Shown here one piece after another: positions 1 to 64,000 of a stretch of 64,000 nt of DNA. The stretch covers positions 1 to 64,000 of the forward strand of contig PCUV01000048.1 in NCBI GenBank assembly GCA_002786915.1, in the 5' to 3' direction. Source of the stretch: Comamonadaceae bacterium CG12_big_fil_rev_8_21_14_0_65_59_15. GTDB lineage: Bacteria; Pseudomonadota; Gammaproteobacteria; Burkholderiales; Burkholderiaceae_C. Position numbers and translations under genes: made by a program. The notes under the pieces were generated by a model. That model was not told where the DNA came from, did not search any database, and saw only the letters and a program-made list of their open reading frames with translations. Each line of letters starts with the position of its first letter. Within the stretch, counting starts at the first letter, position 1.

Positions 1-172
1 CAAGCCGCTGGTCAGGCAATACGCGTAACTGGAGCCGTATCACCGAGGTTCACCTCAATCTCGATAAACCGCAAGTCAAGGAGTCCAATCAGCAGAAAAT
101 TTAACACCTCAGATTTACAACTTTTTGCGACAACTTACTTGACTTCTATCGGGTGCTCGACCTGATCGCATT
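1..172. other. Left edge of window, no recognised gene
   Basis: The plus strand holds a short open frame from base 3 to a TAA at 111-113. It could be the last 36 codons of a gene that begins outside the window. It reads SRWSGNTRNW at its start and ends KESNQQKI. I do not recognise the family. The rest, up to the stop of the zinc-binding protein gene, is AT-richer than the neighbourhood and shows no clear signal. Confidence 0.3.
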
Positions 173-1084
173 TCAGGGATTCAGCCGCATCCCCGCAGCC
201 AGTTGTGTCAGGTTGTGCTGCATCATTTTGAGGTAGCTTGAAGCCGGGCCGTTGGCGCCGGACAAGGCATCTGAATACAGCGTGGCGCCCACTCGCACGC
301 CAGCGTCTTTGCTGAGCTGAGCGATGAGTCTGGGGTTGCTCATGTTCTCCACAAACACGGCCTTGATCTTTTCCCGCTTGATCTGGCGTATCAGTTCGGC
401 CACGTGTTTGGCGCTGGGTTCGCTGTCGGTGTTGACGCCTTCGGGGGCCAGCATGGTGATGCCGTAACGCGCCGCCAGGTAGCCAAACGCATCGTGCGAG
501 GTGATGACCTTGCGCTGTGTTGGCGCAATCGCATCCAACTGGGCTTTGGCTTGCGCATCAAAGTCTTGGAGCTGCTTGGCATACGCCGCTGCATTGGCTT
601 GGTAGGTGGGTGCACCGCTGGGGTCGGCTTTGGCCAGACCAGCAGCAATGTTGGCCACATACTGCACCACGTTGAGTGGGTTTTGCCAGGCATGGGGATC
701 GATTTCGGCGTGGGCGTGTCCGGATTCGGCAGCCATGGTGCGTGGCTGGATGCCCTTGGAGGCCACCACGGTGCCCCCCTTGTAGCCAGCCGATTGGGCC
801 AGTTTTTGCGCCCAGGGCTCAAAATTCAGGCCATTGACCACGAACACCCGGGCGGCCAGCACGGCTTTGGCGTCTGCCGGTCTGGGAGTAAATTCATGCG
901 CGTCAGTATTGGGCCCGGCCAGCGTGGTCACCTTGACGCGCGCTCCGCCCACCACCTGAACGAGGTCGCCCAGGATGCTGAACGAGGCCACCACAGGAAG
1001 GAGTTCGGTGCCATGGGCGCGCGAGATCAGACCACTGGCAACCAGCATCGTCAGCATGATGAATTTGAGCGTGTTGTGTGTCAT
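173..1084 (-). CDS. znuA: Zinc (metal) ABC transporter, periplasmic binding protein
   Basis: Cluster A-I (ZnuA/TroA) solute-binding protein of 303 residues that captures zinc, possibly manganese, in the periplasm and delivers it to the permease. I chose the ATG at 1084 because a signal peptide follows at once and cleaves near ISRAHG (about residue 25). The longer frame has no signal in front. Expected metal ligands are visible: H63 in DAHEFTP, H131 in DPHAWQNP, H197 in TSHDAFGY and D272 in LYSDAL. Histidine rather than glutamate at the third position favours the zinc/TroA type over the manganese PsaA type. The histidine-rich loop typical of ZnuA is reduced to SGHAHAEID. It is the last gene of a minus-strand operon, 25 bp after the permease. 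Its neighbour across the shared control region is a Fur-family gene. Confidence 0.9.
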   Translation of the reverse strand: MTHNTLKFIMLTMLVASGLISRAHGTELLPVVASFSILGDLVQVVGGARVKVTTLAGPNTDAHEFTPRPADAKAVLAARVFVVNGLNFEPWAQKLAQSAGYKGGTVVASKGIQPRTMAAESGHAHAEIDPHAWQNPLNVVQYVANIAAGLAKADPSGAPTYQANAAAYAKQLQDFDAQAKAQLDAIAPTQRKVITSHDAFGYLAARYGITMLAPEGVNTDSEPSAKHVAELIRQIKREKIKAVFVENMSNPRLIAQLSKDAGVRVGATLYSDALSGANGPASSYLKMMQHNLTQLAAGMRLNP

Positions 1085-1109
1085 GCGCTTCGATTCCAAG
1101 GGTAAAAAA

Positions 1110-1994
1110 TCAGGCCACCCGATGCGGGCGTTTGAGGATGCGCGGCAGCCATCCGCCGGGAGACAGCAGCAACGAGAGCGCATATAGTGCCCCCGCACAG
1201 CCGATGATGGTCGGGCCGCTGGGTGTGTCCAGGTGGTACGACAGCAGCAAGCCGGACATGCCTGCGGCAGCGGCCTGTGCGCTGGCGTTGAGCAGTTGCG
1301 CGGCCAGGCTCTCGTGCCACAGCCGCGCCGACACCGCTGGAATCATCATCAGCCCCACGGCCATCAAGGTGCCCAGCGTCTGGAAGCCCGCCACCAGATT
1401 GATGACCACCAGCATCAGAAAGCTTTGCTGCCACACCCAGGGGCGGCTGGCGCGGCCGGTGTGGGCGGCGGCCAGAAACAGCGGGTCGAAGGTTTCCAGT
1501 ACCAGCCCCCGGTACAGTGCGGCCAGCGCCACCACGCTGACGCTGGCCACGCCGGCCACCAGCAGCAAGCCCGGTTCATCCACGCCCAGTGCGCTGCCAA
1601 ACAGGATGTGCAGCAGGTCGATCTGGCTGCCCTGGCGCGAGATCAGCGTGACCCCCAGCGCCAATGCCACCAGGTACAGGGCGGCCAGGCTGGCGTCTTC
1701 CTTGAGCGCGGTGGCGCGGCTGATCACACCCGCCAGTGCGGCCACCACCAGACCAGCGGCCACGCCGCCCAACGCCATGGCCGGTAGCGACAGGCCAAAC
1801 AGCATGAACGCCAACGCCACGCCCGGCAGCACCGCGTGGCTGAGTGCGTCGCCCAGCAAGCTCATGCGCCGCAGGGTCAGGAACACACCCAAGGGGGCAG
1901 CACTCATTGCCAACGCCAGCGTGGCCACGAGCGCGCGGCGCATGAAGGCAAACTCGGCAAACGGGCCGACCAGCAGGTCGTACAGATCGCTCAT
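1110..1994 (-). CDS. znuB: Zinc ABC transporter, inner-membrane permease (ABC-3 family)
   Basis: A 294-residue polytopic membrane protein of the ABC-3 (ZnuB/MntB/TroC) family that forms the metal channel in the inner membrane. The motif GDALSHAVLPGVALAF near residue 50 is characteristic of the family. The rest alternates hydrophobic segments with short loops. The ATG at 1994 overlaps the TGA of the ATPase gene in the four bases ATGA. That signals translational coupling and excludes the eight-residue upstream extension. It is followed closely by the binding-protein gene, so the order on the minus strand is peptide, ATPase, permease, binding protein. Confidence 0.9.
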   Translation of the reverse strand: MSDLYDLLVGPFAEFAFMRRALVATLALAMSAAPLGVFLTLRRMSLLGDALSHAVLPGVALAFMLFGLSLPAMALGGVAAGLVVAALAGVISRATALKEDASLAALYLVALALGVTLISRQGSQIDLLHILFGSALGVDEPGLLLVAGVASVSVVALAALYRGLVLETFDPLFLAAAHTGRASRPWVWQQSFLMLVVINLVAGFQTLGTLMAVGLMMIPAVSARLWHESLAAQLLNASAQAAAAGMSGLLLSYHLDTPSGPTIIGCAGALYALSLLLSPGGWLPRILKRPHRVA

Positions 1995-2725
1995 GCAGCG
2001 GCCTCGTCGGCGTGGCAAATCTCAGCCGTATCGTCCCATGCCTCGGCCAGCACGCGTGCGCGTTGCAGGTTTGCTTCGGTGAGCACCTGAGCCGTAGGGC
2101 CCCAGGCGACCAGCTCGCGCGCCAGCAGCACGGTCTGATCAAAGTGCGCCAGAACCTGCGCATCGTCGTGCAGTACGGCAATCACCGTGCGGCCTTGCGT
2201 GTGCCATTGATGGATCAGCGCGAGAAGCGCGGCGGTGGTGCGCGAGTCCATGGCGTTGAACGGCTCGTCGAGCAGCATCAGGTTGGCGTCCTGCATCAAC
2301 AGCCGGGCAAACAGAACGCGCTGAAACTGCCCGCTGGACAGCGACCCCACCGTGCGTCGCTCAAAGCCGACCAGCCCCACAGTGTGTATGGCTGCATCTG
2401 CGCGCGCCAACATGGCGGCGCTGATGCCGCCCCAGGCGCCCACCGTGGTCCAATTGCCCAACAGCACGCAGTCACGCACCTGCATGGGAAAGCTGCGGTC
2501 GATCTCGCTCTGCTGCGGCAGGTAGGCAATGCGGCTGCGCGGCGTATCGGTGCGGATGCACCCCCCTGCGGGCTGCACCAAGCCCATGATGCTTTTCAGC
2601 AGTGTGCTTTTACCCGACCCATTGGGGCCGATCACGGCGGTGAGCGCACCCTTGACGAACTTCCCGCCGATGTGGTGCAGCGCCGGGTGCTGGCGGTAGC
2701 TGACGGTCAGGTTTTCAAGCGTCAC
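1991..2725 (-). CDS. znuC: Zinc ABC transporter, ATP-binding protein
   Basis: ABC ATPase that powers the metal importer. Visible motifs are Walker A GPNGSGKS near residue 34, the signature LSSGQFQRVLFARLL, and Walker B LMLLDEPFNAMD. The frame stays open upstream to 2767, but I place the start at the GTG at 2725 because it overlaps the TGA of the small upstream ORF (bases GTGA) and begins directly with the first beta strand (VTLENLTV). This gives 244 residues, usual for the family. The 3' end overlaps znuB by four bases. An adjacent GTG at 2728 is an alternative start. Confidence 0.88.
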   Translation of the reverse strand: MTLENLTVSYRQHPALHHIGGKFVKGALTAVIGPNGSGKSTLLKSIMGLVQPAGGCIRTDTPRSRIAYLPQQSEIDRSFPMQVRDCVLLGNWTTVGAWGGISAAMLARADAAIHTVGLVGFERRTVGSLSSGQFQRVLFARLLMQDANLMLLDEPFNAMDSRTTAALLALIHQWHTQGRTVIAVLHDDAQVLAHFDQTVLLARELVAWGPTAQVLTEANLQRARVLAEAWDDTAEICHADEAAA

Positions 2726-2895
2726 CACGGCAGAACCCCGGCATCCGCCCATCCCACCGCCAACCACAGCAGCAGCAGCAGCGGCAGCACCGCCGCGACG
2801 CGCAGCCAGGCGGGCAGGGCCAGGACGCTCAGCCCGGCTGAGGGGGCGGGCGGTGTGGTCGTTGGATGGGTGTGTGGATGGGGGTGCTGTGTCAT
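2722..2895 (-). CDS. Small His-rich single-pass membrane peptide, first ORF of the zinc operon
   Basis: A 57-residue ORF from the ATG at 2895 to the TGA at 2724-2722. The first eleven residues carry four histidines (MTQHPHPHTHP). A short Pro/Thr linker follows, then a strongly hydrophobic segment (about residues 22-50, including VAAVLPLLLLLWLAVG). Its stop codon overlaps the GTG start of the ATPase gene as GTGA, the same coupling seen between znuC and znuB. I see no good Shine-Dalgarno sequence. I do not recognise a family. A His-rich head on one membrane helix beside a zinc importer suggests a metal-binding accessory subunit, but this is inference. It could instead be a translated leader that only couples translation. 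Confidence 0.55.
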   Translation of the reverse strand: MTQHPHPHTHPTTTPPAPSAGLSVLALPAWLRVAAVLPLLLLLWLAVGWADAGVLPW

Positions 2896-2927
2896 GGTCT
2901 GAAAAAATTAAAGTTACATATGCAAGT

Positions 2928-2990
2928 GAATTGCGTTATAGTTTACCGCAATTCGGTTGCATTTGGCTATTAATGCAACTTGATTGCAAT
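2928..2990. promoter_or_regulatory. Divergent control region with candidate Zur/Fur operators
   Basis: The AT-rich region between the importer and the Fur-family gene contains three dyads in 63 bp. GAATTGCG (2928-2935) faces CGCAATTC (2947-2954) across 11 bp. TTGCATT (2957-2963) faces AATGCAA (2972-2978) across 8 bp. ATTGCAAT (2983-2990) is a perfect palindrome. Zur and Fur repressors bind AT-rich dyads of this kind between their own gene and the importer they control. Which dyad is bound, and where the promoters lie, cannot be told by eye. Confidence 0.55.
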
Positions 2991-3014
2991 ATAGTTTCAG
3001 AAAATCCGAGGCCC

Positions 3015-3542
3015 ATGACATCATCCCCTATCGCTGCTGACACCGACCCGATCGATGCCTTGCTTTCAGCGCACGGCTTGCGCCGTACGGCGGCAGCGCG
3101 GCGCGTGCTGGGCTGGTTTTTGGCGCATCCCGACACCAGCTACACCCACGCCCAGTTGCTGGTGGCGTTACAAGACGGCGCAGCGCTGGACCGGGTGACG
3201 CTTTATCGGTTGGTCGACCGTCTGACGCAGGTCAGCTTGTTGCTGTGCCGAGTGGATACCCATCGGGTGCGTCGCTACCAGGCCATGCCAGAGAGCGTCA
3301 AGGCGATGCCGCACTTTGAATGCCAGAGCTGTCACCGCGACAGTCCGCTGGGTTCCCAGTTACAGGGGAACGCGCTGGATCTGGAACTGGCGGCGCAAAA
3401 CGCGCTGCAGACACTCAAGGCGTTAGGCTACCAAGGACTGTCGCTGGATTTGGCGGTGCGAGGTGTGTGCGCGGAGTGTGTCAACGCTGGTTTGGGTGGG
3501 GTTGCTGCTTCAGCGCTTACGCCGTCGAATGCAAAAATCTGA
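3015..3542 (+). CDS. zur: Fur-family transcriptional regulator, probably Zur
   Basis: A 175-residue Fur-family repressor. The N-terminal winged helix spans about residues 10-80, with the recognition segment DRVTLYRLVDRL near 59-70. The C-terminal metal and dimer domain has two structural-zinc pairs, C103xxC106 (HFECQSCH) and C152xxC155 (GVCAEC). I chose the ATG at 3015. The frame extends upstream to about 2853, but that part overlaps the operator region and reads as non-protein. Divergence from a zinc importer makes Zur more likely than Fur or Mur. Under adequate zinc it should repress the importer and perhaps itself. Confidence 0.8.
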   Translation: MTSSPIAADTDPIDALLSAHGLRRTAAARRVLGWFLAHPDTSYTHAQLLVALQDGAALDRVTLYRLVDRLTQVSLLLCRVDTHRVRRYQAMPESVKAMPHFECQSCHRDSPLGSQLQGNALDLELAAQNALQTLKALGYQGLSLDLAVRGVCAECVNAGLGGVAASALTPSNAKI

Positions 3543-3645
3543 ACTTTTGACGCTTGCTTGATCTTTGTCAGATGATTTAAAGTGCGGTCGGTGCAAAGTT
3601 GCCACTTATTCTTAATTTTCTTCATCTTTTGCGGGGACCCTGATC

Positions 3646-3789
3646 ATGAAAGCAATTCAAGACCTTTTTTCCACTGACTACGGCATGATGAGCTTTGTTA
3701 TTATCGCGGCCATCATAGTGGGGTCCATTGTTGCCTACTTTGTACTGGTGAAAAAGATGGACGAGTCCGCTGCCAACAGCAAAAAATAA
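3646..3789 (+). CDS. DUF3149 small membrane protein
   Basis: A 47-residue protein that starts with MKAIQDLFSTDYGMMSF, the conserved opening of DUF3149 proteins of Comamonadaceae and relatives. One transmembrane helix follows (about residues 14-36), then a charged tail KKMDESAANSKK. The ATG follows the purine-rich stretch GCGGGGACC. Its function is unknown. It stands alone between the Fur-family gene and the AEC transporter. Confidence 0.75.
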   Translation: MKAIQDLFSTDYGMMSFVIIAAIIVGSIVAYFVLVKKMDESAANSKK

Positions 3790-3921
3790 CCGTGTTGCGC
3801 CTAGTGGCGCTGTTGGTTGGCGGGCCGGTTGTCGTTTTTCAGGCGAGCCACCCTGGCTTCTGGTTGGGGTGGTTTTTTGTTTTCTGACGAAAATTGCAGG
3901 GTTGCAACTTCTGGTCTTGTC

Positions 3922-4863
3922 GTGAACAGTCCTGTTATTTCGGCCCTGCTGCCGGTGGTGCTGCTGATTACTATTGGTGTGATTGCCGGTCGCGCAGGTT
4001 TTGTAAGGGCTGAGGCCGCAAAAGACTTGTCAAATCTGGTGTTCATGGTGCTCACACCGGCGCTGCTGTTTCGCACCATGAGCACGGTGCACGTCGAGCA
4101 GCTCAATTTCAAGCCGGTGGCCATGTACTTTGTGGCGGCCTTGACCTTGTATGGCGTGGTGCTGCTGTACCAAGGGGCCAGGCGGCGTGCGGCCGTGTTG
4201 GCGCTGGGCTGCACGTTCAGCAACACGGTGATGATCGGCATTCCGTTGGTGGGCCTGGCGTATGGGCAGGCCGGTCTGATTACCTTGTTTACGCTGATTT
4301 CGGTGCACGCGCTGATTTTGCTGACCGTGGCCACCATCGTGCTGGAAATGGTGGCCGCGCGAGAAGACCGACAGTCCGGACGTGGTGCTCAACGCCACAT
4401 GGCGCTGACGGTGCTGGCCGCCATCAAGGGCGGCATCATCCACCCGGTGCCGCTGCCGATCATCGTGGGTTTGGTGTTTGCTCAAACCGGTTGGGTGCTA
4501 CCGGAGGTGGTGGACAAACCGCTGCATTTGCTGGGCAACGCCTTTGGACCGGTGGCGCTGGTGCTGGTGGGGCTGTCCCTGACGCAGGTGCACATTGGCA
4601 CGCACCTGAAGATCGCGCTGGGCATCAGCGTGCTGAAAAACCTGGCTCTGCCTGCGTTGGTGGCAACCCTGGGCTGGGGCTTGGGGCTGTCTGGTCTGAA
4701 TCTGTCGGTGATGATCGTCGCGGCCGCGCTGCCGATGGGGGCGAATGTTTTTTTGTTTGCCCAGCGCTACGAGGTGGCGCAAGACCTGATCACGGCGAGC
4801 ATGGCGGTGTCCACCGTGCTGGGGCTGGTCAGCATCACCTTGGTGATGGCGCTGGTGGGCTAG
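3922..4863 (+). CDS. AEC-family transporter (auxin efflux carrier-like permease)
   Basis: A membrane permease of about 313 residues from the AEC (auxin efflux carrier) family, with roughly ten hydrophobic segments. Family features include NLVFMVLTPALLF near residue 37, the central SNTVMIGIPLVGLAYG, and the C-terminal ALPMGANVFLFAQRY. Substrates of bacterial AEC members are mostly organic acids or unknown. The frame is open from 3817, but the first hydrophobic helix begins at NSPVISALLPVV. The GTG at 3922 is therefore the likely start, though no strong ribosome-binding site supports it. It converges with pdxH, two bases away. Confidence 0.8.
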   Translation: MNSPVISALLPVVLLITIGVIAGRAGFVRAEAAKDLSNLVFMVLTPALLFRTMSTVHVEQLNFKPVAMYFVAALTLYGVVLLYQGARRRAAVLALGCTFSNTVMIGIPLVGLAYGQAGLITLFTLISVHALILLTVATIVLEMVAAREDRQSGRGAQRHMALTVLAAIKGGIIHPVPLPIIVGLVFAQTGWVLPEVVDKPLHLLGNAFGPVALVLVGLSLTQVHIGTHLKIALGISVLKNLALPALVATLGWGLGLSGLNLSVMIVAAALPMGANVFLFAQRYEVAQDLITASMAVSTVLGLVSITLVMALVG

Positions 4864-4865
4864 TT

Positions 4866-5519
4866 TCAGGGTGCTAAACGCTCCCGAAGCCATAGCATTG
4901 TGCCCTTGGCTTGATTGGTCTGAAGAGTGTATCGAAGCCTGTCATGCAAGCGGCTTTTGCGCCCTTGCCAGAACTGCCATTCGGTGGCCACCAGCCGGTA
5001 GCCACCCCAGTGCGGCGGCCGTGGCGGGTTGAGTAAAAACTGTGCGCCGTAGCGGGCCGCGTTGGCCAGCAGCACGCCGCGCCCGCTGATCACCTGGCTT
5101 TGCGGGCTGGCCCAGGCACCGATGCGGCTGTCCAGTGGGCGGCTGCCATAGTAGGCGTCACTTTCGCTGTCGCTGACTTTTTCCACCACGCCTTCGATGC
5201 GCACCACGCGCTCCAACTCCACCCAGTGGAATTGCAGCGCGGCATAAGGGTTGCCGGCCAGCTCCTGGCCTTTGCGGCTGAGGTAGTTGGTGTACCAGAC
5301 GATGCCACGCTCATCGTAGCCCTTGATCAGCACCACGCGCGTGCTCGGGCGCAGGTCGCTGCCCACGGTGGCCAGCGTCATGGCGTTGGGCTCGGGCACC
5401 TCGGCGCTGATGGCCTCGTTGAGCCACTGGTCAAATTGCTGGAGAGGGTCGGCGTGCGAAGCGCCTTCGTTGAGCTCCGCACGTTCGTAATTTTTGCGCA
5501 GGTCGGCGATGTTTTGCAT
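4866..5519 (-). CDS. pdxH: Pyridoxamine 5'-phosphate oxidase
   Basis: A 217-residue FMN enzyme that oxidises pyridoxamine or pyridoxine 5'-phosphate to pyridoxal 5'-phosphate. The family signature is clear: [29 protein letters not shown] for FMN binding, the [17 protein letters not shown] block, and the C-terminal WEFWQ-type motif here as [18 protein letters not shown] chose the ATG at 5519 ([16 protein letters not shown]), the normal start of the family, over the longer frame. A separate transcription unit. Confidence 0.95.
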
Positions 5520-5594
5520 CCCCCCAGTATAGAAAACTGCGTTGGTAATTGCTTTGAAACCGGTGCGATCCAAAGCATTGTGCGAATCCGAAAA

Positions 5595-5921
5595 ACATTG
5601 ACGTACGGCAGGGCGACTGGGTCAGACGCATGCGGTTTTGGGGCGAAGCGCGCGCGAAACTGAAGCCTCAAGTACGCCAGCATCTCAGACCGCCAGCGTT
5701 TTCTCGCCACGTTCATGCGCTTTGCGCTGTGCTTGTTCTTTGAAGTCGGTTGAATAGCTATTTTGTTTCATTTGTGGTCGCCAGTTTGCGGATCAACTGC
5801 GGGTTTCGGGAGCGACAACTGTTCTGACTCAGGGGCCGGGGGCGATCAGTAATGAATGTCTCCACCACGGTGTGGGATGACCGCATGCGCCTGACCCAGT
5901 CGCCCTGCCGTGCGTTGATGT
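5595..5921. repeat. Long inverted repeat bracketing a 245-bp non-coding segment
   Basis: The 474 bases between pdxH and ppdK hold no credible gene. Bases 5605-5635 and 5881-5911 are reverse complements over 31 bp with one mismatch. Similarity continues outward for about ten more bases (5595-5604 against 5912-5921, seven of ten). The arms are separated by about 245 bp with no matching ORF. This is the layout of a small non-autonomous inverted-repeat element (MITE) or of paired dispersed repeats. I see no target-site duplication. The ppdK promoter must lie in or just after the right arm. Confidence 0.6.
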
Positions 5922-5993
5922 CTTGGCGCGCAGCATAATTCGCCTCAGCAAGTATTCACGGCACACTTTTCACACTTTTATAAAGGACCCATC

Positions 5994-8789
5994 ATGACCG
6001 GCAGCAAAAAATACGTGTTTGCATTTGAAGAGGGCGACGGCAAAAACAAGATGCTGCTCGGCGGCAAGGGCGCCAATTTGTGCGAGATGACGCAGATTGG
6101 CCTGAACGTGCCGCCGGGTTTTACCGCCAGCACCGACGCCTGCAACGCCTATCTGGAAAAAAACCAGTTGCCCGACGGCTTGATGGACGAAATCCGTAGC
6201 CACATGGCGGCGCTGGAAAAAAAGACCGGCAAGGGTTTTGGCGACGGCACCAATCCGCTGCTGGTGTCGGTGCGCTCCGGCGCGGCGATGTCGATGCCGG
6301 GCATGATGGACACTATTTTGAACCTGGGCCTGAACGCCGTGTCGCTCAAGGGTCTGATCGCACAAACCGGTAACCCACGTTTTGCCTACGACGCCTATCG
6401 CCGTTTTATCCAACTGTTTGGCAAGATTGCGCTGGGCATCGGTGACGAGCATTTTGACCAGGCCATGGTGGCGGTCAAGCGAAAGTACGGTGCGCCGCAA
6501 GACGTGGACCTGAACACCGAACATTTGAAAGAACTGGCCGACGAGTTTCTGGCCATTGTGCAGCGCCAAAGCGGCCAGCCGTTTCCGCAAGACCCGTTTG
6601 TGCAGCTTGAAATTGCCGTCGGCGCGGTGTTTCGCTCATGGATGGGCAAGCGCGCGGTGGACTACCGCAAACAGTTTCGCATCACCAAAGCGCAAGCCAA
6701 CGGCACGGCGGTGAGCGTGTGCACCATGGTGTTTGGCAACATGGGTAACGACTCGGGCACGGGGGTGGGCTTTACGCGCAACCCCGGCTCCGGCGAGAAC
6801 CTGATTTATGGCGAGTACCTGGTCAACGCGCAGGGCGAAGACGTGGTGGCGGGCATCCGCACACCCAAGGCCATCGCCGAGATGGAACAGGAAATGCCCG
6901 AGATTCACCGCCAGTTGATCACGCTGCGACAGCGTCTGGAGTCGCATTACCACGAGGTGCAGGACTTTGAGTTCACGATCGAAAAAGGCATTTTGTATTG
7001 CCTGCAAACGCGCAACGGCAAGATGAACGCGCGCGGCATGGTGCGCACCTCGGTGGAGATGTTCCACGAAGGGTTGATCACCAAAGAGCGCGCGCTGTTG
7101 CGCATCGAGCCCAGTGTGCTCGAGCAGTTGCTGGTACCGCAACTGGCGCCCAACTTTCATGGCAGATACCTCGCGCAAGGGCTGGCGGCGTCGCCCGGCG
7201 CGGCATCGGGCAAGATTGTGTTTGACGCCGACACGGCCGAGAGCCGCGGGCGCACCGGTGAAAAAATCATTCTTGTGCGCGAGGAAACAAAACCCGAAGA
7301 CATTCACGGTTTTTTCCAGGCGCAAGGAATTTTGACCAGCCGGGGTGGCAAAACCTCGCACGCGGCGGTGGTGGCGCGCGGCATGGGCAAGCCCTGCGTG
7401 TCGGGCTGCGAAGACATTGTCATCAACGACCAGTTGCGCAGTGCCAAAGTGGGCGACACGGTGCTGAAAGAAGGCGATGTCATCACCATTGACGGCGGCA
7501 CCGGGCGCGTTTATGCCGGTGAGGTGCCCACGGTCGAGGCTGAATTCTCTGAAGAAATGAACACCTTGCTGGCTTGGGCCGATGAGGTGGCGGTGCTTAA
7601 GGTGATGGCCAACGCCGACTCGCCGGTGGATGCCGCGCGGGCGCGCGAATTTGGCGCCATGGGCATTGGCCTGTGCCGCACCGAGCGCATGTTCAACGCC
7701 ACGGATCGGCTGCCGATTGTGCAAGAGATGATTCTGGCCGAGACGCTGGAAGAGCGTCAGGCGGCGCTGGACCGGCTGCTGCCGATTCAGCGGGCTGACT
7801 TCAAAGGCATTTTCAAGGCCATGAAAGGCTTGCCGGTGACGGTGCGGCTGCTGGATCCGCCGATGCACGAGTTTTTGCCCACGGCGGGCCAGTTGGAAGT
7901 GGAAATATCGCACCTGCACCAGTTGCGCGACACCATCAAGGCGCTGGAAGACCTGCCCGCAACGCTGAAGATGCTCAACCCCAAGCTATACCAGCAGTAT
8001 GCCGATGGCCTGACCCCGTTGACGGCCGCGCTCACCACCTTCAAGCGCTCGCATATGGAAGACGATGTGATCGCCAAAAAAGAGAAAGTGCTGAAAAAAG
8101 TGCGCGCCTTGGCCGAGGTGAACCCGATGCTGGGGCACCGCGGTGTGCGACTGGGCATTACCTACCCTGAAATTTATTGCATGCAGATTCGCGCCATTCT
8201 GGAAGCAGCGGCGCTGTGCGGCAAGCAGGGCATTGAAATTTACCCCGAGATCATGGTGCCGCAGGTGGCCACGGTGGAAGAGCTCAAGCGCATTCACAGC
8301 TACGTGCAGCGCATCAGCCAGGAAGTGCGCGCCACGCACGGCATTGACGTCAAGTTCAAGTTTGGCTCGATGCTGGAGGTGGTGCGCGCCTGCATGCGCT
8401 CCGGGCGCATGGCCGAAACGGCTGAATTTTTCTCGTTTGGCACCAACGACCTGAGTCAGGCCACGTTTTCGTTCAGCCGCGAAGACGCCGAAAACAAATT
8501 TTTGCCGTTTTACAACGAAACTGGCATTCTGGAGGACAACCCGTTTGAGGTGCTCGACATCAAGGGCGTGGGGCAGTTGATGAAAATGGCGGTGCAAAAC
8601 GGCCGCAACACCAACCCCGACCTGAAAGTGGGTATTTGCGGTGAGCACGGCGGTCACCCGGGTTCGATCCGCTTTTGCCACCACATCAAGCTCACCTACG
8701 TGTCGTGCTCGGGCCCGCGCGTGCCGATTGCCCGGCTGGCCGCAGCGCAGGCCAAGCTGCTCGAAACGCAATACCACGAGCCGGTGTGA
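5994..8789 (+). CDS. ppdK: Pyruvate, phosphate dikinase
   Basis: Full-length PPDK of 931 residues, interconverting pyruvate + ATP + phosphate and PEP + AMP + pyrophosphate. The N-terminal ATP-grasp domain begins with the usual [22 protein letters not shown]. The phosphohistidine domain has [21 protein letters not shown] with catalytic H456. The C-terminal PEP-utilising barrel ends with [16 protein letters not shown]. The ATG at 5994 is preceded by AAAGGACC. With edd and eda in the same window, this gives the cell a reversible pyruvate-PEP link. I see no regulatory protein (DUF299/PDRP) gene beside it. Confidence 0.97.
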
Positions 8790-8866
8790 GCGTTCCCCCA
8801 TTGGATGTGACCGAAGGCGTTGTCCGCTCGGCTTGCGACCCTGCCGATGCCGGTGACAGGGCAGCC

Positions 8867-9952
8867 ATGCAGACGGTTTTGGGCATCGAGTCGTCGTGCG
8901 ATGAAACGGGAGTGGCGCTGGTGCGTTTTGGCAACCAGGGCGTACCAGAGCTGCTGGCGCACGCGTTGTACAGCCAGATCGAGATGCACCAGGCCTACGG
9001 CGGCGTGGTGCCCGAACTGGCCAGCCGCGACCACATCCGCCGCGTATTGCCGCTGACCGAACAGGTGCTGGCCGAGTCGAGCCGGGACTTGGCCGACGTG
9101 GATGTGGTGGCTTTTACCCGTGGCCCCGGGCTGGCCGGCGCGTTGCTGGTGGGCGCCGGTGTGGCCTGTGCACTGGGGGCTGCTTTAGGCAAGCCGGTGC
9201 TGGGCGTGCACCACCTCGAAGGACATTTGCTGTCGCCGTTTTTAAGCGCCGACCCACCGCAGTTTCCGTTTGTGGCGCTGCTGGTGTCGGGCGGGCACAC
9301 GCAGTTGATGCGCGTCGATGGGGTAGGGCGCTACCAGATTCTGGGTGAATCCATTGACGACGCGGCAGGTGAGGCGTTTGACAAGTCGGCCAAGATGCTG
9401 GGACTGCCGTATCCGGGCGGTGCGGCGCTGGGGCAGTTGGCGCAGTCGGGTGACCCGGCGGCTTATAAGCTGCCCAGGCCATTGCTACACAGCGGGGACC
9501 TGGACTTTTCGTTTGCCGGGCTCAAGACGGCGGTGCTGGTGCAAAGCAAAAAATGCGCGGCAGCGCAGGGCTGCGCGGTGCACGACCTGCCGCAAGCCAC
9601 GCTGGCCGATCTGGCGGCGTCCACCCAGACGGCGATTGTCGAAGTGCTGGTGAAGAAATCGCTGGCCGCTTTGAAGTTAACTGGTTTGAACCGTCTGGTG
9701 GTGGCCGGTGGCGTGGGCGCCAACCGGGAACTGCGCCGCCAGCTCAACGACGCTTGTGCAAGCCTGGGCGTGCGCGTGCATTACCCCGAGCTGCATTTGT
9801 GCACCGACAACGGCGCCATGATCGCCATGGCCGCGGCGATGCGCTTGCAGGCGGGCATTCAATCAGCCAGCGCGGACTACTCGTTTGAGGTCAAACCACG
9901 CTGGCCGCTGGATGCGATCTGTGCGTCAGGAACTATGCTGAATCCAGGCTGA
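8867..9952 (+). CDS. tsaD: tRNA N6-adenosine threonylcarbamoyltransferase
   Basis: A 361-residue TsaD (Kae1/Gcp) protein, part of the TsaBDE complex that makes t6A37 on ANN-decoding tRNAs. The N-terminus [18 protein letters not shown] is diagnostic. The metal-binding [12 protein letters not shown] lies near residue 112, followed by the ASKHA-fold [10 protein letters not shown], and the C-terminal DNGAMIAMA is present. The frame is open upstream into ppdK, but the ATG at 8867 matches the family start. It follows ppdK by 77 bp in the same direction. Confidence 0.96.
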
Positions 9953-10165
9953 CACTGCGCATCATGAAAGGCGGTCGTCACTGCGACCAAAGCGTGGCAG
10001 TGCATGCATCAGGAAGTCATGGATGGCTTGACTGCGTTCGCCATGACGGGGCAAACATCGAGATGATGTTGGCGTTCTTTCACGTTAACTACACTCGCTG
10101 TATCGTTGGGGCTTTCGGCGGTGTCGCCTGAAAGTTTTTTTTTACCATTCAAGAGTATTTTTACC

Positions 10166-11440
10166 ATGTTGACAAGGTTCCAAGTGGTTGTGAAAAGTTT
10201 ATTGCTGGCGGGCGCGTTGGCGCTGACAACGTTGGCACAGGCGGCGGTCGAGCCGATCAAGCTGGCGTTGATTGAGGGTCTGAGCGGCCCGTTTGCCAAT
10301 ACCGGTGAGGCGGTGTTTCGAAATTTGCTGTGGGCTACCGAGCGCGTGAATGCGGCTGGCGGCGTCAAGTTCGCCGGGCAGGCGCGGCCGTTGTTGTTAC
10401 AGCGCTATGACAGCAAGGGTCAGTCAGAAGAAGCCCTGACGGTGCTCAAAGCAGCCATTGACGACGGCGCACGCGTGGTGTTGCAGGGCAATTCTTCAGC
10501 CGTGGCTGCCACGCTGATCGACGCCATCAACAAGTACAACGAGCGCGAACCGGCGCGCCGCGTGCTGTTTTTGAATTACTCGGCGGTCGATCCGATCCTG
10601 ACCAATGAAAAATGCAGTTTCTGGCACTTCAGGTTTGACGCGCACGCCGACATGCGCATGAGCGCGTTGATGTCGGTGGTGCGGGAAGACGCGGCGCTGA
10701 AAAGCGTTTACATCCTGGGCCAAGACTACAGTTTTGGTCAGGCCGTGGCGCGCGAGGCGCGCCGGCAGTTGGCGTTGCAGCGACCGGACGTGCGCATCGT
10801 CGGCGACGAACTGCACTCGGTCGGGCGGGTCAAAGATTTTGTGCCCTACATGGCCAAGATCAAGGCCAGTGGTGCGCAGGCGGTGATCACCGGCAACTGG
10901 GGCAACGACCTGACGCTGCTGGTCAAGGCCGCGCGCGAGGTCGGTTTTGACGGTATGTTTTACACCTTCTACGGCAACGCCCTGGGCGCACCGGCGGCGA
11001 TTGGCGAAGCCGGTGTTGGCAAGGTGGTGGCGGTAGCCGACTGGCTGCCCAATGTGCAGACGCCGCAAAGCGAGGCTTTTTACCGCGCTTTTCGGCAACG
11101 TTTTGCCCAGCCACAGGACGACTATGTTCACATGCGTATGCAGTTGCTGGTGCAGGCGCTGGCACAGGCGATGGAGGCCGCTGCTACGACGGATACGCTA
11201 GCGGTTGCGAACCAGTTGGAAAGGGCTCTCGTCACTTTTTATGGTCAGTCTGGCAGCATGCGCGCAAGCGACCACCAGTTTCAGCAAACGCTGGTGGTAG
11301 GGTTGATGGACAAGCAAGGCGCGCCGGGTGTGAAGTTCGACGTGGAAGGCTCGGGTTACGGCTTTCGGGTCATCAAAACCGTGTCTGCTGCGCATGCCCA
11401 AGCGCCCACCAGTTGCAAGATGCAGCGGCCAGCACCGTAG
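10166..11440 (+). CDS. Periplasmic ligand-binding protein, branched-chain amino acid ABC type
   Basis: A 424-residue type-I periplasmic binding protein (LivK-like, Peripla_BP_6). A signal peptide (MLTRFQVVVKSLLLAGALAL) ends near LAQA-AVEP. The mature part starts EPIKLALIEGLSGPFANTGE and contains ERVNAAGGV and LLVKAAREVGFDG, typical of the family. No ABC permease or ATPase genes are adjacent, so it is an orphan binding protein. The ligand cannot be told from sequence. The 213 bp between tsaD and this gene hold no other ORF. It converges with the RND gene. Confidence 0.85.
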   Translation: MLTRFQVVVKSLLLAGALALTTLAQAAVEPIKLALIEGLSGPFANTGEAVFRNLLWATERVNAAGGVKFAGQARPLLLQRYDSKGQSEEALTVLKAAIDDGARVVLQGNSSAVAATLIDAINKYNEREPARRVLFLNYSAVDPILTNEKCSFWHFRFDAHADMRMSALMSVVREDAALKSVYILGQDYSFGQAVAREARRQLALQRPDVRIVGDELHSVGRVKDFVPYMAKIKASGAQAVITGNWGNDLTLLVKAAREVGFDGMFYTFYGNALGAPAAIGEAGVGKVVAVADWLPNVQTPQSEAFYRAFRQRFAQPQDDYVHMRMQLLVQALAQAMEAAATTDTLAVANQLERALVTFYGQSGSMRASDHQFQQTLVVGLMDKQGAPGVKFDVEGSGYGFRVIKTVSAAHAQAPTSCKMQRPAP

Positions 11441-11495
11441 TTTGTCGGCTGCCCGCTCATCCCTACGCCACGCCGTTCGATGCCCCACCAAACCA

Positions 11496-14400
11496 TCACC
11501 GACTGGTTGGCGTGACCCTGAACCAGGCCGCGTACATGGCGGGCAGCGCCAGCAGGGTGAGCACCGTAGCCACGATCAATCCGCCCATGATGGCCACCGC
11601 CATGGGTCCCCAAAACACCGAGCGGCTCAGCGGAATCATGGCCAGCACGGCGGCCGCAGCGGTCAGCACAATCGGACGCAGGCGACGCGTGGCCGCGCCC
11701 ACAATGGCCTGCCACGCCAGCACACCGCGCGCGCGGTCCTGCTCAATCTGGTCGATCAAAATCACTGAATTGCGCTGGATCATGCCCATCAGCGCAATCA
11801 CTCCCAGTAGTGCCACAAAGCCAAACGGCCGGTTCAGCAGCAACAAGGCTCCCGCCACCCCGGCAATACCCAGCGGCCCGGTCAAAAACACCAGCACGGC
11901 GCGGCTGAAGCTGTGCAATTGCAGCATCAGGAGGGTAAAGGTGATGAACAGCATGACTGGAATACCTGCGGCGATGCTGGACGACCCCTTGGCACTCTCA
12001 GCAATGGCACCGGCCACCTCGATGCGGTAGGCGCCCGCGCCCGCTTGCGCCCAGCCAGACTCCAGCGCGCGCAACTTGGGCAACAACTCGTTGGTGACGG
12101 TGGCGCCTTGCAGGCCTTGTGCGATGTCGCCCTGCACCGTGATGGCGTAGTCACGCGCTTCGCGCCACAGCACGCCCGGCTCCCAGTCAAACACCGGCTT
12201 GGCAATCTGCGTGAGCGGAATCGACTTGCCCGACGCGGTGGGCAGATACGCGTTGGCGATGTCGGTGATGGCGTTGCGTTCGTCCAGTGGTTGGCGCAAC
12301 ACGATGTCAATCAGCTTGTCGCCCTCGCGGTACTGGCCGACCACCGTGCCATTGAGCAACGTGCGCGACGCCTGTGCAATGGATTGGCTGCTCACACCCA
12401 GCGCGCGCGCCTTGGCCTGATCCACCTGCAGACGCATGACCTTGATCGACTCGTTCCAGTTGTCATTGACGCCACGCGTGCTAGGGCTTTGGCGCATGAT
12501 GGCTTTCACCTCATCGGCCAACTGGCGCAGGCGCTGCGGGTCCGGTCCCAGCACCCGAAACTGCACCGGGTACGCCACCGGAGGGCCGTTGGCCAGCAGT
12601 TTCGCGCGAGCGCGCACCTCGGGGAACTCTTGCGCCAACAGCTCCGGCAGTTTTTGCAGCAGCACCTGACGCGTGGGAATATCTTTCGGCAACACGATCA
12701 GCTGCGAGACGTTGGTTTGCGCAAACACCTGTTCCAGCGGCAGGTAAAAGCGCGGCACGCCGCTGCCCACCCATTGCGCCACCGACGTCACACCGGGTTC
12801 GCGCAGCAGACGTGCTTCCACCCGCTTGGCCACCTCTTCGGTCTGGGCAAACGCAGTGCCTTCCGGTGACCATAGCTCAATCGTGATCTCGGGTCGGCTG
12901 GAGTCCGGAAAAAATTGCTGCTGCACCCGGCTCATGCCCGCCAGCCCCAGGCCAAACAGCGCCAGCGTGAGCCCGATGGTGACCCAGCGGTGGCGCACAC
13001 AAGCGTTCACCGCCCGGTTAAAGGCGCGGTAAAACGGCGTGTCGTACAACTTCTCCTCGGCCGCAGCGACATCCTTGGCACCCGACTCGGCGACAGTGTG
13101 CGCCGGTGTCTTGAGCAGATGCACGCCCAGGTAGGGAACAAAATAGACCGACACGATCCAGCTCAGCACCAGCGCGATCACGGTCACGGCAAAAATGGCA
13201 AAGGTGTATTCACCCACGCTGGAGCGCGCAATGCCAATGGGCAGAAACCCCGCCGCCGTGATCAGCGTGCCGGTGAGCATGGGCATGGCGGTGATCTCAT
13301 AGGCAAAGGTGGCGGCACGTACCTTGTCAAAGCCCTCTTGCATCTTGCGCACCATCATTTCCACCGCGATGATGGCGTCATCGACCAGCAAGCCCAGCGC
13401 GATGATGAGCGAACCGAGCGAAATCTTGTGCAGCCCGATGCCCCAGTAGCTCATGGCCAGAAACGTCATCGCCAGCACCAGCGGAATGGTGATGCCCACC
13501 ACCAGCCCAGGGCGCAAGTCCAGCGTCCAGCGACGCCACAGCGGCTGCTGACCCGTGCGCCGGTGCAGGCCCAGGCTGAGAAAGCTCACGCCCAGCACGA
13601 TCACCACCGCCTCGATCAGCACCTTGACAAATTCGTTCACGGAACTCGCCACCGAGCTTGGCTGGTCCTGAATCTGCGCCAGCGTCACACCCAGCGGCAG
13701 CGTCTGCCCGATGTGCTGCACGGCTGCGTTCAGGGCCTTGCCCAGCGCGATGATGTCGCCGCCCTTGGCCATCGACACACCCAGTGCGATCACCTCCTGC
13801 GCCTGAAAGCGCACTTTCACCGACGGCGGATCCACATACCCGCGGCGAATCTCGGCCAGGTCGCCCAAACGCAGCTGCTGACCCGAACCACCCCGAATCG
13901 GCATCGCAGCGAGCTCTTCCACAGCGCGGAACTGCCCCGCCACACGCACCGGCACCACGTCCAGCCCGGTCTGCACCGCACCAGCCGACTCCACCGCGTT
14001 TTGCTGGTTCAGTTGGGCCAGTACGGTGTTCATGTCCAGACCCATCTGTGCCAGACGCTTCTGCGAAATTTCGACAAACAGCTTTTCGTCCTGCACGCCA
14101 AACAGCTCCACTTTGGCCACGTCGGGCACACGCAGCAATTGCTGGCGCACGTCGTCGGCAAAGGTCTTGAGTTCGGCCGGGGAAAAGCCCTGGCCCTGCA
14201 GTGCGTAGATCACCCCATACACATCGCCAAAATCGTCGTTGAAAAACGGCCCCACCACACCCTGGGGCAGGCTGCCACGCGCGTCGTTGATCTTTTTACG
14301 CGTCTGGTACCAGACGTTGGCCACCTCGGCGCCGCGCGCGTAATCCTTGATCTGAAAAATGACTTGCGCCTCGCCCGGCTTGGAATAGCTGCGAATCTTG

Positions 14401-14666
14401 TCGGCGTAGGGCACTTCTTGCAGCACGCGCTCCAGCCGGTCCGTCACCTGCTCGGCCACCTGCTGCGCGCTGGCACCCGGCCAATAGGCGCGCACCACCA
14501 TGGCACGAAACACAAACGGCGGGTCTTCGTCCTGCCCCAGCTGAAAGTAGGCGTTCACGCCCAGCACCATCAGCACGATCATCAAAAAACGCGTCAGCGG
14601 CGCGTGCTCCAGCGCCCAGCGCGAGAGGTTGAAATTTTTTTCCGGGTGCAGGTGCGATTCGCTCAT
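11496..14666 (-). CDS. RND efflux transporter, inner-membrane permease
   Basis: A 1056-residue resistance-nodulation-division pump subunit. The first helix (LTRFLMIVLMVLGVNAYFQL), a periplasmic loop, the helix cluster containing GLLVDDAIIAVEMMVRKMQEG, and a second copy of the same half ending with LLGVIALMGMIQRNSVILIDQI give the duplicated 12-helix architecture. It acts with the adaptor encoded seven bases upstream. No outer-membrane TolC-type gene follows. I chose the ATG at 14666 (MSESHLHPEKNF). The sequence resembles the hydrophobic-compound pumps, but the substrate is unknown. Expression is probably controlled from the palindrome upstream of the adaptor gene. Confidence 0.93.
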   Translation of the reverse strand: MSESHLHPEKNFNLSRWALEHAPLTRFLMIVLMVLGVNAYFQLGQDEDPPFVFRAMVVRAYWPGASAQQVAEQVTDRLERVLQEVPYADKIRSYSKPGEAQVIFQIKDYARGAEVANVWYQTRKKINDARGSLPQGVVGPFFNDDFGDVYGVIYALQGQGFSPAELKTFADDVRQQLLRVPDVAKVELFGVQDEKLFVEISQKRLAQMGLDMNTVLAQLNQQNAVESAGAVQTGLDVVPVRVAGQFRAVEELAAMPIRGGSGQQLRLGDLAEIRRGYVDPPSVKVRFQAQEVIALGVSMAKGGDIIALGKALNAAVQHIGQTLPLGVTLAQIQDQPSSVASSVNEFVKVLIEAVVIVLGVSFLSLGLHRRTGQQPLWRRWTLDLRPGLVVGITIPLVLAMTFLAMSYWGIGLHKISLGSLIIALGLLVDDAIIAVEMMVRKMQEGFDKVRAATFAYEITAMPMLTGTLITAAGFLPIGIARSSVGEYTFAIFAVTVIALVLSWIVSVYFVPYLGVHLLKTPAHTVAESGAKDVAAAEEKLYDTPFYRAFNRAVNACVRHRWVTIGLTLALFGLGLAGMSRVQQQFFPDSSRPEITIELWSPEGTAFAQTEEVAKRVEARLLREPGVTSVAQWVGSGVPRFYLPLEQVFAQTNVSQLIVLPKDIPTRQVLLQKLPELLAQEFPEVRARAKLLANGPPVAYPVQFRVLGPDPQRLRQLADEVKAIMRQSPSTRGVNDNWNESIKVMRLQVDQAKARALGVSSQSIAQASRTLLNGTVVGQYREGDKLIDIVLRQPLDERNAITDIANAYLPTASGKSIPLTQIAKPVFDWEPGVLWREARDYAITVQGDIAQGLQGATVTNELLPKLRALESGWAQAGAGAYRIEVAGAIAESAKGSSSIAAGIPVMLFITFTLLMLQLHSFSRAVLVFLTGPLGIAGVAGALLLLNRPFGFVALLGVIALMGMIQRNSVILIDQIEQDRARGVLAWQAIVGAATRRLRPIVLTAAAAVLAMIPLSRSVFWGPMAVAIMGGLIVATVLTLLALPAMYAAWFRVTPTSR

Positions 14667-14673
14667 GCCCGCC

Positions 14674-15900
14674 TCACTGCGCTGCGGGCGCTGTCGACGC
14701 GGTGGATACGGCGCCAGAGGGGCCAACGGATGCTTTTGATTCCATAGCTGCCTGCGCTTTATTGGATTGGGCTAGAGGCAATTTTGGCACATAGAGCGTG
14801 ACCTTTTGTCCGGGTGCCAGAACATGCACCCCGGCGGTCACCACCTGCATTCCCGGGACCAGGCCCGTACCAATGACCACGTCGTTACCGTCCGCCGTGA
14901 GCACCTGCACCGCTTGCGAGCGCACTGTCATGCTTCCTGCCTCCAGTACCCACACCGCCGTGGTTTGCCCTTCTTGCCGCAGCGCGCTGGTGGGCAGCTT
15001 GATCAAGGGTGCCCCGGCGCGCTGCACGCTCTGCGGCACGACCGCAACGGTGCTGCCCAGGGGCGGTGCCACGCCTGCGGGCAAAGTAGCGCGCACGGTG
15101 AAGGTACGCGTGACCGGGTCGGCGCTGGCGGCCACCTCGCGCACATGTGCTACGCTGCTCTGCCCATCCGGCCAGCTGCGCATCTGCACCGCGCTGCCAA
15201 CGGCGAGCGCACCTACCTTGTCTTCGGGCACGGCAAACACCACGTCGCGCGCACCGTCGTGCGCCAATTGCAGCACCGGTGTGCCCGCGGCCAGCACCTG
15301 CCCGGGTTCGGCCAGCACGGTGGTGACCACGCCCGCCGCGTCAGCCAACAAGCTGGCATAGCCCGACTGGTTCTGAAGTGCCGCCAGTTGCGCTTGCGCG
15401 GCGTCAAGCTGGGCCTGCGCCGCGTCCAGCGCCGCACGCCGGCGCTGTAGCTCTGCCGCGCTGATGAAGTTTTGCGCGCGCAAAGCGGCAAAACGTTGGA
15501 AGTCGGCGTCGGCCAGATCGCGATTCGTGCGCGCCGCCGCCACCTGTGCACGCGCTGCGTCAGCGCCCAGGCGCAAGTCGGTGGCATCCAGTTGCGCTAA
15601 CAGCTGCCCGGCGCGCACGCGCTGGCCCACATCGACACTGCGCTGCATCAGCTTGCCACCGACCCGAAAGCCCAGCCGCGACTCATGGCGCGCGCGCACT
15701 TCTCCGGTGTATTCAATCTGGCTGGTCAAGGGCGCCGCACCCACGGTGATGACCTTGACAGCGCGCACCGGCTCAGGCGGCGCTGTCGGGCGCGAGCATC
15801 CTGACAACAAAACAGCCGACGCTATAGTCAGGCCCATTAGTGCAGCGCGGTTGCACATCATCACGAGCGGGTTCTGTACATCACTCGTCAACACGTTCAT
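14674..15900 (-). CDS. RND efflux adaptor (membrane fusion lipoprotein)
   Basis: A 408-residue HlyD/AcrA-type periplasmic adaptor. It has a lipoprotein signal with lipobox LLSGC near residue 35. A beta-barrel/lipoyl half (RLGFRVGGKLMQRSVDVGQRVRAGQLLAQLD), an alanine-rich helical hairpin and the second lipoyl half (YASLLADAAGVVTTVLAEPGQVLAAGTPVLQL) follow. It joins the inner-membrane pump to an outer-membrane channel. The ATG at 15900 precedes the signal peptide. Near the C-terminus (residues about 371-388, PKLPLAQSNKAQAAMES) the coding sequence is a copy of the 51-bp palindromic element described in the findings. That stretch lies past the conserved fold. Confidence 0.9.
   Translation of the reverse strand: MNVLTSDVQNPLVMMCNRAALMGLTIASAVLLSGCSRPTAPPEPVRAVKVITVGAAPLTSQIEYTGEVRARHESRLGFRVGGKLMQRSVDVGQRVRAGQLLAQLDATDLRLGADAARAQVAAARTNRDLADADFQRFAALRAQNFISAAELQRRRAALDAAQAQLDAAQAQLAALQNQSGYASLLADAAGVVTTVLAEPGQVLAAGTPVLQLAHDGARDVVFAVPEDKVGALAVGSAVQMRSWPDGQSSVAHVREVAASADPVTRTFTVRATLPAGVAPPLGSTVAVVPQSVQRAGAPLIKLPTSALRQEGQTTAVWVLEAGSMTVRSQAVQVLTADGNDVVIGTGLVPGMQVVTAGVHVLAPGQKVTLYVPKLPLAQSNKAQAAMESKASVGPSGAVSTASTAPAAQ
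14734..14785. repeat. 51-bp palindromic element, copy 1 (inside the RND adaptor gene)
   Basis: A 52-bp copy of the window-wide element. It begins TTTTGATTCCATAGCTGCC and ends GGGCTAGAGGCAATTTT. It lies in frame in the C-terminal tail of the adaptor and encodes part of PLAQSNKAQAAMESK. It matches the intergenic copy at 44407-44458 when reverse-complemented. Confidence 0.75.
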
Positions 15901-15930
15901 GGTGAAACTTTCGTGAGGTTCAAGTTCATT

Positions 15931-15950
15931 TAATGACCAATTGGTTATTA
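15931..15950. promoter_or_regulatory. 20-bp palindromic operator upstream of the RND pump
   Basis: TAATGACCAATTGGTTATTA is a 20-bp palindrome with a single mismatched pair, 31 bp upstream of the adaptor start. Dyads of this size and position are usual binding sites of TetR- or MarR-family repressors of efflux pumps. No such regulator gene lies in the window, so the protein that binds here must be encoded elsewhere. The site also lies 68 bp before hpnC on the other strand. Confidence 0.55.
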
Positions 15951-16017
15951 ATTTTAGACAATGGTGTCGGGCTGTCAGCCCGGGGCACCCATTCACCCTC
16001 AGCACCAGGCCCTTTTG

Positions 16018-16872
16018 ATGCGTTTTTCTACCGTTGAGCACGAGGAAAACTTTCCGGTCGCGTCGCTGCTGTGCCCACCCGCACTGCGCCCGGCGGTGCT
16101 GGCGATCTACCACTTTGCGCGCACGGCAGACGACCTGGCCGACGAAGGTGACGCCACACCGGAGACCCGACTGGCCGACCTGAGCGCCTACCGCGCCGAC
16201 CTGCTGGCCTCCGCCGACCGTCAAGCCCCCAGCGCACGCTGGCCAGGGGTATTTGCGCCGCTGGCGCAGGTGCTGCTACGCCATCAGCTGCCGCTGGCAC
16301 TGTTGCTGGATCTGCTGGACGCGTTTGAGCAGGACGTGCGCTACACCGGCCAACAGCGGCGCTATGCCAGCCAGGCCGAGCTGCTGGACTATTGCCGCCG
16401 CTCGGCCAACCCGGTGGGGCGCTTGTTGCTGCATCTGTACAGCGTGCACGACGACACAGCCCAGACCCAAAGCGACCAGATTTGCACCGCCTTGCAACTG
16501 ATCAATTTCTGGCAAGACGTGAGCGTGGATGTGCCACGCCAGCGTTGGTACATCCCGCAAGACAGCATGCGGCAATTTAGCGTGTCTGAGGACGATTTCA
16601 GCCCCACCAGCACTTCGCAAAACGCATCGTTATTGATAGCGCATCAAGCAGATTTTGCAAGGGCCATGATGCAAAAAGGTGCTTGCCTTGCGCTGACACT
16701 CCCGGGCCGCGTGGGCTGGGAACTGCGGCTGGTGGTGCAAGGCGGGATGCGCATTCTGGACAAGATTGAAGCGAACGGCTGCCAGCCCTGGCGCCAGCGC
16801 GTGCGCCTGGGCGCAGGCGACGTCGTGCCGCTGCTGTGGCGTGCGCGGCTAATGGGGTGGTGTTCAAAGTAG
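16018..16872 (+). CDS. hpnC: Hydroxysqualene synthase HpnC
   Basis: A 284-residue squalene/phytoene-synthase-fold protein that converts presqualene diphosphate to hydroxysqualene, the second step of the bacterial HpnCDE route. The first aspartate motif is D38-D39 (TADDLADE). The second is Q166-D167xxxD171 (NFWQDVSVD). The N-terminus HEENFPVASLLCP is typical of HpnC. I chose the ATG at 16018, just before it. Residues about 205-220 (LIAHQADFARAMMQKG) are encoded by a copy of the 51-bp element. The opening enzyme hpnD and the closing enzyme hpnE follow downstream. Confidence 0.92.
   Translation: MRFSTVEHEENFPVASLLCPPALRPAVLAIYHFARTADDLADEGDATPETRLADLSAYRADLLASADRQAPSARWPGVFAPLAQVLLRHQLPLALLLDLLDAFEQDVRYTGQQRRYASQAELLDYCRRSANPVGRLLLHLYSVHDDTAQTQSDQICTALQLINFWQDVSVDVPRQRWYIPQDSMRQFSVSEDDFSPTSTSQNASLLIAHQADFARAMMQKGACLALTLPGRVGWELRLVVQGGMRILDKIEANGCQPWRQRVRLGAGDVVPLLWRARLMGWCSK
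16630..16677. repeat. 51-bp palindromic element, copy 2 (inside hpnC)
   Basis: A more diverged 48-bp copy, starting TTATTGATAGCGCATCAAGC. It is in frame in hpnC and covers about residues 205-220. It is recognised by the GATAGC arm, the A/T outer ends and the spacing. Because it is the weakest match, confidence is lower than for the others. Confidence 0.5.
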
Positions 16873-16904
16873 GACAGTGGTATCGCGTTGAACCGCGCAT
16901 CAGC

Positions 16905-16960
16905 TGGCTTTGGCGGCCTCCTCATACGGGGGTACCCGAAATCGTCAGCCGCCAAAGCCA
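16905..16960. repeat. 56-bp palindromic repeat, copy A (after hpnC)
   Basis: TGGCTTTGGCGGC (16905-16917) and GCCGCCAAAGCCA (16948-16960) are perfect 13-bp inverted arms around a 30-bp centre. A closely related copy lies at 19181-19236, with the same 48-bp spacing between TTTGGCGGC and GCCGCCAAA and only about five to six base differences. The upstream words CGTTGAACC are also shared. It is a REP-like intergenic element placed after hpnC and after hpnD. Confidence 0.75.
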
Positions 16961-17020
16961 TCCGCTGCGCTCAGCAGTGTCTCAGGCGTTTGCCAACCCA
17001 ATGCAACGTCCAGCGGCGTG

Positions 17021-17124
17021 CGTTGGGTATCTGACGCAGCTGGACTTGGGGTTTTGCCAAAATAAAGGCGGAGGTTCGGGCTGTGCCCGAACCGGGGGAC
17101 ATTTGCGGAGTCGGATACCCAACG
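17021..17124. repeat. Inverted repeat with internal hairpin, hpnC downstream region
   Basis: CGTTGGGTATC (17021-17031) and GATACCCAACG (17114-17124) are perfect inverted arms. Between them, GGTTCGGGC-TGT-GCCCGAACC (17073-17093) is a nine-base-pair stem with a three-base loop and no T-run. With copy A of the REP-like element it fills the 362-bp space after hpnC, which otherwise holds no gene. It may stop or stabilise transcripts or be a dispersed repeat. Confidence 0.5.
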
Positions 17125-17234
17125 TGCGCTGCGGGTCGAAGCTGAAACACATCCCCGTGCACAACCTGAAAAGGTATCATCCGGCCCACTGCAAGGGCCA
17201 GTTTGTGCCGTTGGTGGTCTCTGAAAGTCAAGCC

Positions 17235-18017
17235 TTGAAATCAATCTTCGTCACACTGTTGTGGGTGCTCAGCGCGTTGCAGTGCGCTATGGCTGTGGCA
17301 GATACCGCGCCGCAAGCGGTACGCGACCAGCTGGTGGCGCTCTACGGTGCACAGGCCCCGCTGGCAATTCGTCAAACGGGCTCGACCACTTCGTTCAGCA
17401 GGGGCGAAGGTGCGTTGGTACGGCTGTTCAAAAGCCCGGACCGCTTTCGCAACGAAATTACTTACAGCTCCGGGCAAGAGGTGCGTACGCTGGTCGGCCC
17501 GCTGGCCTGGCAACAAAGCAAGCCAGCCAACCCGGCGTTGCGCAGTGCCATCGTGCTACAGGCCGCGCGCGTAGCGCTGCCATGGAATGTGCTGGCGCGC
17601 TGGAGCGAAACCCACGACCGGGGCACCGAACCCGACGACAGCGGTAATACCTTGCAATTGATCGAGTTGGAACTGGAACCCAACCTCAAACTGGTGATCC
17701 ATGTGGACCGGGCCAGTGGCCGCATTGTGCGTTCGCGCGGTGTTATGGAAGTGGGCACGCGCAGCATGGAATTTGCCACGCGCTACTCTGATTTCCGTAG
17801 CCAGAGCGGGCGTGTTTATGCCGCGCGGGAGCAGCAATTTGCCGCTGGCCAGCACACCGGCTACTCGGTTATTGAGCACATTGAGTTTCTGGATGCATTG
17901 CCCGACAGCGCATTCGCCCCTTGGTTGCAGGTGCAGGCGCCTGCGCACACAAGCCCCCGGATTTTGTTGACGAAAGTAGATCATGTCCTATCCCCCAGAA
18001 TTCCTGAAACGCGTTGA
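17235..18017 (+). CDS. Secreted LolA-like protein of unknown function in the hopanoid cluster
   Basis: A protein of about 260 residues with an N-terminal signal peptide (SIFVTLLWVLSALQCAMAVA). Alternating beta-strand patterns follow (GALVRLFKSPDRFRNEITYSSGQEVRTLVG, LKLVIHVDRASGRIVRSRG, MEFATRYSDFRSQSGRVYAARE), resembling the LolA/LolB lipoprotein-carrier fold. No ATG precedes the signal, so I take the TTG at 17235, which has GAAAG seven bases before it. A GTG a few codons upstream is possible. It lies between hpnC and hpnD and overlaps the DUF3144 gene by 35 bp. A role in moving hopanoids or lipids across the periplasm is inference from position and fold only. Confidence 0.6.
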   Translation: MKSIFVTLLWVLSALQCAMAVADTAPQAVRDQLVALYGAQAPLAIRQTGSTTSFSRGEGALVRLFKSPDRFRNEITYSSGQEVRTLVGPLAWQQSKPANPALRSAIVLQAARVALPWNVLARWSETHDRGTEPDDSGNTLQLIELELEPNLKLVIHVDRASGRIVRSRGVMEVGTRSMEFATRYSDFRSQSGRVYAAREQQFAAGQHTGYSVIEHIEFLDALPDSAFAPWLQVQAPAHTSPRILLTKVDHVLSPRIPETR

Positions 18018-18255
18018 CGAGTTCATCGACTTAGCCAACCGCATGGCGCAAGGCGGCAACGACGGCGAAGCCAGCGCCGCCATCCTGTTCGCTGCCGGGC
18101 GCTACAACGCTTTCAATTATCTGTCGCACACCGAGAACCCGACACCTGCTGACGAAGCCAAGGCGGTGGACTTTTACGTCAGCGAATACCGCAAGGCGCT
18201 CAAGTCCAACCTGGCCGGTGCCGTGGGGCCGGTCATCGACAAGCCCAAACCTTAA
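17983..18255 (+). CDS. DUF3144 family protein
   Basis: A 90-residue soluble protein. It matches the pattern of DUF3144 (FLKRVDEFIDLANRMA near the start, then FAAGRYNAFNYLSHT), a short helical family of unknown function in proteobacteria. The ATG at 17983 is inside the last 35 bp of the LolA-like gene in another frame, and the stop is two bases before hpnD. The tight packing suggests one transcript with the hopanoid genes. The protein has no signal peptide. Confidence 0.75.
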   Translation: MSYPPEFLKRVDEFIDLANRMAQGGNDGEASAAILFAAGRYNAFNYLSHTENPTPADEAKAVDFYVSEYRKALKSNLAGAVGPVIDKPKP

Positions 18256-18257
18256 GC

Positions 18258-19121
18258 GTGGCAGGCCGAGCCGTGGCCGCCACAGACGCCGTGCAGGAGA
18301 TCACTGCCAAGAAGCTGGCCGCTGGCAGCAGCTTTTACTACGCCTTCCTGTTCCTGCCGCCACCGCAGCGCGACGCCATCACGGCGTTTTATGCGTTCTG
18401 CCGCGAGGTGGACGACGTGGTGGACGAAGCCACCGACCCGGGCGTGGCGGCGGCCAAACTGGCCTGGTGGCAGTCCGAAGTGCGCCAGGCGTTTGCCGAC
18501 ACCCCATCGCACCCGCTGATGAAAGCCTTGATACCGGCGGCGCAGCGTTACAACATTCAGGCGTCGCAGTTGCAAGCGGTGATTGAAGGCTGCCAGATGG
18601 ATTTGCAGCAGTCGCGCTACCTGGACTACCCCGGCCTGCAACGCTATTGCCATCTGGTGGCTGGCGTGGTGGGCGAAGTGGCCGCGCAGATTTTTGGCCA
18701 AACCCAACCCGAAACCACGCGCTACGCGCACACGCTGGGGCAGGCGCTTCAGCTGACCAACATCATCCGCGACGTGGGCGAAGACGCGCGACGTGGCCGC
18801 ATCTACCTGCCCATGAACGAGCTGCAGCAGTTTGGCGTGACCGCCGCTGACATTCTGCAAGGCCGCTACAGCGAGCGCTTTACCGCCCTGATGCAGTTTC
18901 AGGCCGAGCGCGCGCGCTCACTGTACACGCAGGCGCTGGCTGCGCTGCCCGCAGCAGACCGGCGCGCGCAAAAGCCCGGCCTGATGATGGCCAGCATCTA
19001 CCGCGCTCTGCTGGCCGAAATCGAGCGCGAAGGGTTTGCCGTGCTGCACCAACGCATCTGCCTGACGCCCTTGCGCAAGTTCTGGCTGGCCTGGAAGGTG
19101 CAAGCGCTGGGGCGGTTTTGA
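18258..19121 (+). CDS. hpnD: Presqualene diphosphate synthase HpnD
   Basis: A 287-residue squalene-synthase-fold enzyme that condenses two farnesyl diphosphates to presqualene diphosphate, the first step of the HpnCDE route. The motifs are D52-D53xxD56 (REVDDVVDE) and D172xxxD176 (IIRDVGEDARRGRIYLP). The SSFYYAFLFLP start is typical. The first codon is probably the GTG at 18258, two bases after the DUF3144 stop. A GTG at 18273 is also possible. The gap to hpnE holds the second REP-like element. Confidence 0.94.
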   Translation: MAGRAVAATDAVQEITAKKLAAGSSFYYAFLFLPPPQRDAITAFYAFCREVDDVVDEATDPGVAAAKLAWWQSEVRQAFADTPSHPLMKALIPAAQRYNIQASQLQAVIEGCQMDLQQSRYLDYPGLQRYCHLVAGVVGEVAAQIFGQTQPETTRYAHTLGQALQLTNIIRDVGEDARRGRIYLPMNELQQFGVTAADILQGRYSERFTALMQFQAERARSLYTQALAALPAADRRAQKPGLMMASIYRALLAEIEREGFAVLHQRICLTPLRKFWLAWKVQALGRF

Positions 19122-19180
19122 GAGGCAATATGGCGCGTGTGCAGGGCATCGACTTTGTCACGTTGAACCCGCACGGCGGC

Positions 19181-19236
19181 AGTCTTTGGCGGCCTCCTCA
19201 TGCTGGAGTACCAGAAATCGTCGGCCGCCAAAGCCA
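19181..19236. repeat. 56-bp palindromic repeat, copy B (between hpnD and hpnE)
   Basis: TTTGGCGGC (19185-19193) and GCCGCCAAA (19224-19232) bracket a centre that closely matches copy A at 16905-16960. The left outer arm is degraded (AGTC instead of TGGC), while the right keeps GCCA. It occupies most of the 181-bp hpnD-hpnE spacer. Confidence 0.75.
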
Positions 19237-19302
19237 GCCACCGTACTGGACGCGTTTGCACATTGAGCCATCCCGTGCCAATCTCGCTCGTCGGATGTTC
19301 AC

Positions 19303-20652
19303 ATGAGGGTAGCCGTCGTAGGTGCTGGCTGGGCGGGCTTGGCCGCTGCGGTGAAAGCCACCCAAGCCGGGCACCGGGTGACGGTGTTTGAAGCATCGCG
19401 CAACGTGGGTGGGCGCGCCCGTGCCTTGCCCGTCACCCTGCCAGACGGTCGCGCGGTGATGCTGGACAACGGTCAGCACATTCTGATTGGCGCGTACACC
19501 GAGACGCTGCAATTGATGCGGCTGGTTGGTGTTGACCCGAAGCAGGTGCTGCTGGAACGGCCCATGACGCTGCAGTTTGCTGACGGCACCGGCATCCGTT
19601 TTGGCAACGGGCCAGCGCCGTTGGATGCGCTCCAAGGTATGCTCACCGCCCGCGGCTGGCGCTGGGCTGACAAGTCCTCACTGCTGGGGGCTACGCTGCG
19701 CTGGCGGCGGGAGGCCTTTAGCTGCGACGTGGGCCTGACCGTTGCAGCCTTGTGCCAGACGCTGACAGCGCGGGTACGCGCCGATTTGATTGAGCCGCTG
19801 TGTGTTTCGGCGCTCAACACGCCCGCCGACCAAGCCAGCGCCACCGTGTTTTTACGCGTGCTGCGCGATGCACTTTTTGGTGCCAACGGCAGCTCGCACC
19901 TGCTATTGCCCCGTGCCAGCCTGAACGTACTGCTGCCTGACGCAGCGCTGCGCTGGCTCACGCACAACGGCGGCACGCTGCACCTGGCTAGCCGTGTGAC
20001 TGCGGTCATGCAAAGCGGCGACCAATGGTTGGTCAACGGCACGCCATTTGACTCGGCCGTTTTCGCGTGCTCTGCAAGAAATACGGCTCAAGCCCTGATG
20101 CAATCAGCTCCGGCAGCTACACCTGAAATAGCAAAAAACATCATGGCATGGACCGCCGTGGTGAATGCCCTGCGTTTTGAGGCCATCACCACCGTCTATG
20201 CGCGGTCCCCAACGGCGACGTTGCCGCAACCCATGCTGGCGTTGCGCAGCAGCGCTGACGCGCCCGCACAATTTGTTTTTGACCGTGGGCAATTGGGTGG
20301 CCCGGCCGGATTGTTGGCCTTTGTGGTCAGCGCCAGCCCAGGCGAAGGCGCGCGCCTGCAAACACAGGTGCTGGCGCAAGCCCGTGCCCAGTTGAGCCTG
20401 CACTTGCAAGCGGTACAAACCGTGGTGGAAAAACAGGCTACATTCGCCTGCACCCCGGTGCTGGTTCGACCTGCCATGCAGATTGCGCCCAGGCTGCTGG
20501 CATGCGGTGATTATGTCGCCGGCCCTTACCCTGCCACGCTGGAAGGCGCCGTGCGCAGTGGTGTGGCGGCCGCTGCCGCCATCGATCCGAATCCATCGTC
20601 ATCAACAGACGTCAACCATGCCATGGTCCATCCCCGTATGATTCACCCATGA
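19303..20652 (+). CDS. hpnE: Hydroxysqualene dehydroxylase HpnE
   Basis: A 449-residue FAD-dependent amine-oxidase-fold protein that reduces hydroxysqualene to squalene, the last step before cyclisation to hopanoids. The N-terminal dinucleotide motif VAVVGAGWAGLAAA and the following EASRNVGGRA are clear. The C-terminal FAD-contacting block reads ACGDYVAGPYPATLEGAVRSG. The start is the ATG at 19303. Residues about 259-276 are encoded by a copy of the 51-bp element (20078-20128), between the substrate and FAD halves. No squalene-hopene cyclase gene is in the window. Confidence 0.93.
   Translation: MRVAVVGAGWAGLAAAVKATQAGHRVTVFEASRNVGGRARALPVTLPDGRAVMLDNGQHILIGAYTETLQLMRLVGVDPKQVLLERPMTLQFADGTGIRFGNGPAPLDALQGMLTARGWRWADKSSLLGATLRWRREAFSCDVGLTVAALCQTLTARVRADLIEPLCVSALNTPADQASATVFLRVLRDALFGANGSSHLLLPRASLNVLLPDAALRWLTHNGGTLHLASRVTAVMQSGDQWLVNGTPFDSAVFACSARNTAQALMQSAPAATPEIAKNIMAWTAVVNALRFEAITTVYARSPTATLPQPMLALRSSADAPAQFVFDRGQLGGPAGLLAFVVSASPGEGARLQTQVLAQARAQLSLHLQAVQTVVEKQATFACTPVLVRPAMQIAPRLLACGDYVAGPYPATLEGAVRSGVAAAAAIDPNPSSSTDVNHAMVHPRMIHP
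20078..20128. repeat. 51-bp palindromic element, copy 3 (inside hpnE)
   Basis: A 51-bp copy, beginning AAATACGGCTCAAGCCCTG, with GGCAGCTAC in the right half. It lies in the same orientation as the intergenic copy at 44407. It is in frame and encodes NTAQALMQSAPAATPEI in HpnE. Confidence 0.7.
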
Positions 20653-20677
20653 ACCACACTATCATCCATTCATCATC

Positions 20678-23101
20678 ATGAGGCTGGCGCTCAAAATTCT
20701 GACCGGGGTGCTGGCTGGCCTGCTGTTGCTACTGTGCTTGGGCGGCTATTGGTATTTTGATTCGCGTCAACCACAACGCGACGGTGCGCTCGCGCTCAAG
20801 GGCTTGACAGCTGCGGTGACGGTGCGCTACGACGATCGTGGCATTGCGCACCTTCAGGCCGGCAACGAAGCTGACCTGTACCGCGCGTTGGGTTTTGTGC
20901 ACGCGCAAGACCGGCTGTTCCAGATGGAGATCATGCGCCGGTTGGCCAAGGGCGAGCTGGCCGAAATTCTGGGCCCGGATCTGGTCAAGACTGACACCCT
21001 GTTTCGTACCCTGCGCCTGAATGAACAAGCCGCCAAGATGGTTGCCAGGATGGACCCGGCCAGCCCGGCGGTGCGTGCCCAAACCGCTTATCTGGACGGC
21101 ATCAACCAGTTTCTGGCGCGCAAGCCCGCGCCGGTGGAATTTGACCTGCTGGGCATTCCCAAACGCGCCTTCACGCTCCAAGACAGCATGGCGGTGGCTG
21201 GCTACCTGGCGTACAGCTTTGCCGCTGCGTTCAAGACCGAGCCGGTGCTGACTTTTGTGCGCGATCGCCTCGGGCCCGAGTACCTGCGCGTGTTTGATCT
21301 GGAATGGAACCCGCTGGGCGTGCTCAATACCGCAGCCCCGGGCAGTGCGCGCGCACAGCCCGATTGGCAGGCGTTAAGCCAGATTGCACAAATCAGCGAC
21401 GAGGTGCAGGCGCGCAGCGGGGTGGCGCTGTTTGAAGGCAGCAACGCCTGGGCAGTGTCGGGCGCGCGCACCTCCAGCGGCAAGCCCATGCTGGCAGGCG
21501 ATCCGCACATCGGGTTTTCGGTGCCTGCGGTCTGGTACGAGGCGCATCTGAAGGCGCCTGGGTTTGAGTTGTACGGCCACTTTCAGGCGCTGCTGTCCGC
21601 CGCCATGTTGGGGCACAACACCCAGTTTGGCTGGAGCCTGACGATGTTCCAGAACGACGACCTGGACCTGATTGTCGAAAAGGTCAACCCGCACAACCCG
21701 GGCCAGGTCTGGGCGCAGGGGCAATGGGTGGACATTCAGACTGAAGAAACCACGATCAAGGTCAAGGGCGCCCCACCGGTCAAGCTGACACTGCAACGCT
21801 CGCCGCACGGCCCCATCATCACCAGCGCGTTCAAACAGGAATTCAATTACGCGAGCGCTGACGCGCCGGTGGCGATGTGGTGGGCTTTTCTGGAAACCGA
21901 CAACCCGATCCTGGAGGCGTTTTACCAGCTCAACCGCGCCGACACGCTGGCCAAAGCACGCCAGGCCGCCAGCAACATCCACGCGCCGGGTTTGAACGTG
22001 GTCTGGGCCAGCGCGGGTGGTGACATCGGCTGGTGGGCTGCGGCCAAGCTGCCAATCCGACCCGCCGATGTGCAGCCGCACTTCATGCTCAACGGCGACG
22101 ATAGCCAGGCCGACAAACTGGGTTTTTACCGCTTCAGTGACAACCCGCAAGAGGAAAACCCGCCACGTGGCTACATCGTGTCGGCCAACCACCAGCCGCA
22201 TTCCACCAGTGGGCTACCGATACCGGGCTATTACAACCTGTACGACCGGGCGCAAGCGCTACAGGACCGGCTGGGCAACAACACCCTACAGTGGAACGCA
22301 CTCAATACCCAGTCACTGCAACTCAGTACCCAAACCGGCTATTTCTGGCGCGTGCTTGAGCCCTTGATGCCCGACCTGAGCGACGTGGTACGCGACCCGC
22401 TGGAGCGATCGGTGTTTGACAGCCTGGCGCAGTGGGACGGCCAGTATTCGCTGCTCAACATTCCGCCCACCGTTTTCACGCAGTTTCTTTACGAGCTGGC
22501 CAAGGCGGCCCTCTCGGACGAACTGGGCACCAGCCAGTTCAAAACGTTGCTGGGCACTCGTGCGCTGGACCTGGCGCTGCCACGACTGGCGGCAGACGAA
22601 GCTTCGCCCTGGTGGGACGACGCCAAAACGCCCAAAGTGGAAACCCGCAAGGACGTCGTGCGCCTGGCTTGGAACAACACCATCAGCCACCTGAAAGCCA
22701 CCTTGGGCAAAAGTCCGAACGACTGGGGCTGGGGCAAGGCACATACCTTGACGCATAAGCACCCCCTCGGTCAACAGGCCTTGCTGGGCAAGTTGTTCAA
22801 CGTCGGCCCCTTTGAAGCCCCGGGTGCGCATGAAGTACCCAACAACCTGTCGTCTCCGCTGGGGCCAGCACCGTGGGCCGTCACCTATGGCCCGTCCACC
22901 CGGCGCATCATCGACTTTGCCGACCCCGCTCAGGCACGCGGAATCAACCCGGTAGGCCAAAGCGGCGTGCTGTTCAGCAGCCACTACAGCGACCAGGCTC
23001 CCGCCTATTTGGCCGGCGGTTATTTACAGATGTACCTCAGCGATGCTGACGTGGCCGCCAACGCGCGCAACACGCTCTTGCTCACACCCTTGAAACCCTG
23101 A
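20678..23101 (+). CDS. Penicillin acylase family protein (Ntn hydrolase)
   Basis: An 807-residue member of the penicillin amidase / acyl-homoserine-lactone acylase family. An N-terminal signal or anchor helix (ILTGVLAGLLLLLCLGGYWYF) sends it to the periplasm. The alpha-chain part contains RALGFVHAQDRLFQMEIMRR. Autoproteolysis should expose the catalytic serine at about residue 255 in EGSNAWAVSG. The beta chain carries PMLAGDPHIGFSVPAVWYE and HNTQFGWSLTMFQNDDLDL. The substrate is unknown: beta-lactam, acyl-homoserine lactone or peptide amides. It begins 25 bp after hpnE and is followed 25 bp later by hemH, so all may be co-transcribed. Confidence 0.92.
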   Translation: MRLALKILTGVLAGLLLLLCLGGYWYFDSRQPQRDGALALKGLTAAVTVRYDDRGIAHLQAGNEADLYRALGFVHAQDRLFQMEIMRRLAKGELAEILGPDLVKTDTLFRTLRLNEQAAKMVARMDPASPAVRAQTAYLDGINQFLARKPAPVEFDLLGIPKRAFTLQDSMAVAGYLAYSFAAAFKTEPVLTFVRDRLGPEYLRVFDLEWNPLGVLNTAAPGSARAQPDWQALSQIAQISDEVQARSGVALFEGSNAWAVSGARTSSGKPMLAGDPHIGFSVPAVWYEAHLKAPGFELYGHFQALLSAAMLGHNTQFGWSLTMFQNDDLDLIVEKVNPHNPGQVWAQGQWVDIQTEETTIKVKGAPPVKLTLQRSPHGPIITSAFKQEFNYASADAPVAMWWAFLETDNPILEAFYQLNRADTLAKARQAASNIHAPGLNVVWASAGGDIGWWAAAKLPIRPADVQPHFMLNGDDSQADKLGFYRFSDNPQEENPPRGYIVSANHQPHSTSGLPIPGYYNLYDRAQALQDRLGNNTLQWNALNTQSLQLSTQTGYFWRVLEPLMPDLSDVVRDPLERSVFDSLAQWDGQYSLLNIPPTVFTQFLYELAKAALSDELGTSQFKTLLGTRALDLALPRLAADEASPWWDDAKTPKVETRKDVVRLAWNNTISHLKATLGKSPNDWGWGKAHTLTHKHPLGQQALLGKLFNVGPFEAPGAHEVPNNLSSPLGPAPWAVTYGPSTRRIIDFADPAQARGINPVGQSGVLFSSHYSDQAPAYLAGGYLQMYLSDADVAANARNTLLLTPLKP

Positions 23102-23126
23102 TCTTCTCCCAGAACGGCTTCGCCCC

Positions 23127-24233
23127 ATGTCCTTACTGCGCTCCCCCTTTGCCCCGGAACCCCCTTTTGCCCACGGTCAGCCGCCACGTACCGCCGTGCT
23201 GTATTGCAATCTGGGCACACCCGATTCGCCCAAGGCCGCCGACGTGCGCCGCTTTCTGGCCGAGTTTCTGGGCGACCCGCGCGTGGTGGAAATTCCGCGC
23301 CTGCTGTGGCTGCTGATCCTGCACGGCATCATCCTGCGCGTGCGACCTGCCAAATCGGGGGCCAAATACGCTACCATCTGGACGCCTGAGGGTTCGCCAC
23401 TGCAGGTCTGGACCGACAAACAGGCCAAGATGCTGCAAGGCTGGCTGGCCCAGCGCGGGCACGACGTGCAGGTACGCTGGGCCATGCGCTATGGCAGTAC
23501 CTCGATCGCCAGCCAGCTCGACGCACTCAAAGCTGCGGGCACCACCCGCATCCTGGTGTTGCCGGCCTACCCACAGTATTCGGCCACCACCACCGCCAGC
23601 CTGTGGGACGCGGTGTATCAATGGACAGGCAAGACCCGCACCATCCCAGAACTGCGCTTTGTCAACCACTACCACGACGATGCCCGCTACATTGCTGCGC
23701 TAGCAGCACGAGTGCGTGGTTACTGGCAACACAACGGCTGCCCCGACGTGCTGGTGATGAGTTTTCATGGTGTGCCCGAACGCACCCTGCACCTGGGTGA
23801 CCCCTACCACTGCGAGTGCATGAAGACCGCACGCCTGTTGGCGCAAGCGCTTGATTTGAATAAAGACCAGTTCAAGGTGACGTTTCAGTCCCGCTTGGGG
23901 CGCGCCAAGTGGCTCGAACCCTACACCGAGCCCACGCTGATCAGCATGGCGCAGGCCGGCCTGAAACGTGTCGATGTGATCTGCCCGGCCTTTACCAGCG
24001 ATTGCCTGGAAACGCTGGAAGAAATTGACCAGGAAGGCCGCGCCGCTTTCATGAAAGCGGGCGGCAAAGAATTTCATTACATTCCCTGCCTGAATGATCA
24101 GGCCGAGTGGATCAGCGCGCTGGCAGACATCACCGACCAGCATCTGCAGGGCTGGCCCACGCGAACAGCACCCGATTCGGCCGAACTGGCTGCATCGCGC
24201 GCGCAGGCGCTGGCGCTGGGCGCAAAAAACTGA
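23127..24233 (+). CDS. hemH: Ferrochelatase
   Basis: A 368-residue ferrochelatase that inserts Fe(II) into protoporphyrin IX. The family pattern is seen in VLYCNLGTPDSPKAADVRRFLAEFLGD, the catalytic histidine segment LVMSFHGVPERTLHLGDPYHCEC, and the VICPAFTSDCLETLEEI block. The length is usual for betaproteobacteria. The start is the ATG at 23127. It converges with the HDOD gene. Haem supply fits the multihaem cytochromes encoded 2-4 kb away, although that link is circumstantial. Confidence 0.96.
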   Translation: MSLLRSPFAPEPPFAHGQPPRTAVLYCNLGTPDSPKAADVRRFLAEFLGDPRVVEIPRLLWLLILHGIILRVRPAKSGAKYATIWTPEGSPLQVWTDKQAKMLQGWLAQRGHDVQVRWAMRYGSTSIASQLDALKAAGTTRILVLPAYPQYSATTTASLWDAVYQWTGKTRTIPELRFVNHYHDDARYIAALAARVRGYWQHNGCPDVLVMSFHGVPERTLHLGDPYHCECMKTARLLAQALDLNKDQFKVTFQSRLGRAKWLEPYTEPTLISMAQAGLKRVDVICPAFTSDCLETLEEIDQEGRAAFMKAGGKEFHYIPCLNDQAEWISALADITDQHLQGWPTRTAPDSAELAASRAQALALGAKN

Positions 24234-24243
24234 CCGTTCAGAC

Positions 24244-25095
24244 TCAGGCCTTGATGAACATTCGGGCTTCATGCGCCAGTTCATCCAGGTCACCCAAGGC
24301 ATCCATTACGGAATCGAGCGTACCCCGCAGGCGCGCGCTCACAGTGGGCGGCAACTCCTCAACCAAAAGATAGCCGCCAAAATCAAAATCGAGCTTCTTG
24401 CTGATTTGGTTGGCGGCCCAGACGCACGCCATCATGTTGGTATCTGCCAGCTCTGGCTGGTGCTGGAATTCAATGGTTTGAACCAGTTCGTCGGCAAAGC
24501 GCCATTTTTGCGCCAGCATGGCACCCGCGACCGCATGATCAACGCCCACGACCTCTTGCAGCGCGCGGTGCAACGGGATTTCTTTTTCATGGCTTAGGGT
24601 AAGCGCTTGCTGAAACTCTGCGGGCATGAACTGGGCCATCACCACTTTGCCAAAGTCATGCAGCAAGCCTACAATAAAACAGTCATTGACGTCGCCCAGA
24701 CGCAAAGATTTGGCCAGATAGCGGGAAAAACCAGCCGTGGTGAGTGAATGCATCAGGTAACGCTGGCCATCAAACCCCGATCGCGCATCGGTTGGCAACA
24801 TGCCCAGTGCGGCAATGCCCAAAGCCAGATTCTTGATCATGTTAAACCCCATAAATACCACAGCACGGTCAATTGAGGTGATTGGATCAGCCAAACCAAA
24901 ATAGGCTGAATTGACAACTCGCAAGACCTTGACTGTCACCACGGGATCTTTGTCAATGACCTGCACCAAGTCTTTGGGGGAACATGCCACATCGCGGGTA
25001 AGCTCCAGAATTTTCTGGACACTTTTCGGAAAGGCTGGCATGTTATCTACTGCCGCAGCCAATTTTTTTTCAAGTGCTGGCGACAACCCTTCCAT
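24244..25095 (-). CDS. HDOD domain signalling protein
   Basis: A 283-residue protein with one HDOD domain (about residues 15-215), a degenerate HD-hydrolase relative used in signalling. It contains MPAFPKSVQKILELT near the start, VLRVVNSAYFG, and FIVGLLHDFGKVVMAQF, in which the HD pair is retained. There is no attached receiver or GGDEF domain. The ATG at 25095 is preferred to a TTG two codons upstream. It is transcribed alone, 129 bp from the end of the exopolyphosphatase gene. Confidence 0.85.
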   Translation of the reverse strand: MEGLSPALEKKLAAAVDNMPAFPKSVQKILELTRDVACSPKDLVQVIDKDPVVTVKVLRVVNSAYFGLADPITSIDRAVVFMGFNMIKNLALGIAALGMLPTDARSGFDGQRYLMHSLTTAGFSRYLAKSLRLGDVNDCFIVGLLHDFGKVVMAQFMPAEFQQALTLSHEKEIPLHRALQEVVGVDHAVAGAMLAQKWRFADELVQTIEFQHQPELADTNMMACVWAANQISKKLDFDFGGYLLVEELPPTVSARLRGTLDSVMDALGDLDELAHEARMFIKA

Positions 25096-25224
25096 GGACA
25101 ACTCCAGTCATAACATCATAGGTGAATGAGACCCTTCGCAGGAAAAGCCATTTGCAGCGTCGGGCTGTTTTAACTGATCCGACACATTCTAGACGGCGCG
25201 GTCAATAAGGAATAGGCGGCTGCG

Positions 25225-26160
25225 CTAGTCGCTGCCCCCGTAAGCCGACAGCGCAATCAGCAAGCCGTGTCGCAAACCGCCGCTACAGGGGGTGAGCTGT
25301 TGAATGTCGAGCAGATCAAAGATGGCGCGCAGCACACTCAAGCCCCCGCCGATGATGGGCTTGCGATCGTCCCGTACACCGGGCAACTGAAGACGGTCTG
25401 CGTGGCCAGCATGCAAAAGTTGCTGCAATAGCCAGTTCAGTCCGTCGGTGGTGACCACGTCGCCAGGCCAGCCGTTTGCTGTCAAAACGTCCACGACTGC
25501 GTTGACCGTGCCGGCAGAGCCATAGCATTGACGCCACTGGCTAGCCGCAAAGACGGGTTGCTGTGCGGACAGCAACTGTCTTGCCGCACGCTCGGCGGCT
25601 TCAAACGCACCCGGGGTGAAACTGTTGTTGGCGAAATAGGCCATCGACCACGCCACGCTGCCAACAGGGCACGAGGCCACGTGCAGCACTTGTGTGCCCA
25701 CACCCAGGATCAATTCTGTGGAGCGCCCGCCAATGTCCAGCACCAGTCGGGGTTGGTTGTCATTGTCGAGGCTTGCACCAATGGCTTGTACGGCACCCTG
25801 GTAGATCAGATGGGCTTCTTCTTCACCTGAAATGACGCGGATCGGAAACCCCAGTAAATGGCTGCCCCTGCGCAAAAAATCGTCGCGATTGCGTGCCTCT
25901 CTGAGCGTTTGCGTTGCCACGGCCTGCACGTCATAGTCTGGCAAGCCGACCAAGTGCTGGCCAAACCGCGCCAGACAGTCCCAGCCGCGTTGCAGGGCCT
26001 CGGGTGTCAGACAACCCTTGTCGTCCAGCCCATTGCCTTGCCGGACGGTCTCCTTGAGGTAAAGCGTACGATTGAACTGGCCCTGTTGGACCATACCCAT
26101 TTCAAGCCGGAAGCTGTTGGAGCCCAGATCAACCGCTGCCAGAAGCCGGGTGGATGGCAT
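25225..26160 (-). CDS. ppx: Exopolyphosphatase / Ppx-GppA phosphatase
   Basis: A 311-residue ASKHA-fold phosphatase. It has the phosphate-1 loop AAVDLGSNSFRLEMG near the start, the ISGEEEAHLIYQG block, the phosphate-2 loop LVLDIGGRSTELILG and AGTVNAVVDVL. It releases phosphate from polyphosphate, or hydrolyses pppGpp if GppA-like. At about 311 residues it is the short single-module form without the C-terminal HD domain. The ATG at 26160 (MPSTRLLAAVDLG) is chosen. Longer in-frame starts overlap the upstream cytochrome gene. It lies 11 bp after the hexahaem cytochrome gene and is likely co-transcribed with it. Confidence 0.88.
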   Translation of the reverse strand: MPSTRLLAAVDLGSNSFRLEMGMVQQGQFNRTLYLKETVRQGNGLDDKGCLTPEALQRGWDCLARFGQHLVGLPDYDVQAVATQTLREARNRDDFLRRGSHLLGFPIRVISGEEEAHLIYQGAVQAIGASLDNDNQPRLVLDIGGRSTELILGVGTQVLHVASCPVGSVAWSMAYFANNSFTPGAFEAAERAARQLLSAQQPVFAASQWRQCYGSAGTVNAVVDVLTANGWPGDVVTTDGLNWLLQQLLHAGHADRLQLPGVRDDRKPIIGGGLSVLRAIFDLLDIQQLTPCSGGLRHGLLIALSAYGGSD

Positions 26161-26171
26161 GCGCTTGTGGC

Positions 26172-26945
26172 CTATTGCATGGCCGGGTGGCAGCGCTTGC
26201 AGTCGGCCATTGGGAAGGCTACTTTCATATGGCATACGCCACAAAATTCGCCTTGCAAATTGGCCACCATGGTGAAATGTTGCGTCGTTTTTTTCTTGAC
26301 GTTGAACAGATCCGGGTGGCAGTTGCTGCAATCAAGCTGCCAAACGTGCGGCGTGTGCGAGAAGATGGCCGGCGGGATGCCCTGCCACTCGGACTCGAGC
26401 ACCAGGGTTTCCTTGAAAGTGACCAGCGGGTCGGGTTTAACGGCGAGGTATTTTTTGGGCACGACCAAGCCACGGTTGAGCGCCATGCCCCAGTCAATCT
26501 TGTTGCCGTGCTCGGCTTTGGGCAATTTGGCAAGTGAGGCAAAACGCTCCTTGCTGTAGTTGGTGTCGCCGTTGTGGCACTTGTTGCAGTCGGCTACGTC
26601 GTTGTGACCAAAAGACTTGACGCCATCATGGCAACCGCTGTTGCCACAGAACTGACCTTTGCGGTTGGCCGCTTCGGTTATTTCGGTGGTGTTGGCTTGC
26701 ATGTTGAATTCCAGCTCGAAGTGGCAAACCCGGCAAGTGTATTTGCGCCGATGCAACCAGTGCGAAAAAGAAACCGGTTTGACGGCGTTTTTTTCAGACA
26801 AACGGTTGATCAGAATGTTGCCGTATTGTTGCGGGGGTACCTCCGGCGGGAGGTCCCAAAATTCGGCGGCAAACGCCAGCGGCGCCAGCATCAGCATCAA
26901 CAATGTCCACAAAACCCGTTGACCAATCGTGTCTGAGTTGGTCAT
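26172..26945 (-). CDS. Secreted hexahaem c-type cytochrome (paired c7-type triheme domains), paralogue 1
   Basis: A 257-residue protein with an N-terminal signal (VLWTLLMLMLAPLAFA) and six haem-attachment sites: CRVCH 71-75, CGNSGCH 100-106, CNKCH 120-124, CSNCH 206-210, CGVCH 235-239 and CKRCH 249-253. The second is CX4CH, unlike its paralogue. Extra histidines (FSHWLH, FSHTPH) are probably distal axial ligands. The sites fall in two triplets, each like the c7-type triheme domain (F-H-x-x-H ... CxxCH ... CGxCH ... CxxCH). It should act in periplasmic or extracellular electron transfer, perhaps to metals. The ATG at 26945 is chosen because the signal starts there. The paralogue ends 17 bp upstream. 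Confidence 0.88.
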   Translation of the reverse strand: MTNSDTIGQRVLWTLLMLMLAPLAFAAEFWDLPPEVPPQQYGNILINRLSEKNAVKPVSFSHWLHRRKYTCRVCHFELEFNMQANTTEITEAANRKGQFCGNSGCHDGVKSFGHNDVADCNKCHNGDTNYSKERFASLAKLPKAEHGNKIDWGMALNRGLVVPKKYLAVKPDPLVTFKETLVLESEWQGIPPAIFSHTPHVWQLDCSNCHPDLFNVKKKTTQHFTMVANLQGEFCGVCHMKVAFPMADCKRCHPAMQ

Positions 26946-26962
26946 GGTGTACTGCGCGCGCT

Positions 26963-27775
26963 TCAATTGGATGCCACCGGTTTTGAATGACAACGCTGGC
27001 ACTCCACCATGGGAAATGCCACCTTGCCGTGGCAGGCGCCGCAGTACTTGCCGTCAAAAATCTCGTTCATTGAATAAACGGCGGCCTTGCCTTTTTCAAC
27101 CGACGGGAAAACCTCAGGGTGGCAGAGTTCACAGCCGTTCCACACGCCATGTTTTTCATGTGAAAAAATGATGTCGGGCATGCCTTTGGCCTTGGGCACG
27201 ATGATGGAGTCGCCGGGATTTTTGAACAGTTTGCTCTTGCTGCTGACGCCGTCGAGGCTGTCCACCAGTTTCACCAGCCCCATCGATTCGCCTGCAATCC
27301 AGTCGATGCCGTTGCCAAAGCGTTTTTTTGGAAAGTTGGCAACAAACTGGGAAAAATCTTCGCTGGGCAGCACCGATTTGCCCTGCGAATGGCAGCGATC
27401 ACACGTGGCTTGTTGGTCTGCTGTGACGGGTTGGTCGGTGCAGGAGGGGAATATTTTTTTGCCCTCGTGCTTGGTTTTGCCGTTGTGGCAGGCTCCGCAA
27501 TAGTCACCGTTGCTGTTGTCGGCCGCCTTGATGCCAGTGGCGTTGGCGGTCATGGCAAAACCCAGATCCACGTGGCACAGGCGACAGGTGTATTTGGCGC
27601 GGTGCAACCAATGATCAAAGGCCACCGGGGCAAGCCAGGCTTTGCCGGCGAAATTGTTCAGTACCACCTTGCCAAAATTGCGCGGCAACGGTCGGGTTTT
27701 TTTGACACCACCCTGGGCCAGCGAGGAGCTACAAACGAAGAGCGCGGCAACAAAAGCAATGCACCATTTTTTCAT
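26963..27775 (-). CDS. Secreted hexahaem c-type cytochrome, paralogue 2
   Basis: A 270-residue protein with a signal peptide (MKKWCIAFVAALFVCSSSLAQ) and six CXXCH sites at 64-68, 93-97, 125-129, 215-219, 245-249 and 259-263. The pattern and linker words (FDHWLHRAKYTCRLCH, FDGKYCGACHGKVAFPM) align with the downstream gene, so the two are tandem duplicates. Between the triplets lies an 85-residue haem-free linker. The ATG at 27775 begins the signal. It is the first gene of the cytochrome-cytochrome-ppx unit. No outer-membrane porin or quinol dehydrogenase is beside it. Confidence 0.88.
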   Translation of the reverse strand: MKKWCIAFVAALFVCSSSLAQGGVKKTRPLPRNFGKVVLNNFAGKAWLAPVAFDHWLHRAKYTCRLCHVDLGFAMTANATGIKAADNSNGDYCGACHNGKTKHEGKKIFPSCTDQPVTADQQATCDRCHSQGKSVLPSEDFSQFVANFPKKRFGNGIDWIAGESMGLVKLVDSLDGVSSKSKLFKNPGDSIIVPKAKGMPDIIFSHEKHGVWNGCELCHPEVFPSVEKGKAAVYSMNEIFDGKYCGACHGKVAFPMVECQRCHSKPVASN

Positions 27776-27915
27776 TAAGTTTTTCCGGAAGCTGCTCGTC
27801 AACGAACCGGGGCTTTATAACTGGCAATGCCGTTTCAGACTTTGCGGTAAAACAAATGATGCGTAAACCGGGCGCTGAGGTGATGGTTTGGCTGCCAAGC
27901 TGTATCTGTATCAAT

Positions 27916-29025
27916 CTATAGAGTCTCTGGAACTGCCTGACGTTTAAGCAATTGGGCGGCTTGCGTCACCAGCGTGGGGCCGCTGTAAATCAGGCCGGTG
28001 TAAATCTGCACCAGGTCGGCACCTGCCTGGATTTTGCTCACAGCGTCCTCGGCGCTCATGATGCCGCCCACGCCGATGATGGGAAAGTCTTCTCCCAAAG
28101 CTGTGCGTAGCAAGCGCACCACCCGGTTGCTCATGTCGAGCACGGGCGTACCAGACAAACCACCGGCTTCATCGGCGTGTAGAAGCCCCTGGACGGCGTC
28201 ACGGCTGAGGGTGGTGTTGGTGGCAATGACACCCCAGGCGTTGTTGACCTTGCCTGAACTGTTACAACCATAGCGGCGCAGCGTATCTGCGATGACGTCG
28301 ATCTGATGCGCGTCAAGGTCGGGCGCAATTTTCAGAAAAATGGGAACATGCCTGTTGTGTTGCTGCGCCAGCGCCTCGCGTCGTAACGAGAGATCAGACA
28401 GCAACGCGTCCAGCGCGTCGTCACCTTGCAGGCTGCGCAAATTTTTGGTGTTCGGGCTGGAGATGTTGACCGTGACGTAGTCTGCAAACGGATACACCCC
28501 GTCCAGGCAGATCAGATAGTCTGAGGTGGCGCGCGCGATAGGAGTGGCTGCGTTTTTGCCAATGTTCAGTCCGATCAGCATTTGCAGGCGGTTGCCCCGG
28601 CCCGAGTTACGTTGCCTGAACGTATTGGATTGCTGCACGTTGGCAATGAAAGCCTGTAGCCCGTCGTTATTGAAACCAAAGCGGTTGATCAGCGCGCGCG
28701 CTGCGGGCAGTCTGAACAGGCGCGGCTTGGCGTTGCCGGGTTGCGCTAGCGGCGTGACGGTGCCGACTTCGACAAAGCCAAATCCCATGGCGCCCAGGCC
28801 GTCGATGCAGCGCGCATTCTTGTCCAGCCCGGCGGCCAGCCCGACTCGGTTGGGAAAGGTCAAGCCGGCCAGCTTAACGGGGTCTTCTACACGGGTGTTG
28901 GCGTAAGACCATTTCAGCGCCGAGCGCTGGGTGAGCGACAGCGAGGCGATAGTCAGGTCATGCGCGGTTTCGGGGTCGAGCCCGAACAAAAATGCGCGCG
29001 CCAAACCGTAGGGGACAAGAGCCAT
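27916..29025 (-). CDS. pyrD: Dihydroorotate dehydrogenase (quinone), class 2
   Basis: A 369-residue FMN enzyme of pyrimidine synthesis that oxidises dihydroorotate and passes electrons to quinone. Class 2 is shown by the N-terminal membrane-associating helices ([21 protein letters not shown]). The core carries [19 protein letters not shown], the active-site [12 protein letters not shown] with the catalytic serine, and [13 protein letters not shown] near the end. The start is the ATG at 29025. It is divergent from rpiA, 43 bp away. Confidence 0.97.
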
Positions 29026-29068
29026 TGGATAATTCCTGCAATTTGTTCAACTCCACGGATTTTCCCAG

Positions 29069-29764
29069 ATGACGCACGTACCCCAAGCCACCTTGTCGCA
29101 AGATGATCTGAAAACTCTGGTTGGCCGCGCTGCGCTGGCGTATGTAGTTCCGGGCGAACTGGTGGGCGTGGGCACCGGCTCCACGGTCAACAAGTTCATC
29201 GACGCGCTGGCCAGCATCAAGGACCAGATCAAGGGCGCGGTGTCGAGTTCGGAGGTCAGCACCGAGCGATTAAAGGCGTTGGGCATTGCCGTGTTTGACT
29301 GCAACGACGTGATTGAGTTGGCGGTGTATATCGATGGTGCGGACGAGATCGACGGCCACGGCTACATGATCAAGGGCGGCGGCGCTGCGTTGACGTGCGA
29401 GAAGATTGTGGCGGCGCAATCGCGCCAGTTTGTGTGCATTGCTGACGACTCCAAACTGGTTCAGACGCTGGGCAAATTTCCGCTGCCGGTAGAAGTCATT
29501 CCGATGGCTACGCAACGCATTTTGCGCCAGTTTGCAGCGCTGGGTGGGCAGGCGCAGGTGCGGATAAAAGGTGGTGTGCCGTTGGTCACCGACAACGGGC
29601 AGCACATTGTCGATGTAACCGGTTTGCAGATCACCGATCCGCTGGACTTTGAAACCCGTGTCAGTCAGTGGCCTGGCGTGGTGACCGTGGGTGTGTTTGC
29701 CCACCAGCGCGCCAACGTGTGTTTGCTGGGCACGGCAACGGGTGTCAAAACGCTTCAGTTTTAA
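29069..29764 (+). CDS. rpiA: Ribose-5-phosphate isomerase A
   Basis: A 231-residue isomerase linking ribose 5-phosphate and ribulose 5-phosphate. Signatures are [16 protein letters not shown] near residue 34, the [25 protein letters not shown] active-site region, and [19 protein letters not shown]. The start is the ATG at 29069. The stop is two bases before that of yggX on the opposite strand, so no terminator of its own is visible. Confidence 0.97.
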
Positions 29765-29766
29765 GT

Positions 29767-30039
29767 TCAGCCTTGGGGCGGAACGTAGCCCTGCGCCGCT
29801 TCTGCGCCGCCGCCAAAAAAGTGGTTTTCCATCTGACGTGCCAAGTATTGACGCGCGCGCGCATCGGCCAGGTTGAGCCGGTTTTCATTGACCAGCATGG
29901 TCTGGTGTTTGAGCCAGTCAGCCCAAGCTTGTTTGCTCACGTTTTGCCAGATGCGCTTGCCCAGTTCACCCGGGTACGGCGGCAAGTCCAGTCCTTCGGC
30001 TTCGACGCCAAGTTTGATGCATTTCACGGTGCGTGCCAT
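29767..30039 (-). CDS. yggX: Fe(2+)-trafficking / oxidative damage protection protein YggX
   Basis: A 90-residue YggX-family protein, linked in enterobacteria to protection of iron-sulphur proteins. The start [27 protein letters not shown] and the following [19 protein letters not shown] are diagnostic, and the cysteine at position 7 is present. It converges with rpiA and diverges from the small Cys-rich gene. Confidence 0.95.
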
Positions 30040-30123
30040 TTTTTACCTTCAGCGTGTCTTTTAAAAAAAGGATGACTTTAGCAAGGTTTTTGCCGATTCC
30101 GGCCTCTGGCGTAAAATCCCCCC

Positions 30124-30354
30124 ATGTCAAAAGCAGATACCAAAACCAAAATCGTGGCCGATGGCCTGCGTTACAAATCCAAAGTGTCGGGCTCACCGTT
30201 TACGGCGGCAACCTCCTTTGGCGCGGCAACCATGTCGTGTTTTTTGTGTGGCAAGCACCGCGCGCGCTCCCAGATGGTGTCCAAGAAAATTCTTGGCAAA
30301 TCGCAGGCTGTGTGCTCGCCGTCTTGCAAAGCGCTGGACGAAGCCAACAAGTAG
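30124..30354 (+). CDS. Small conserved Cys-rich protein of unknown function
   Basis: A 76-residue basic protein (MSKADTKTKIVADGLRYKSK at its N-terminus). It has two cysteine pairs, CFLCGKH near residue 39 and CSPSCK near residue 64, spaced like a small zinc ribbon. The ATG lies three bases before the dsbB start region, with only three bases between its stop and the dsbB ATG, so the two are likely translated from one transcript. There is no signal peptide, so it is not an obvious DsbB substrate. I do not recognise a named family, but the codon use and tight spacing support a real gene. Confidence 0.65.
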   Translation: MSKADTKTKIVADGLRYKSKVSGSPFTAATSFGAATMSCFLCGKHRARSQMVSKKILGKSQAVCSPSCKALDEANK

Positions 30355-30357
30355 TTC

Positions 30358-30879
30358 ATGACAGCCGTTTTTTTGACGGTGCTTGATCGCGCGCCGCGCC
30401 GGGTGTTTACGCTGGTGAGTGTGACCTGTGTGGCGATGCTGGCCTTTGGCCTTTACCTGCAACACAGCACCGGTGTGGAACCCTGCCCGATGTGCATCGT
30501 GCAACGCTATGCTCTTTTTAGTGTAGCTATTATTGCTGCTTTGACAGCGGCTAGAAGCAAAAAATCCGTTTGGATGGCGGGGTCGGTGTTGATTTTGATC
30601 ACCGCAATTTTTGGCGCTTTTGTGGCCGCTCGCCAAAGCTGGTTGCAGTGGTATCCGCCGCAGGTGGCTACCTGTGGGCGCGACTTTTACGGCATGATCG
30701 AATCGTTTCCGCTACAGCGCGTGATCCCGATGATTTTCAAGGGCAGCGGCGATTGTTCGGCGGTGGACTGGACCTTTTTGGGTGCGACCCTTGCCAACTG
30801 GTCGTTCGTTTGCTTCACCCTGTTTGCGGTTTTGGCTTTGCTGATGCTTTGGCGCGTAGCGATACGCCAAAATCACTGA
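30358..30879 (+). CDS. dsbB: Disulfide bond formation protein DsbB
   Basis: A 173-residue four-helix inner-membrane protein that reoxidises DsbA and passes electrons to quinone. The first catalytic pair is C43-P-M-C46 followed by the conserved arginine R50 (CPMCIVQR). The second pair is C106 and C133 in the periplasmic loop (VATCGRDFYG, GSGDCSAVDW). Residues about 53-69, which form the second membrane helix, are encoded by a copy of the 51-bp palindromic element. It follows the small Cys-rich gene by three bases. Confidence 0.94.
   Translation: MTAVFLTVLDRAPRRVFTLVSVTCVAMLAFGLYLQHSTGVEPCPMCIVQRYALFSVAIIAALTAARSKKSVWMAGSVLILITAIFGAFVAARQSWLQWYPPQVATCGRDFYGMIESFPLQRVIPMIFKGSGDCSAVDWTFLGATLANWSFVCFTLFAVLALLMLWRVAIRQNH
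30514..30564. repeat. 51-bp palindromic element, copy 4 (inside dsbB)
   Basis: A 51-bp copy with TTTTTAGTGTAGCTATT at its left, AGCGGCTAGAAGCAAAAAA at its right. It is in frame and encodes the second transmembrane helix of DsbB (FSVAIIAALTAARSKKS). Orientation is the same as copy 1. Confidence 0.7.
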
Positions 30880-30895
30880 CCACCTCCAACGGGTT

Positions 30896-32038
30896 TCAGA
30901 GTAGCGCGCTGCCAGGGTGTTCGCCGCGTTCGTACACCACGTGGGCGCGGCCCACGAGCAAAGTGTCGAGCGTGCCAATATTGCCCAGATCTTTTTGGGT
31001 GTACGGCAGTTTGTGAAGCACATAGCGCATGGCGTTCAGGCGTGCGCGTTTTTTGCAATCGGATTTGATCACTGTCCACGGCGCGTCGGCGGTGTCGGTT
31101 TCAAAAAACATGGCTTCTTTGGCTTTGGTGTAGTCGTCCCATTTGTCCAGTGAAGCCAGGTCAATCGGACTGAGTTTCCATTGTTTGAGCGGATGCACTT
31201 CACGCTCTTTAAAGCGGCGGCGCTGTTCTTTGCGACTCACCGAAAACCAGAACTTGATCAGATAGACGCCGCTTTGAACCAGCTGGCGTTCAAACATTGG
31301 CGCCTGCTGGATGAACTGCTGGTACTCGGCCTCCGTGCAAAAGCCCATCACGCGCTCCACGCCGGCACGGTTGTACCAGGAGCGGTCAAACAGCACGATT
31401 TCACCCGCGGTGGGCAGGTGCTGGATGTAGCGCTGAAAATACCATTGGCCGCGCTCAGCGTCTGACGGCTTTTCCAACGCCACCACGCGCGCACCGCGCG
31501 GGTTCAGGTGTTCCATAAAGCGGCGGATGGTGCCCCCTTTGCCAGCCGCATCGCGTCCTTCAAACAAAATCACAACGCGTTGCCCGCTTTCCTTGCACCA
31601 GCTCTGCAGTTTGAGCAATTCCACCTGTAACTTGTATTTTTCGGCCTCGTAGCGCTTGCGCGACATCAGGTTTTTGTAAGGGTAGCCGCCGGTGCGCCAG
31701 TCGATGGCCAGTTCATCGTCTGGTCTGTCAGATGGCCCGTTGGGGTTGCGCTGGTCGCTCAACAGCATCTGGCGGATGGCTGCCACGTCGTCAGGCGAGC
31801 TGCCATCGAGCAGCGTTTTTAGCGCATCGAGCTTGTCGTCTCCACGTCTGAGAATCGACTGCACAGCCGCCTTCTTGCTGTCTTGTGCCGTATCCACGCT
31901 GGTTTGCACCACCCGCCGGGCGACGCCTTTGGGGCTGCGTGCACCGCTGGTGTCTCCTTGTCGGACTCTGCGTGGTGCAGCGGGTGCGGATGCAGATGTG
32001 TTTGTGCGGTTTTGAGCGGGTCTGGCGGGCGGGGTCAT
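30896..32038 (-). CDS. ppk2: Polyphosphate kinase 2
   Basis: A 380-residue PPK2-family enzyme that moves phosphate between polyphosphate and nucleoside phosphates. The PPK2 core has Walker A FEGRDAAGKGGTIRRF, Walker B EIVLFDRSWYNRAGVERVMGFC, and the lid KEQRRRFKEREVHPLKQWKLSPID. About 95 residues rich in Ala, Arg and Ser precede the core and show no fold. The ATG at 32038 is chosen. The ParA-like gene lies 16 bp upstream on the same strand. With the exopolyphosphatase 5 kb away, the window covers both use and breakdown of polyphosphate. Confidence 0.93.
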   Translation of the reverse strand: MTPPARPAQNRTNTSASAPAAPRRVRQGDTSGARSPKGVARRVVQTSVDTAQDSKKAAVQSILRRGDDKLDALKTLLDGSSPDDVAAIRQMLLSDQRNPNGPSDRPDDELAIDWRTGGYPYKNLMSRKRYEAEKYKLQVELLKLQSWCKESGQRVVILFEGRDAAGKGGTIRRFMEHLNPRGARVVALEKPSDAERGQWYFQRYIQHLPTAGEIVLFDRSWYNRAGVERVMGFCTEAEYQQFIQQAPMFERQLVQSGVYLIKFWFSVSRKEQRRRFKEREVHPLKQWKLSPIDLASLDKWDDYTKAKEAMFFETDTADAPWTVIKSDCKKRARLNAMRYVLHKLPYTQKDLGNIGTLDTLLVGRAHVVYERGEHPGSALL

Positions 32039-32054
32039 GATGGCGTTCTGAAGT

Positions 32055-32759
32055 TCAAAGGGACAGGCTGTCAAAAGCCTCGTAAGTTTTCCTCAGCCAG
32101 TTTTTAACACGTTGGCGTTCCAGTAGGCCCAGCGTATCGTGTTCGGGGCGGTTGTTCAGAGCGGCCCAGAAGCTGACGTTCTGGCGGTCGATTTTGCGCA
32201 TGCTGGCCTCGTGCAATTGCGCCAGGTCGATCACGCACGCGCCCAGTGACAAAGCCTTTTGAAGCGCAGCTGATGCATCCAACTGCGAAAAGTCTGTGCC
32301 ACGGCCGTGGTTCTTGACGATCACATAGTTTGGCCCCGCGTCAAAGGTGCTGACGAGTCGCCCCAGCAGGTCCACCGAATCCTTGCCCGCATCGGCCACA
32401 TGCCAGAAATTGACGGCTACGCCCATGTCGGCCAACACGTCGAACAGGTCAGAGTCATTGATCCAGCGCGCCAGTGGTGCGGCCGTCTGCGCCGCCAGAT
32501 CGACCACCACGCGCGGTGGTGGTGCGCTGTCGTCAGAAGACTCCAAGGCACTGACGATGGCATCCAAGCCTTCGTAGCTATCGACAATCACCGGGCTGGC
32601 GTAGTCGGCATAAAAGCGGGTGAACGAGGTGTGCGAGCGATCGGTATCAAAGCCGACGAAAGGCTGTTTTTTGTCGATGAAATATTGCGCCAGGGCTCGG
32701 GAAACGACCGATTTGCCAACGCCGCCTTTTTCGCCACCGATGAAATTGAGAGAGGTCAT
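32055..32759 (-). CDS. ParA/MinD-type P-loop ATPase of unknown role
   Basis: A 234-residue protein with a deviant Walker A at the N-terminus (FIGGEKGGVGKSVVSRALA), as in ParA, MinD and the plasmid TraL-like ATPases. Aspartates in FDTDRS and VVVDLAAQ fit the switch regions. The C-terminal half is not recognisable. There is no ParB partner next to it. It is followed 16 bp later by ppk2, which suggests co-expression rather than a role in DNA partition. A 16-bp perfect palindrome lies 51 bp upstream of the start. Confidence 0.75.
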   Translation of the reverse strand: MTSLNFIGGEKGGVGKSVVSRALAQYFIDKKQPFVGFDTDRSHTSFTRFYADYASPVIVDSYEGLDAIVSALESSDDSAPPPRVVVDLAAQTAAPLARWINDSDLFDVLADMGVAVNFWHVADAGKDSVDLLGRLVSTFDAGPNYVIVKNHGRGTDFSQLDASAALQKALSLGACVIDLAQLHEASMRKIDRQNVSFWAALNNRPEHDTLGLLERQRVKNWLRKTYEAFDSLSL

Positions 32760-32809
32760 GCTTTTTTCCTTTAAGTTGAAGAGTGAATCAACTCAAGCAA
32801 GAGTCATGC

Positions 32810-32825
32810 TCAAACCATGGTTTGA
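32810..32825. promoter_or_regulatory. 16-bp perfect palindrome upstream of the ParA-like gene
   Basis: TCAAACCATGGTTTGA reads the same on both strands. It sits between the end of argA (32834) and the start of the ParA-like gene (32759), where an operator or a transcription stop could act. No T-run follows on the minus strand, so an operator is the better guess. Confidence 0.35.
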
Positions 32826-32833
32826 CAGGTGTG

Positions 32834-34183
32834 TCAGCCCAATTTTTTCACCAGCACCTGGCTTTTGCGGTCCCAGTTGTATTTGCGTTTGCGCGCCTCG
32901 GGCAGCCAGTCGGCATCCACCTGCACAAAACCGCGCTTCAAAAACCAGTGCATGGTGCGCGTGGTCAAGACAAAAATGCTCTCCAGCCCGGCCAGTTTGG
33001 CACGTTGCTCAATGCGTTTGAGCACACGTTCACCGTCGCCCTGACCTTGTACGTCGGGTGACACGGTCAGCGCAGCCATCTCTGCCGTGCGTGCCTCGGG
33101 GTAGGCGTACAGCGCGGCGCAGGCAAAGATCACGCCGTCGTGCTCGATCACGGTGTACAGGCCGATGTCGCGCTCGATTTCGGTGCGGCTGCGCTTGACC
33201 AGCGTGCCATCTTTCTCGAATGGCTCAATCAGTTGCAGGATGCCGCCCACGTCATCGACCGTGGCTTCGCGCAGGCTCTCCAGCTTCTCATCGACCACCA
33301 TGGTGCCAATGCCGTCGTGCACATAGACTTCGAGCAGGATCGAGCCGTCCACCGCAAACGGAATGATGTGGCTGCGCTCCACGCCACCCTTGCACGCCTT
33401 GACGCAGTGTTGCAGGTAAAACGCCGTGTCGCTGGGCTGGTTGGCATCGGGCAGGGCAGACAGCAGCTTTTCAGCGGCGGCCAGGGGAAGTTCGGTGTCG
33501 ATCGGGTTGTCTTCACCAACCGGCAGGGTAATGTCGGTGGCAATGCCGGGTACTTCGGTGACAAAAATCAGTTTGTCGGCTTGCAGCGCCACCGCGACCG
33601 AGGTCGCGACTTCTTCCATGGTCAGGTTGAAGGCTTCGCCCGTGGGCGAAAAGCCAAACGGCGACATCAGTACCAGCGCGCCCATGTCCAGCGAACGCAT
33701 GATGCCCGCGGTGTCGATCTTGCGCACCACGCCCGATCGTTGAAAGTCCACCCCGTCAACGATGCCCACGGGACGTGCGGTCAAAAAGTTGCCAGAAATC
33801 ACGCGCACCGTCGCCCCTGCCATGGGCGTGTTGGGCAGGCCCTGGCTGAACGCGGCTTCAATCTCGTAGCGCAACTGGCCTGCGGCCTCCTGTGCGCAGT
33901 CCAGCGCCACCTCGTCGGTGATGCGGATGCCCTTGAAGTAACGCGGCTCGTGCCCCTTGGCCTTGAGCTGCTCCGTGACTTGCGGGCGAAAACCGTGTAC
34001 CAGCACGATCTTGACGCCCATGCTTTGGATCAGCGCCAGGTCTTGCGCCAGGTTGGGCAGCTTGCCTGCGGCAATGGCTTCGCCACACACGCCCACCACA
34101 AACGTCTGGTGGCGAAACTTGTGGATGTAGGGTGCGACCGAGCGAAACCAGGGGACGAAGGTGAAGTTGAAGACAGAGCTCAT
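32834..34183 (-). CDS. argA: Amino-acid N-acetyltransferase (N-acetylglutamate synthase)
   Basis: A 449-residue two-domain enzyme that acetylates glutamate to begin arginine synthesis. The N-terminal amino-acid-kinase domain (about 1-290) includes VVGVCGEAIAAGKLPNLAQDLALI and VLVHGFRPQVTEQL. The C-terminal GNAT domain (about 305-440) includes TVSPDVQGQGDGERVLKRIE, the acetyl-CoA loop, here QGQGDG. The start is the ATG at 34183. A single gene, with no other arginine genes around. Confidence 0.95.
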   Translation of the reverse strand: MSSVFNFTFVPWFRSVAPYIHKFRHQTFVVGVCGEAIAAGKLPNLAQDLALIQSMGVKIVLVHGFRPQVTEQLKAKGHEPRYFKGIRITDEVALDCAQEAAGQLRYEIEAAFSQGLPNTPMAGATVRVISGNFLTARPVGIVDGVDFQRSGVVRKIDTAGIMRSLDMGALVLMSPFGFSPTGEAFNLTMEEVATSVAVALQADKLIFVTEVPGIATDITLPVGEDNPIDTELPLAAAEKLLSALPDANQPSDTAFYLQHCVKACKGGVERSHIIPFAVDGSILLEVYVHDGIGTMVVDEKLESLREATVDDVGGILQLIEPFEKDGTLVKRSRTEIERDIGLYTVIEHDGVIFACAALYAYPEARTAEMAALTVSPDVQGQGDGERVLKRIEQRAKLAGLESIFVLTTRTMHWFLKRGFVQVDADWLPEARKRKYNWDRKSQVLVKKLG

Positions 34184-34231
34184 GGTGCGGGATTTGAAAA
34201 TATTATTGGATGCGTGACCAGCGAAAGAAAA

Positions 34232-34453
34232 CTAGCCACTGCGGTGGCCAACAAATTCAGGTCGGTGCGCACGACTCTTTGCGTCAAGGCACTCGTCAGT
34301 CAGTCCAACGCCACCTGCTGATGCGGGGGATCCGCGCGCGTACTGCGCCGAAAACTCCCGCACCTTGGCACTCACTGAGGTACCTTGTTCAATGACATTA
34401 ATGCGGGCTTGTCGGATGAGTTGGTCATCAACTGATAGGGTTAGGTCGAACAC
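34232..34453 (-). pseudogene. Truncated ribbon-helix-helix antitoxin-like fragment
   Basis: The frame from the GTG at 34453 reads FDLTLSVDDQLIRQARINV, then IEQGTSVSAKVREFSAQYA. This is the N-terminal half of small antitoxins of the kind paired with PIN toxins. After residue 38 the sequence (RGSPASAGGVG) no longer resembles the family. An ATG at 34460 lies one frame away, as if a base had been lost at the start. No toxin gene is adjacent. I read it as a decayed antitoxin gene. Confidence 0.45.
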
Positions 34454-34846
34454 GCGACATCTTCAGAAAAGTGGAATTTTAGTGCGGCACTTAAACATCG
34501 TGACAGTGCCCGAGGGCAGGGCGCTGTAGCAGATCATCAACATCGATAGCGGTGATGTCCATAAACTGAACGGCATGAACACGTTGCTGCGCAAACGGCT
34601 TTCCATTGGCTTGAGCCCGCAGGTAGGGCGCTGTAACAAATTGTCGACAAAGGCTACGCCGATAGACCCCAGGCCGGCGGCCAGCCCGTGCACTTGGTTG
34701 GCGCTGAGTTCAGCACTACCAGCCGCAGCGTGGTGTGGCTTGAGGTTCAGACCTACCAGGCCAAGACCTGACTCAGTTCGGGTCGCGCCCGAAGGCGTGG
34801 CTTTTCAGAGGGAATATGGCCTTTCCGCGATATAATCAGGTCAGTA
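34454..34846. other. Intergenic region before tRNA-Thr, no gene seen
   Basis: Nearly 400 bases without a credible ORF on either strand. It contains an imperfect direct repeat about 110 bp apart: AGGGCGCTGTAGCAGATCAT near 34517 and AGGGCGCTGTAACAAATTGT near 34625. This looks like worn-down coding DNA but I could not identify a parent gene. The last part carries the tRNA promoter. Confidence 0.5.
34831..34836 (+). promoter_or_regulatory. -10 box of the tRNA-Thr promoter
   Basis: A perfect TATAAT lies 10 bases before the tRNA 5' end, fitting a sigma-70 promoter for the tRNA gene. No good -35 box is seen at 16-18 bases spacing. Confidence 0.55.
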
Positions 34847-34922
34847 GCCGGTGTAGCTCAGTCGGTAGAGCAGCTCATTCGTAATGAGAAGGTCGGGTGT
34901 TCGATTCATCTCTCCGGCACCA
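34847..34922 (+). tRNA. tRNA-Thr (anticodon CGT)
   Basis: A 76-base tRNA with encoded CCA. The D arm is GCTC-AGTCGGTA-GAGC. The anticodon loop is TTCGTAA with anticodon CGT (codon ACG). The T loop is TTCGATT. The acceptor stem is GCCGGTG against CTCCGGC, so all pairs form except position 6-67, where T faces T. No intron. The gene stands alone, with 254 bp after it before edd containing nothing I recognise. Confidence 0.93.
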
Positions 34923-35176
34923 AACACAGTAAAGGTTCATTGCTATTAACGTAGTAGTTAGCCCTTCTTCTTTTGTGGTCATGTAGCCACCAGTACATGG
35001 TTTTGTACCGTGTCAGCCACCGGCGTCAGCGGGTAGGCCACCATCAAATCAGAATTTCGTGACAATCACGAAGAAACCGCACTCCCAAAAATGCCCAGCT
35101 GACACCATGTTGCGCTTTTCAGATGCATCTGCGTTACCATTGGTATGTAATTTAGTTACCAACTTTTAGAATATTC

Positions 35177-37033
<1,857 letters not shown>

Positions 37034-37097
37034 TGTGGCCCTTGGTCTGCCACGCCGGACAGCGCGCGAATTGTTTGACTGAATTTTGAAAGACACC

Positions 37098-37748
37098 ATG
37101 AATCGATCCACCCCTTTGACAGCTCTGCAAGTGATGCAGGACGCCCCGGTAATCCCGGTGATTGTGCTCAACGACGTGGCGCACGCTGTGCCGCTGGCGC
37201 GCGCGCTCTTGGCCGGTGGCATCCGCATGCTGGAAGTGACTTTGCGCACGCCGCAGGCGCTGGCCTGCATCGAGACCATTGCGCGGGACGTGCCCGACGC
37301 GGTGGTGGGTGCGGGCACGGTGCGTAGCAAGGGCGATGCGCAAGCGGCTGCTAGGGCAGGTGCGCACTTTGCGGTCAGCCCCGGCTACACCCGTGCGGTC
37401 GGGCAGGCGTGTCGTGACGTGGGGTTGGCCTTGCTGCCCGGTGTGGCCACGGGCGGCGAGATCATGGCCGCGTGCGAGGACGGGTTCACCCAGTTGAAGT
37501 TCTTCCCCGCAGTTCATGCGGGCGGGGTGGCGATGCTCAAGGCCTGGGCGGGTCCGTTTTATGACGTGAAGTTTTGCCCCACCGGGGGCATCACGCTGCA
37601 AAACGCGCCCGACTTTCTGGCGCTGCCCAATGTGGTGTGTGTGGGCGGCAGCTGGCTGGTTCCCGCTGGCACGGCAGAACAGGGCGACTGGGGGCGCGTG
37701 ACGCGGCTTGCCAGCGAAACCGAACATTTAAAGAAAATAGCGCTCTAG
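37098..37748 (+). CDS. eda: 2-dehydro-3-deoxy-6-phosphogluconate aldolase
   Basis: A 216-residue class I aldolase that splits KDPG to pyruvate and glyceraldehyde 3-phosphate, completing the Entner-Doudoroff branch begun by edd. The barrel has GGIRMLEVTLRTPQAL, VVGAGTV, and the Schiff-base lysine region TQLKFFPA, followed by KFCPTGGIT. The ATG at 37098 has GAAAG seven bases before it. An upstream TTG is less likely. The last five codons (KKIAL) and the TAG stop lie in a copy of the 51-bp element. Confidence 0.96.
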   Translation: MNRSTPLTALQVMQDAPVIPVIVLNDVAHAVPLARALLAGGIRMLEVTLRTPQALACIETIARDVPDAVVGAGTVRSKGDAQAAARAGAHFAVSPGYTRAVGQACRDVGLALLPGVATGGEIMAACEDGFTQLKFFPAVHAGGVAMLKAWAGPFYDVKFCPTGGITLQNAPDFLALPNVVCVGGSWLVPAGTAEQGDWGRVTRLASETEHLKKIAL

Positions 37749-37786
37749 CCCAAGTTATTCAATGGCTGATAGCTCTATAAAAAATA
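37734..37786. repeat. 51-bp palindromic element, copy 6 (end of eda)
   Basis: A 53-bp copy beginning AAAATAGCGCTCTAGCCCAA and ending AGCTCTATAAAAAATAG. It supplies the final codons and the TAG stop of eda and then runs into the spacer before gloA. Confidence 0.75.
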
Positions 37787-37834
37787 GTAAAACTCCCCGG
37801 TTTCATTGCCGGCGGCAGTTGCTCAGGCAGTGAT

Positions 37835-38230
37835 TCAGGCAGCAGTCGGCCGCTCGATCAGCTCGATCTTGTAACCGTCGGGGTCGGTCACAAACGCAAT
37901 CACCGTGCTGCCGCCCTTGACCGGACCGGCCTCACGCGTGACGTTGCCACCGGCGCCACGAATGCGCTCGCAAGCGGCCTTGGCATCGGACACGGCCAGC
38001 GCAATGTGGCCGTAGGCGCTGCCCAGGTCGTAGTGGTCCACGCCATAGTTGTAGGTGAGCTCGATCTCGGCCTGGCCCGGGTTGCCACCGTCGTAGCCCA
38101 CAATGGCTAACGTGTATTTGTACTCGGGGTTGTCGGTGGTACGCAGCAGCGTCATGCCCAGCACCTGGGTGTAAAAATCAATCGAACGTTGCAGATTGCC
38201 AACGCGCAGCATGGTGTGTAAAAGTCGCAT
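37835..38230 (-). CDS. gloA: Lactoylglutathione lyase (glyoxalase I)
   Basis: A 131-residue glyoxalase I that converts the methylglyoxal-glutathione hemithioacetal to S-lactoylglutathione. The four metal ligands of the nickel-type enzyme can be placed: H5 (RLLHTMLRV), E57 (AEIELTYN), H75 (AYGHIALAV) and E123 (GYKIELIE). The start is the ATG at 38230. The thioesterase gene ends 10 bp upstream on the same strand, so both may share a transcript. Confidence 0.96.
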
Positions 38231-38240
38231 GGAGGGCGCC

Positions 38241-38798
38241 TCAGGTGGTGGTCTTGTTCAGTCCAGTTTTCAGTTCAAACACCAGGCAGGTGGTGGTGGC
38301 ATGGGCATACAGCGTGCCGTCTGGCCCGACCAGGCGCGCCTCTGCCGTGGCCAATTGTTTGCCGCAGTGCACCACCGTGCCCGTGGCTCGTACGCGCAGT
38401 ACCTTGGGGCCAATGCTGCGCACCACGTTCACGCTGAGCTCGGCGGTGGTGTAGGCGCGACCCACCGGCATCAGGGTGTGCACCGCGCAGCCCAGCGCCG
38501 AGTCCAGCAACGTGGCGTACCAGCCACCGTGCACCGTGCCCATGGGGTTCAGGTGCGCGGCACCGGGCGTGCCTTGAAACAGGGCCTGGCCGGGACTGAC
38601 CTCCAGCAACAGAAAGTCAAGCGTTCGGGCGATCGATGCATAGGGCAGGTCGCCGTTCAGCATGGCTTGCATCTGTTGCAGACCGTTTAGTCCGGCCACC
38701 TGTTCAGGTCTGGCGACCCCCGGGCCGACACCTCGTTCCAGGCGGGCTTTGACGCTGGTTTCTTGCGCCAGCCAACTGGCTAACAGGTCTGTGCTCAT
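38241..38798 (-). CDS. PaaI-family hotdog thioesterase
   Basis: A 185-residue hotdog-fold acyl-CoA thioesterase. The family active-site stretch is [27 protein letters not shown], followed by [14 protein letters not shown]. About 60 N-terminal residues precede the hotdog domain. The substrate is unknown, probably aromatic or medium acyl-CoA. It lies upstream of gloA and diverges from the cupin gene. Confidence 0.85.
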
Positions 38799-38846
38799 GG
38801 TGTGGTTCAGTGAATAATAAGGGTATTCATTTTGCCCGGAGTTGTG

Positions 38847-39230
38847 ATGCTATTCATTACCAAAGTTGTCCTGTTCACCGATACCGACGGTCGCGCGCGC
38901 TTTCGGGAAGAGCCCGTGCCACTCCATCAGGGCAAACCAGAGGCCGTGTTGTCGGCGTTGATGCCCTCGGGTGGTTTTCAGCTGCGCCAGAGCCCGGTCG
39001 GGTTTCGCAGCACGTTTCACTGCACCACCGATCCGCAATGGGTGTTCATTTTGCAGGGGCAGATGGAGATCAGCCTGCAAGACGGCAGCGCCCGGGTGTT
39101 TAAGCCGGGCGAGCATTTTTATTCTGCTGATCTGTTGCCAGCTGGGCAGACGTTTGACCCCACGGTACACGGCCACTGGAGCCGCCAGCTGGGGCCGGAT
39201 GCGCTGGTGACGCTGTTTGTGCGGGGTTGA
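38847..39230 (+). CDS. Cupin-fold protein
   Basis: A 127-residue single-domain beta-barrel protein with a cupin pattern: FRSTFHCTTDPQWVFILQGQMEISLQDG, then KPGEHFYSADLLPAG, and a late histidine in TVHGHWSRQLGPD. Likely metal ligands are scattered histidines. No substrate can be assigned. The ATG at 38847 is preferred to a longer frame from 38832. It converges with rhlE. Confidence 0.7.
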   Translation: MLFITKVVLFTDTDGRARFREEPVPLHQGKPEAVLSALMPSGGFQLRQSPVGFRSTFHCTTDPQWVFILQGQMEISLQDGSARVFKPGEHFYSADLLPAGQTFDPTVHGHWSRQLGPDALVTLFVRG

Positions 39231-39245
39231 ACGTGTGATTGCGGG

Positions 39246-41060
39246 TTAACGCGCGTTGCCAGACCCACCAGAACGGCCCCGACCGCCGGACCGATTGCCG
39301 CCACGATTGCCACCCGGGCGACCGCCACCAAAGCCACCGGGCGCGCCAGCGCCGCGGTTGCCACCGCCATAGCCGCCACCCCCCCCGCCACGGCGTGCGC
39401 CGCGGTCACTCATCATGTCCACGCTGGTGCGCAGGGGGTCGGGTTGACCGCCTGCGCGTGGTGCGGGCGCGGGGCCACCGTAGCCACCGCCGTTGCCGCC
39501 ACCGTAACCGCGCGCTGGGCGTTGACCCGGGCCGCGCACCGCTTGCTCGGCCGCTGACAAATGGCTGCGTGGCTGAAATTCGCGCTCGCCACCAGCGTTG
39601 TCAAAATCACCGTCTTGCGGCACATCATTGCCAGCAGGACCGGCGCTGAAGGTGCGATCGGCACCGCCACCCAGACGGCCGCCGCGACCACCCCCCATGC
39701 TATTGCGACCCAAGGGCCCGCGGTTGCGACCGCCGCCATTACCGCCCCCATTGCCAGTGCGGCCAGCGCCTGGGCCTTTGCTTTCGCGCACGCGCGTGAG
39801 CATCTCGGTGCGTGCAGCGCGGGCGGCTGCCATCATCACATCGCGGCTGGGTGGCCGGCCTGCACCGCCCCAGATCGTCTGGCGTCCCATGGCGATGGGC
39901 TCGGCCTTTTCGCCCGGTTCGGGCATGAATTCGTCATACACCTTGACCGGAATGTCCTGCTTGGTAAAGCGCTCGATGGCTTGCATGAAGCCTTCTTCGT
40001 CCAGGCTCACCAGGCTCACGGCCTGGCCTTCGGCCCCGGCACGGCCGGTGCGGCCGATGCGGTGCACATAGTCTTCACACACGTTGGGAATGTCGTAGTT
40101 GACCACGTGCGGCAGGTCGTCGATGTCGATGCCGCGTGCGGCAATGTCGGTTGCTACCAGCGCACGCACCTCACCACTCTTGAAGTCGGCCAGCGCCTGC
40201 GTGCGCGCGGACTGGCTCTTGTTGCCGTGCAGCGCCATGGCGCTGATGCCGTTTTTGGCCAGAAACTCGGCCACGTTGTTGGCACCAAACTTGGTGCGGG
40301 TAAAGACCAGCACCTGGCTCCAGTTATGTTCCTGGATGATGTGCGCCAGCAGCGCTTTTTTCTTGCCGCGCCCCACGGGGTGAATCAACTGCGCAATGCG
40401 CTGTACCGTGGTATTGCCCGGTGTCACCTGCACCGTTTGTGGGTCTTTGAGCAGCGTGGCGGCCAGCTCGCGAATCTCATCGCTGAAGGTGGCTGAAAAA
40501 AGCAGGCTTTGCTTGGCTTTGGGCACAACGGCGAGCACTTTTTTCACATCGTGGATAAAACCCATGTCGAGCATGCGGTCGGCTTCGTCGAGCACCAGAA
40601 TTTGTATTTGGCCCAGGTCAATCATGCCTTGCTGCATCAGGTCGAGCAGACGCCCCGGCGTGGCCACCAGGATATCAACCCCTTTTTTCATGCGGCTGAT
40701 CTGCGGGTTCATGCCGACACCGCCAAAGATGGCCGCCGAGCTGGCGTCCATGTACTTGCCGTACACGGTGACCGATTCTTCAACCTGCGCGGCCAGTTCA
40801 CGCGTGGGTACCAGCACCAGCGCGCGCGTTGCCTTGCCGCCAAACTTGTTCACGCCCGCTTCAGATCGGCTCAGGATGTCGAGCATGGGCAACACAAAGG
40901 CGGCCGTTTTGCCGGTGCCGGTTTGCGCACCGCCCATCAGATCCTTGCCGTCAAGCACCAGCGGGATGGCTTGTGCCTGAATCGGCGTGGGGTGTTCGTA
41001 GCCTTGTTCATGCACGGCTTTGACAATGGCCTCGGCCAAATGGAGTTCTTCAAATTTCAT
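39246..41060 (-). CDS. rhlE: DEAD-box ATP-dependent RNA helicase RhlE
   Basis: A 604-residue RNA helicase. The Q motif and Walker A AQTGTGKT (45-52) lead domain 1, with LVLDEADRMLDMGF and LLFSATFSDEI. Domain 2 ends with VHRIGRTGRAGAEG. The last 170 residues are a low-complexity tail rich in Gly, Arg and Asn (repeated GGGR, GGYGG words), probably an RNA-binding RGG-like tail and longer than in E. coli RhlE. The ATG at 41060 (MKFEELHLAEAI) is preferred over one five codons upstream. It is divergent from ettA with a 242-bp spacer. Confidence 0.93.
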   Translation of the reverse strand: MKFEELHLAEAIVKAVHEQGYEHPTPIQAQAIPLVLDGKDLMGGAQTGTGKTAAFVLPMLDILSRSEAGVNKFGGKATRALVLVPTRELAAQVEESVTVYGKYMDASSAAIFGGVGMNPQISRMKKGVDILVATPGRLLDLMQQGMIDLGQIQILVLDEADRMLDMGFIHDVKKVLAVVPKAKQSLLFSATFSDEIRELAATLLKDPQTVQVTPGNTTVQRIAQLIHPVGRGKKKALLAHIIQEHNWSQVLVFTRTKFGANNVAEFLAKNGISAMALHGNKSQSARTQALADFKSGEVRALVATDIAARGIDIDDLPHVVNYDIPNVCEDYVHRIGRTGRAGAEGQAVSLVSLDEEGFMQAIERFTKQDIPVKVYDEFMPEPGEKAEPIAMGRQTIWGGAGRPPSRDVMMAAARAARTEMLTRVRESKGPGAGRTGNGGGNGGGRNRGPLGRNSMGGGRGGRLGGGADRTFSAGPAGNDVPQDGDFDNAGGEREFQPRSHLSAAEQAVRGPGQRPARGYGGGNGGGYGGPAPAPRAGGQPDPLRTSVDMMSDRGARRGGGGGGYGGGNRGAGAPGGFGGGRPGGNRGGNRSGGRGRSGGSGNAR

Positions 41061-41302
41061 AGAGTTGCACCCCATCCAGGGTGCCAGGACATCGGCCGGT
41101 TCTGGCGTTGTTCACACCAGTTCAGTCAAAGGCAGATGGGATCAAAAACGGAGCAGCACAGAATGTGACGCCCCCAGCAAGGTGCTGGTGTTGCAGGCAA
41201 CTGAAGCCCTGCAAACGCCTGCATTGTCGCACGGACACCGGTGTGACGCCGGGCCCTGCACCGATAATGTCGCTTTTTCACCGTCAGCAAAGCACAAGAC
41301 CC

Positions 41303-42964
41303 ATGGCTCAATACGTTTTCTCCATGAACCGCGTCGGCAAGATTGTGCCGCCCAAGCGCCAGATTCTCAAAGACATTTCACTCAGTTTCTTTCCCGGCGC
41401 CAAGATTGGCGTGCTCGGCACCAATGGCTCGGGCAAATCGACACTGCTCAAAATCATGGCCGGTGTTGACAAGGAAATTGAGGGCGAAGCCATTCCCATG
41501 CCGGACCTGGCCATTGGCTACTTGCCGCAAGAGCCGCAGCTTGACCCCGCCAAGACGGTGCGTGAAACCGTTGAAGAAGCCATGGGCAAGGTGATTCGCG
41601 CTCGCGCTCGGCTGGAAGAAGTCTATGTAGCCTACGGCGAAGAAGATGCCGACTTTGACGCGCTCGCTGCTGAGCAGGCCGAGCTGGAAGCCATCATCGC
41701 CACGGCGGGAACTGATTCTGAACACCAGCTGGAGATTGCCGCCGACGCGCTGCGTCTTCCCGCTTGGGATGCTCGCATTGGCGTCCTCTCGGGCGGCGAA
41801 AAGCGCCGTGTGGCACTGTGCCGCCTGTTGCTGGAACACCCCGACATGTTGCTGCTGGACGAGCCCACCAATCACCTGGACGCCGAATCGGTGGATTGGC
41901 TGGAGCAATTTCTAAAGCGCTATTCGGGCACCGTGGTGGCGATTACCCACGACCGCTATTTTCTGGACAATGCCGCTGAGTGGATTTTGGAACTGGACCG
42001 TGGCGCAGGCATTCCGTACAAAGGCAATTACAGCTCGTGGATGGAGCAAAAGCAGGCGCGGCTGGAGCAGGAAAAGAAGGGCGAAGAGTCGCGCGCCAAG
42101 ACGCTGAAGAAAGAGCTGGAGTGGTCGCGCCAGAACCCAAAGGCACGCCAGGCCAAGAGCAAGGCGCGGTTGGCCCGCTTTGAAGAGCTGTCTGACTTTG
42201 AATACCAGAAACGCAACGAAACCAACGAAATTTTCATCCCGGTGGCCGAGCGCCTGGGCCAAGAGGTGATCGAGTTTGTGAACGTGAGCAAGTCGTTTGG
42301 CGACCGGATGCTGATTGATAACCTGAGCTTCAAGGTGCCCCCGGGCGCGATTGTGGGCATCATCGGTCCCAACGGTGCAGGCAAATCGACGCTGTTTCGC
42401 ATGATTGCCGGCCAGCAGCAACCCGACAGCGGCGAGGTCAAGATTGGCCAGACCGTCAAGATGGCGTTTGTCGATCAGAACCGCGACGACCTGTCCAACG
42501 AAAAGACCGTGTGGGAAGACGTCTCCGGTGGGCTCGATATGCTCAACGTGGGCCGCTTCACCATGGCTAGCCGGGCTTATTGCGGGCGCTTCAACTTCAA
42601 CGGGCAAGACCAGCAAAAGCGCGTCGGCACGCTCTCTGGCGGTGAACGTGGCCGCTTGCACCTGGCCAAAACGCTGATCGCCGGTGGCAACGTGTTGATG
42701 CTCGACGAGCCGTCCAACGACCTGGATGTGGAAACCCTGCGTGCGCTGGAAGACGCATTGCTGGAGTTTGCCGGCTCGATCATGGTCATCAGCCATGACC
42801 GCTGGTTTCTGGACCGCATTGCCACGCACATCCTGGCCTGCGAAGGCGACAGCCAGTGGGTGTTCTACAGCGGCAACTACCACGACTACGAAGAAGACAA
42901 GAAGAAGCGTTTGGGTGAAGAAGGCGCTCGTCCGCACCGCATGCGCTTCAAGGCGCTGCGGTAA
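41303..42964 (+). CDS. ettA: Energy-dependent translational throttle protein EttA (ABC-F)
   Basis: A 553-residue ABC-F protein that binds the ribosomal E site and gates translation by ATP level. Two ABC domains each carry Walker A (GTNGSGKS at 39-46; GPNGAGKS near 355), a signature (LSGGEKRRVALCRLL; LSGGERGRLHLAKTL) and Walker B (LLLDEPTNHLDAES; LMLDEPSNDLDVET). The arm and linker region is helical and charged. Length and MAQYVFSMNRVGKIVPPKR fit EttA rather than Uup or YheS. The ATG at 41303 is chosen. The longer frame overlaps non-conserved sequence. No gene in the 247 bp that follow. Confidence 0.95.
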   Translation: MAQYVFSMNRVGKIVPPKRQILKDISLSFFPGAKIGVLGTNGSGKSTLLKIMAGVDKEIEGEAIPMPDLAIGYLPQEPQLDPAKTVRETVEEAMGKVIRARARLEEVYVAYGEEDADFDALAAEQAELEAIIATAGTDSEHQLEIAADALRLPAWDARIGVLSGGEKRRVALCRLLLEHPDMLLLDEPTNHLDAESVDWLEQFLKRYSGTVVAITHDRYFLDNAAEWILELDRGAGIPYKGNYSSWMEQKQARLEQEKKGEESRAKTLKKELEWSRQNPKARQAKSKARLARFEELSDFEYQKRNETNEIFIPVAERLGQEVIEFVNVSKSFGDRMLIDNLSFKVPPGAIVGIIGPNGAGKSTLFRMIAGQQQPDSGEVKIGQTVKMAFVDQNRDDLSNEKTVWEDVSGGLDMLNVGRFTMASRAYCGRFNFNGQDQQKRVGTLSGGERGRLHLAKTLIAGGNVLMLDEPSNDLDVETLRALEDALLEFAGSIMVISHDRWFLDRIATHILACEGDSQWVFYSGNYHDYEEDKKKRLGEEGARPHRMRFKALR

Positions 42965-43211
42965 GGGTGTGGAAGATCGCACCGATCAATCGCAACTGAC
43001 TTTGCCGTTGAGCACGCCGCTGGTGGGTGCTCTGGCTACCATGACCCAGCCATTGGTGGTGCTGACTGGTTTGATTCGGTGCTGAATTTGTTGGGCAAGG
43101 TATGCACACTGGATTCCGGCGGGGCCATGACCAGGCACAACGTACAGCCCGGCCCGCTGATCGGACTGTAGATGGAGCGTGTTTGTGACACGGCCGCTGT
43201 TGACGTGCTGC

Positions 43212-44399
43212 TCAACGGCAAGAGCGCGGGCTCAGCACCAGCGCCACCAGGGCCACTGCCGCAAACCCGAAGCCTGCCATGAAGGTGGTGGCCGCACCAA
43301 AACTCTGCCACAGCCCACCCGCCAGGCCGCTGGCCACCAGCATCGCTACGCCGCTGAGCAAATTGAAAAAGCCGTAGGCCGTGCCACGCAAATCAGTCGG
43401 GGCGGTGTCGGCCACCATGGCCGCCAGCAGGCCCTGCGTCATGGCCATGTGCAGACCCCACAGCGCCACACCCGCCCAGAACACCACACCCGCGTTGCCC
43501 AGCGCCAGCAAGGTATCCGCACCGATCAGCAGCAACAGCCCCCAGCCCAGCAACTGCGTGTGCGGCAGCTTGTCGGCCAGCTTGCCAAACGGGTAGGCGC
43601 AGGCGGCATAGACCACGTTCATGCTGATCAGTACCAAAGGTGTCCAGGCCAGCGCCAGCCCGCCCTGGTTGGCGCGCAGCACCAAAAAAGCCTCGGAAAA
43701 ACGTGCCAGGGTCAACACCGCGCCCACGCCCACCACCCACCAATAGGCTGGGCTCAGGCGCGCCAGGTTCGCATGGCTGATGGGGTTGACACGTTTGGGA
43801 GCTTGGGGCTTGTCGGGTTCTTGCACGCCCCAGACCAGCAGGGCGACGCACAACACTGCGGGCACGCTGGCGACCCAGAACACGGCGCGAAAGTCGTCCG
43901 CCCACAGCAGCATGAACACCACCGCCAGCAGCGGCCCCAGAAACGCGCCCACGGTGTCAAGCGACTGGCGCAGCCCAAACGCCGCGCCACGCAGTTCGGG
44001 CGGCGCAATATCTGCGACCAACGCGTCACGCGGTGCGCCGCGAATGCCTTTGCCCACGCGGTCGGCCAGCCGGGCGGTGACGATCCAGCCGGCCGAAGTG
44101 GCCAGGGCAAACAGCGGCTTGGTGAACGCCCCCAAGCCATAACCCAGGATCGCCAGCGGTTTGCGCTTGCCCCAGTAGTCGCTGAGTGCGCCAGAAAACA
44201 CCTTGACGATGAGCGCCGTGGCTTCGGCCGCGCCCTCAATCAGCCCGACGGTGAAGACGCTGATGGAGAGCGTGGTGACCATGAACACCGGCAGCAGGCT
44301 GTGGATCAGCTCGCTTGAGACATCCATCAGCAGACTGACAAAGCCCAGCACCCAGATGCTGCTCGGAATCTGCCGTAGGGTGGCAAAGCGGGCGCTCAT
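43212..44399 (-). CDS. MFS transporter
   Basis: A 395-residue major facilitator with about twelve hydrophobic helices. The conserved cytoplasmic loop between helices 2 and 3 reads GALSDYWGKRKPLAILGYG, and ARLADRVGKGIRGAPRDALVAD follows. That second block is usual in the group of MFS proteins often annotated as MFS transporter/permease without known substrate. The start is the ATG at 44399. It is preceded by a copy of the 51-bp element (44407-44458) and lies on the same strand as purM, upstream of it, separated by repeats. Confidence 0.85.
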   Translation of the reverse strand: MSARFATLRQIPSSIWVLGFVSLLMDVSSELIHSLLPVFMVTTLSISVFTVGLIEGAAEATALIVKVFSGALSDYWGKRKPLAILGYGLGAFTKPLFALATSAGWIVTARLADRVGKGIRGAPRDALVADIAPPELRGAAFGLRQSLDTVGAFLGPLLAVVFMLLWADDFRAVFWVASVPAVLCVALLVWGVQEPDKPQAPKRVNPISHANLARLSPAYWWVVGVGAVLTLARFSEAFLVLRANQGGLALAWTPLVLISMNVVYAACAYPFGKLADKLPHTQLLGWGLLLLIGADTLLALGNAGVVFWAGVALWGLHMAMTQGLLAAMVADTAPTDLRGTAYGFFNLLSGVAMLVASGLAGGLWQSFGAATTFMAGFGFAAVALVALVLSPRSCR

Positions 44400-44406
44400 G
44401 GTTTAT

Positions 44407-44458
44407 ATAAAAAATTGGCCTCTAACCCTTATGAATCAACGGCTAGCAGCTATTAAAA
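44407..44458. repeat. 51-bp palindromic element, copy 7 (intergenic, reference copy)
   Basis: A 52-bp copy, TATAAAAAATTGGCCTCTAA on the left and GGCTAGCAGCTATTAAAA on the right. It is the only wholly intergenic copy and was used to compare the rest. Outer ends are A/T-rich, inner arms hold GCCTCTA/CTAGCAGC, and the centre is variable. Confidence 0.8.
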
Positions 44459-44485
44459 GTAATTAACGTGAAAAACGCTGAGTTT

Positions 44486-44576
44486 CGTCATTCCCGCGTA
44501 GGTGGGAATCCAGCATCTGAGCAAACCCTGGATTCCCGCCTGCGCGGGAATGACGAGAATGTGCGCGGGAATGACG
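44486..44576. repeat. Dispersed CGTCATTCCCGCG palindromic repeat (two and a half arms)
   Basis: CGTCATTCCCGCGTAGG (44486 on) and the reverse CCTGCGCGGGAATGACG (ending 44555) form an inverted pair around GGGAATCCAG and CTGGATTCCC. A third partial arm (GCGCGGGAATGACGG) ends at 44577. This is the common intergenic repeat of proteobacteria that in one frame reads HSRVGGNP ... LDSRLRGND. It is not a gene. Confidence 0.85.
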
Positions 44577-44617
44577 GGTCAATTTCATCATTTGGGGTGG
44601 CTGTGCAGGCATGTCAG

Positions 44618-45679
44618 TTAACTTACCAGCACTGCGGCAGCGTCACCACGCGCGGCAATCACGCCAATGGTGTACACCGTTTCACCCGCAGCGCGCAGCG
44701 TGGCAGCACAGGCAGCGGCGTTGGCGGCATCCACCACCACCACCATGCCAATGCCGTTGTTGAAGGTGCGGTTCATTTCGATGTCGTCAATGCCCGCCGT
44801 GGCTTGCAGCCAGGCAAACAACTCGGTTTGCGGCCAACTGCCCTTGACCAGGTGCGCGGCCATGCCTTCGGGCAGCACACGGGGAATGTTCTCCAGCAAG
44901 CCGCCGCCGGTGATATGCGCCAGCGCCTTAATCCCAGAAGACGACCCGGGGGTCGTGGGGTGCGCAGCAAGCGCGGCCAGCACGGTTTTGACGTACAGGC
45001 GGGTGGGCTCCATCAGGGCTTGCTTGAACGGCTTACCGTCCAGCGTGGCCGGGGCGGTGTCACCGGCGCGTTCAATGCACTTGCGCACCAGGCTGAACCC
45101 GTTGGAATGCACACCGCTGCTGGCCAGGCCCAGCACCACGTCACCGGGCTTGACCGCTGCGCCGGTCAAAATTTTGCTTTTTTCCACCGCACCCACGGCA
45201 AAACCGGCCAGATCGTACTCACCCGCCGGGTACATGCCGGGCATCTCGGCGGTTTCGCCGCCAATCAGCGCGCAGCCTGACAGTTCACACCCTTTGGCAA
45301 TGCCCGCTACAACTGCGGCGGCGGTGTCCACGTCGAGCTTGCCGCAGGCAAAGTAGTCCAGAAAGAACAGCGGCTCAGCCCCTTGCACCAGCACGTCGTT
45401 CACGCTCATGGCCACCAGGTCAATGCCCACGGTGTCGTGCATGTTCCACTCAAACGCCAATTTGAGCTTGGTACCGACGCCGTCGGTGCCGCTCACCAAC
45501 ACGGGTTCTTTATAGCGTTTGGGCACTTCAAACAGCGCGCCAAAGCCACCAATGCCAGCCAGCACGCCTTCACGCATGGTTTTTTTGGCGAAAGGCTTGA
45601 TGCGCTCGACCAGCGCGTCGCCCGCGTCAATGTCAACGCCAGCGTCTTTGTAAGACAGGGGGGTGGGGGATGTGGTCAT
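44618..45679 (-). CDS. purM: Phosphoribosylformylglycinamidine cyclo-ligase (AIR synthetase)
   Basis: A 353-residue purine-synthesis enzyme that closes the imidazole ring using ATP. Signatures are [65 protein letters not shown] and the C-terminal [17 protein letters not shown]. The ATG at 45679 ([14 protein letters not shown]) is chosen over one 15 codons upstream. It is flanked by accessory DNA: a TA pair upstream and the repeat cluster downstream. Confidence 0.97.
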
Positions 45680-45792
45680 GAGAATAAAAAGGGTAGGGCA
45701 GTTGCTTTGGAAACCCAAAAACAACCGTCAATGATCAAAAGGATGACGGTTGATTTTAGGTGTGTCGTGGACCAGTTAAGGGCCCGTTTTGC

Positions 45793-46114
45793 TTACCTTT
45801 GCCGGTAGGTGCTGTCGTGGTCAGGGGCCACGGTCAAAAGCCGCATGAAATCCCCGTCGCGATAAGCGGTACACCGGCGAGACTGGGTGATGCGCAAGGA
45901 GTAGATGGCATCTTCTCCCCGCGGTGGCTTCACACTGAGAATTTTTTCCCACTTCAAACCGCTGTCTCGGTACAGCTGCGCCCAACTCATTTGCCGGATT
46001 TTTCTCAGAGTGTCAATCGCGGCCAAACGTTCCGGCTTTTTTCAGGGCAAACAGGTGTTCCTGAAAAATTGGGTTGTTCAAGTCAAGGCGAATCGGGTTG
46101 TCGTTCGAGCCCAT
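45793..46114 (-). pseudogene. RelE/ParE-like toxin, frame broken at an A6 run
   Basis: Two frames join into one protein of about 106 residues. The first, from the ATG at 46114, reads MGSNDNPIRLDLNNPIF, then QEHLFALKK, and soon hits a stop. The second continues PERLAAIDTLRKIRQMSWAQ and ends in AYRDGDFMRLLTVAPDHDSTY, the C-terminal pattern of RelE/ParE-like toxins. The change of frame falls at six A residues (TTTTTT at 46038-46043 on the plus strand): five A would give one open frame. It may be a mutation, a sequencing error or slippage. The antitoxin-like gene ends five bases upstream of the ATG. Confidence 0.55.
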
Positions 46115-46119
46115 CCGTT

Positions 46120-46398
46120 TTACTCATTCTTGGCGGCAGCCGCCAGAATATCATCGTTTTGTGAGTCGGCGGCCGGGTGTTGGGTTGACCAGCCAATAGC
46201 CTGTGCAAGGTTGGAAGCCGCTTGCGTGCTATGCAGCCAGCGTTCGTTATCTGGAATAACGGTTGCCGTGCGAATCAGCCAAACGCCCGTTTCCTGTTCT
46301 TCCACCAAAACTTGGCGTCCCGCAAATTGCTTTCCGAGCGATATTTGCCCATTGGCACCGATGACTTTGACGGTTGCTGGCGAGGCGAGAGTTGGCAT
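46120..46398 (-). CDS. AbrB/MazE-like antitoxin
   Basis: A 92-residue protein with an N-terminal swapped-hairpin DNA-binding pattern (ATVKVIGANGQISLGKQFAG, RQVLVEEQETGVWLIRTA), as in AbrB- and MazE-type antitoxins, and a helical acidic tail. The ATG at 46398 follows GGAG six bases before. It lies five bases before the frameshifted toxin gene, in the usual antitoxin-first order. GTGCAGC is repeated at 46414-46420 and 46431-46437 upstream and may be part of an autoregulatory operator. Confidence 0.6.
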   Translation of the reverse strand: MPTLASPATVKVIGANGQISLGKQFAGRQVLVEEQETGVWLIRTATVIPDNERWLHSTQAASNLAQAIGWSTQHPAADSQNDDILAAAAKNE

Positions 46399-46731
46399 AG
46401 CGTTCTCCGTTGCGTGCAGCTCTGAAATTAGTGCAGCACGAAAATATTGTATTGATATTTGGCGATCCAAGTTCGGGCGGCGGCGTCTTTCAGCGTCAGC
46501 CGTCTCACCCTGGTTTTCAGCAACTCGCCCACCCATCCAAGTCCACACGGGCGGGCAATAAGCTCTTGTTTTGACACCCTGATCTTCCTGCCCTTTGGGG
46601 ATGCCCGCAACCTCTTTTTTGCCTTTTGACAGAAATAATTCGGCTCTCTTTTGGAATTCTGCAAGAGGCTCTCATGAAAAAATATCCACGCATGCACAGT
46701 TTAAAATGTTCCCCACGTAAGGAATAAAACC
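46399..46731. other. Intergenic region before the large secreted protein
   Basis: No gene is seen on either strand. It should hold the antitoxin promoter on one side (with two GTGCAGC words) and, on the other side, the promoter of the secreted protein gene, whose ribosome-binding site AAGGAA lies at about 46719-46724. The sequence becomes AT-rich toward the right. Confidence 0.5.
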
Positions 46732-49700
46732 ATGTTTTTTTGTGTTTTTAAACGCGTCATTCGAGTCATCCGGACCACGCTGGCAGCAGCAGCATTTTTT
46801 TCAGCGCAAACATTGCGCAGTTTTGCCTACAGCGCTTTGTCGCTGATGGCTGCGTTGGTCTTTTCGGTGCAAGCGCATGCATTTGGGGTACGGCTCGAAG
46901 ACCCCTATGTCAATTTTCGCAAAGCCCTGACTACTGAAACCTGGGCGGTTGAGGATTATCAAAGAGCCCGCAATTTTAATATTGCGACTATTGCAACCCT
47001 TAACGCAATGAGTGCGAATACAACTGATTTTATTTCGGATGTAGATACGTGGAACAAAGCATTTAAATTTGCAATTGATGTGGTGGATTTTGGTAATAAA
47101 ATTAAAGATGTTTCTACTGGTCAAGTCATTAATTTACAGCATCAAAATGTTTTAAAAAGTGCTATAAACAAAATATCAACAACTAATCCTGTGTTATTCT
47201 ATGAATATGTGAAATTGATTAAAAAAGCATATCCAGAAGCTAGTCGTGAGATGGTTATTAATTCGATAACTCAAGCTGCTTGGCTTGCAAAACTAGGTCA
47301 AAATAATGGGTTAGGTGATTCTGGTGTTGGCGATGTTTACGACTTATTATGGTATGCAGATGGTTCCGGTGTAAATTCAGCTACAGCCACGAGTTTTTAT
47401 GATTTTCTAAAAGACAAGACGCATGCACCATGGTTAAATGCCTTGATTTTTAGTGATATCAGTAAACAAGTTGAATTAAGAGTATTAGATGTGTTTGAAA
47501 ATCTCGGCTCTCGAACTGTCCCCTGGGCTTATATTGGTATTGAGTCAGCAAAAATCATCAATGATTTTGGATCTGCTGCCGCACTTGGTTTGAATACAAC
47601 ACTAAGCGAACAGCGATGGCTTGCGCTTGAATTTTTAAAATATTATTTGCTTGGTTTTGCTGGTGATCGTGTTGCTTTTGAGCGTGCTCTGGGTAAACCT
47701 GACACAGTCACTTGGACACTTAAGGATGCATTCGTTAACTTTGCCGCTGCCAGCGATTCGTATAACAACAATATACGCGAATCTATTTTGCCATCAAGCT
47801 ACATTTCTACTGTATCGCAAAGTGAATTGAATGGCGCTTATTTGGTGTTGCTTGGCTATTTTGAAAATAATCAAATTTTATCTTTCAAAATAACCATAAG
47901 TCCGCAGAAAATTGCTAACCGAAACTTAAATGCAATTACCACGGCAGCCATGCAGCTTTCCGAAAACGTTTCATATAAAGTTGAACTCGACCCCTATATG
48001 GCCCAGCAAGGCTGCACCATCACTTCGGCGCAAACACCTGTTGGCAAAGGTTTGACATTTACAACTGTCGGGCAACTGCTTAATTCGAGCATCACCCATC
48101 AGATTCAGGTTGCTGCGGTTGGTGATGTGTCATTTACCCAGGATATTGCAGTTGACTGTGGGCTATTGCGCAAATCGACACAAACACATTATTTTGCCAA
48201 CACCATCATTGTGCCAGTCGACTATTTCAATTTATCGGCACCCCCGACCGTATCTGCCACATCGAGTTTCCTTAACCGATTGACGCTGACATTTAATACG
48301 CCACGTATTGAATCGCTCTTTATCGGTATGCAGGCTGAAATACTCAACGCCAAACACAAAAATATTAACTATTGGGTTGAAGAAGAGGTGGCACCCGGGC
48401 AGTGGGAAAACTTGGGTAAATTTGAGTTTTTCGACCCGATGGCACCTTTTTACCAAACGCTGACTGCCACAGTCGCCACAGTGCGCAAAGACGACAACTT
48501 TTTTATCAGCCGGGTTGGCGGGCGCATTTTCCGCTTGGGTATCACGGTTTACAACACCGATTTTCCGATCGAAGGCAGTGGCAACACCCTGACCTGGGTC
48601 TCGCCACCGCTCACGGTCAACGCTGCTGATGTGGTGTGGGACTGGGCCTACAACCCGGTTCGCATCACGGTGGACGATGTGGCAACTTCTGAGTGGGACA
48701 GTTACCAGCGCAGCATGCTCCTGACGGCTGGGCAAGCTATCAACATTTGTGTGGGTGCCACCAACGCACAGGATTGGGGCAGTGCTTACAGCGTCAAGCT
48801 TGTCACCCAGACCATGACCAGTCCGGTTGTTGGGCAAACGCTGACCGCCCAAAATTGGGACGCTGCCACGGGTTGTGCCAGTTTTACACCCACCACCAGC
48901 GGGGTGTACCAATTGCAGGCCTTGTTTGCAGACTACTTGGATAATTTCAACACCCGCGCCACAGCATTTATAACGCGATTTCCGCACGACTATGTGCAGG
49001 TGCTGGGGCAAACCGTTGTGACCAACGTAATCCCCCCCGTCACCCCCAGCCCCGTGGTTAGCAAGCCGCTGAACGACTCCGGCATCACCACCTTCTCTAA
49101 TGACCTGCAAAACTTTCCCAACAATGCTCAAAACAATTTAGCCATCGAACCAGCCACGCACCCACGCCAGGATGCTCGGTATGGTCGTGATGCCCAGGCG
49201 GCAAGCGGCAAGTTGATCAAAATTGGTGGCGGTGACGCTGGTTTTGACTTCACCAAAATCGCCAACGACGGCAGCGTGCTACCAACCTCGGCCGTGTTGG
49301 GCAGCGGGCCGCAAGATTGGGCTTGTACCCGCGACAATGTCACCGGTTTGATCTGGGAGGTCAAAACCACAAGCGGATTGCGAAGCCTGAACCACGCCTA
49401 CTCTTGGTTCAACAGTGATTCGCTCAGCAACAGTGGCATCGTTGGTACCCCCTCTGATTATGATTTTTGCTTTGCTAAGGGTAGGTGCGACACAGAGAAG
49501 TTTGTGCAAGATGTGAATGCCATCGGTCTTTGCGGAGCTAGCGACTGGCGCATGCCTCACGTTAAAGAGCTGGAAACTATTGCTGACTTTGGGCGCTTCA
49601 ATCCAGCCATTGACCCAACCTATTTCCCTAATACAGGGAGTTCGTCTTATTGGTCAGGTTTACCCGAGCGACAGGGCTACGTTTGGCTTGTTGATTTTTC

Positions 49701-49770
49701 TAATGGGCGTGTTGGTTATTCGTCTCATTTTGGGCTGCTGAGGGTTCGTTTGGTTCGCACTGGTCAGTGA
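46732..49770 (+). CDS. Large secreted protein with C-terminal DUF1566 domain
   Basis: A 1012-residue protein with a long signal peptide ending near QAHA-FG (about residue 50). Residues about 55-430 form a helical, Asn/Ser-rich domain that I do not recognise, in DNA clearly AT-richer than its neighbours. Residues about 500-780 look like beta-rich Ig-like modules. The last 150 residues (from DWACTRDNVTGLIWEVKT) are DUF1566: GASDWRMPHVKELETIADFG, YWSGL, and a final VRLVRTG. DUF1566 is found in secreted and surface proteins of many proteobacteria and its function is unknown. The ATG has AAGGAA eight bases before it. A second DUF1566 protein follows 290 bp later. Low codon similarity to the chromosome suggests recent transfer of the 5' half. 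Confidence 0.75.
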   Translation: MFFCVFKRVIRVIRTTLAAAAFFSAQTLRSFAYSALSLMAALVFSVQAHAFGVRLEDPYVNFRKALTTETWAVEDYQRARNFNIATIATLNAMSANTTDFISDVDTWNKAFKFAIDVVDFGNKIKDVSTGQVINLQHQNVLKSAINKISTTNPVLFYEYVKLIKKAYPEASREMVINSITQAAWLAKLGQNNGLGDSGVGDVYDLLWYADGSGVNSATATSFYDFLKDKTHAPWLNALIFSDISKQVELRVLDVFENLGSRTVPWAYIGIESAKIINDFGSAAALGLNTTLSEQRWLALEFLKYYLLGFAGDRVAFERALGKPDTVTWTLKDAFVNFAAASDSYNNNIRESILPSSYISTVSQSELNGAYLVLLGYFENNQILSFKITISPQKIANRNLNAITTAAMQLSENVSYKVELDPYMAQQGCTITSAQTPVGKGLTFTTVGQLLNSSITHQIQVAAVGDVSFTQDIAVDCGLLRKSTQTHYFANTIIVPVDYFNLSAPPTVSATSSFLNRLTLTFNTPRIESLFIGMQAEILNAKHKNINYWVEEEVAPGQWENLGKFEFFDPMAPFYQTLTATVATVRKDDNFFISRVGGRIFRLGITVYNTDFPIEGSGNTLTWVSPPLTVNAADVVWDWAYNPVRITVDDVATSEWDSYQRSMLLTAGQAINICVGATNAQDWGSAYSVKLVTQTMTSPVVGQTLTAQNWDAATGCASFTPTTSGVYQLQALFADYLDNFNTRATAFITRFPHDYVQVLGQTVVTNVIPPVTPSPVVSKPLNDSGITTFSNDLQNFPNNAQNNLAIEPATHPRQDARYGRDAQAASGKLIKIGGGDAGFDFTKIANDGSVLPTSAVLGSGPQDWACTRDNVTGLIWEVKTTSGLRSLNHAYSWFNSDSLSNSGIVGTPSDYDFCFAKGRCDTEKFVQDVNAIGLCGASDWRMPHVKELETIADFGRFNPAIDPTYFPNTGSSSYWSGLPERQGYVWLVDFSNGRVGYSSHFGLLRVRLVRTGQ

Positions 49771-49785
49771 TTTAGAACTTGCGAT

Positions 49786-49980
49786 ATGTCCTCATCAACC
49801 AACCCAAGTTCGCTATATTGGCTACACCGCCTGATGCGTGATGCCCAGCGTTCAGCATTGTCCCCATCGACCATGATGGCATGCCTTAGCGCCTTCCTGC
49901 GCTCTCACAGGCCACTCATTGCCAGGGCACTTAAACCCTTGTGTGCAAGACGCGGCAGCCGCAATAGCTGCAAAAAATAA
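49786..49980 (+). other. Doubtful 64-codon ORF between the two secreted-protein genes
   Basis: It opens with STNPSSLYWLHRLM, which resembles STNPNSLYAAAHFL of the SLH region in the next gene, then becomes Arg/Ser/Ala-rich with no fold. It may be a worn fragment of an SLH-type gene. No ribosome-binding site is seen. I would not count it as a gene. Confidence 0.2.
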
Positions 49981-50060
49981 TTCATGAAATTGGTACCACT
50001 TGGTAGCCTGTCCCAGCGGACACCATTTATCAATGCTACAGAATTAAATTCGGAGTTTTT

Positions 50061-53000
50061 ATGCTGAACCTTCGTCGTATCCTGTCTACGCTAACTATCA
50101 GCTTGAGCCTGATCAGCCCTGTAGTACAAGCGGTCACTTGCGCGACCAACATGCTGCCCAGTAATCCAGACTCAGCTTATGCTGATAACAACGATGGCAC
50201 GGTCACACACGTGCCGACCGGCCTGATATGGAAGCGCTGTAGCGAAGGTCAAGCATGGGTAGGTAACACCTGCACAGGCGTTGCCGTACTATATGGTGGT
50301 TGGGCGACTGCACTCACTCTGGCCAACACCAGCAGCTTTGCCGGGAGGTCAGATTGGCGTTTGCCCAACATCAAAGAATTGCGCAGTTTGGTTGAAGAGT
50401 GCCGACTCTCTCCTTCCATCAATGACACAGTTTTCCCCAATGCACCAAGTGACATAACTTGGTCGAGTTCATTAGATGGTACTAATTCATATGGAGAGTT
50501 GATCGTTCAGTTCAAAAACGGTAGCGTCCACAGCAGTTTTAACTTGCACAGCCCTGCAACTGCTCGGTTGGTGCGCGGTGGACAGTCTTTTGAAAATTTG
50601 GGAGTTGTAGGCAACCTTGCGTCAGTCAAGTTCAGCGCTGAAAACCTGCCCGATCGCGCCTACCAAGTCGGCACCGCCAGCAAAACCTGGACTTTCAGCA
50701 ACGGCAGCACGGCCATTACCGGCCTCAAGGCCGTGCCAGTTACCGGCAAAACCGATGCCGGGCTTGGCATCACCGCCACCGAAGTTGTGCTGGGCGATAT
50801 TGCCGCCAACGCCAGTTTTACCGTCACCCTGCCCATTGCTCCAGAGCACGCGGGCTTGCCCATTAAATCCAGCTATTGGAAGCTGGTGGACGGCAGCGGG
50901 GCTGCCGTCAAGATCAGCAACTCCAAAACCGGTGAGTTCTGGCTCAAACTGCGCACCAACCAGGCACCGGTTTTCTCGGCTCGGCAAGCTGCGGTGTTGG
51001 GAGCCAAGGTGGGCAGCACCGTGCAGATGACCCTGTTGGGCGAAGATGCCGATGGTGATGCGCTGACCTACAGCGTGATCTCTGGCGGCGGCAGCGTGGT
51101 TGGCAATGTGTGGAGCGGCAGCTTTGCCGACACCGGTGTCAATAACCTGCATGAGCTGGTGTTGGGCGTGTCGGACGGCATGGAGACCAGCCAAAAAACC
51201 ATCAAGGCGGTGGTGTATGACGGCAGCGGCCTGACCGACTTTTTTGCCGACATTGCCCCCAGCACCAACCCCAACAGCCTGTATGCTGCGGCCCACTTTT
51301 TGGTCGGCAAGGGCATTGTGCTGGGCTGCAAGGCCTTGGCCAGTGGCCAGCGCATTTTTTGCTATGGCGACAAGGTCAGCCAGGCCGAGGCGCTGAAAAT
51401 GCTGCTGCTCGCCGCCAAAGAGCGCGGTCTGGTCACGCTTGATGCCCCCTATGCCTTTGCCAACAGCAACATGACGGTGCTGGATGTGGCCGGCGCCGGC
51501 TTGCTTGATTACGCCTGGTCAGCCACCTATGCCGTCACAGCCTTGCGGCTGGGCATGCTCAGTGATTTGGGCAACTGGGACCCAGCAGCACCTGTTACGC
51601 GGCTTCAGTTGGCGCACTGGCTTAACCGGCTGCTGAACCTGAGTGTGCCAATCGCACTGCTGGAATCACACAGCTTGCTTGACACCTACACCCTGCAAGA
51701 CGTAGCAGACTTTGCCAATGAGGTGGACTACGCCGATGCGCGCCGCGTGGCGTTTTACGGCTACATGGGCGCAATGGGTGGCACCTTTGCCCCCGCCACC
51801 GAGATGACGCGTGGCGACTTTGCTCTGGTGGCAGCGCGCCTGCTTCGCACCCCCAAGGTGACCGGACTGAAGCTTTCTGCCGCCGGGGCAGCGCTGACGC
51901 AAACACCCCCCAGCCCAGCCAGCATGACGCACGGTCAAACGCTGTCGATTGAGGGTGTCAACGGTTTGAGTATTTCTGAAATATTAATGTCTGGCACCCG
52001 CGTGCTGGAGGACTGGATTGAGCCTGTGCCCAATTACGTGCAAATCGGGGTGGCGTTGAGCGACGGGCGTAGTCTGGGTGCTGCGCGTTTTGTGAAAGAC
52101 CTGGCGACCAGCCCCATTACCTTTGACACATCCGAACTGAATTTGCGCAGCAGCCAAACCGTAACCCTGATCGTGATGCTGATCAGCCAGGCGCCCACCA
52201 CGGCTGATATGGTGCGATCTGGGGTGGGCAGCATTTTGCTGGTGCCCGTGGTGGTGAACTTCCCCGACCGCGATGGCGACGGTGTGCGTGACGACCTGGA
52301 CCCGTGGCCTGATACCGCGTTATTTAGCATAGATGCCAACGCCAACGGCATTCCAGACAACGTGGATGCCGCCTTTAACCTGACGGCACGCAGCGGTAGC
52401 GATATGGTCACCATCAATGGCACGCCAACGTTAATTGCCCAAGCGTTGGGGGCTGGTCAGTTCCAGGAGCTTGCAGCCGCAGTGGGTGGCACTGCCGCCG
52501 GGGGTGTGAGTGTGGGCGGCGTGGCCTATACACCGGGCGGCAGCCTGACGCTGGACTTTGCCCTGGGCTGGAACCTGTCTGGCAACGGCAGCGACACGCC
52601 GATCGATGTGACAACCACGTTTGCCAATGCCACCCAGGTGACCAGTGTGTGGAAGTGGCTGCCCTCACCCCTGAGCAAATGGGGCTTTTACTCGCCTAAC
52701 CTGACCGGTCAAGCGCTGACCGATTACCAGGCCAGCAAGGGCTATGCGGCGCTGACCAGCATTGGCGCGGGCGAAGGCTTTTGGGTGAATGCCAAGCAGC
52801 CCTTTACCGCCACGGTGACAGGTGGCTATGCCGTGACAGCAGCGCAGTTTGGCGCCAAGCTGGTGAGCGGCTGGAGTCTGGTCAGCCTGGGTGAGGAACC
52901 CCAGTCCCCCAGCCTGTTCAACAGCACGCTGGGTTACGATCTGACCAGCTTGTGGGCTTGGGACAACCCCTTGAGCCAATGGTATTTTTATGCCCCCACG

Positions 53001-53114
53001 CTGGCTAACAGCGGTGCCTTGGCGAATTACATCACCGGCAAGGGCTACCTGGACTTTACCCAGCAAGGCAAGGCGCTGGGCTGGGGCACGGGGTTCTGGG
53101 TGAATAAGCCGTAA
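50061..53114 (+). CDS. Large secreted surface protein: DUF1566, Ig-like, SLH repeats, Ca-binding motif
   Basis: A 1017-residue protein. Signal peptide about 1-24 (ISLSLISPVVQA). DUF1566 about 35-175 (GLIWKRCSEG, SDWRLPNIKELRSLVEEC, ATARLVRGG). Ig-like module about 190-310, then a cadherin-like piece (LLGEDADGDALTYSV). S-layer-homology region about 391-595 with three units (FFADIAPSTNPNSLYAAAHF; DVAGAGLLDYAWSATYAV; FANEVDYADARRVAFYGYMG). A thrombospondin-3-like calcium segment about 735-770 (DRDGDGVRDDLDPW). The C-terminus has two copies of a Trp-rich unit (GWNLSGNGSD...GFWVNAK and GWSLVSLGEE...GFWVNKP). It is probably displayed at the cell surface. A ribosome-binding GGAG precedes the ATG at 50061. 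Confidence 0.8.
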   Translation: MLNLRRILSTLTISLSLISPVVQAVTCATNMLPSNPDSAYADNNDGTVTHVPTGLIWKRCSEGQAWVGNTCTGVAVLYGGWATALTLANTSSFAGRSDWRLPNIKELRSLVEECRLSPSINDTVFPNAPSDITWSSSLDGTNSYGELIVQFKNGSVHSSFNLHSPATARLVRGGQSFENLGVVGNLASVKFSAENLPDRAYQVGTASKTWTFSNGSTAITGLKAVPVTGKTDAGLGITATEVVLGDIAANASFTVTLPIAPEHAGLPIKSSYWKLVDGSGAAVKISNSKTGEFWLKLRTNQAPVFSARQAAVLGAKVGSTVQMTLLGEDADGDALTYSVISGGGSVVGNVWSGSFADTGVNNLHELVLGVSDGMETSQKTIKAVVYDGSGLTDFFADIAPSTNPNSLYAAAHFLVGKGIVLGCKALASGQRIFCYGDKVSQAEALKMLLLAAKERGLVTLDAPYAFANSNMTVLDVAGAGLLDYAWSATYAVTALRLGMLSDLGNWDPAAPVTRLQLAHWLNRLLNLSVPIALLESHSLLDTYTLQDVADFANEVDYADARRVAFYGYMGAMGGTFAPATEMTRGDFALVAARLLRTPKVTGLKLSAAGAALTQTPPSPASMTHGQTLSIEGVNGLSISEILMSGTRVLEDWIEPVPNYVQIGVALSDGRSLGAARFVKDLATSPITFDTSELNLRSSQTVTLIVMLISQAPTTADMVRSGVGSILLVPVVVNFPDRDGDGVRDDLDPWPDTALFSIDANANGIPDNVDAAFNLTARSGSDMVTINGTPTLIAQALGAGQFQELAAAVGGTAAGGVSVGGVAYTPGGSLTLDFALGWNLSGNGSDTPIDVTTTFANATQVTSVWKWLPSPLSKWGFYSPNLTGQALTDYQASKGYAALTSIGAGEGFWVNAKQPFTATVTGGYAVTAAQFGAKLVSGWSLVSLGEEPQSPSLFNSTLGYDLTSLWAWDNPLSQWYFYAPTLANSGALANYITGKGYLDFTQQGKALGWGTGFWVNKP

Positions 53115-53129
53115 GAATGCCGCTTTGCT

Positions 53130-53258
53130 GTGCAAAAACTGCCGATCGGTATTCTGAATTTTCTTGAAATCCGCGAGGATGACTGCTATTACGTTGATAA
53201 AACTCGCCTGATTTTGCATTTGGCACAAGAGGTCAAGGCCTCAATGTCACTGACTTAA
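53130..53258 (+). pseudogene. Truncated AAA-ATPase-like (DUF1703 type) fragment
   Basis: From a GTG at 53130, 42 codons read QKLPIGILNFLEIREDDCYY, then VDKTRLILHLAQE. This is the conserved N-terminus of the AAA-ATPase-like / PD-(D/E)XK (DUF1703) proteins. It then ends at TAA 53256 before the P-loop. The rest of the gene is missing. It is a relic left beside the secreted-protein genes. Confidence 0.7.
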
Positions 53259-53515
53259 GCATAAACGGCGGCCATGATGAGCTATTCCAATGAGACCCAC
53301 TTCCAAGCTTTCAAGACAGCCGGATTCGCTAAAACTTAAAAAAAGCGTGAATTTCGGATGCACTACTCCCGAGTTCGACAGTTAAAACCGTAAGTCATTG
53401 ATGGTGCGCTGCAACCGCGCCACTACAAAAAGTCAACTGGGCGGGAAGGGTTGGTTTCTTGATCGTCAGTGCTTGTTTCTTGTGAACGTCAATACCGTGC
53501 AACCAATCACAAATT
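53259..53515. other. Spacer after the AAA-ATPase relic, nothing recognised
   Basis: About 250 bases, AT-richer than the following gene, with no frame I can match. It may include further remains of the truncated ATPase gene. Confidence 0.4.
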
Positions 53516-56500
53516 TCAGCCGCGCCGCAAATCCAGCGTAAACGGAAACTCCCTGCTGCCCGGCACGTCGATGGTCGCCGGTGGCACATGCATGACACCC
53601 GGTGTGTGGCCCATGGCCCGAAAGCGCGACAGGCGGCGACTCTCAGCCTCAAAAGCGTTCACCGGCAACTTGTCGTAGGCCATGCCACCGGGGTGTGACA
53701 CGTGGTACTGGCAACCGCCCACAGAGCGTTTCACCCAGGTATCGACAATGTCAAACGTCAGTGGCGCGTGCACGCCAATGCTGGGGTGCAGGCTGCTGGG
53801 CGGGTTCCAGGCTTTGTAACGCACACCACCGACAAATTCACCCTGCACGCCGGTGGGCTGCAAGGCCATGGCATGGCCGTTGCAGGTGACCACGTAGCGG
53901 CTTTCATTCAGGCCGGTCACGCGCACTTCCATACGCTCCAGCGACGAATCCACATAGCGGGCGGTGCCACCGGGCGCGCCTTCTTCGCCCATCACGTGCC
54001 ACGGCTCCAGCGCGTTGCGCAGGGTGAGTTCAATGCCAGCCGAGCAGACCGAGCCAATGAGCGGAAAGCGGAACTCCAGGTGCGGCGCAAACCAGCTGTC
54101 GTCAAAGGCAAAGCCTGCGCTGCGCATCTCGGCCAATACGTCTTCAAAGTCCATTTTGATAAAGGTCGGCAGCATGAAGCGGTCGTGCAGCGTGGTACCC
54201 CAGCGGCTGGCGGGCGCGCGGTAGGGCGCTTTCCAGAAGCGTGCCACCAGCGCGCGAAGCAAGAGCTGTTGCACGCTGCTCATGTGCGGGTGTGGTGGCA
54301 TCTCAAAGGCCCGCAACTCCAGCAACCCCAGGCGGCCCGTGGCCGAGTCGGGCGAATACATCTTGTCGATGGAGATTTCGCTGCGGTGCGTGTTACCGGT
54401 CACGTCGATCAGGATGTTGCGCAGCGTGCGGTCCACCAGCCACGGCGGCATGTCCTGGCCATACAGGTCGCGGTTCTTGTGGATCTGCTCCAGCGCAATT
54501 TCCAGCTCATACAGCTGATCGTTGCGCGCTTCATCCACCCGGGGTGCCTGGCTGGTGGGGCCGACAAACATGCCGCTGAACAGATAGCTCAAACTGGGGT
54601 GGTTGTGCCAGTACAGCAGCAGGCTGGCCAGCAACTCGGGCCGACGCAAAAACGGGCTATCGGCGGGCGTGGCACCGCCCAACACAAAGTGGTTGCCACC
54701 ACCGGTGCCGGTGTGGCGGCCGTCGGTCATGAATTTTTCGGCCGACAGGCGCGACTCGAACGCTGCGTTGTACAAAAACTCGGTGTTGCGCACCAGGTCT
54801 TTCCAGTGCGTGACCGGGTGGATGTTGACCTCGATCACCCCGGGGTCGGGCGTGACGCTGAGCAACTTCAGACGCGGGTCGCGCGGGGGCGGATAACCTT
54901 CCACCACAATTTGCACGCCCAGTTCTTGCGCGCTGGCTTCCACGGCGGCCAGCAGGTCCAGGTAGTACTCCAGGCGCTCCAGCGGCGGCATAAAGACGTA
55001 GATCACGCCGGACGACTGCCCCACGGCTTCGGCCGCCGGTCCATTGGCACGGCGCGGGTCGCGTACCTCGACGCACAACGCGGTGCGCGTCACCCAGTGT
55101 GCCGACTTGTTGTGTTGCGGCACGCGGGCAAAGTCAGCGGGTTCTTCTTGCAGCGCGTTCATGCCGTTGCCAGCAACTGCCGTTGCAGCGGTCACCGACT
55201 GAAATTTGCGCGGTGCTTCACCCGGCTGGCCAGCGCCAGCCAGATAGGGCGCACCAGGTGTCGCACCCGCACCCATGGCGGCGCTGCCAGCTGCATAGCG
55301 CGCGCTCAGGCTGGCGTGCCCTGGCAAGTCACCGCGCAGGTTGAACGGGTCCTGTTCGATCATGTACGGAAAGTCGGCCTCACTCACCCAGGGCAGAGAA
55401 TCCAGCGGCAGGCGCAGCCCCATGGGCGAGTCGCCCGGCATCAGGTACATGCGCTCATCGCGCAAAAACCACGGGCCGGTGGTCCACGCCGGGCCGTAGC
55501 TGTCGTCATAGCCCGCCACCTTCACGGGCAGCACATAACCCACGGGCGTATCGAGCTTTTGCTCAAACACGCGGCGCAGGCGCGCGCGCTCCATCTCGTC
55601 GTCCAGCTTGGAATCAAACGGATCCACGTTGGTGGGCAGGCGGCGCTCGCGCCACAGGTAGTACCAGGTGTCTTCAAAAGCGGTCTGGATGAATTTGCCT
55701 GTCACGCCCAGCTTGGTCGCCAACACGGCGGTAAAGGCTTTAGCGTCTGCGTGGGTGTAGTGCGTCGGCACGCGCTCGTCGGCAAACAGGTCGGGGTTGG
55801 TCCACACCGGTTGGCCGTCGGCACGCCAGTAGATGTTGAGCGCCCAGCGCGGCAGTTGCTCGCCGGGGTACCACTTGCCCTGGCCATAGTGCAAAAAGCC
55901 GCCTTGGCCGTATTCCTGACGCAATTTATGCACCAATTCGGTGGCATAACCACGTTTGGTCGGCCCCAGTGCATCGGTGTTCCATTCTGGTGCATCGCGG
56001 TTGTCAACAGCCACAAAAGTGGGCTCGCCGCCCATGGTCAGGCGCACGTCGCTGGCGTGCAGATCGGCGTCAACCGCATCGCCCAGCGCCATGATGGCGG
56101 CCCATTGTTCCTCGCTGTAAGGCAGGGTGACGCGGGGCGCCTCATAGACGCGCGTGACGGCCATGTAGTGGCTGAATTCCACCTTGCATTTATCCACACC
56201 GCCCTCAATCGGTGCAGCGCCAGACGGTTGCGGTGTGCACGCCAGCGGGATATGGCCTTCACCGGCCAGCAGGCCCGATGTGGCATCCAGCCCGACCCAG
56301 CCCGCACCGGGCAGATACACCTCGCACCAGGCATGCAGGTCGGTAAAGTCGTGGTCGGTGCCGCTGGGGCCGTCGAGCGATTTCACGTCGGGTTTGAGCT
56401 GAATCAGGTAGCCCGACACAAAGCGCGCGGCCAGACCGCAGTGGCGCAGCAGTTGCACCATCAGCCAGGCCGAGTCGCGGCACGAACCCGACCCCAGCGT

Positions 56501-57019
56501 CAGCGTTTCTTCGGGCGTTTGCACGCCTGGTTCCATGCGGATGGTGTAGTTGATGTCCTGGTGCACCATGGCGTTGAGGTCCACCAAAAAAATCACGCTG
56601 CGGCGCTTGGTGCGGTCGATTTTGTCCAGATAGGCCTGCAGCTTGGGGGTGACCGGGTCGGCTTGCAGGTAGGGTGTTAGCTCTTGCTTGAGGTCGGTCG
56701 CGTAGTCAAACGGAAATTCCTCGGCCTCTGGCTCCAGGAAAAAGTCAAACGGGTTATAGACCGACATGTCCAGCACCACATCGACCGTTACCTTGAATTC
56801 ACGCGTTTTCTCGGGGAACACCAGGCGCGCCTGGTAATTGGCAAACGGGTCTTGCTGCCAGTTGATGAAGTGCCCCGCAGGCTCCACCTTAAGCGAGTAA
56901 GAAATGATCTTGCTGCGGCAATGCGGGGCAGGGCGCAGACGAATCACCTGCGGCCCCAGAGTGACCAGCTTGTCGTAACGGTAGTGGGTAACGTGGTTGA
57001 TGGCGGCGTGGATGGTCAT
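53516..57019 (-). CDS. Transglutaminase-like protein with DUF2126 domain
   Basis: A 1167-residue cytoplasmic protein. The N-terminus (about 1-80) is the bacterial transglutaminase N domain ([19 protein letters not shown]). The transglutaminase core (about 100-290) has the cysteine in [20 protein letters not shown] and the histidine in [23 protein letters not shown]. From about residue 350 DUF2126 begins ([16 protein letters not shown]) and runs to the end, including the [13 protein letters not shown] and [16 protein letters not shown] blocks. The same fusion occurs in loci with alpha-E and circularly permuted ATP-grasp proteins, but none is adjacent here. The ATG at 57019 is chosen. A large antisense frame over this gene is only its GC-rich shadow. 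Confidence 0.9.
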   Translation of the reverse strand: [1167 protein letters not shown]

Positions 57020-57111
57020 AAGGGTCTTGGTGCGGGAGATGAACCCAGGAGGGACTGTGACTGAACTAGCAATGTTGATGCCAGTGGCGCAAGCGTAGAA
57101 GTAAACCTGTT

Positions 57112-57516
57112 TCAAACGATCCAGTCTTCAAGTTTCAGCCCCGGCACATTGTCAAAGTGGCGGGTGTTGTGGGTGACCAGAATCAGTTTTTCGGCCAGGG
57201 CGTGGGCGGCGATCAATGTATCCATGTCGCCAATGGGTTTGCCTTGGATCTTGAGACCGTGCTTGAGCACGCCATACAGGTCTGCTGCCTCAACACTCCA
57301 TTCGACGCACGGCAGCCGTAAGAAAAAACCATCAATCAGGGGGCGTCTGCGGTCCTCTGGTGTCATACCCATTTGTCCATAGCGCAGTTCAGCGCGGGTG
57401 ATGACCGAAATGACAATGGTGCGATGTTTGAGTGCTTCATTGACGCGCTCCTCCAACGCCGGCGACGATCGCCGCAAATAATAGCTGACGATGTTGGTAT
57501 CGAGCATGTAGCGCAT
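57112..57516 (-). CDS. vapC: VapC-type PIN-domain toxin
   Basis: A 134-residue PIN-domain ribonuclease. The acidic residues of the active site are visible in MRYMLDTNIVSYYL (D6), VITRAELRYG (E) and IGDMDTLIAAHAL (two D), with a last one in VTHNTRHFDNVPGLKLEDW. It would cut RNA (in known VapCs, initiator tRNA or 23S rRNA) when free of antitoxin. The ATG at 57516 shares one base with the TGA of the antitoxin gene (TGATG), so the pair is translationally coupled. Confidence 0.93.
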   Translation of the reverse strand: MRYMLDTNIVSYYLRRSSPALEERVNEALKHRTIVISVITRAELRYGQMGMTPEDRRRPLIDGFFLRLPCVEWSVEAADLYGVLKHGLKIQGKPIGDMDTLIAAHALAEKLILVTHNTRHFDNVPGLKLEDWIV

Positions 57517-57770
57517 CACGCATCCCACCCTTCAAACGGGCTAGGTCGGGGAGCATCATCACGAGGCTGCAAAAACTCTTCTGATGGGGGGGTCGCCCGT
57601 AATTCGGCCAAAAATGCTTCCAGTTCGTCTTTTTTAGGCTTGGGTTGAATGGTGATGATGCCGTCGCTGGATTTACTGATCCAGACTTCATCGCTATTGA
57701 CCCGAAACGCTTTTGGCAAACGAATGGCCTGGCTATTGCCCGTGGAAAATACTTTGGCTGTGGCAATCAT
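57516..57770 (-). CDS. vapB: VapB-type antitoxin (AbrB fold)
   Basis: An 84-residue antitoxin with the SpoVT-AbrB DNA-binding fold at its N-terminus (AKVFSTGNSQAIRLPKAFRV) and a Pro/Glu-rich tail that should clasp the PIN toxin (DELEAFLAELRATPP). The start is the ATG at 57770. A dyad upstream (57789-57808) is a plausible operator. Confidence 0.92.
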   Translation of the reverse strand: MIATAKVFSTGNSQAIRLPKAFRVNSDEVWISKSSDGIITIQPKPKKDELEAFLAELRATPPSEEFLQPRDDAPRPSPFEGWDA

Positions 57771-57788
57771 GGTAGACCTTGATGCGAA

Positions 57789-57808
57789 AGATATATGAAA
57801 ACGTATCT
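57789..57808. promoter_or_regulatory. Candidate vapBC operator
   Basis: AGATA (57789-57793) and TATCT (57804-57808) form an inverted repeat 18 bp upstream of vapB, extended imperfectly on both sides. VapBC complexes usually bind such dyads to repress their own operon. Confidence 0.35.
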
Positions 57809-57975
57809 ACTTTATCACCAGCCACACTGTCAGTTCAAAGCCTTTCTGCCTCCGCGCGGCACCTGCCGCATCCATCCATGGCACCAGCACTCTGAACGTC
57901 CATGATCAAGCCACCCGTAGCCCCCGGATGTGGGTAGCATCGTGACTTCTGCCATCACTACCGAACCCGTTCGCC

Positions 57976-58941
57976 ATGCATCACCGCAACCCCCACGCCT
58001 TGTTGTCACCTGCCATGCGCGGCGTACTGGAGCGCATGGCGCGTGCCGGTCATCCGCCGCTGCACGCGTTGACGCCGCAGCAGGCGCGCGCGGCCTATGA
58101 ACTGGGTGCTGATGTGCTGGACTTGCCGCCGGTCAAGCTGGAGCGGGTAGAAAGTTTTACGCTGCCTGCCCGTGACGGCGTGGACCTGCCGGTGCGCCTG
58201 TATGCGCCTGCCTTGCCCGACGCATCGCCTGCGCCCTGGCCGGTGCTGGTGTATCTGCACGGCGGCGGCTTCACCATTGGCAGCATCGCCACGCACGACG
58301 TGCTGTGCCGCAGCCTGTGCCATTTGGCACAGTGCGCGGTGCTGTCGGTGGGGTATCGGCTGGCGCCTGAACATCGCTTTCCAACCGCGTTTGAAGATTG
58401 CTGGGACGCGCTGCAATGGCTGCATCAGCACGGTACAGAACTGGGCTTGGATGCGACACGCATCGCCGTGGGCGGTGACAGCGCAGGCGGCACGCTGGCG
58501 GCGGCTTGTGCCCTGCAGGCGCGCAATAAGGGTCTACCACTGGCGCTGCAACTGCTGATTTATCCTGGTACCTGCGCCCATGCAGATACACCATCACACC
58601 AGCGCTTTGCACACGGTTTTGTGCTCGAAAAAGAGCATATCGACTACTTTTTTGACCTCTACATTCCGGACCATGCGCAACGCGAGGACTGGCGCTTTGC
58701 CCCCTTGAACGCACCCGATGTGGACGGTGTGGCTCCGGCCTGGTTTTGCCTGGCCGAATGTGACCCGCTGGTGGGCGAGGGCTTGGCTTACGCCGACAAA
58801 TTGCGTGCGGCGGGCGTGCCGGTGGAGCTGGAGCTGTACCGCGGCGTGACGCACGAATTCATCAAAATGCGCCGCGTGATCCCGCAAGCGCGGCAAGCGC
58901 ATCTGGACGCAGCACGGGCGTTGCGGCAAGCGTTTGGTTGA
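57976..58941 (+). CDS. Alpha/beta hydrolase of the hormone-sensitive-lipase group
   Basis: A 321-residue esterase/lipase. The oxyanion motif is YLHGGGFTIGS near residue 95. The nucleophile serine is in GGDSAGGTLAAA (about residue 172). The acid is in AECDPLVGEG and the histidine in GVTHEFIKM. This GDSAG layout defines family IV (HSL) esterases. The start is the ATG at 57976, after a 205-bp spacer without genes. No lipid substrate can be named. It is followed by a TA module on the same strand. Confidence 0.9.
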   Translation: MHHRNPHALLSPAMRGVLERMARAGHPPLHALTPQQARAAYELGADVLDLPPVKLERVESFTLPARDGVDLPVRLYAPALPDASPAPWPVLVYLHGGGFTIGSIATHDVLCRSLCHLAQCAVLSVGYRLAPEHRFPTAFEDCWDALQWLHQHGTELGLDATRIAVGGDSAGGTLAAACALQARNKGLPLALQLLIYPGTCAHADTPSHQRFAHGFVLEKEHIDYFFDLYIPDHAQREDWRFAPLNAPDVDGVAPAWFCLAECDPLVGEGLAYADKLRAAGVPVELELYRGVTHEFIKMRRVIPQARQAHLDAARALRQAFG

Positions 58942-58954
58942 GTAGCAATGGCTT

Positions 58955-58981
58955 CAGATGTGCTATTCTATGGCACATCTG
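58955..58981. promoter_or_regulatory. Perfect inverted repeat upstream of the TumE/TumA-like pair
   Basis: CAGATGTGC (58955-58963) faces GCACATCTG (58973-58981) across nine bases (TATTCTATG). It ends 12 bp before the toxin ATG. It is the natural place for an operator bound by the winged-helix antitoxin. It could also hide the ribosome-binding site as an RNA hairpin. Confidence 0.5.
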
Positions 58982-58993
58982 GTAAGACCGAGT

Positions 58994-59311
58994 ATGGCGA
59001 AGCAACCCAAAGACATCCTGCTGGAGCATGAGCGCTTTGAGCTTAAGCCAAAGTCCGGTGGTGGTGTGTTGAGTTATGAGGTTTGGGGATATGTGCAAGG
59101 CGGTAAAACCGTGGTCACCCGCTATAACCTGGCCTACATCAACCATGCCATTTGCCCCGTTGACAATGGGCGCGTGCTCGGATTTGACAACGCCCATGGT
59201 TACCATCACCGACATTGCATGGGTGAGGTTCATCCCGTTGAATTTATCAGTTACCAGAACACGTTGGAGAGGTTCCAGCAAGAGTGGTTTGCCATCGTTC
59301 GCTCAAAGTAA
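58994..59311 (+). CDS. TumE-like toxin (DUF6516 family)
   Basis: A 105-residue protein. The block GRVLGFDNAHGYHHRHCMG, then EVHPVEF, is the core of the TumE/DUF6516 toxin-like family, and the LERFQQEWFAIV end also fits. The ATG at 58994 lies just after a 27-bp dyad. The wHTH protein starts 11 bp downstream with AAGGAGAG, so the order is toxin first, antitoxin second, as in known TumE-TumA pairs. Activity of this family is poorly known. Confidence 0.7.
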   Translation: MAKQPKDILLEHERFELKPKSGGGVLSYEVWGYVQGGKTVVTRYNLAYINHAICPVDNGRVLGFDNAHGYHHRHCMGEVHPVEFISYQNTLERFQQEWFAIVRSK

Positions 59312-59322
59312 GGAGAGTCTGC

Positions 59323-59697
59323 ATGTCCAAAATTGTGATCCGCACGGATGATCTGGCTGGTTTTTTTGACCGGGCCAAAGATGCTGCACGCCGCGCTGAC
59401 CAGGGCCAGTCCTTTGAAGAAACGGCAACCATCTCGTTCGAAGATCCGCAACAAATGTTCAACGTGTTGTCTGACGCGCGCCGTCGCCTGATGGCTGAAG
59501 TGATGCGTGAGCCCAAGACCATCAACGAACTCTGCCATTCTTTGCGTCGCCATCGAACGGCCATCACCAAAGACGTTGGTTTGCTGGAACGCATGGGTTT
59601 GCTGATTTCTACCCGGCAGTCCAACCCGGGGCATGGCATTCAAAAAACGGTGTCGTCCGTTGCGCCCAGGATCGAGCTGATGGCAACATTGGGGTAA
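59323..59697 (+). CDS. TumA-like winged-helix antitoxin
   Basis: A 124-residue protein with a MarR/ArsR-like winged helix (NVLSDARRRLMAEVMREPKT, INELCHSLRRHRTAITKDVGLLERMGLL). The recognition helix is RHRTAITKDVGLL. The first 45 residues are charged. It is preceded by a good ribosome-binding site AAGGAGAG (from about 59310). It is likely both antitoxin and repressor of the pair. It ends nine bases before rlmB. Confidence 0.7.
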   Translation: MSKIVIRTDDLAGFFDRAKDAARRADQGQSFEETATISFEDPQQMFNVLSDARRRLMAEVMREPKTINELCHSLRRHRTAITKDVGLLERMGLLISTRQSNPGHGIQKTVSSVAPRIELMATLG

Positions 59698-59706
59698 AAA
59701 GACCCT

Positions 59707-60480
59707 ATGTCAAATCCCAAAACCCTGTTCGGCTTTCATGCTGTGGGCGTGCGTCTGAAAACCGCGCCCCAATCCATTGTTGAAATTTATGCCGACCCGA
59801 CTCGGCGCGACGCGCGCATGCGCCAGTTTGTCGAGCGCGTCGTTGAGGCGGGTGTGCGCCTGATCGAGGCCGACAGTATGCGGCTGGCCAAGCTGTGTGG
59901 CAGCCACGGGCACCAGGGCGTGGTCGCGCGCGTGCATGAATTGGCTCAGGTCACCTCGCTTGACGAGTTGCTCGAGCAGTTGGAGGCTGCCAATGCTGAT
60001 AAACCTTTGGCAGAGCGCGAACAGCCGCTGCTACTGGTGCTCGACGGCGTGACCGACCCGCACAACCTGGGTGCCTGCTTGCGTGTGGCCGACGGTGCCG
60101 GTGTGCACGCGGTGATTGCGCCCAAAGACCACGCGGCGGGCATCAACGCCACAGTGGCCAAGGTGGCCAGCGGCGCGTCTGAGACCGTGCCGTACTTCAT
60201 GGTGACCAATCTGGCACGCACGCTGGGCGAGCTGAAAGAACGCAACATCTGGATCATCGGCACCAGCGACCAGGCCAGCAAGACGCTGTACCAGGTCGAT
60301 CTGAAAGGCCCGGTGGCGCTGGTGCTGGGGGCCGAAGGCGACGGCATGCGCGCGCTCACCGCCAAAACCTGCGACGAGCTGGTGCGCATTCCGATGCGCG
60401 GCGCAGTGGAAAGCCTGAACGTGTCGGTGGCCAGCGGGGTGTGTCTGTACGAGGCGCTGCGCCAGCGCACGGCGCTTTGA
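59707..60480 (+). CDS. rlmB: 23S rRNA (guanosine(2251)-2'-O)-methyltransferase
   Basis: A 257-residue SPOUT enzyme that methylates G2251 of 23S rRNA. The N-terminal substrate-binding part starts LFGFHAVGVRLK. The SPOUT domain shows LVLDGVTDPHNLGACLRVADGAG, LVLGAEGDGMRALTAKTCDELVRIPM and VESLNVSVASGVCLYEALR, the knot sequence. The start is the ATG at 59707. The tight spacing after the TA pair puts an essential-type gene next to it. Confidence 0.94.
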   Translation: MSNPKTLFGFHAVGVRLKTAPQSIVEIYADPTRRDARMRQFVERVVEAGVRLIEADSMRLAKLCGSHGHQGVVARVHELAQVTSLDELLEQLEAANADKPLAEREQPLLLVLDGVTDPHNLGACLRVADGAGVHAVIAPKDHAAGINATVAKVASGASETVPYFMVTNLARTLGELKERNIWIIGTSDQASKTLYQVDLKGPVALVLGAEGDGMRALTAKTCDELVRIPMRGAVESLNVSVASGVCLYEALRQRTAL

Positions 60481-60500
60481 TTTTTTAACTGGGGGTGACC

Positions 60501-60860
60501 ATGATTGCCATGAAATTGAGAGCTGCCAGCGCTTTATTAACGGGCGCTACAGCCCTGTTTTTCTTGCAAGGCTGCACGCAGGAACAGCAGAACAAGATCA
60601 GCCGCGACATCCAGAACTGGACCGGCACCAACGGCGTGCTGGAGTTTTACGCAGGCGACAAGGTGGTGCGTCGCTTTATGAAGATCGACAAACTATCCAC
60701 TGCGCTGGGCACCTCTGATAACCAGCCACGCCCGTACCGCTACGGTTACGGCGTGATGGACGAGAACCTGAATTTTGTGGCCGACCCGGGCGAGAAAAAA
60801 GTGTATTTTGAGATCAGCGACTACGGCTCCAACTACCTGTTCTTTGAAAACCCGCACTGA
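60501..60860 (+). CDS. Small lipoprotein of unknown function
   Basis: A 119-residue protein. The signal peptide (MIAMKLRAASALLTGATALF) ends at the lipobox FLQGC with C25, so the mature form should be a lipid-anchored protein of about 95 residues. The hydrophobic part of the signal is encoded by a copy of the 51-bp element (60513-60563). The mature part has mixed strands (GVLEFYAGDKVVRRFMKIDK, VYFEISDYGSNYLFF). I do not recognise the family. The ATG at 60501 is chosen over a GTG two codons upstream. Confidence 0.6.
   Translation: MIAMKLRAASALLTGATALFFLQGCTQEQQNKISRDIQNWTGTNGVLEFYAGDKVVRRFMKIDKLSTALGTSDNQPRPYRYGYGVMDENLNFVADPGEKKVYFEISDYGSNYLFFENPH
60513..60563. repeat. 51-bp palindromic element, copy 8 (in a lipoprotein signal peptide)
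   Basis: A 51-bp copy with AGAGCTGCCAGCGCTTTATT at its left and GGGCGCTACAGCCC at its right. It is in frame and encodes LRAASALLTGATALFF, the hydrophobic core of the signal peptide. Confidence 0.7.
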
Positions 60861-60879
60861 CCACATTGACCGTACGCAG

Positions 60880-61476
60880 TCAAACCAGCCCGAACCAGCC
60901 TAACAGCCCACCCGCGCCCAATAGCCACAGCAGGTGCAGCCGGGTGCGCCAGACCAGCAGGGCGCTGACTGCTGCCAGCAGCCACAGTGGCCAGTTCTGC
61001 CGCGACGTGCCCAGATTGGTTGTCAGAACCCAGCTGGTGGCCAGCATCAGGCCCACCACGATGGGGGCCATGCCCTGTTTGAAAGCGCGCACGGCGCGCA
61101 GCTCGCGGTTTTGGTGCGCCCAGCGCGATGCCACGAACGTCAGCGTGGTGCTGGGCAGCAAAATCCCCACCAGCGCCAATAGCATCCCCAGCGCAGCACT
61201 GGCCCATGACAGCAGCCCGGTCGGTGGGCCACCGGCGGCGTTTAGCCCCACGTTCCAGCCCAGTAGCGCCACAAACAGCACGTTCGGGCCGGGGGCGGCT
61301 TGCCCCAGTGCAATCGATGCATTGAACTGGGGGGCCAGCAGCCAGTGATGGTCATCGACCAGCACGCGGTGCATGTCGGGCACGGTGCTGATGACGCCAC
61401 CAATGGACAGCAGCGACAGCGTCAGAAAATGCCCCAGCAGCGTCAGCCAGTCGGCCAGCGTCAGAGTGATGCTCAT
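60880..61476 (-). CDS. Chromate transporter, second half (CHR domain)
   Basis: A 198-residue membrane protein with one CHR (chromate ion transporter) domain: LLGHFLTLSLLSIGGVISTVPDMHR near the start and ALGQAAPGPNVLFVALLGWNVG with the conserved PGPN. The ATG at 61476 overlaps the stop of the preceding half by four bases (ATGA). Short-chain ChrA systems are two such halves with opposite topology that work together. Whether chromate, sulphate or another anion is carried is unknown. Confidence 0.88.
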   Translation of the reverse strand: MSITLTLADWLTLLGHFLTLSLLSIGGVISTVPDMHRVLVDDHHWLLAPQFNASIALGQAAPGPNVLFVALLGWNVGLNAAGGPPTGLLSWASAALGMLLALVGILLPSTTLTFVASRWAHQNRELRAVRAFKQGMAPIVVGLMLATSWVLTTNLGTSRQNWPLWLLAAVSALLVWRTRLHLLWLLGAGGLLGWFGLV

Positions 61477-62057
61477 GGGGTGCGTTGCGCCCGGGCTTGT
61501 GCCAGCAAGCGGTTGGCCCACAGGCTGGTGGCGCTGCCCAGCCCCAGCAAGACCCAGATCAGGGGTACGCGCAGCACCGCAATCAATACAAAAGTAATAG
61601 CTACCAGCGCAGTACATACGGTGGCTGAGAGCACATTTTGCTTTAAAGCGGGGAACAGCTTGAAGCCGGTGGCGGCGATCATCCCGGCGGCCACCGCGCC
61701 CATGCCGCGCAATGCGCCTTGCAATTGCGGCGAGTCTGCCGCACCCAGCGTCAGCCACGCCAGCGCCAGCACAATCAAGAGCGGAAACGTCAACATGCCC
61801 GCCAGCGCGGTCAGGCCACCGCGCACGCCAAAGTGGCGGTCGCCGATCATCAGGCACAGGTTGACCACGTTCGGGCCCGGCAGCACCTGCGCCACCGCCC
61901 AATCTTCAATGAACTGCTCGCGCGTAAGCCATTGCCGCTTGTCCACCAGCTCGCGCTGCACCACGGCCAGCACGCCGCCAAAGCCTTGCAGCGCCAGCCA
62001 GGTAAAGGCCCAGAACAGCTCGCGCAGCGATTCGGGATGCGGGTGCTCGGTTGTCAT
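61473..62057 (-). CDS. Chromate transporter, first half (CHR domain)
   Basis: A 194-residue membrane protein with one CHR domain (WLALQGFGGVLAVVQRELVD; VAQVLPGPNVVNLCLMIGDRH with PGPN). Residues about 140-155 are encoded by a copy of the 51-bp element (61590-61640), inside the last membrane helices (SATVCTALVAITFVLI). It overlaps the second half by four bases. The ATG at 62057 is preferred to one six codons upstream. The 3' end of the neighbouring hydrolase is four bases away. Confidence 0.88.
   Translation of the reverse strand: MTTEHPHPESLRELFWAFTWLALQGFGGVLAVVQRELVDKRQWLTREQFIEDWAVAQVLPGPNVVNLCLMIGDRHFGVRGGLTALAGMLTFPLLIVLALAWLTLGAADSPQLQGALRGMGAVAAGMIAATGFKLFPALKQNVLSATVCTALVAITFVLIAVLRVPLIWVLLGLGSATSLWANRLLAQARAQRTP
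61590..61640. repeat. 51-bp palindromic element, copy 9 (inside a chromate transporter half)
   Basis: A 51-bp copy with AAAAGTAATAGCTACCAGCG at its left and GGTGGCTGAGAGCACATTTT at its right. It is in frame, covering residues about 140-155 of the CHR protein. Confidence 0.7.
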
Positions 62058-62061
62058 GGGC

Positions 62062-62997
62062 TCAGGCTTTGTCAACCGGTTGGCCGGGCAGGTTGGCTTG
62101 CTGACACACCCAGTCGATGACGCCTGCGTCCAGACACATTTGCAGGTGGCCGATGCCAGAGAAGCGCGTCACCTGCGCACCGGGCAATACCTGCTCGGCT
62201 TGCGGAAACACAATGTTGTCTTGCTCGGTGATCGCAAGGTGCATCAGCGCACGTTGCGCCGCATCTTCGCTCGCCGCCAGATCGGCCAGCCAGCCACTGT
62301 GCCAAACCATTTGCGCACCGTTGGCGGTGGCCGATGCGCTGGCAATGCGCGTGCCCTGGTGCGGCGTGCCCAGCGTGAGGATGCGCGCTGCACGTTGGCT
62401 ACCATACGCGCGCAGCCAGGCGCGTATGGCCAGCCCGCCCATGCTGTGGCCCACCAGCACGGCTTGCGGCGCGCCGGTTTGTGCCAGCAGGGTGTCCAAC
62501 TGCCGGTTTAGCAGCGCCGCGTAGTCGTCGATCGAAGTAAACAGCGGCTCCAGATCTACCGCCAGCACCGCGTGGCCCTGCTTTCGCAAGGCCAGGGCTA
62601 CTTCGTCCCACACCCGGTGATTGCAGAGGTAGCCGTGCACCAGCAGCACGGGCAGTTGACCCGGCGTCTGCCCGCTGGCCAACGGCATTTGCACGCCGTT
62701 GCTACGCACAGGAAAGGGCTGGCGCAGCAAAAACACTTGCAGCGCGGCCCGCAATTCGCCCGCAAAAGCGCGCCACCAAAGTGGCCAGGGGCTGCCCTGA
62801 TTGCGTGCGCGCAGCATCGACACGGCAAGCACCGCCACCTGCAGCAGCAGTGGCACGCCCAGGGCAACAGCAGGTAACCACAGCCAGGCCCAGGCGCTGT
62901 CGCCTTGCTGCATGGCGCGCTGCGCCAGATAGCCGCCCAGTACCGTGCCAAGGGTGAGCTGAAACAGGTAAAGGGTACGGAGCAGGCGGGCAAGCAT
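62062..62997 (-). CDS. Alpha/beta hydrolase (lipase-like, membrane-anchored)
   Basis: A 311-residue protein. Two N-terminal hydrophobic segments (about 10-25 and 38-60, including WLPAVALGVPLLLQVAVLAV) anchor it in the inner membrane. The hydrolase core has LPVLLVHGYLCNHRVWDEVA, the nucleophile VGHSMGGLAIRAW (serine about residue 187), the acid in the late region and the histidine in SGIGHLQMCLD. It resembles triacylglycerol-lipase/PGAP1-like proteins. No partner (lipase foldase) is nearby. The start is the ATG at 62997. Confidence 0.8.
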   Translation of the reverse strand: MLARLLRTLYLFQLTLGTVLGGYLAQRAMQQGDSAWAWLWLPAVALGVPLLLQVAVLAVSMLRARNQGSPWPLWWRAFAGELRAALQVFLLRQPFPVRSNGVQMPLASGQTPGQLPVLLVHGYLCNHRVWDEVALALRKQGHAVLAVDLEPLFTSIDDYAALLNRQLDTLLAQTGAPQAVLVGHSMGGLAIRAWLRAYGSQRAARILTLGTPHQGTRIASASATANGAQMVWHSGWLADLAASEDAAQRALMHLAITEQDNIVFPQAEQVLPGAQVTRFSGIGHLQMCLDAGVIDWVCQQANLPGQPVDKA

Positions 62998-63058
62998 GGC
63001 GGGTTGAAAAGATAACGGTGCGGGTCGTCATTGTCTTTCAAACGGTATGCAATCAAAT

Positions 63059-63070
63059 AATGCTAGCATT
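63059..63070. promoter_or_regulatory. Candidate hicAB operator
   Basis: AATGCTAGCATT is a perfect 12-bp palindrome 28 bp upstream of hicA. Slightly imperfect arms extend it to CAAAT...ATTTG. HicB antitoxins with a ribbon-helix-helix tail bind such sites. Confidence 0.4.
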
Positions 63071-63098
63071 TGCTCGATTTGACGTGATAATTGCAAGC

Positions 63099-63353
63099 AT
63101 GAACAGCAAGCACACCAAGACACTGATGGCCATCTTTGCAGACCCGCTGAACGGCAATCTGGAGTGGTCGCGCATTGAGGGGCTATTGGTTGGCCTGGGG
63201 TGTCGGGTGATTGAAGGCAGCGGATCTTCAGTCACTTTCGAAAAAGGCGGGGACAAGGTGTATTTCCATCGCCCCCACCCCGGTAAAGAAGCGCTCAGAT
63301 ACCGGGTGCAGCAAACTCGCGAATTTTTGAACAACATTGGAGTCAAGCCATGA
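63099..63353 (+). CDS. hicA: HicA-type mRNA interferase toxin
   Basis: An 84-residue toxin with the dsRBD-like HicA fold. The core WSRIEGLLVGLGCRVIEGSGSSV is typical, and the later KVYFHRPHPGKE carries the histidine used in RNA cleavage. The ATG at 63099 begins MNSKHTKTL, usual for HicA. It overlaps hicB by four bases (ATGA). Confidence 0.9.
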   Translation: MNSKHTKTLMAIFADPLNGNLEWSRIEGLLVGLGCRVIEGSGSSVTFEKGGDKVYFHRPHPGKEALRYRVQQTREFLNNIGVKP

Positions 63354-63688
63354 TGAACGCCATGACCTATAGGGGCTATACCGCCCGGATTGAGTACGAC
63401 GATGCGGACCGCATTTTTGTCGGCAGGCTGGCCGGTATCCGCGACATTGTGGGCTTTCATGCCAGCACGGTGGATGCGTTGCAAAGCGCCTTTCACGAGT
63501 CGGTTGACGACTACTGCAAGGCCTGCGAAAAACTGGGACAAACACCCCAAAAGCCTGCCAGCGGCAAGCTGATGCTGCGGGTGCCCCCCGAGGTGCACAG
63601 CGCTGCCTTGGTAGCCGCCCAAGCCAGCGGAGTGAGTTTGAACCAGTGGGCGGGTAAGGTGTTGCAACAGGCTGCGGCTCATGCTTGA
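63350..63688 (+). CDS. hicB: HicB-type antitoxin
   Basis: A 112-residue antitoxin. The partial RNase H-like HicB domain reads RGYTARIEYDDADRIFVGRL, then GIRDIVGFHASTVDAL. The C-terminal ribbon-helix-helix (KLMLRVPPEVHSAALVAAQA, SGVSLNQWAGKVLQQA) should bind DNA. It starts at the ATG overlapping the hicA stop. Order and overlap are as in typical hicAB operons. Confidence 0.92.
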   Translation: MMNAMTYRGYTARIEYDDADRIFVGRLAGIRDIVGFHASTVDALQSAFHESVDDYCKACEKLGQTPQKPASGKLMLRVPPEVHSAALVAAQASGVSLNQWAGKVLQQAAAHA

Positions 63689-63713
63689 GGGCCAGCAGTG
63701 TTCAAAGTGAAAA

Positions 63714-63734
63714 ACGCCGCAATTGCCCCGGCGT
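63714..63734. terminator. Hairpin after hicB, possible terminator
   Basis: ACGCCG (63714-63719) pairs with CGGCGT (63729-63734) around a nine-base loop. A run of A precedes it, which gives a T-run only on the minus strand. It could stop antisense reading into hicAB, but there is no minus-strand gene feeding it in the window. Confidence 0.25.
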
Positions 63735-63807
63735 CTGCGCGCTTGTCAAATATTTCTCACGGTTTTTAATATTGCAATTCATCCATCTTATGGAATAATT
63801 GCAGCAA

Positions 63808-64000
63808 TGTATCCACGCCAAGCCACAGAAGAACTGACCATCTATTTGCAGGAGTTTCCTGCGGTTGCGATCCTGGGTCCACGCCAGGTGGGCAAAACCA
63901 CGTTGGCGCGCCAATGGCTCAAAAGCCAGCCACGGGCTCTGTACCTGGATCTGGAAATGCCCAATGACTTGGCACAACTCAGTGACCCCGGTGCATTTTT
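63808..64000 (+). CDS. ATP-binding protein, DUF4143/AAA type (partial)
   Basis: The first 64 codons of a gene running off the right edge. The ATG at 63808 begins MYPRQATEELTIYLQEFPAV, followed by AILGPRQVGKTTLARQWL with the P-loop GPRQVGKT (residues 24-31) and LYLDLE. This is the usual N-terminus of the DUF4143-type AAA ATPases common in bacteria with many toxin-antitoxin loci. The rest of the gene is outside the window. Confidence 0.85.

What the first reader, a model, noticed from the sequence alone, without database searches (positions are those of the whole stretch)
14734..61640. A 51-bp palindromic element has entered at least eight coding sequences in frame
Seen: nine copies of 48-53 bp (14734, 16630, 20078, 30514, 36375, 37734, 44407, 60513, 61590). 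They share A/T-rich outer ends, arms of the type TAGCTGC / GGCTAGAGGC (or the reverse) and a variable centre. Both orientations occur. Only 44407 is wholly intergenic. The rest lie in the RND adaptor, hpnC, hpnE, dsbB, edd, eda, a lipoprotein and a CHR protein, without breaking the frame. Known: Rickettsia palindromic elements insert in frame and become protein segments. Inference: a similar gene-invading element acts in this lineage, each copy tuned to its host protein.
Basis: partly seen in the sequence, partly recalled or inferred. Interest (0 to 1): 0.88.

Follow-up and report, generated by a model that had tools for sequence, protein, structure and literature searches.

The report
Repeated DNA motif written over genes
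A 66-base, two-armed DNA motif is repeated several hundred times around this bacterium's chromosome, often inside ordinary genes, and in the four genes best tested it has replaced the gene's own letters rather than being inserted, much as DNA-uptake signals do in two other bacterial families.

Summary
The repeat is real. A weight matrix trained on other contigs finds 70 copies (>=4 bits) in 400 kb of this genome, against 0 in reversed, 0 in Markov sequence and 1 in 400 kb of a motif-poor genus mate: by scaling, about 700 per genome. Eight of the nine claimed copies score 31-67 bits; 16630 scores 0.6; a further one lies at 3969. Against other families of the order, four host genes (ybgI, ybiB, dapF, asparaginase-like) show no motif-sized (16-22 residue) insertion at the site; native codons seem rewritten in place. 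uvrA, about 20 residues longer than a distant relative, does fit an insertion. At residues shared with five motif-bearing relatives, codons are identical more often inside the motif (320/428) than beside it (3022/5029); in nine relatives without matches this reverses (91/284 against 3278/5986). Sites mostly keep their place in the genus. So this looks like a DNA-level signal, maintained in some lineages and eroding in others, rather than an element now invading genes. The closest known behaviour is that of uptake sequences (DUS/USS); this motif is longer and dyad-symmetric, and uptake is untested.

The parts
3969..4034 (+). weak motif copy, inside a called gene (3922-4863 +)
   Evidence: 15.4 bits; 14.4 bits, E 3.2
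14731..14796 (+). motif copy near the C-terminal end of the RND adaptor gene (14674-15768 -), opposite strand, residues LPLAQSNKAQAAM
   Evidence: 63.2 bits; 65.5 bits
16623..16688 (+). claimed copy, not established (possibly decayed)
   Evidence: 0.6 bits; controls
   Evidence: 31.4 bits
   Evidence: 34.6 bits; frame; gene caller missed it
36365..36430 (-). motif copy inside edd (35177-37033 +)
   Evidence: 41.5 bits; edd by solved relative 2gp4
   Evidence: 50.6 bits
44401..44466 (-). intergenic motif copy
   Evidence: 66.7 bits
   Evidence: 50.3 bits
   Evidence: 39.8 bits

Best explanation
Shown: a 66-bp DNA motif (two arms, TAGCTGCTTGCGCTT and AAGGGCTAGAGGC, 7 bp apart, with A/T-rich flanks) occurs at a density of about 700 per genome, sits at the same places in most motif-bearing relatives examined, is constrained as DNA even inside coding sequence, and at four hosts with outgroups replaces native codons without a motif-sized insertion. 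Inferred: it is a self-DNA recognition signal that accumulates in place by molecular drive, most likely because DNA carrying it is taken up or recombined preferentially during transformation, as with DUS/USS. Individual sites such as uvrA may have begun as insertions.
For: Specific, dense family with clean controls (covariance model 26 matches in 400 kb here, vs 0 in 400 kb of G003). DNA-level constraint: identical codons at identical residues 320/428 inside vs 3022/5029 beside the motif in five relatives counted as motif-bearing; 91/284 vs 3278/5986 in nine relatives with no match there. Positions: 37 of 41 rows >=8 bits in those five, 29 of 33 in four more that I classed as bearing from their sites alone, 3 of 50 scored rows in the nine without matches, 7 of 15 in G053 and G016 with 3 and 1 matches. 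No motif-sized insertion at ybgI, ybiB, dapF, asparaginase-like gene against outgroups. Remnants in motif-poor mates: 20 of 25 sites rank in the top 10% of their gene, 18 of 20 ungapped ones in the top 2%. CTA is 19 of 106 Leu codons inside the motif, 320 of 14,633 outside. Genic 45, partial 5, intergenic 24 of 74, with 85% of sequence called coding. USS/DUS also lie in genes and are reported to evolve by point mutation, not insertion (passages of PMC1939737 and PMC7811141).
Against: No uptake experiment. The motif is far longer than known uptake sequences and dyad-symmetric, which these are said not to be (passage). Lone half-sites are hardly enriched outside full copies (left >=10 bits: 33 vs 17-23 in controls; right 41 vs 10-32), so stepwise intermediates are not evident. 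ComEC does not follow motif number: present in 20 of 21 genomes without matches and 36 of 39 with; not found in the motif-bearing G023, G059 and G063. Outgroups show only weak prior similarity at the sites (7 of 30 rows in the top 10%, 1 of 9 ungapped). uvrA, edd, threonine aldolase and purL are about 20, 13, 26 and 9 residues longer than distant relatives. Centres are shared between copies more than expected. The remnants in motif-poor mates could also be native resemblance of the family.
Confidence: 0.38

Rival explanations
1. An old gene-invading palindromic element (as in Rickettsia) inserted throughout an ancestor of the family, then adjusted in length and was kept in frame; the constraint is a later host use.
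For: In frame in host genes, two frames dominate (25 of 32 opposite-strand phase 2 and 6 same-strand phase 1 in the score-biased set; 19 and 15 of 45 in the unbiased set); uvrA about 20 residues longer than its solved relative, edd 13, threonine aldolase about 26, purL 9, and shorter loops at several sites in motif-poor mates; shared centres (97 pairs vs 51.5; 12 vs 4.9 in genes and 47 vs 26.7 outside); a local array of similar copies.
Against: No motif-sized insertion at ybgI, ybiB, dapF and the asparaginase-like gene against outgroups; over the eight hosts with an outside reference, length differences run from -4 to about +26 residues; apart from the array on C19 the best pairs (55 of 66) exceed the shuffled top (51) only slightly; constraint on codon choice.
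Confidence: 0.34
2. Each copy is a binding site for a dimeric chromosome-organising or replication/repair protein, kept because binding at many places is useful.
For: Dyad symmetry with arm centres about 21-22 bp apart and a variable spacer; both orientations, genic and intergenic sites; conserved positions.
Against: Several hundred separately selected sites of about 60 bits are hard to explain without drive (argument, not a test); no candidate protein found; Y1 transposase (RAYT-like) does not follow motif number (18 of 21 genomes without vs 35 of 39 with matches).
Confidence: 0.2
3. RNA hairpin or bidirectional terminator.
For: The arms pair in the expected register in 10 of 12 folded cores; many intergenic copies lie close to a gene 3' end; weak covariation (87.0% vs 86.2% paired cells, 23 of 500 shuffles as high; two pairs at z about 3).
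Against: In-gene copies would interrupt transcription; covariation is slight; two intergenic copies lie between divergent genes; no Rfam match to the motif in 14 sources.
Confidence: 0.05

Closest known systems
DNA uptake sequences (DUS, Neisseriaceae) and uptake signal sequences (USS, Pasteurellaceae)
   Same: Many copies, genic and intergenic, both orientations, A/T-rich flanks (USS), reported to evolve in place without insertion (passages seen)
   Different: 9-10 bp cores in those passages, not palindromes; here about 66 bp, about 60 bits, two arms; family is Comamonadaceae; uptake not shown
Rickettsia palindromic elements (RPE)
   Same: Palindromic repeat found in frame inside unrelated genes (passage of PMC10969869)
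   Different: RPE are about 150 bp in that passage and are described as integrated; here no motif-sized insertion at four outgroup-tested hosts, though uvrA fits one
REP/RAYT elements
   Same: Short imperfect palindromes in hundreds of copies (recalled)
   Different: Mostly extragenic (recalled); Y1 transposase does not follow motif number
Beta-proteobacterial repeat element (BRE)
   Same: Repeat in Bordetella and Comamonadaceae, some inside coding sequence (passage of PMC3110155)
   Different: About 90 bp, mean GC 69% in Bordetella, at most 29 per genome in that paper; here mean GC 43% and about 700 copies by scaling; the two sequences were not aligned

Membership tests
DUS/USS | overrepresented motif, genic and intergenic | tested here: met
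   70 vs 0/0/1; 45 in genes, 5 partial, 24 intergenic
DUS/USS | arises by substitution in place, not insertion | tested here: inconclusive
   met at ybgI, ybiB, dapF, asparaginase-like gene; longer loops at uvrA, edd, threonine aldolase, purL
DUS/USS | gradual excess of near-matches | tested here: inconclusive
   scores spread from 4 to 60 bits without a rise at the low end; half-sites hardly enriched
DUS/USS | enhances DNA uptake by a competence receptor | not testable with these tools
   ComEC in 56 of 60 genomes, unrelated to motif number
Rickettsia palindromic element | insertion of a roughly fixed length | tested here: inconclusive
   not met at ybgI, ybiB, dapF, asparaginase-like gene; about met at uvrA (+20); +13, +26, +9 at edd, threonine aldolase, purL
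Rickettsia palindromic element | in frame inside coding genes | tested here: met
REP/RAYT | copy number tied to a Y1 (RAYT) transposase | tested here: not met
   18 of 21 genomes without and 35 of 39 with matches have Y1_Tnp; RAYT subtypes not separated
MITE | target-site duplication and recent near-identical copies | tested here: inconclusive
   best pair 58 of 66, in a local array; no clean empty site found, so duplication untested
Rfam families | match to a curated RNA model | tested here: not met
   only two tRNAs in 14 sources at gathering scores

The most novel reading that the evidence does not exclude
Probability: 0.31. Interest if true: 0.92.

Novelty: new variant of a known kind. Interest (0 to 1): 0.77.

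Why it matters
A DNA-level motif that rewrites protein-coding sequence in many genes is a force on protein evolution independent of protein function. If it is an uptake signal, it would be a third origin of such signals and show that they can be long and dyad-symmetric; members of one genus with many and with no matches make the search for the reader protein a direct comparison. It may also explain a stretch of Pfam DUF1010 and suggests where a widespread integron cassette came from.

Tried and rejected
Simple arm scan: barely above chance; replaced by the trained matrix. Rfam: no match to the motif. RAYT transposase and ComEC as correlates: no relation to motif number. Half-site as the unit: not supported. 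RNA hairpin: only slight covariation. Fresh copying: pair identities near the null except one local array, but centres are shared beyond expectation. Motif-poor genus mates as 'empty sites': rejected, because they carry motif-like remnants; only other families of the order serve as outgroups. Papers: the listings (several capped: 20 of 265, 10 of 905) showed no description of this motif, and no paper holds the string TAGCTGCTTGCGC; the library lacks most subscription journals. I saw passages of PMC10969869, PMC3110155, PMC1939737 and PMC7811141, and only listings of the rest.

Limits: covariance-model searches scored at most 150, 87 or 34 candidates per genome (23; 77), so counts there are lower bounds. 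Of the 32 in-gene copies of the biased set, 16 were used as queries; at most 16 relatives per host were aligned, and the counts rest on 16 hosts, one of which (L085_3730) aligned mostly to paralogues; dropping it changes little. Four of nine 'bearing' genomes (G077, G081, G092, G095) were never counted genome-wide, so mixed them in; one search separates them. The outgroup test covers four hosts, chosen partly because they showed no gap within the genus; the two asparaginase-like outgroups are only 34-40% identical. Solved-structure alignment of the GluQ host left its site region unaligned (71 vs 31 residues). Gene calls are by my own codon-usage caller.
Full report
What is there. Exact-pattern searching found 12 copies of the core in the genome holding the window (4.34 Mb, 118 contigs) and none of the reversed control pattern. 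Ten of these were aligned into a covariance model, which matched 147 places at E<=1 although only 150 candidates were scored. A weight matrix was then trained on 77 copies, none from contigs C21, C62 or the window's own C94 (total information 62.6 bits). In 400 kb of C21 and C62 it finds 70 copies of at least 4 bits, 65 of at least 8 and 54 of at least 20, against 0 in reversed sequence, 0 in Markov sequence and 1 in 400 kb of the genus mate G003. The covariance model finds 26 and 0 in the same two sets. The matrix count scales to about 700 copies per genome. Scores spread widely from 4 to 60 bits.

The window. The claim at 16630 reaches 0.6 bits, rare in controls but not established.

Where copies lie. 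In the unbiased set (C21, C62 and window, 74 copies of at least 8 bits) 45 lie wholly in called genes, 5 overlap a gene end and 24 are intergenic, while 85% of the sequence is called coding. The 45 read as opposite strand, phase 2 (19); same strand, phase 1 (15); same, phase 0 (7); opposite, phase 1 (3); same, phase 2 (1). In the earlier, score-biased set of 103 distinct copies (108 matches less 5 seen twice), 32 were inside genes, 12 partial, 59 intergenic; 25 of the 32 share one opposite-strand frame that reads roughly PLALxxxAQAAI. Hosts include purL, edd, ybiB, threonine aldolase, uvrA and a glutamyl-Q tRNA(Asp) synthetase homologue, by Pfam or solved relatives; dapF, ybgI, mutL, the asparaginase-like gene, the nuoF-like gene and others are named from my recognition of the sequence, not from a search.

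Overwriting at four hosts. In ybiB, host of the best-scoring copy (76 bits), the site aligns without an indel over the shown stretch in 29 genus relatives, of 43 genomes (this one included) that had a match; a solved YbiB (4muo) differs there by a 4-residue gap. Against other families of the order, the ybgI site has the same length in 8 of 9 (the ninth is 2 longer); ybiB is 4 residues shorter than 6 of 7 and 7 longer than the other; dapF is 4 longer than 10 of 12, 3 longer than one and equal to one, and 9 of the 12 also lack 7 residues just upstream, making about 11 in all; the asparaginase-like gene is 2-3 longer than both. None reaches 16-22 residues.

Hosts that look different. Against solved relatives, uvrA has gaps of 9 and 11 residues at and beside the site, about 20 in all, which is motif size; edd is 13 longer, threonine aldolase about 26 and purL 9. 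Motif-poor genus mates are also shorter at uvrA (11-20 residues in three) and at threonine aldolase (14-18 in three, one 10 longer). Old insertion is likely enough at uvrA and cannot be excluded at the others.

Constraint as DNA. Over 16 hosts, codons at identical residues are the same in 320 of 428 cases inside the motif and 3022 of 5029 beside it in five relatives independently counted as motif-bearing; 230 of 312 and 2086 of 3713 in four relatives classed from their sites; 53 of 99 and 960 of 1753 in the low-number G053 and G016; 91 of 284 and 3278 of 5986 in nine without matches (one search gave the pooled figures). Median site scores are 53.6 bits (41 rows), 56.2 (33), -2.8 (15 scored of 16) and -51.3 (50 scored of 53). 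CTA is 19 of 106 leucine codons inside the motif and 320 of 14,633 outside. Motif-poor mates still carry motif-like remnants: 20 of 25 sites rank in the top tenth of their gene; outgroups show this in 7 of 30 rows. Most simply, the motif was ancestral in the genus and has been lost in some lines; native resemblance in the family is the alternative.

Distribution. Within the genus 39 of 60 genomes have matches at E<=1e-4; within the family 25 of 150 at E<=1e-6 under a stricter filter, in 24 of 141 genera; of 16 genomes from other families of the order none has the exact core. Names among 80 listed records include Rhodoferax, Polaromonas, Simplicispira, Giesbergeria, Acidovorax, Curvibacter, Variovorax and Comamonas.

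Mechanism. The behaviour resembles that reported for uptake sequences: genic and intergenic sites evolving in place; only Pasteurellaceae and Neisseriaceae are said there to have them (passages). Against this stand the length and dyad symmetry, the lack of half-site intermediates, the shared centres, and ComEC being present regardless of motif number. A binding site for an unknown dimeric protein, and an old insertion element later put to use, remain open.

A surprise outside the family. A plasmid search with one copy matched 1745 records; in the 25 rows listed the match covers 42-51 of its 66 bases, 22 of them in a gene named DUF1010; one phage-collection record, named Salmonella, matched too. 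In the plasmid record examined, the gene lies between dfrA12 and aadA2 in a class 1 integron and the match scores 64.4 bits over all 66 positions. It covers about the first 20 of the 66 Pfam positions of DUF1010; translations of 2 of 10 intergenic copies from this genome weakly match the same stretch of that profile (E 0.0022 and 0.044, below its cut-off). A second motif copy used as query matched no plasmid.

Noticed in passing
L505:888-953 (NC_004464.2, integron cassette between dfrA12 and aadA2): An integron cassette gene (DUF1010; recalled name gcuF/orfF) holds a full 64.4-bit copy of the motif, suggesting the cassette came from Comamonadaceae; 1745 plasmid records match the query copy, one was scored in full.
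   Followed up: partly
Pfam PF06231, about positions 1-24: The N-terminal third of DUF1010 looks like the motif translated in its third open frame (ASSPxxxSASSY); 2 of 10 intergenic copies match it weakly.
   Followed up: partly
L357 and L358 (IMG/VR contigs), own C82:27089-27154: Two viral contigs carry a copy identical over 66 bp to one of this genome, which lies inside a gene matching N6_Mtase/Eco57I; a shared mobile region is possible.
   Followed up: no
L098 (G000:C19:2400-10400): Local array of four motif copies, three of them alike (52-58 of 66 positions), the clearest case of copying.
   Followed up: partly
L127:307-3321: One 1005-codon gene carries two motif copies in the same frame.
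   Followed up: no
L422 (G013, orthologue of the L040 host): The site region is 43 residues longer in this relative than in this genome, with the extra residues just after the motif.
   Followed up: no
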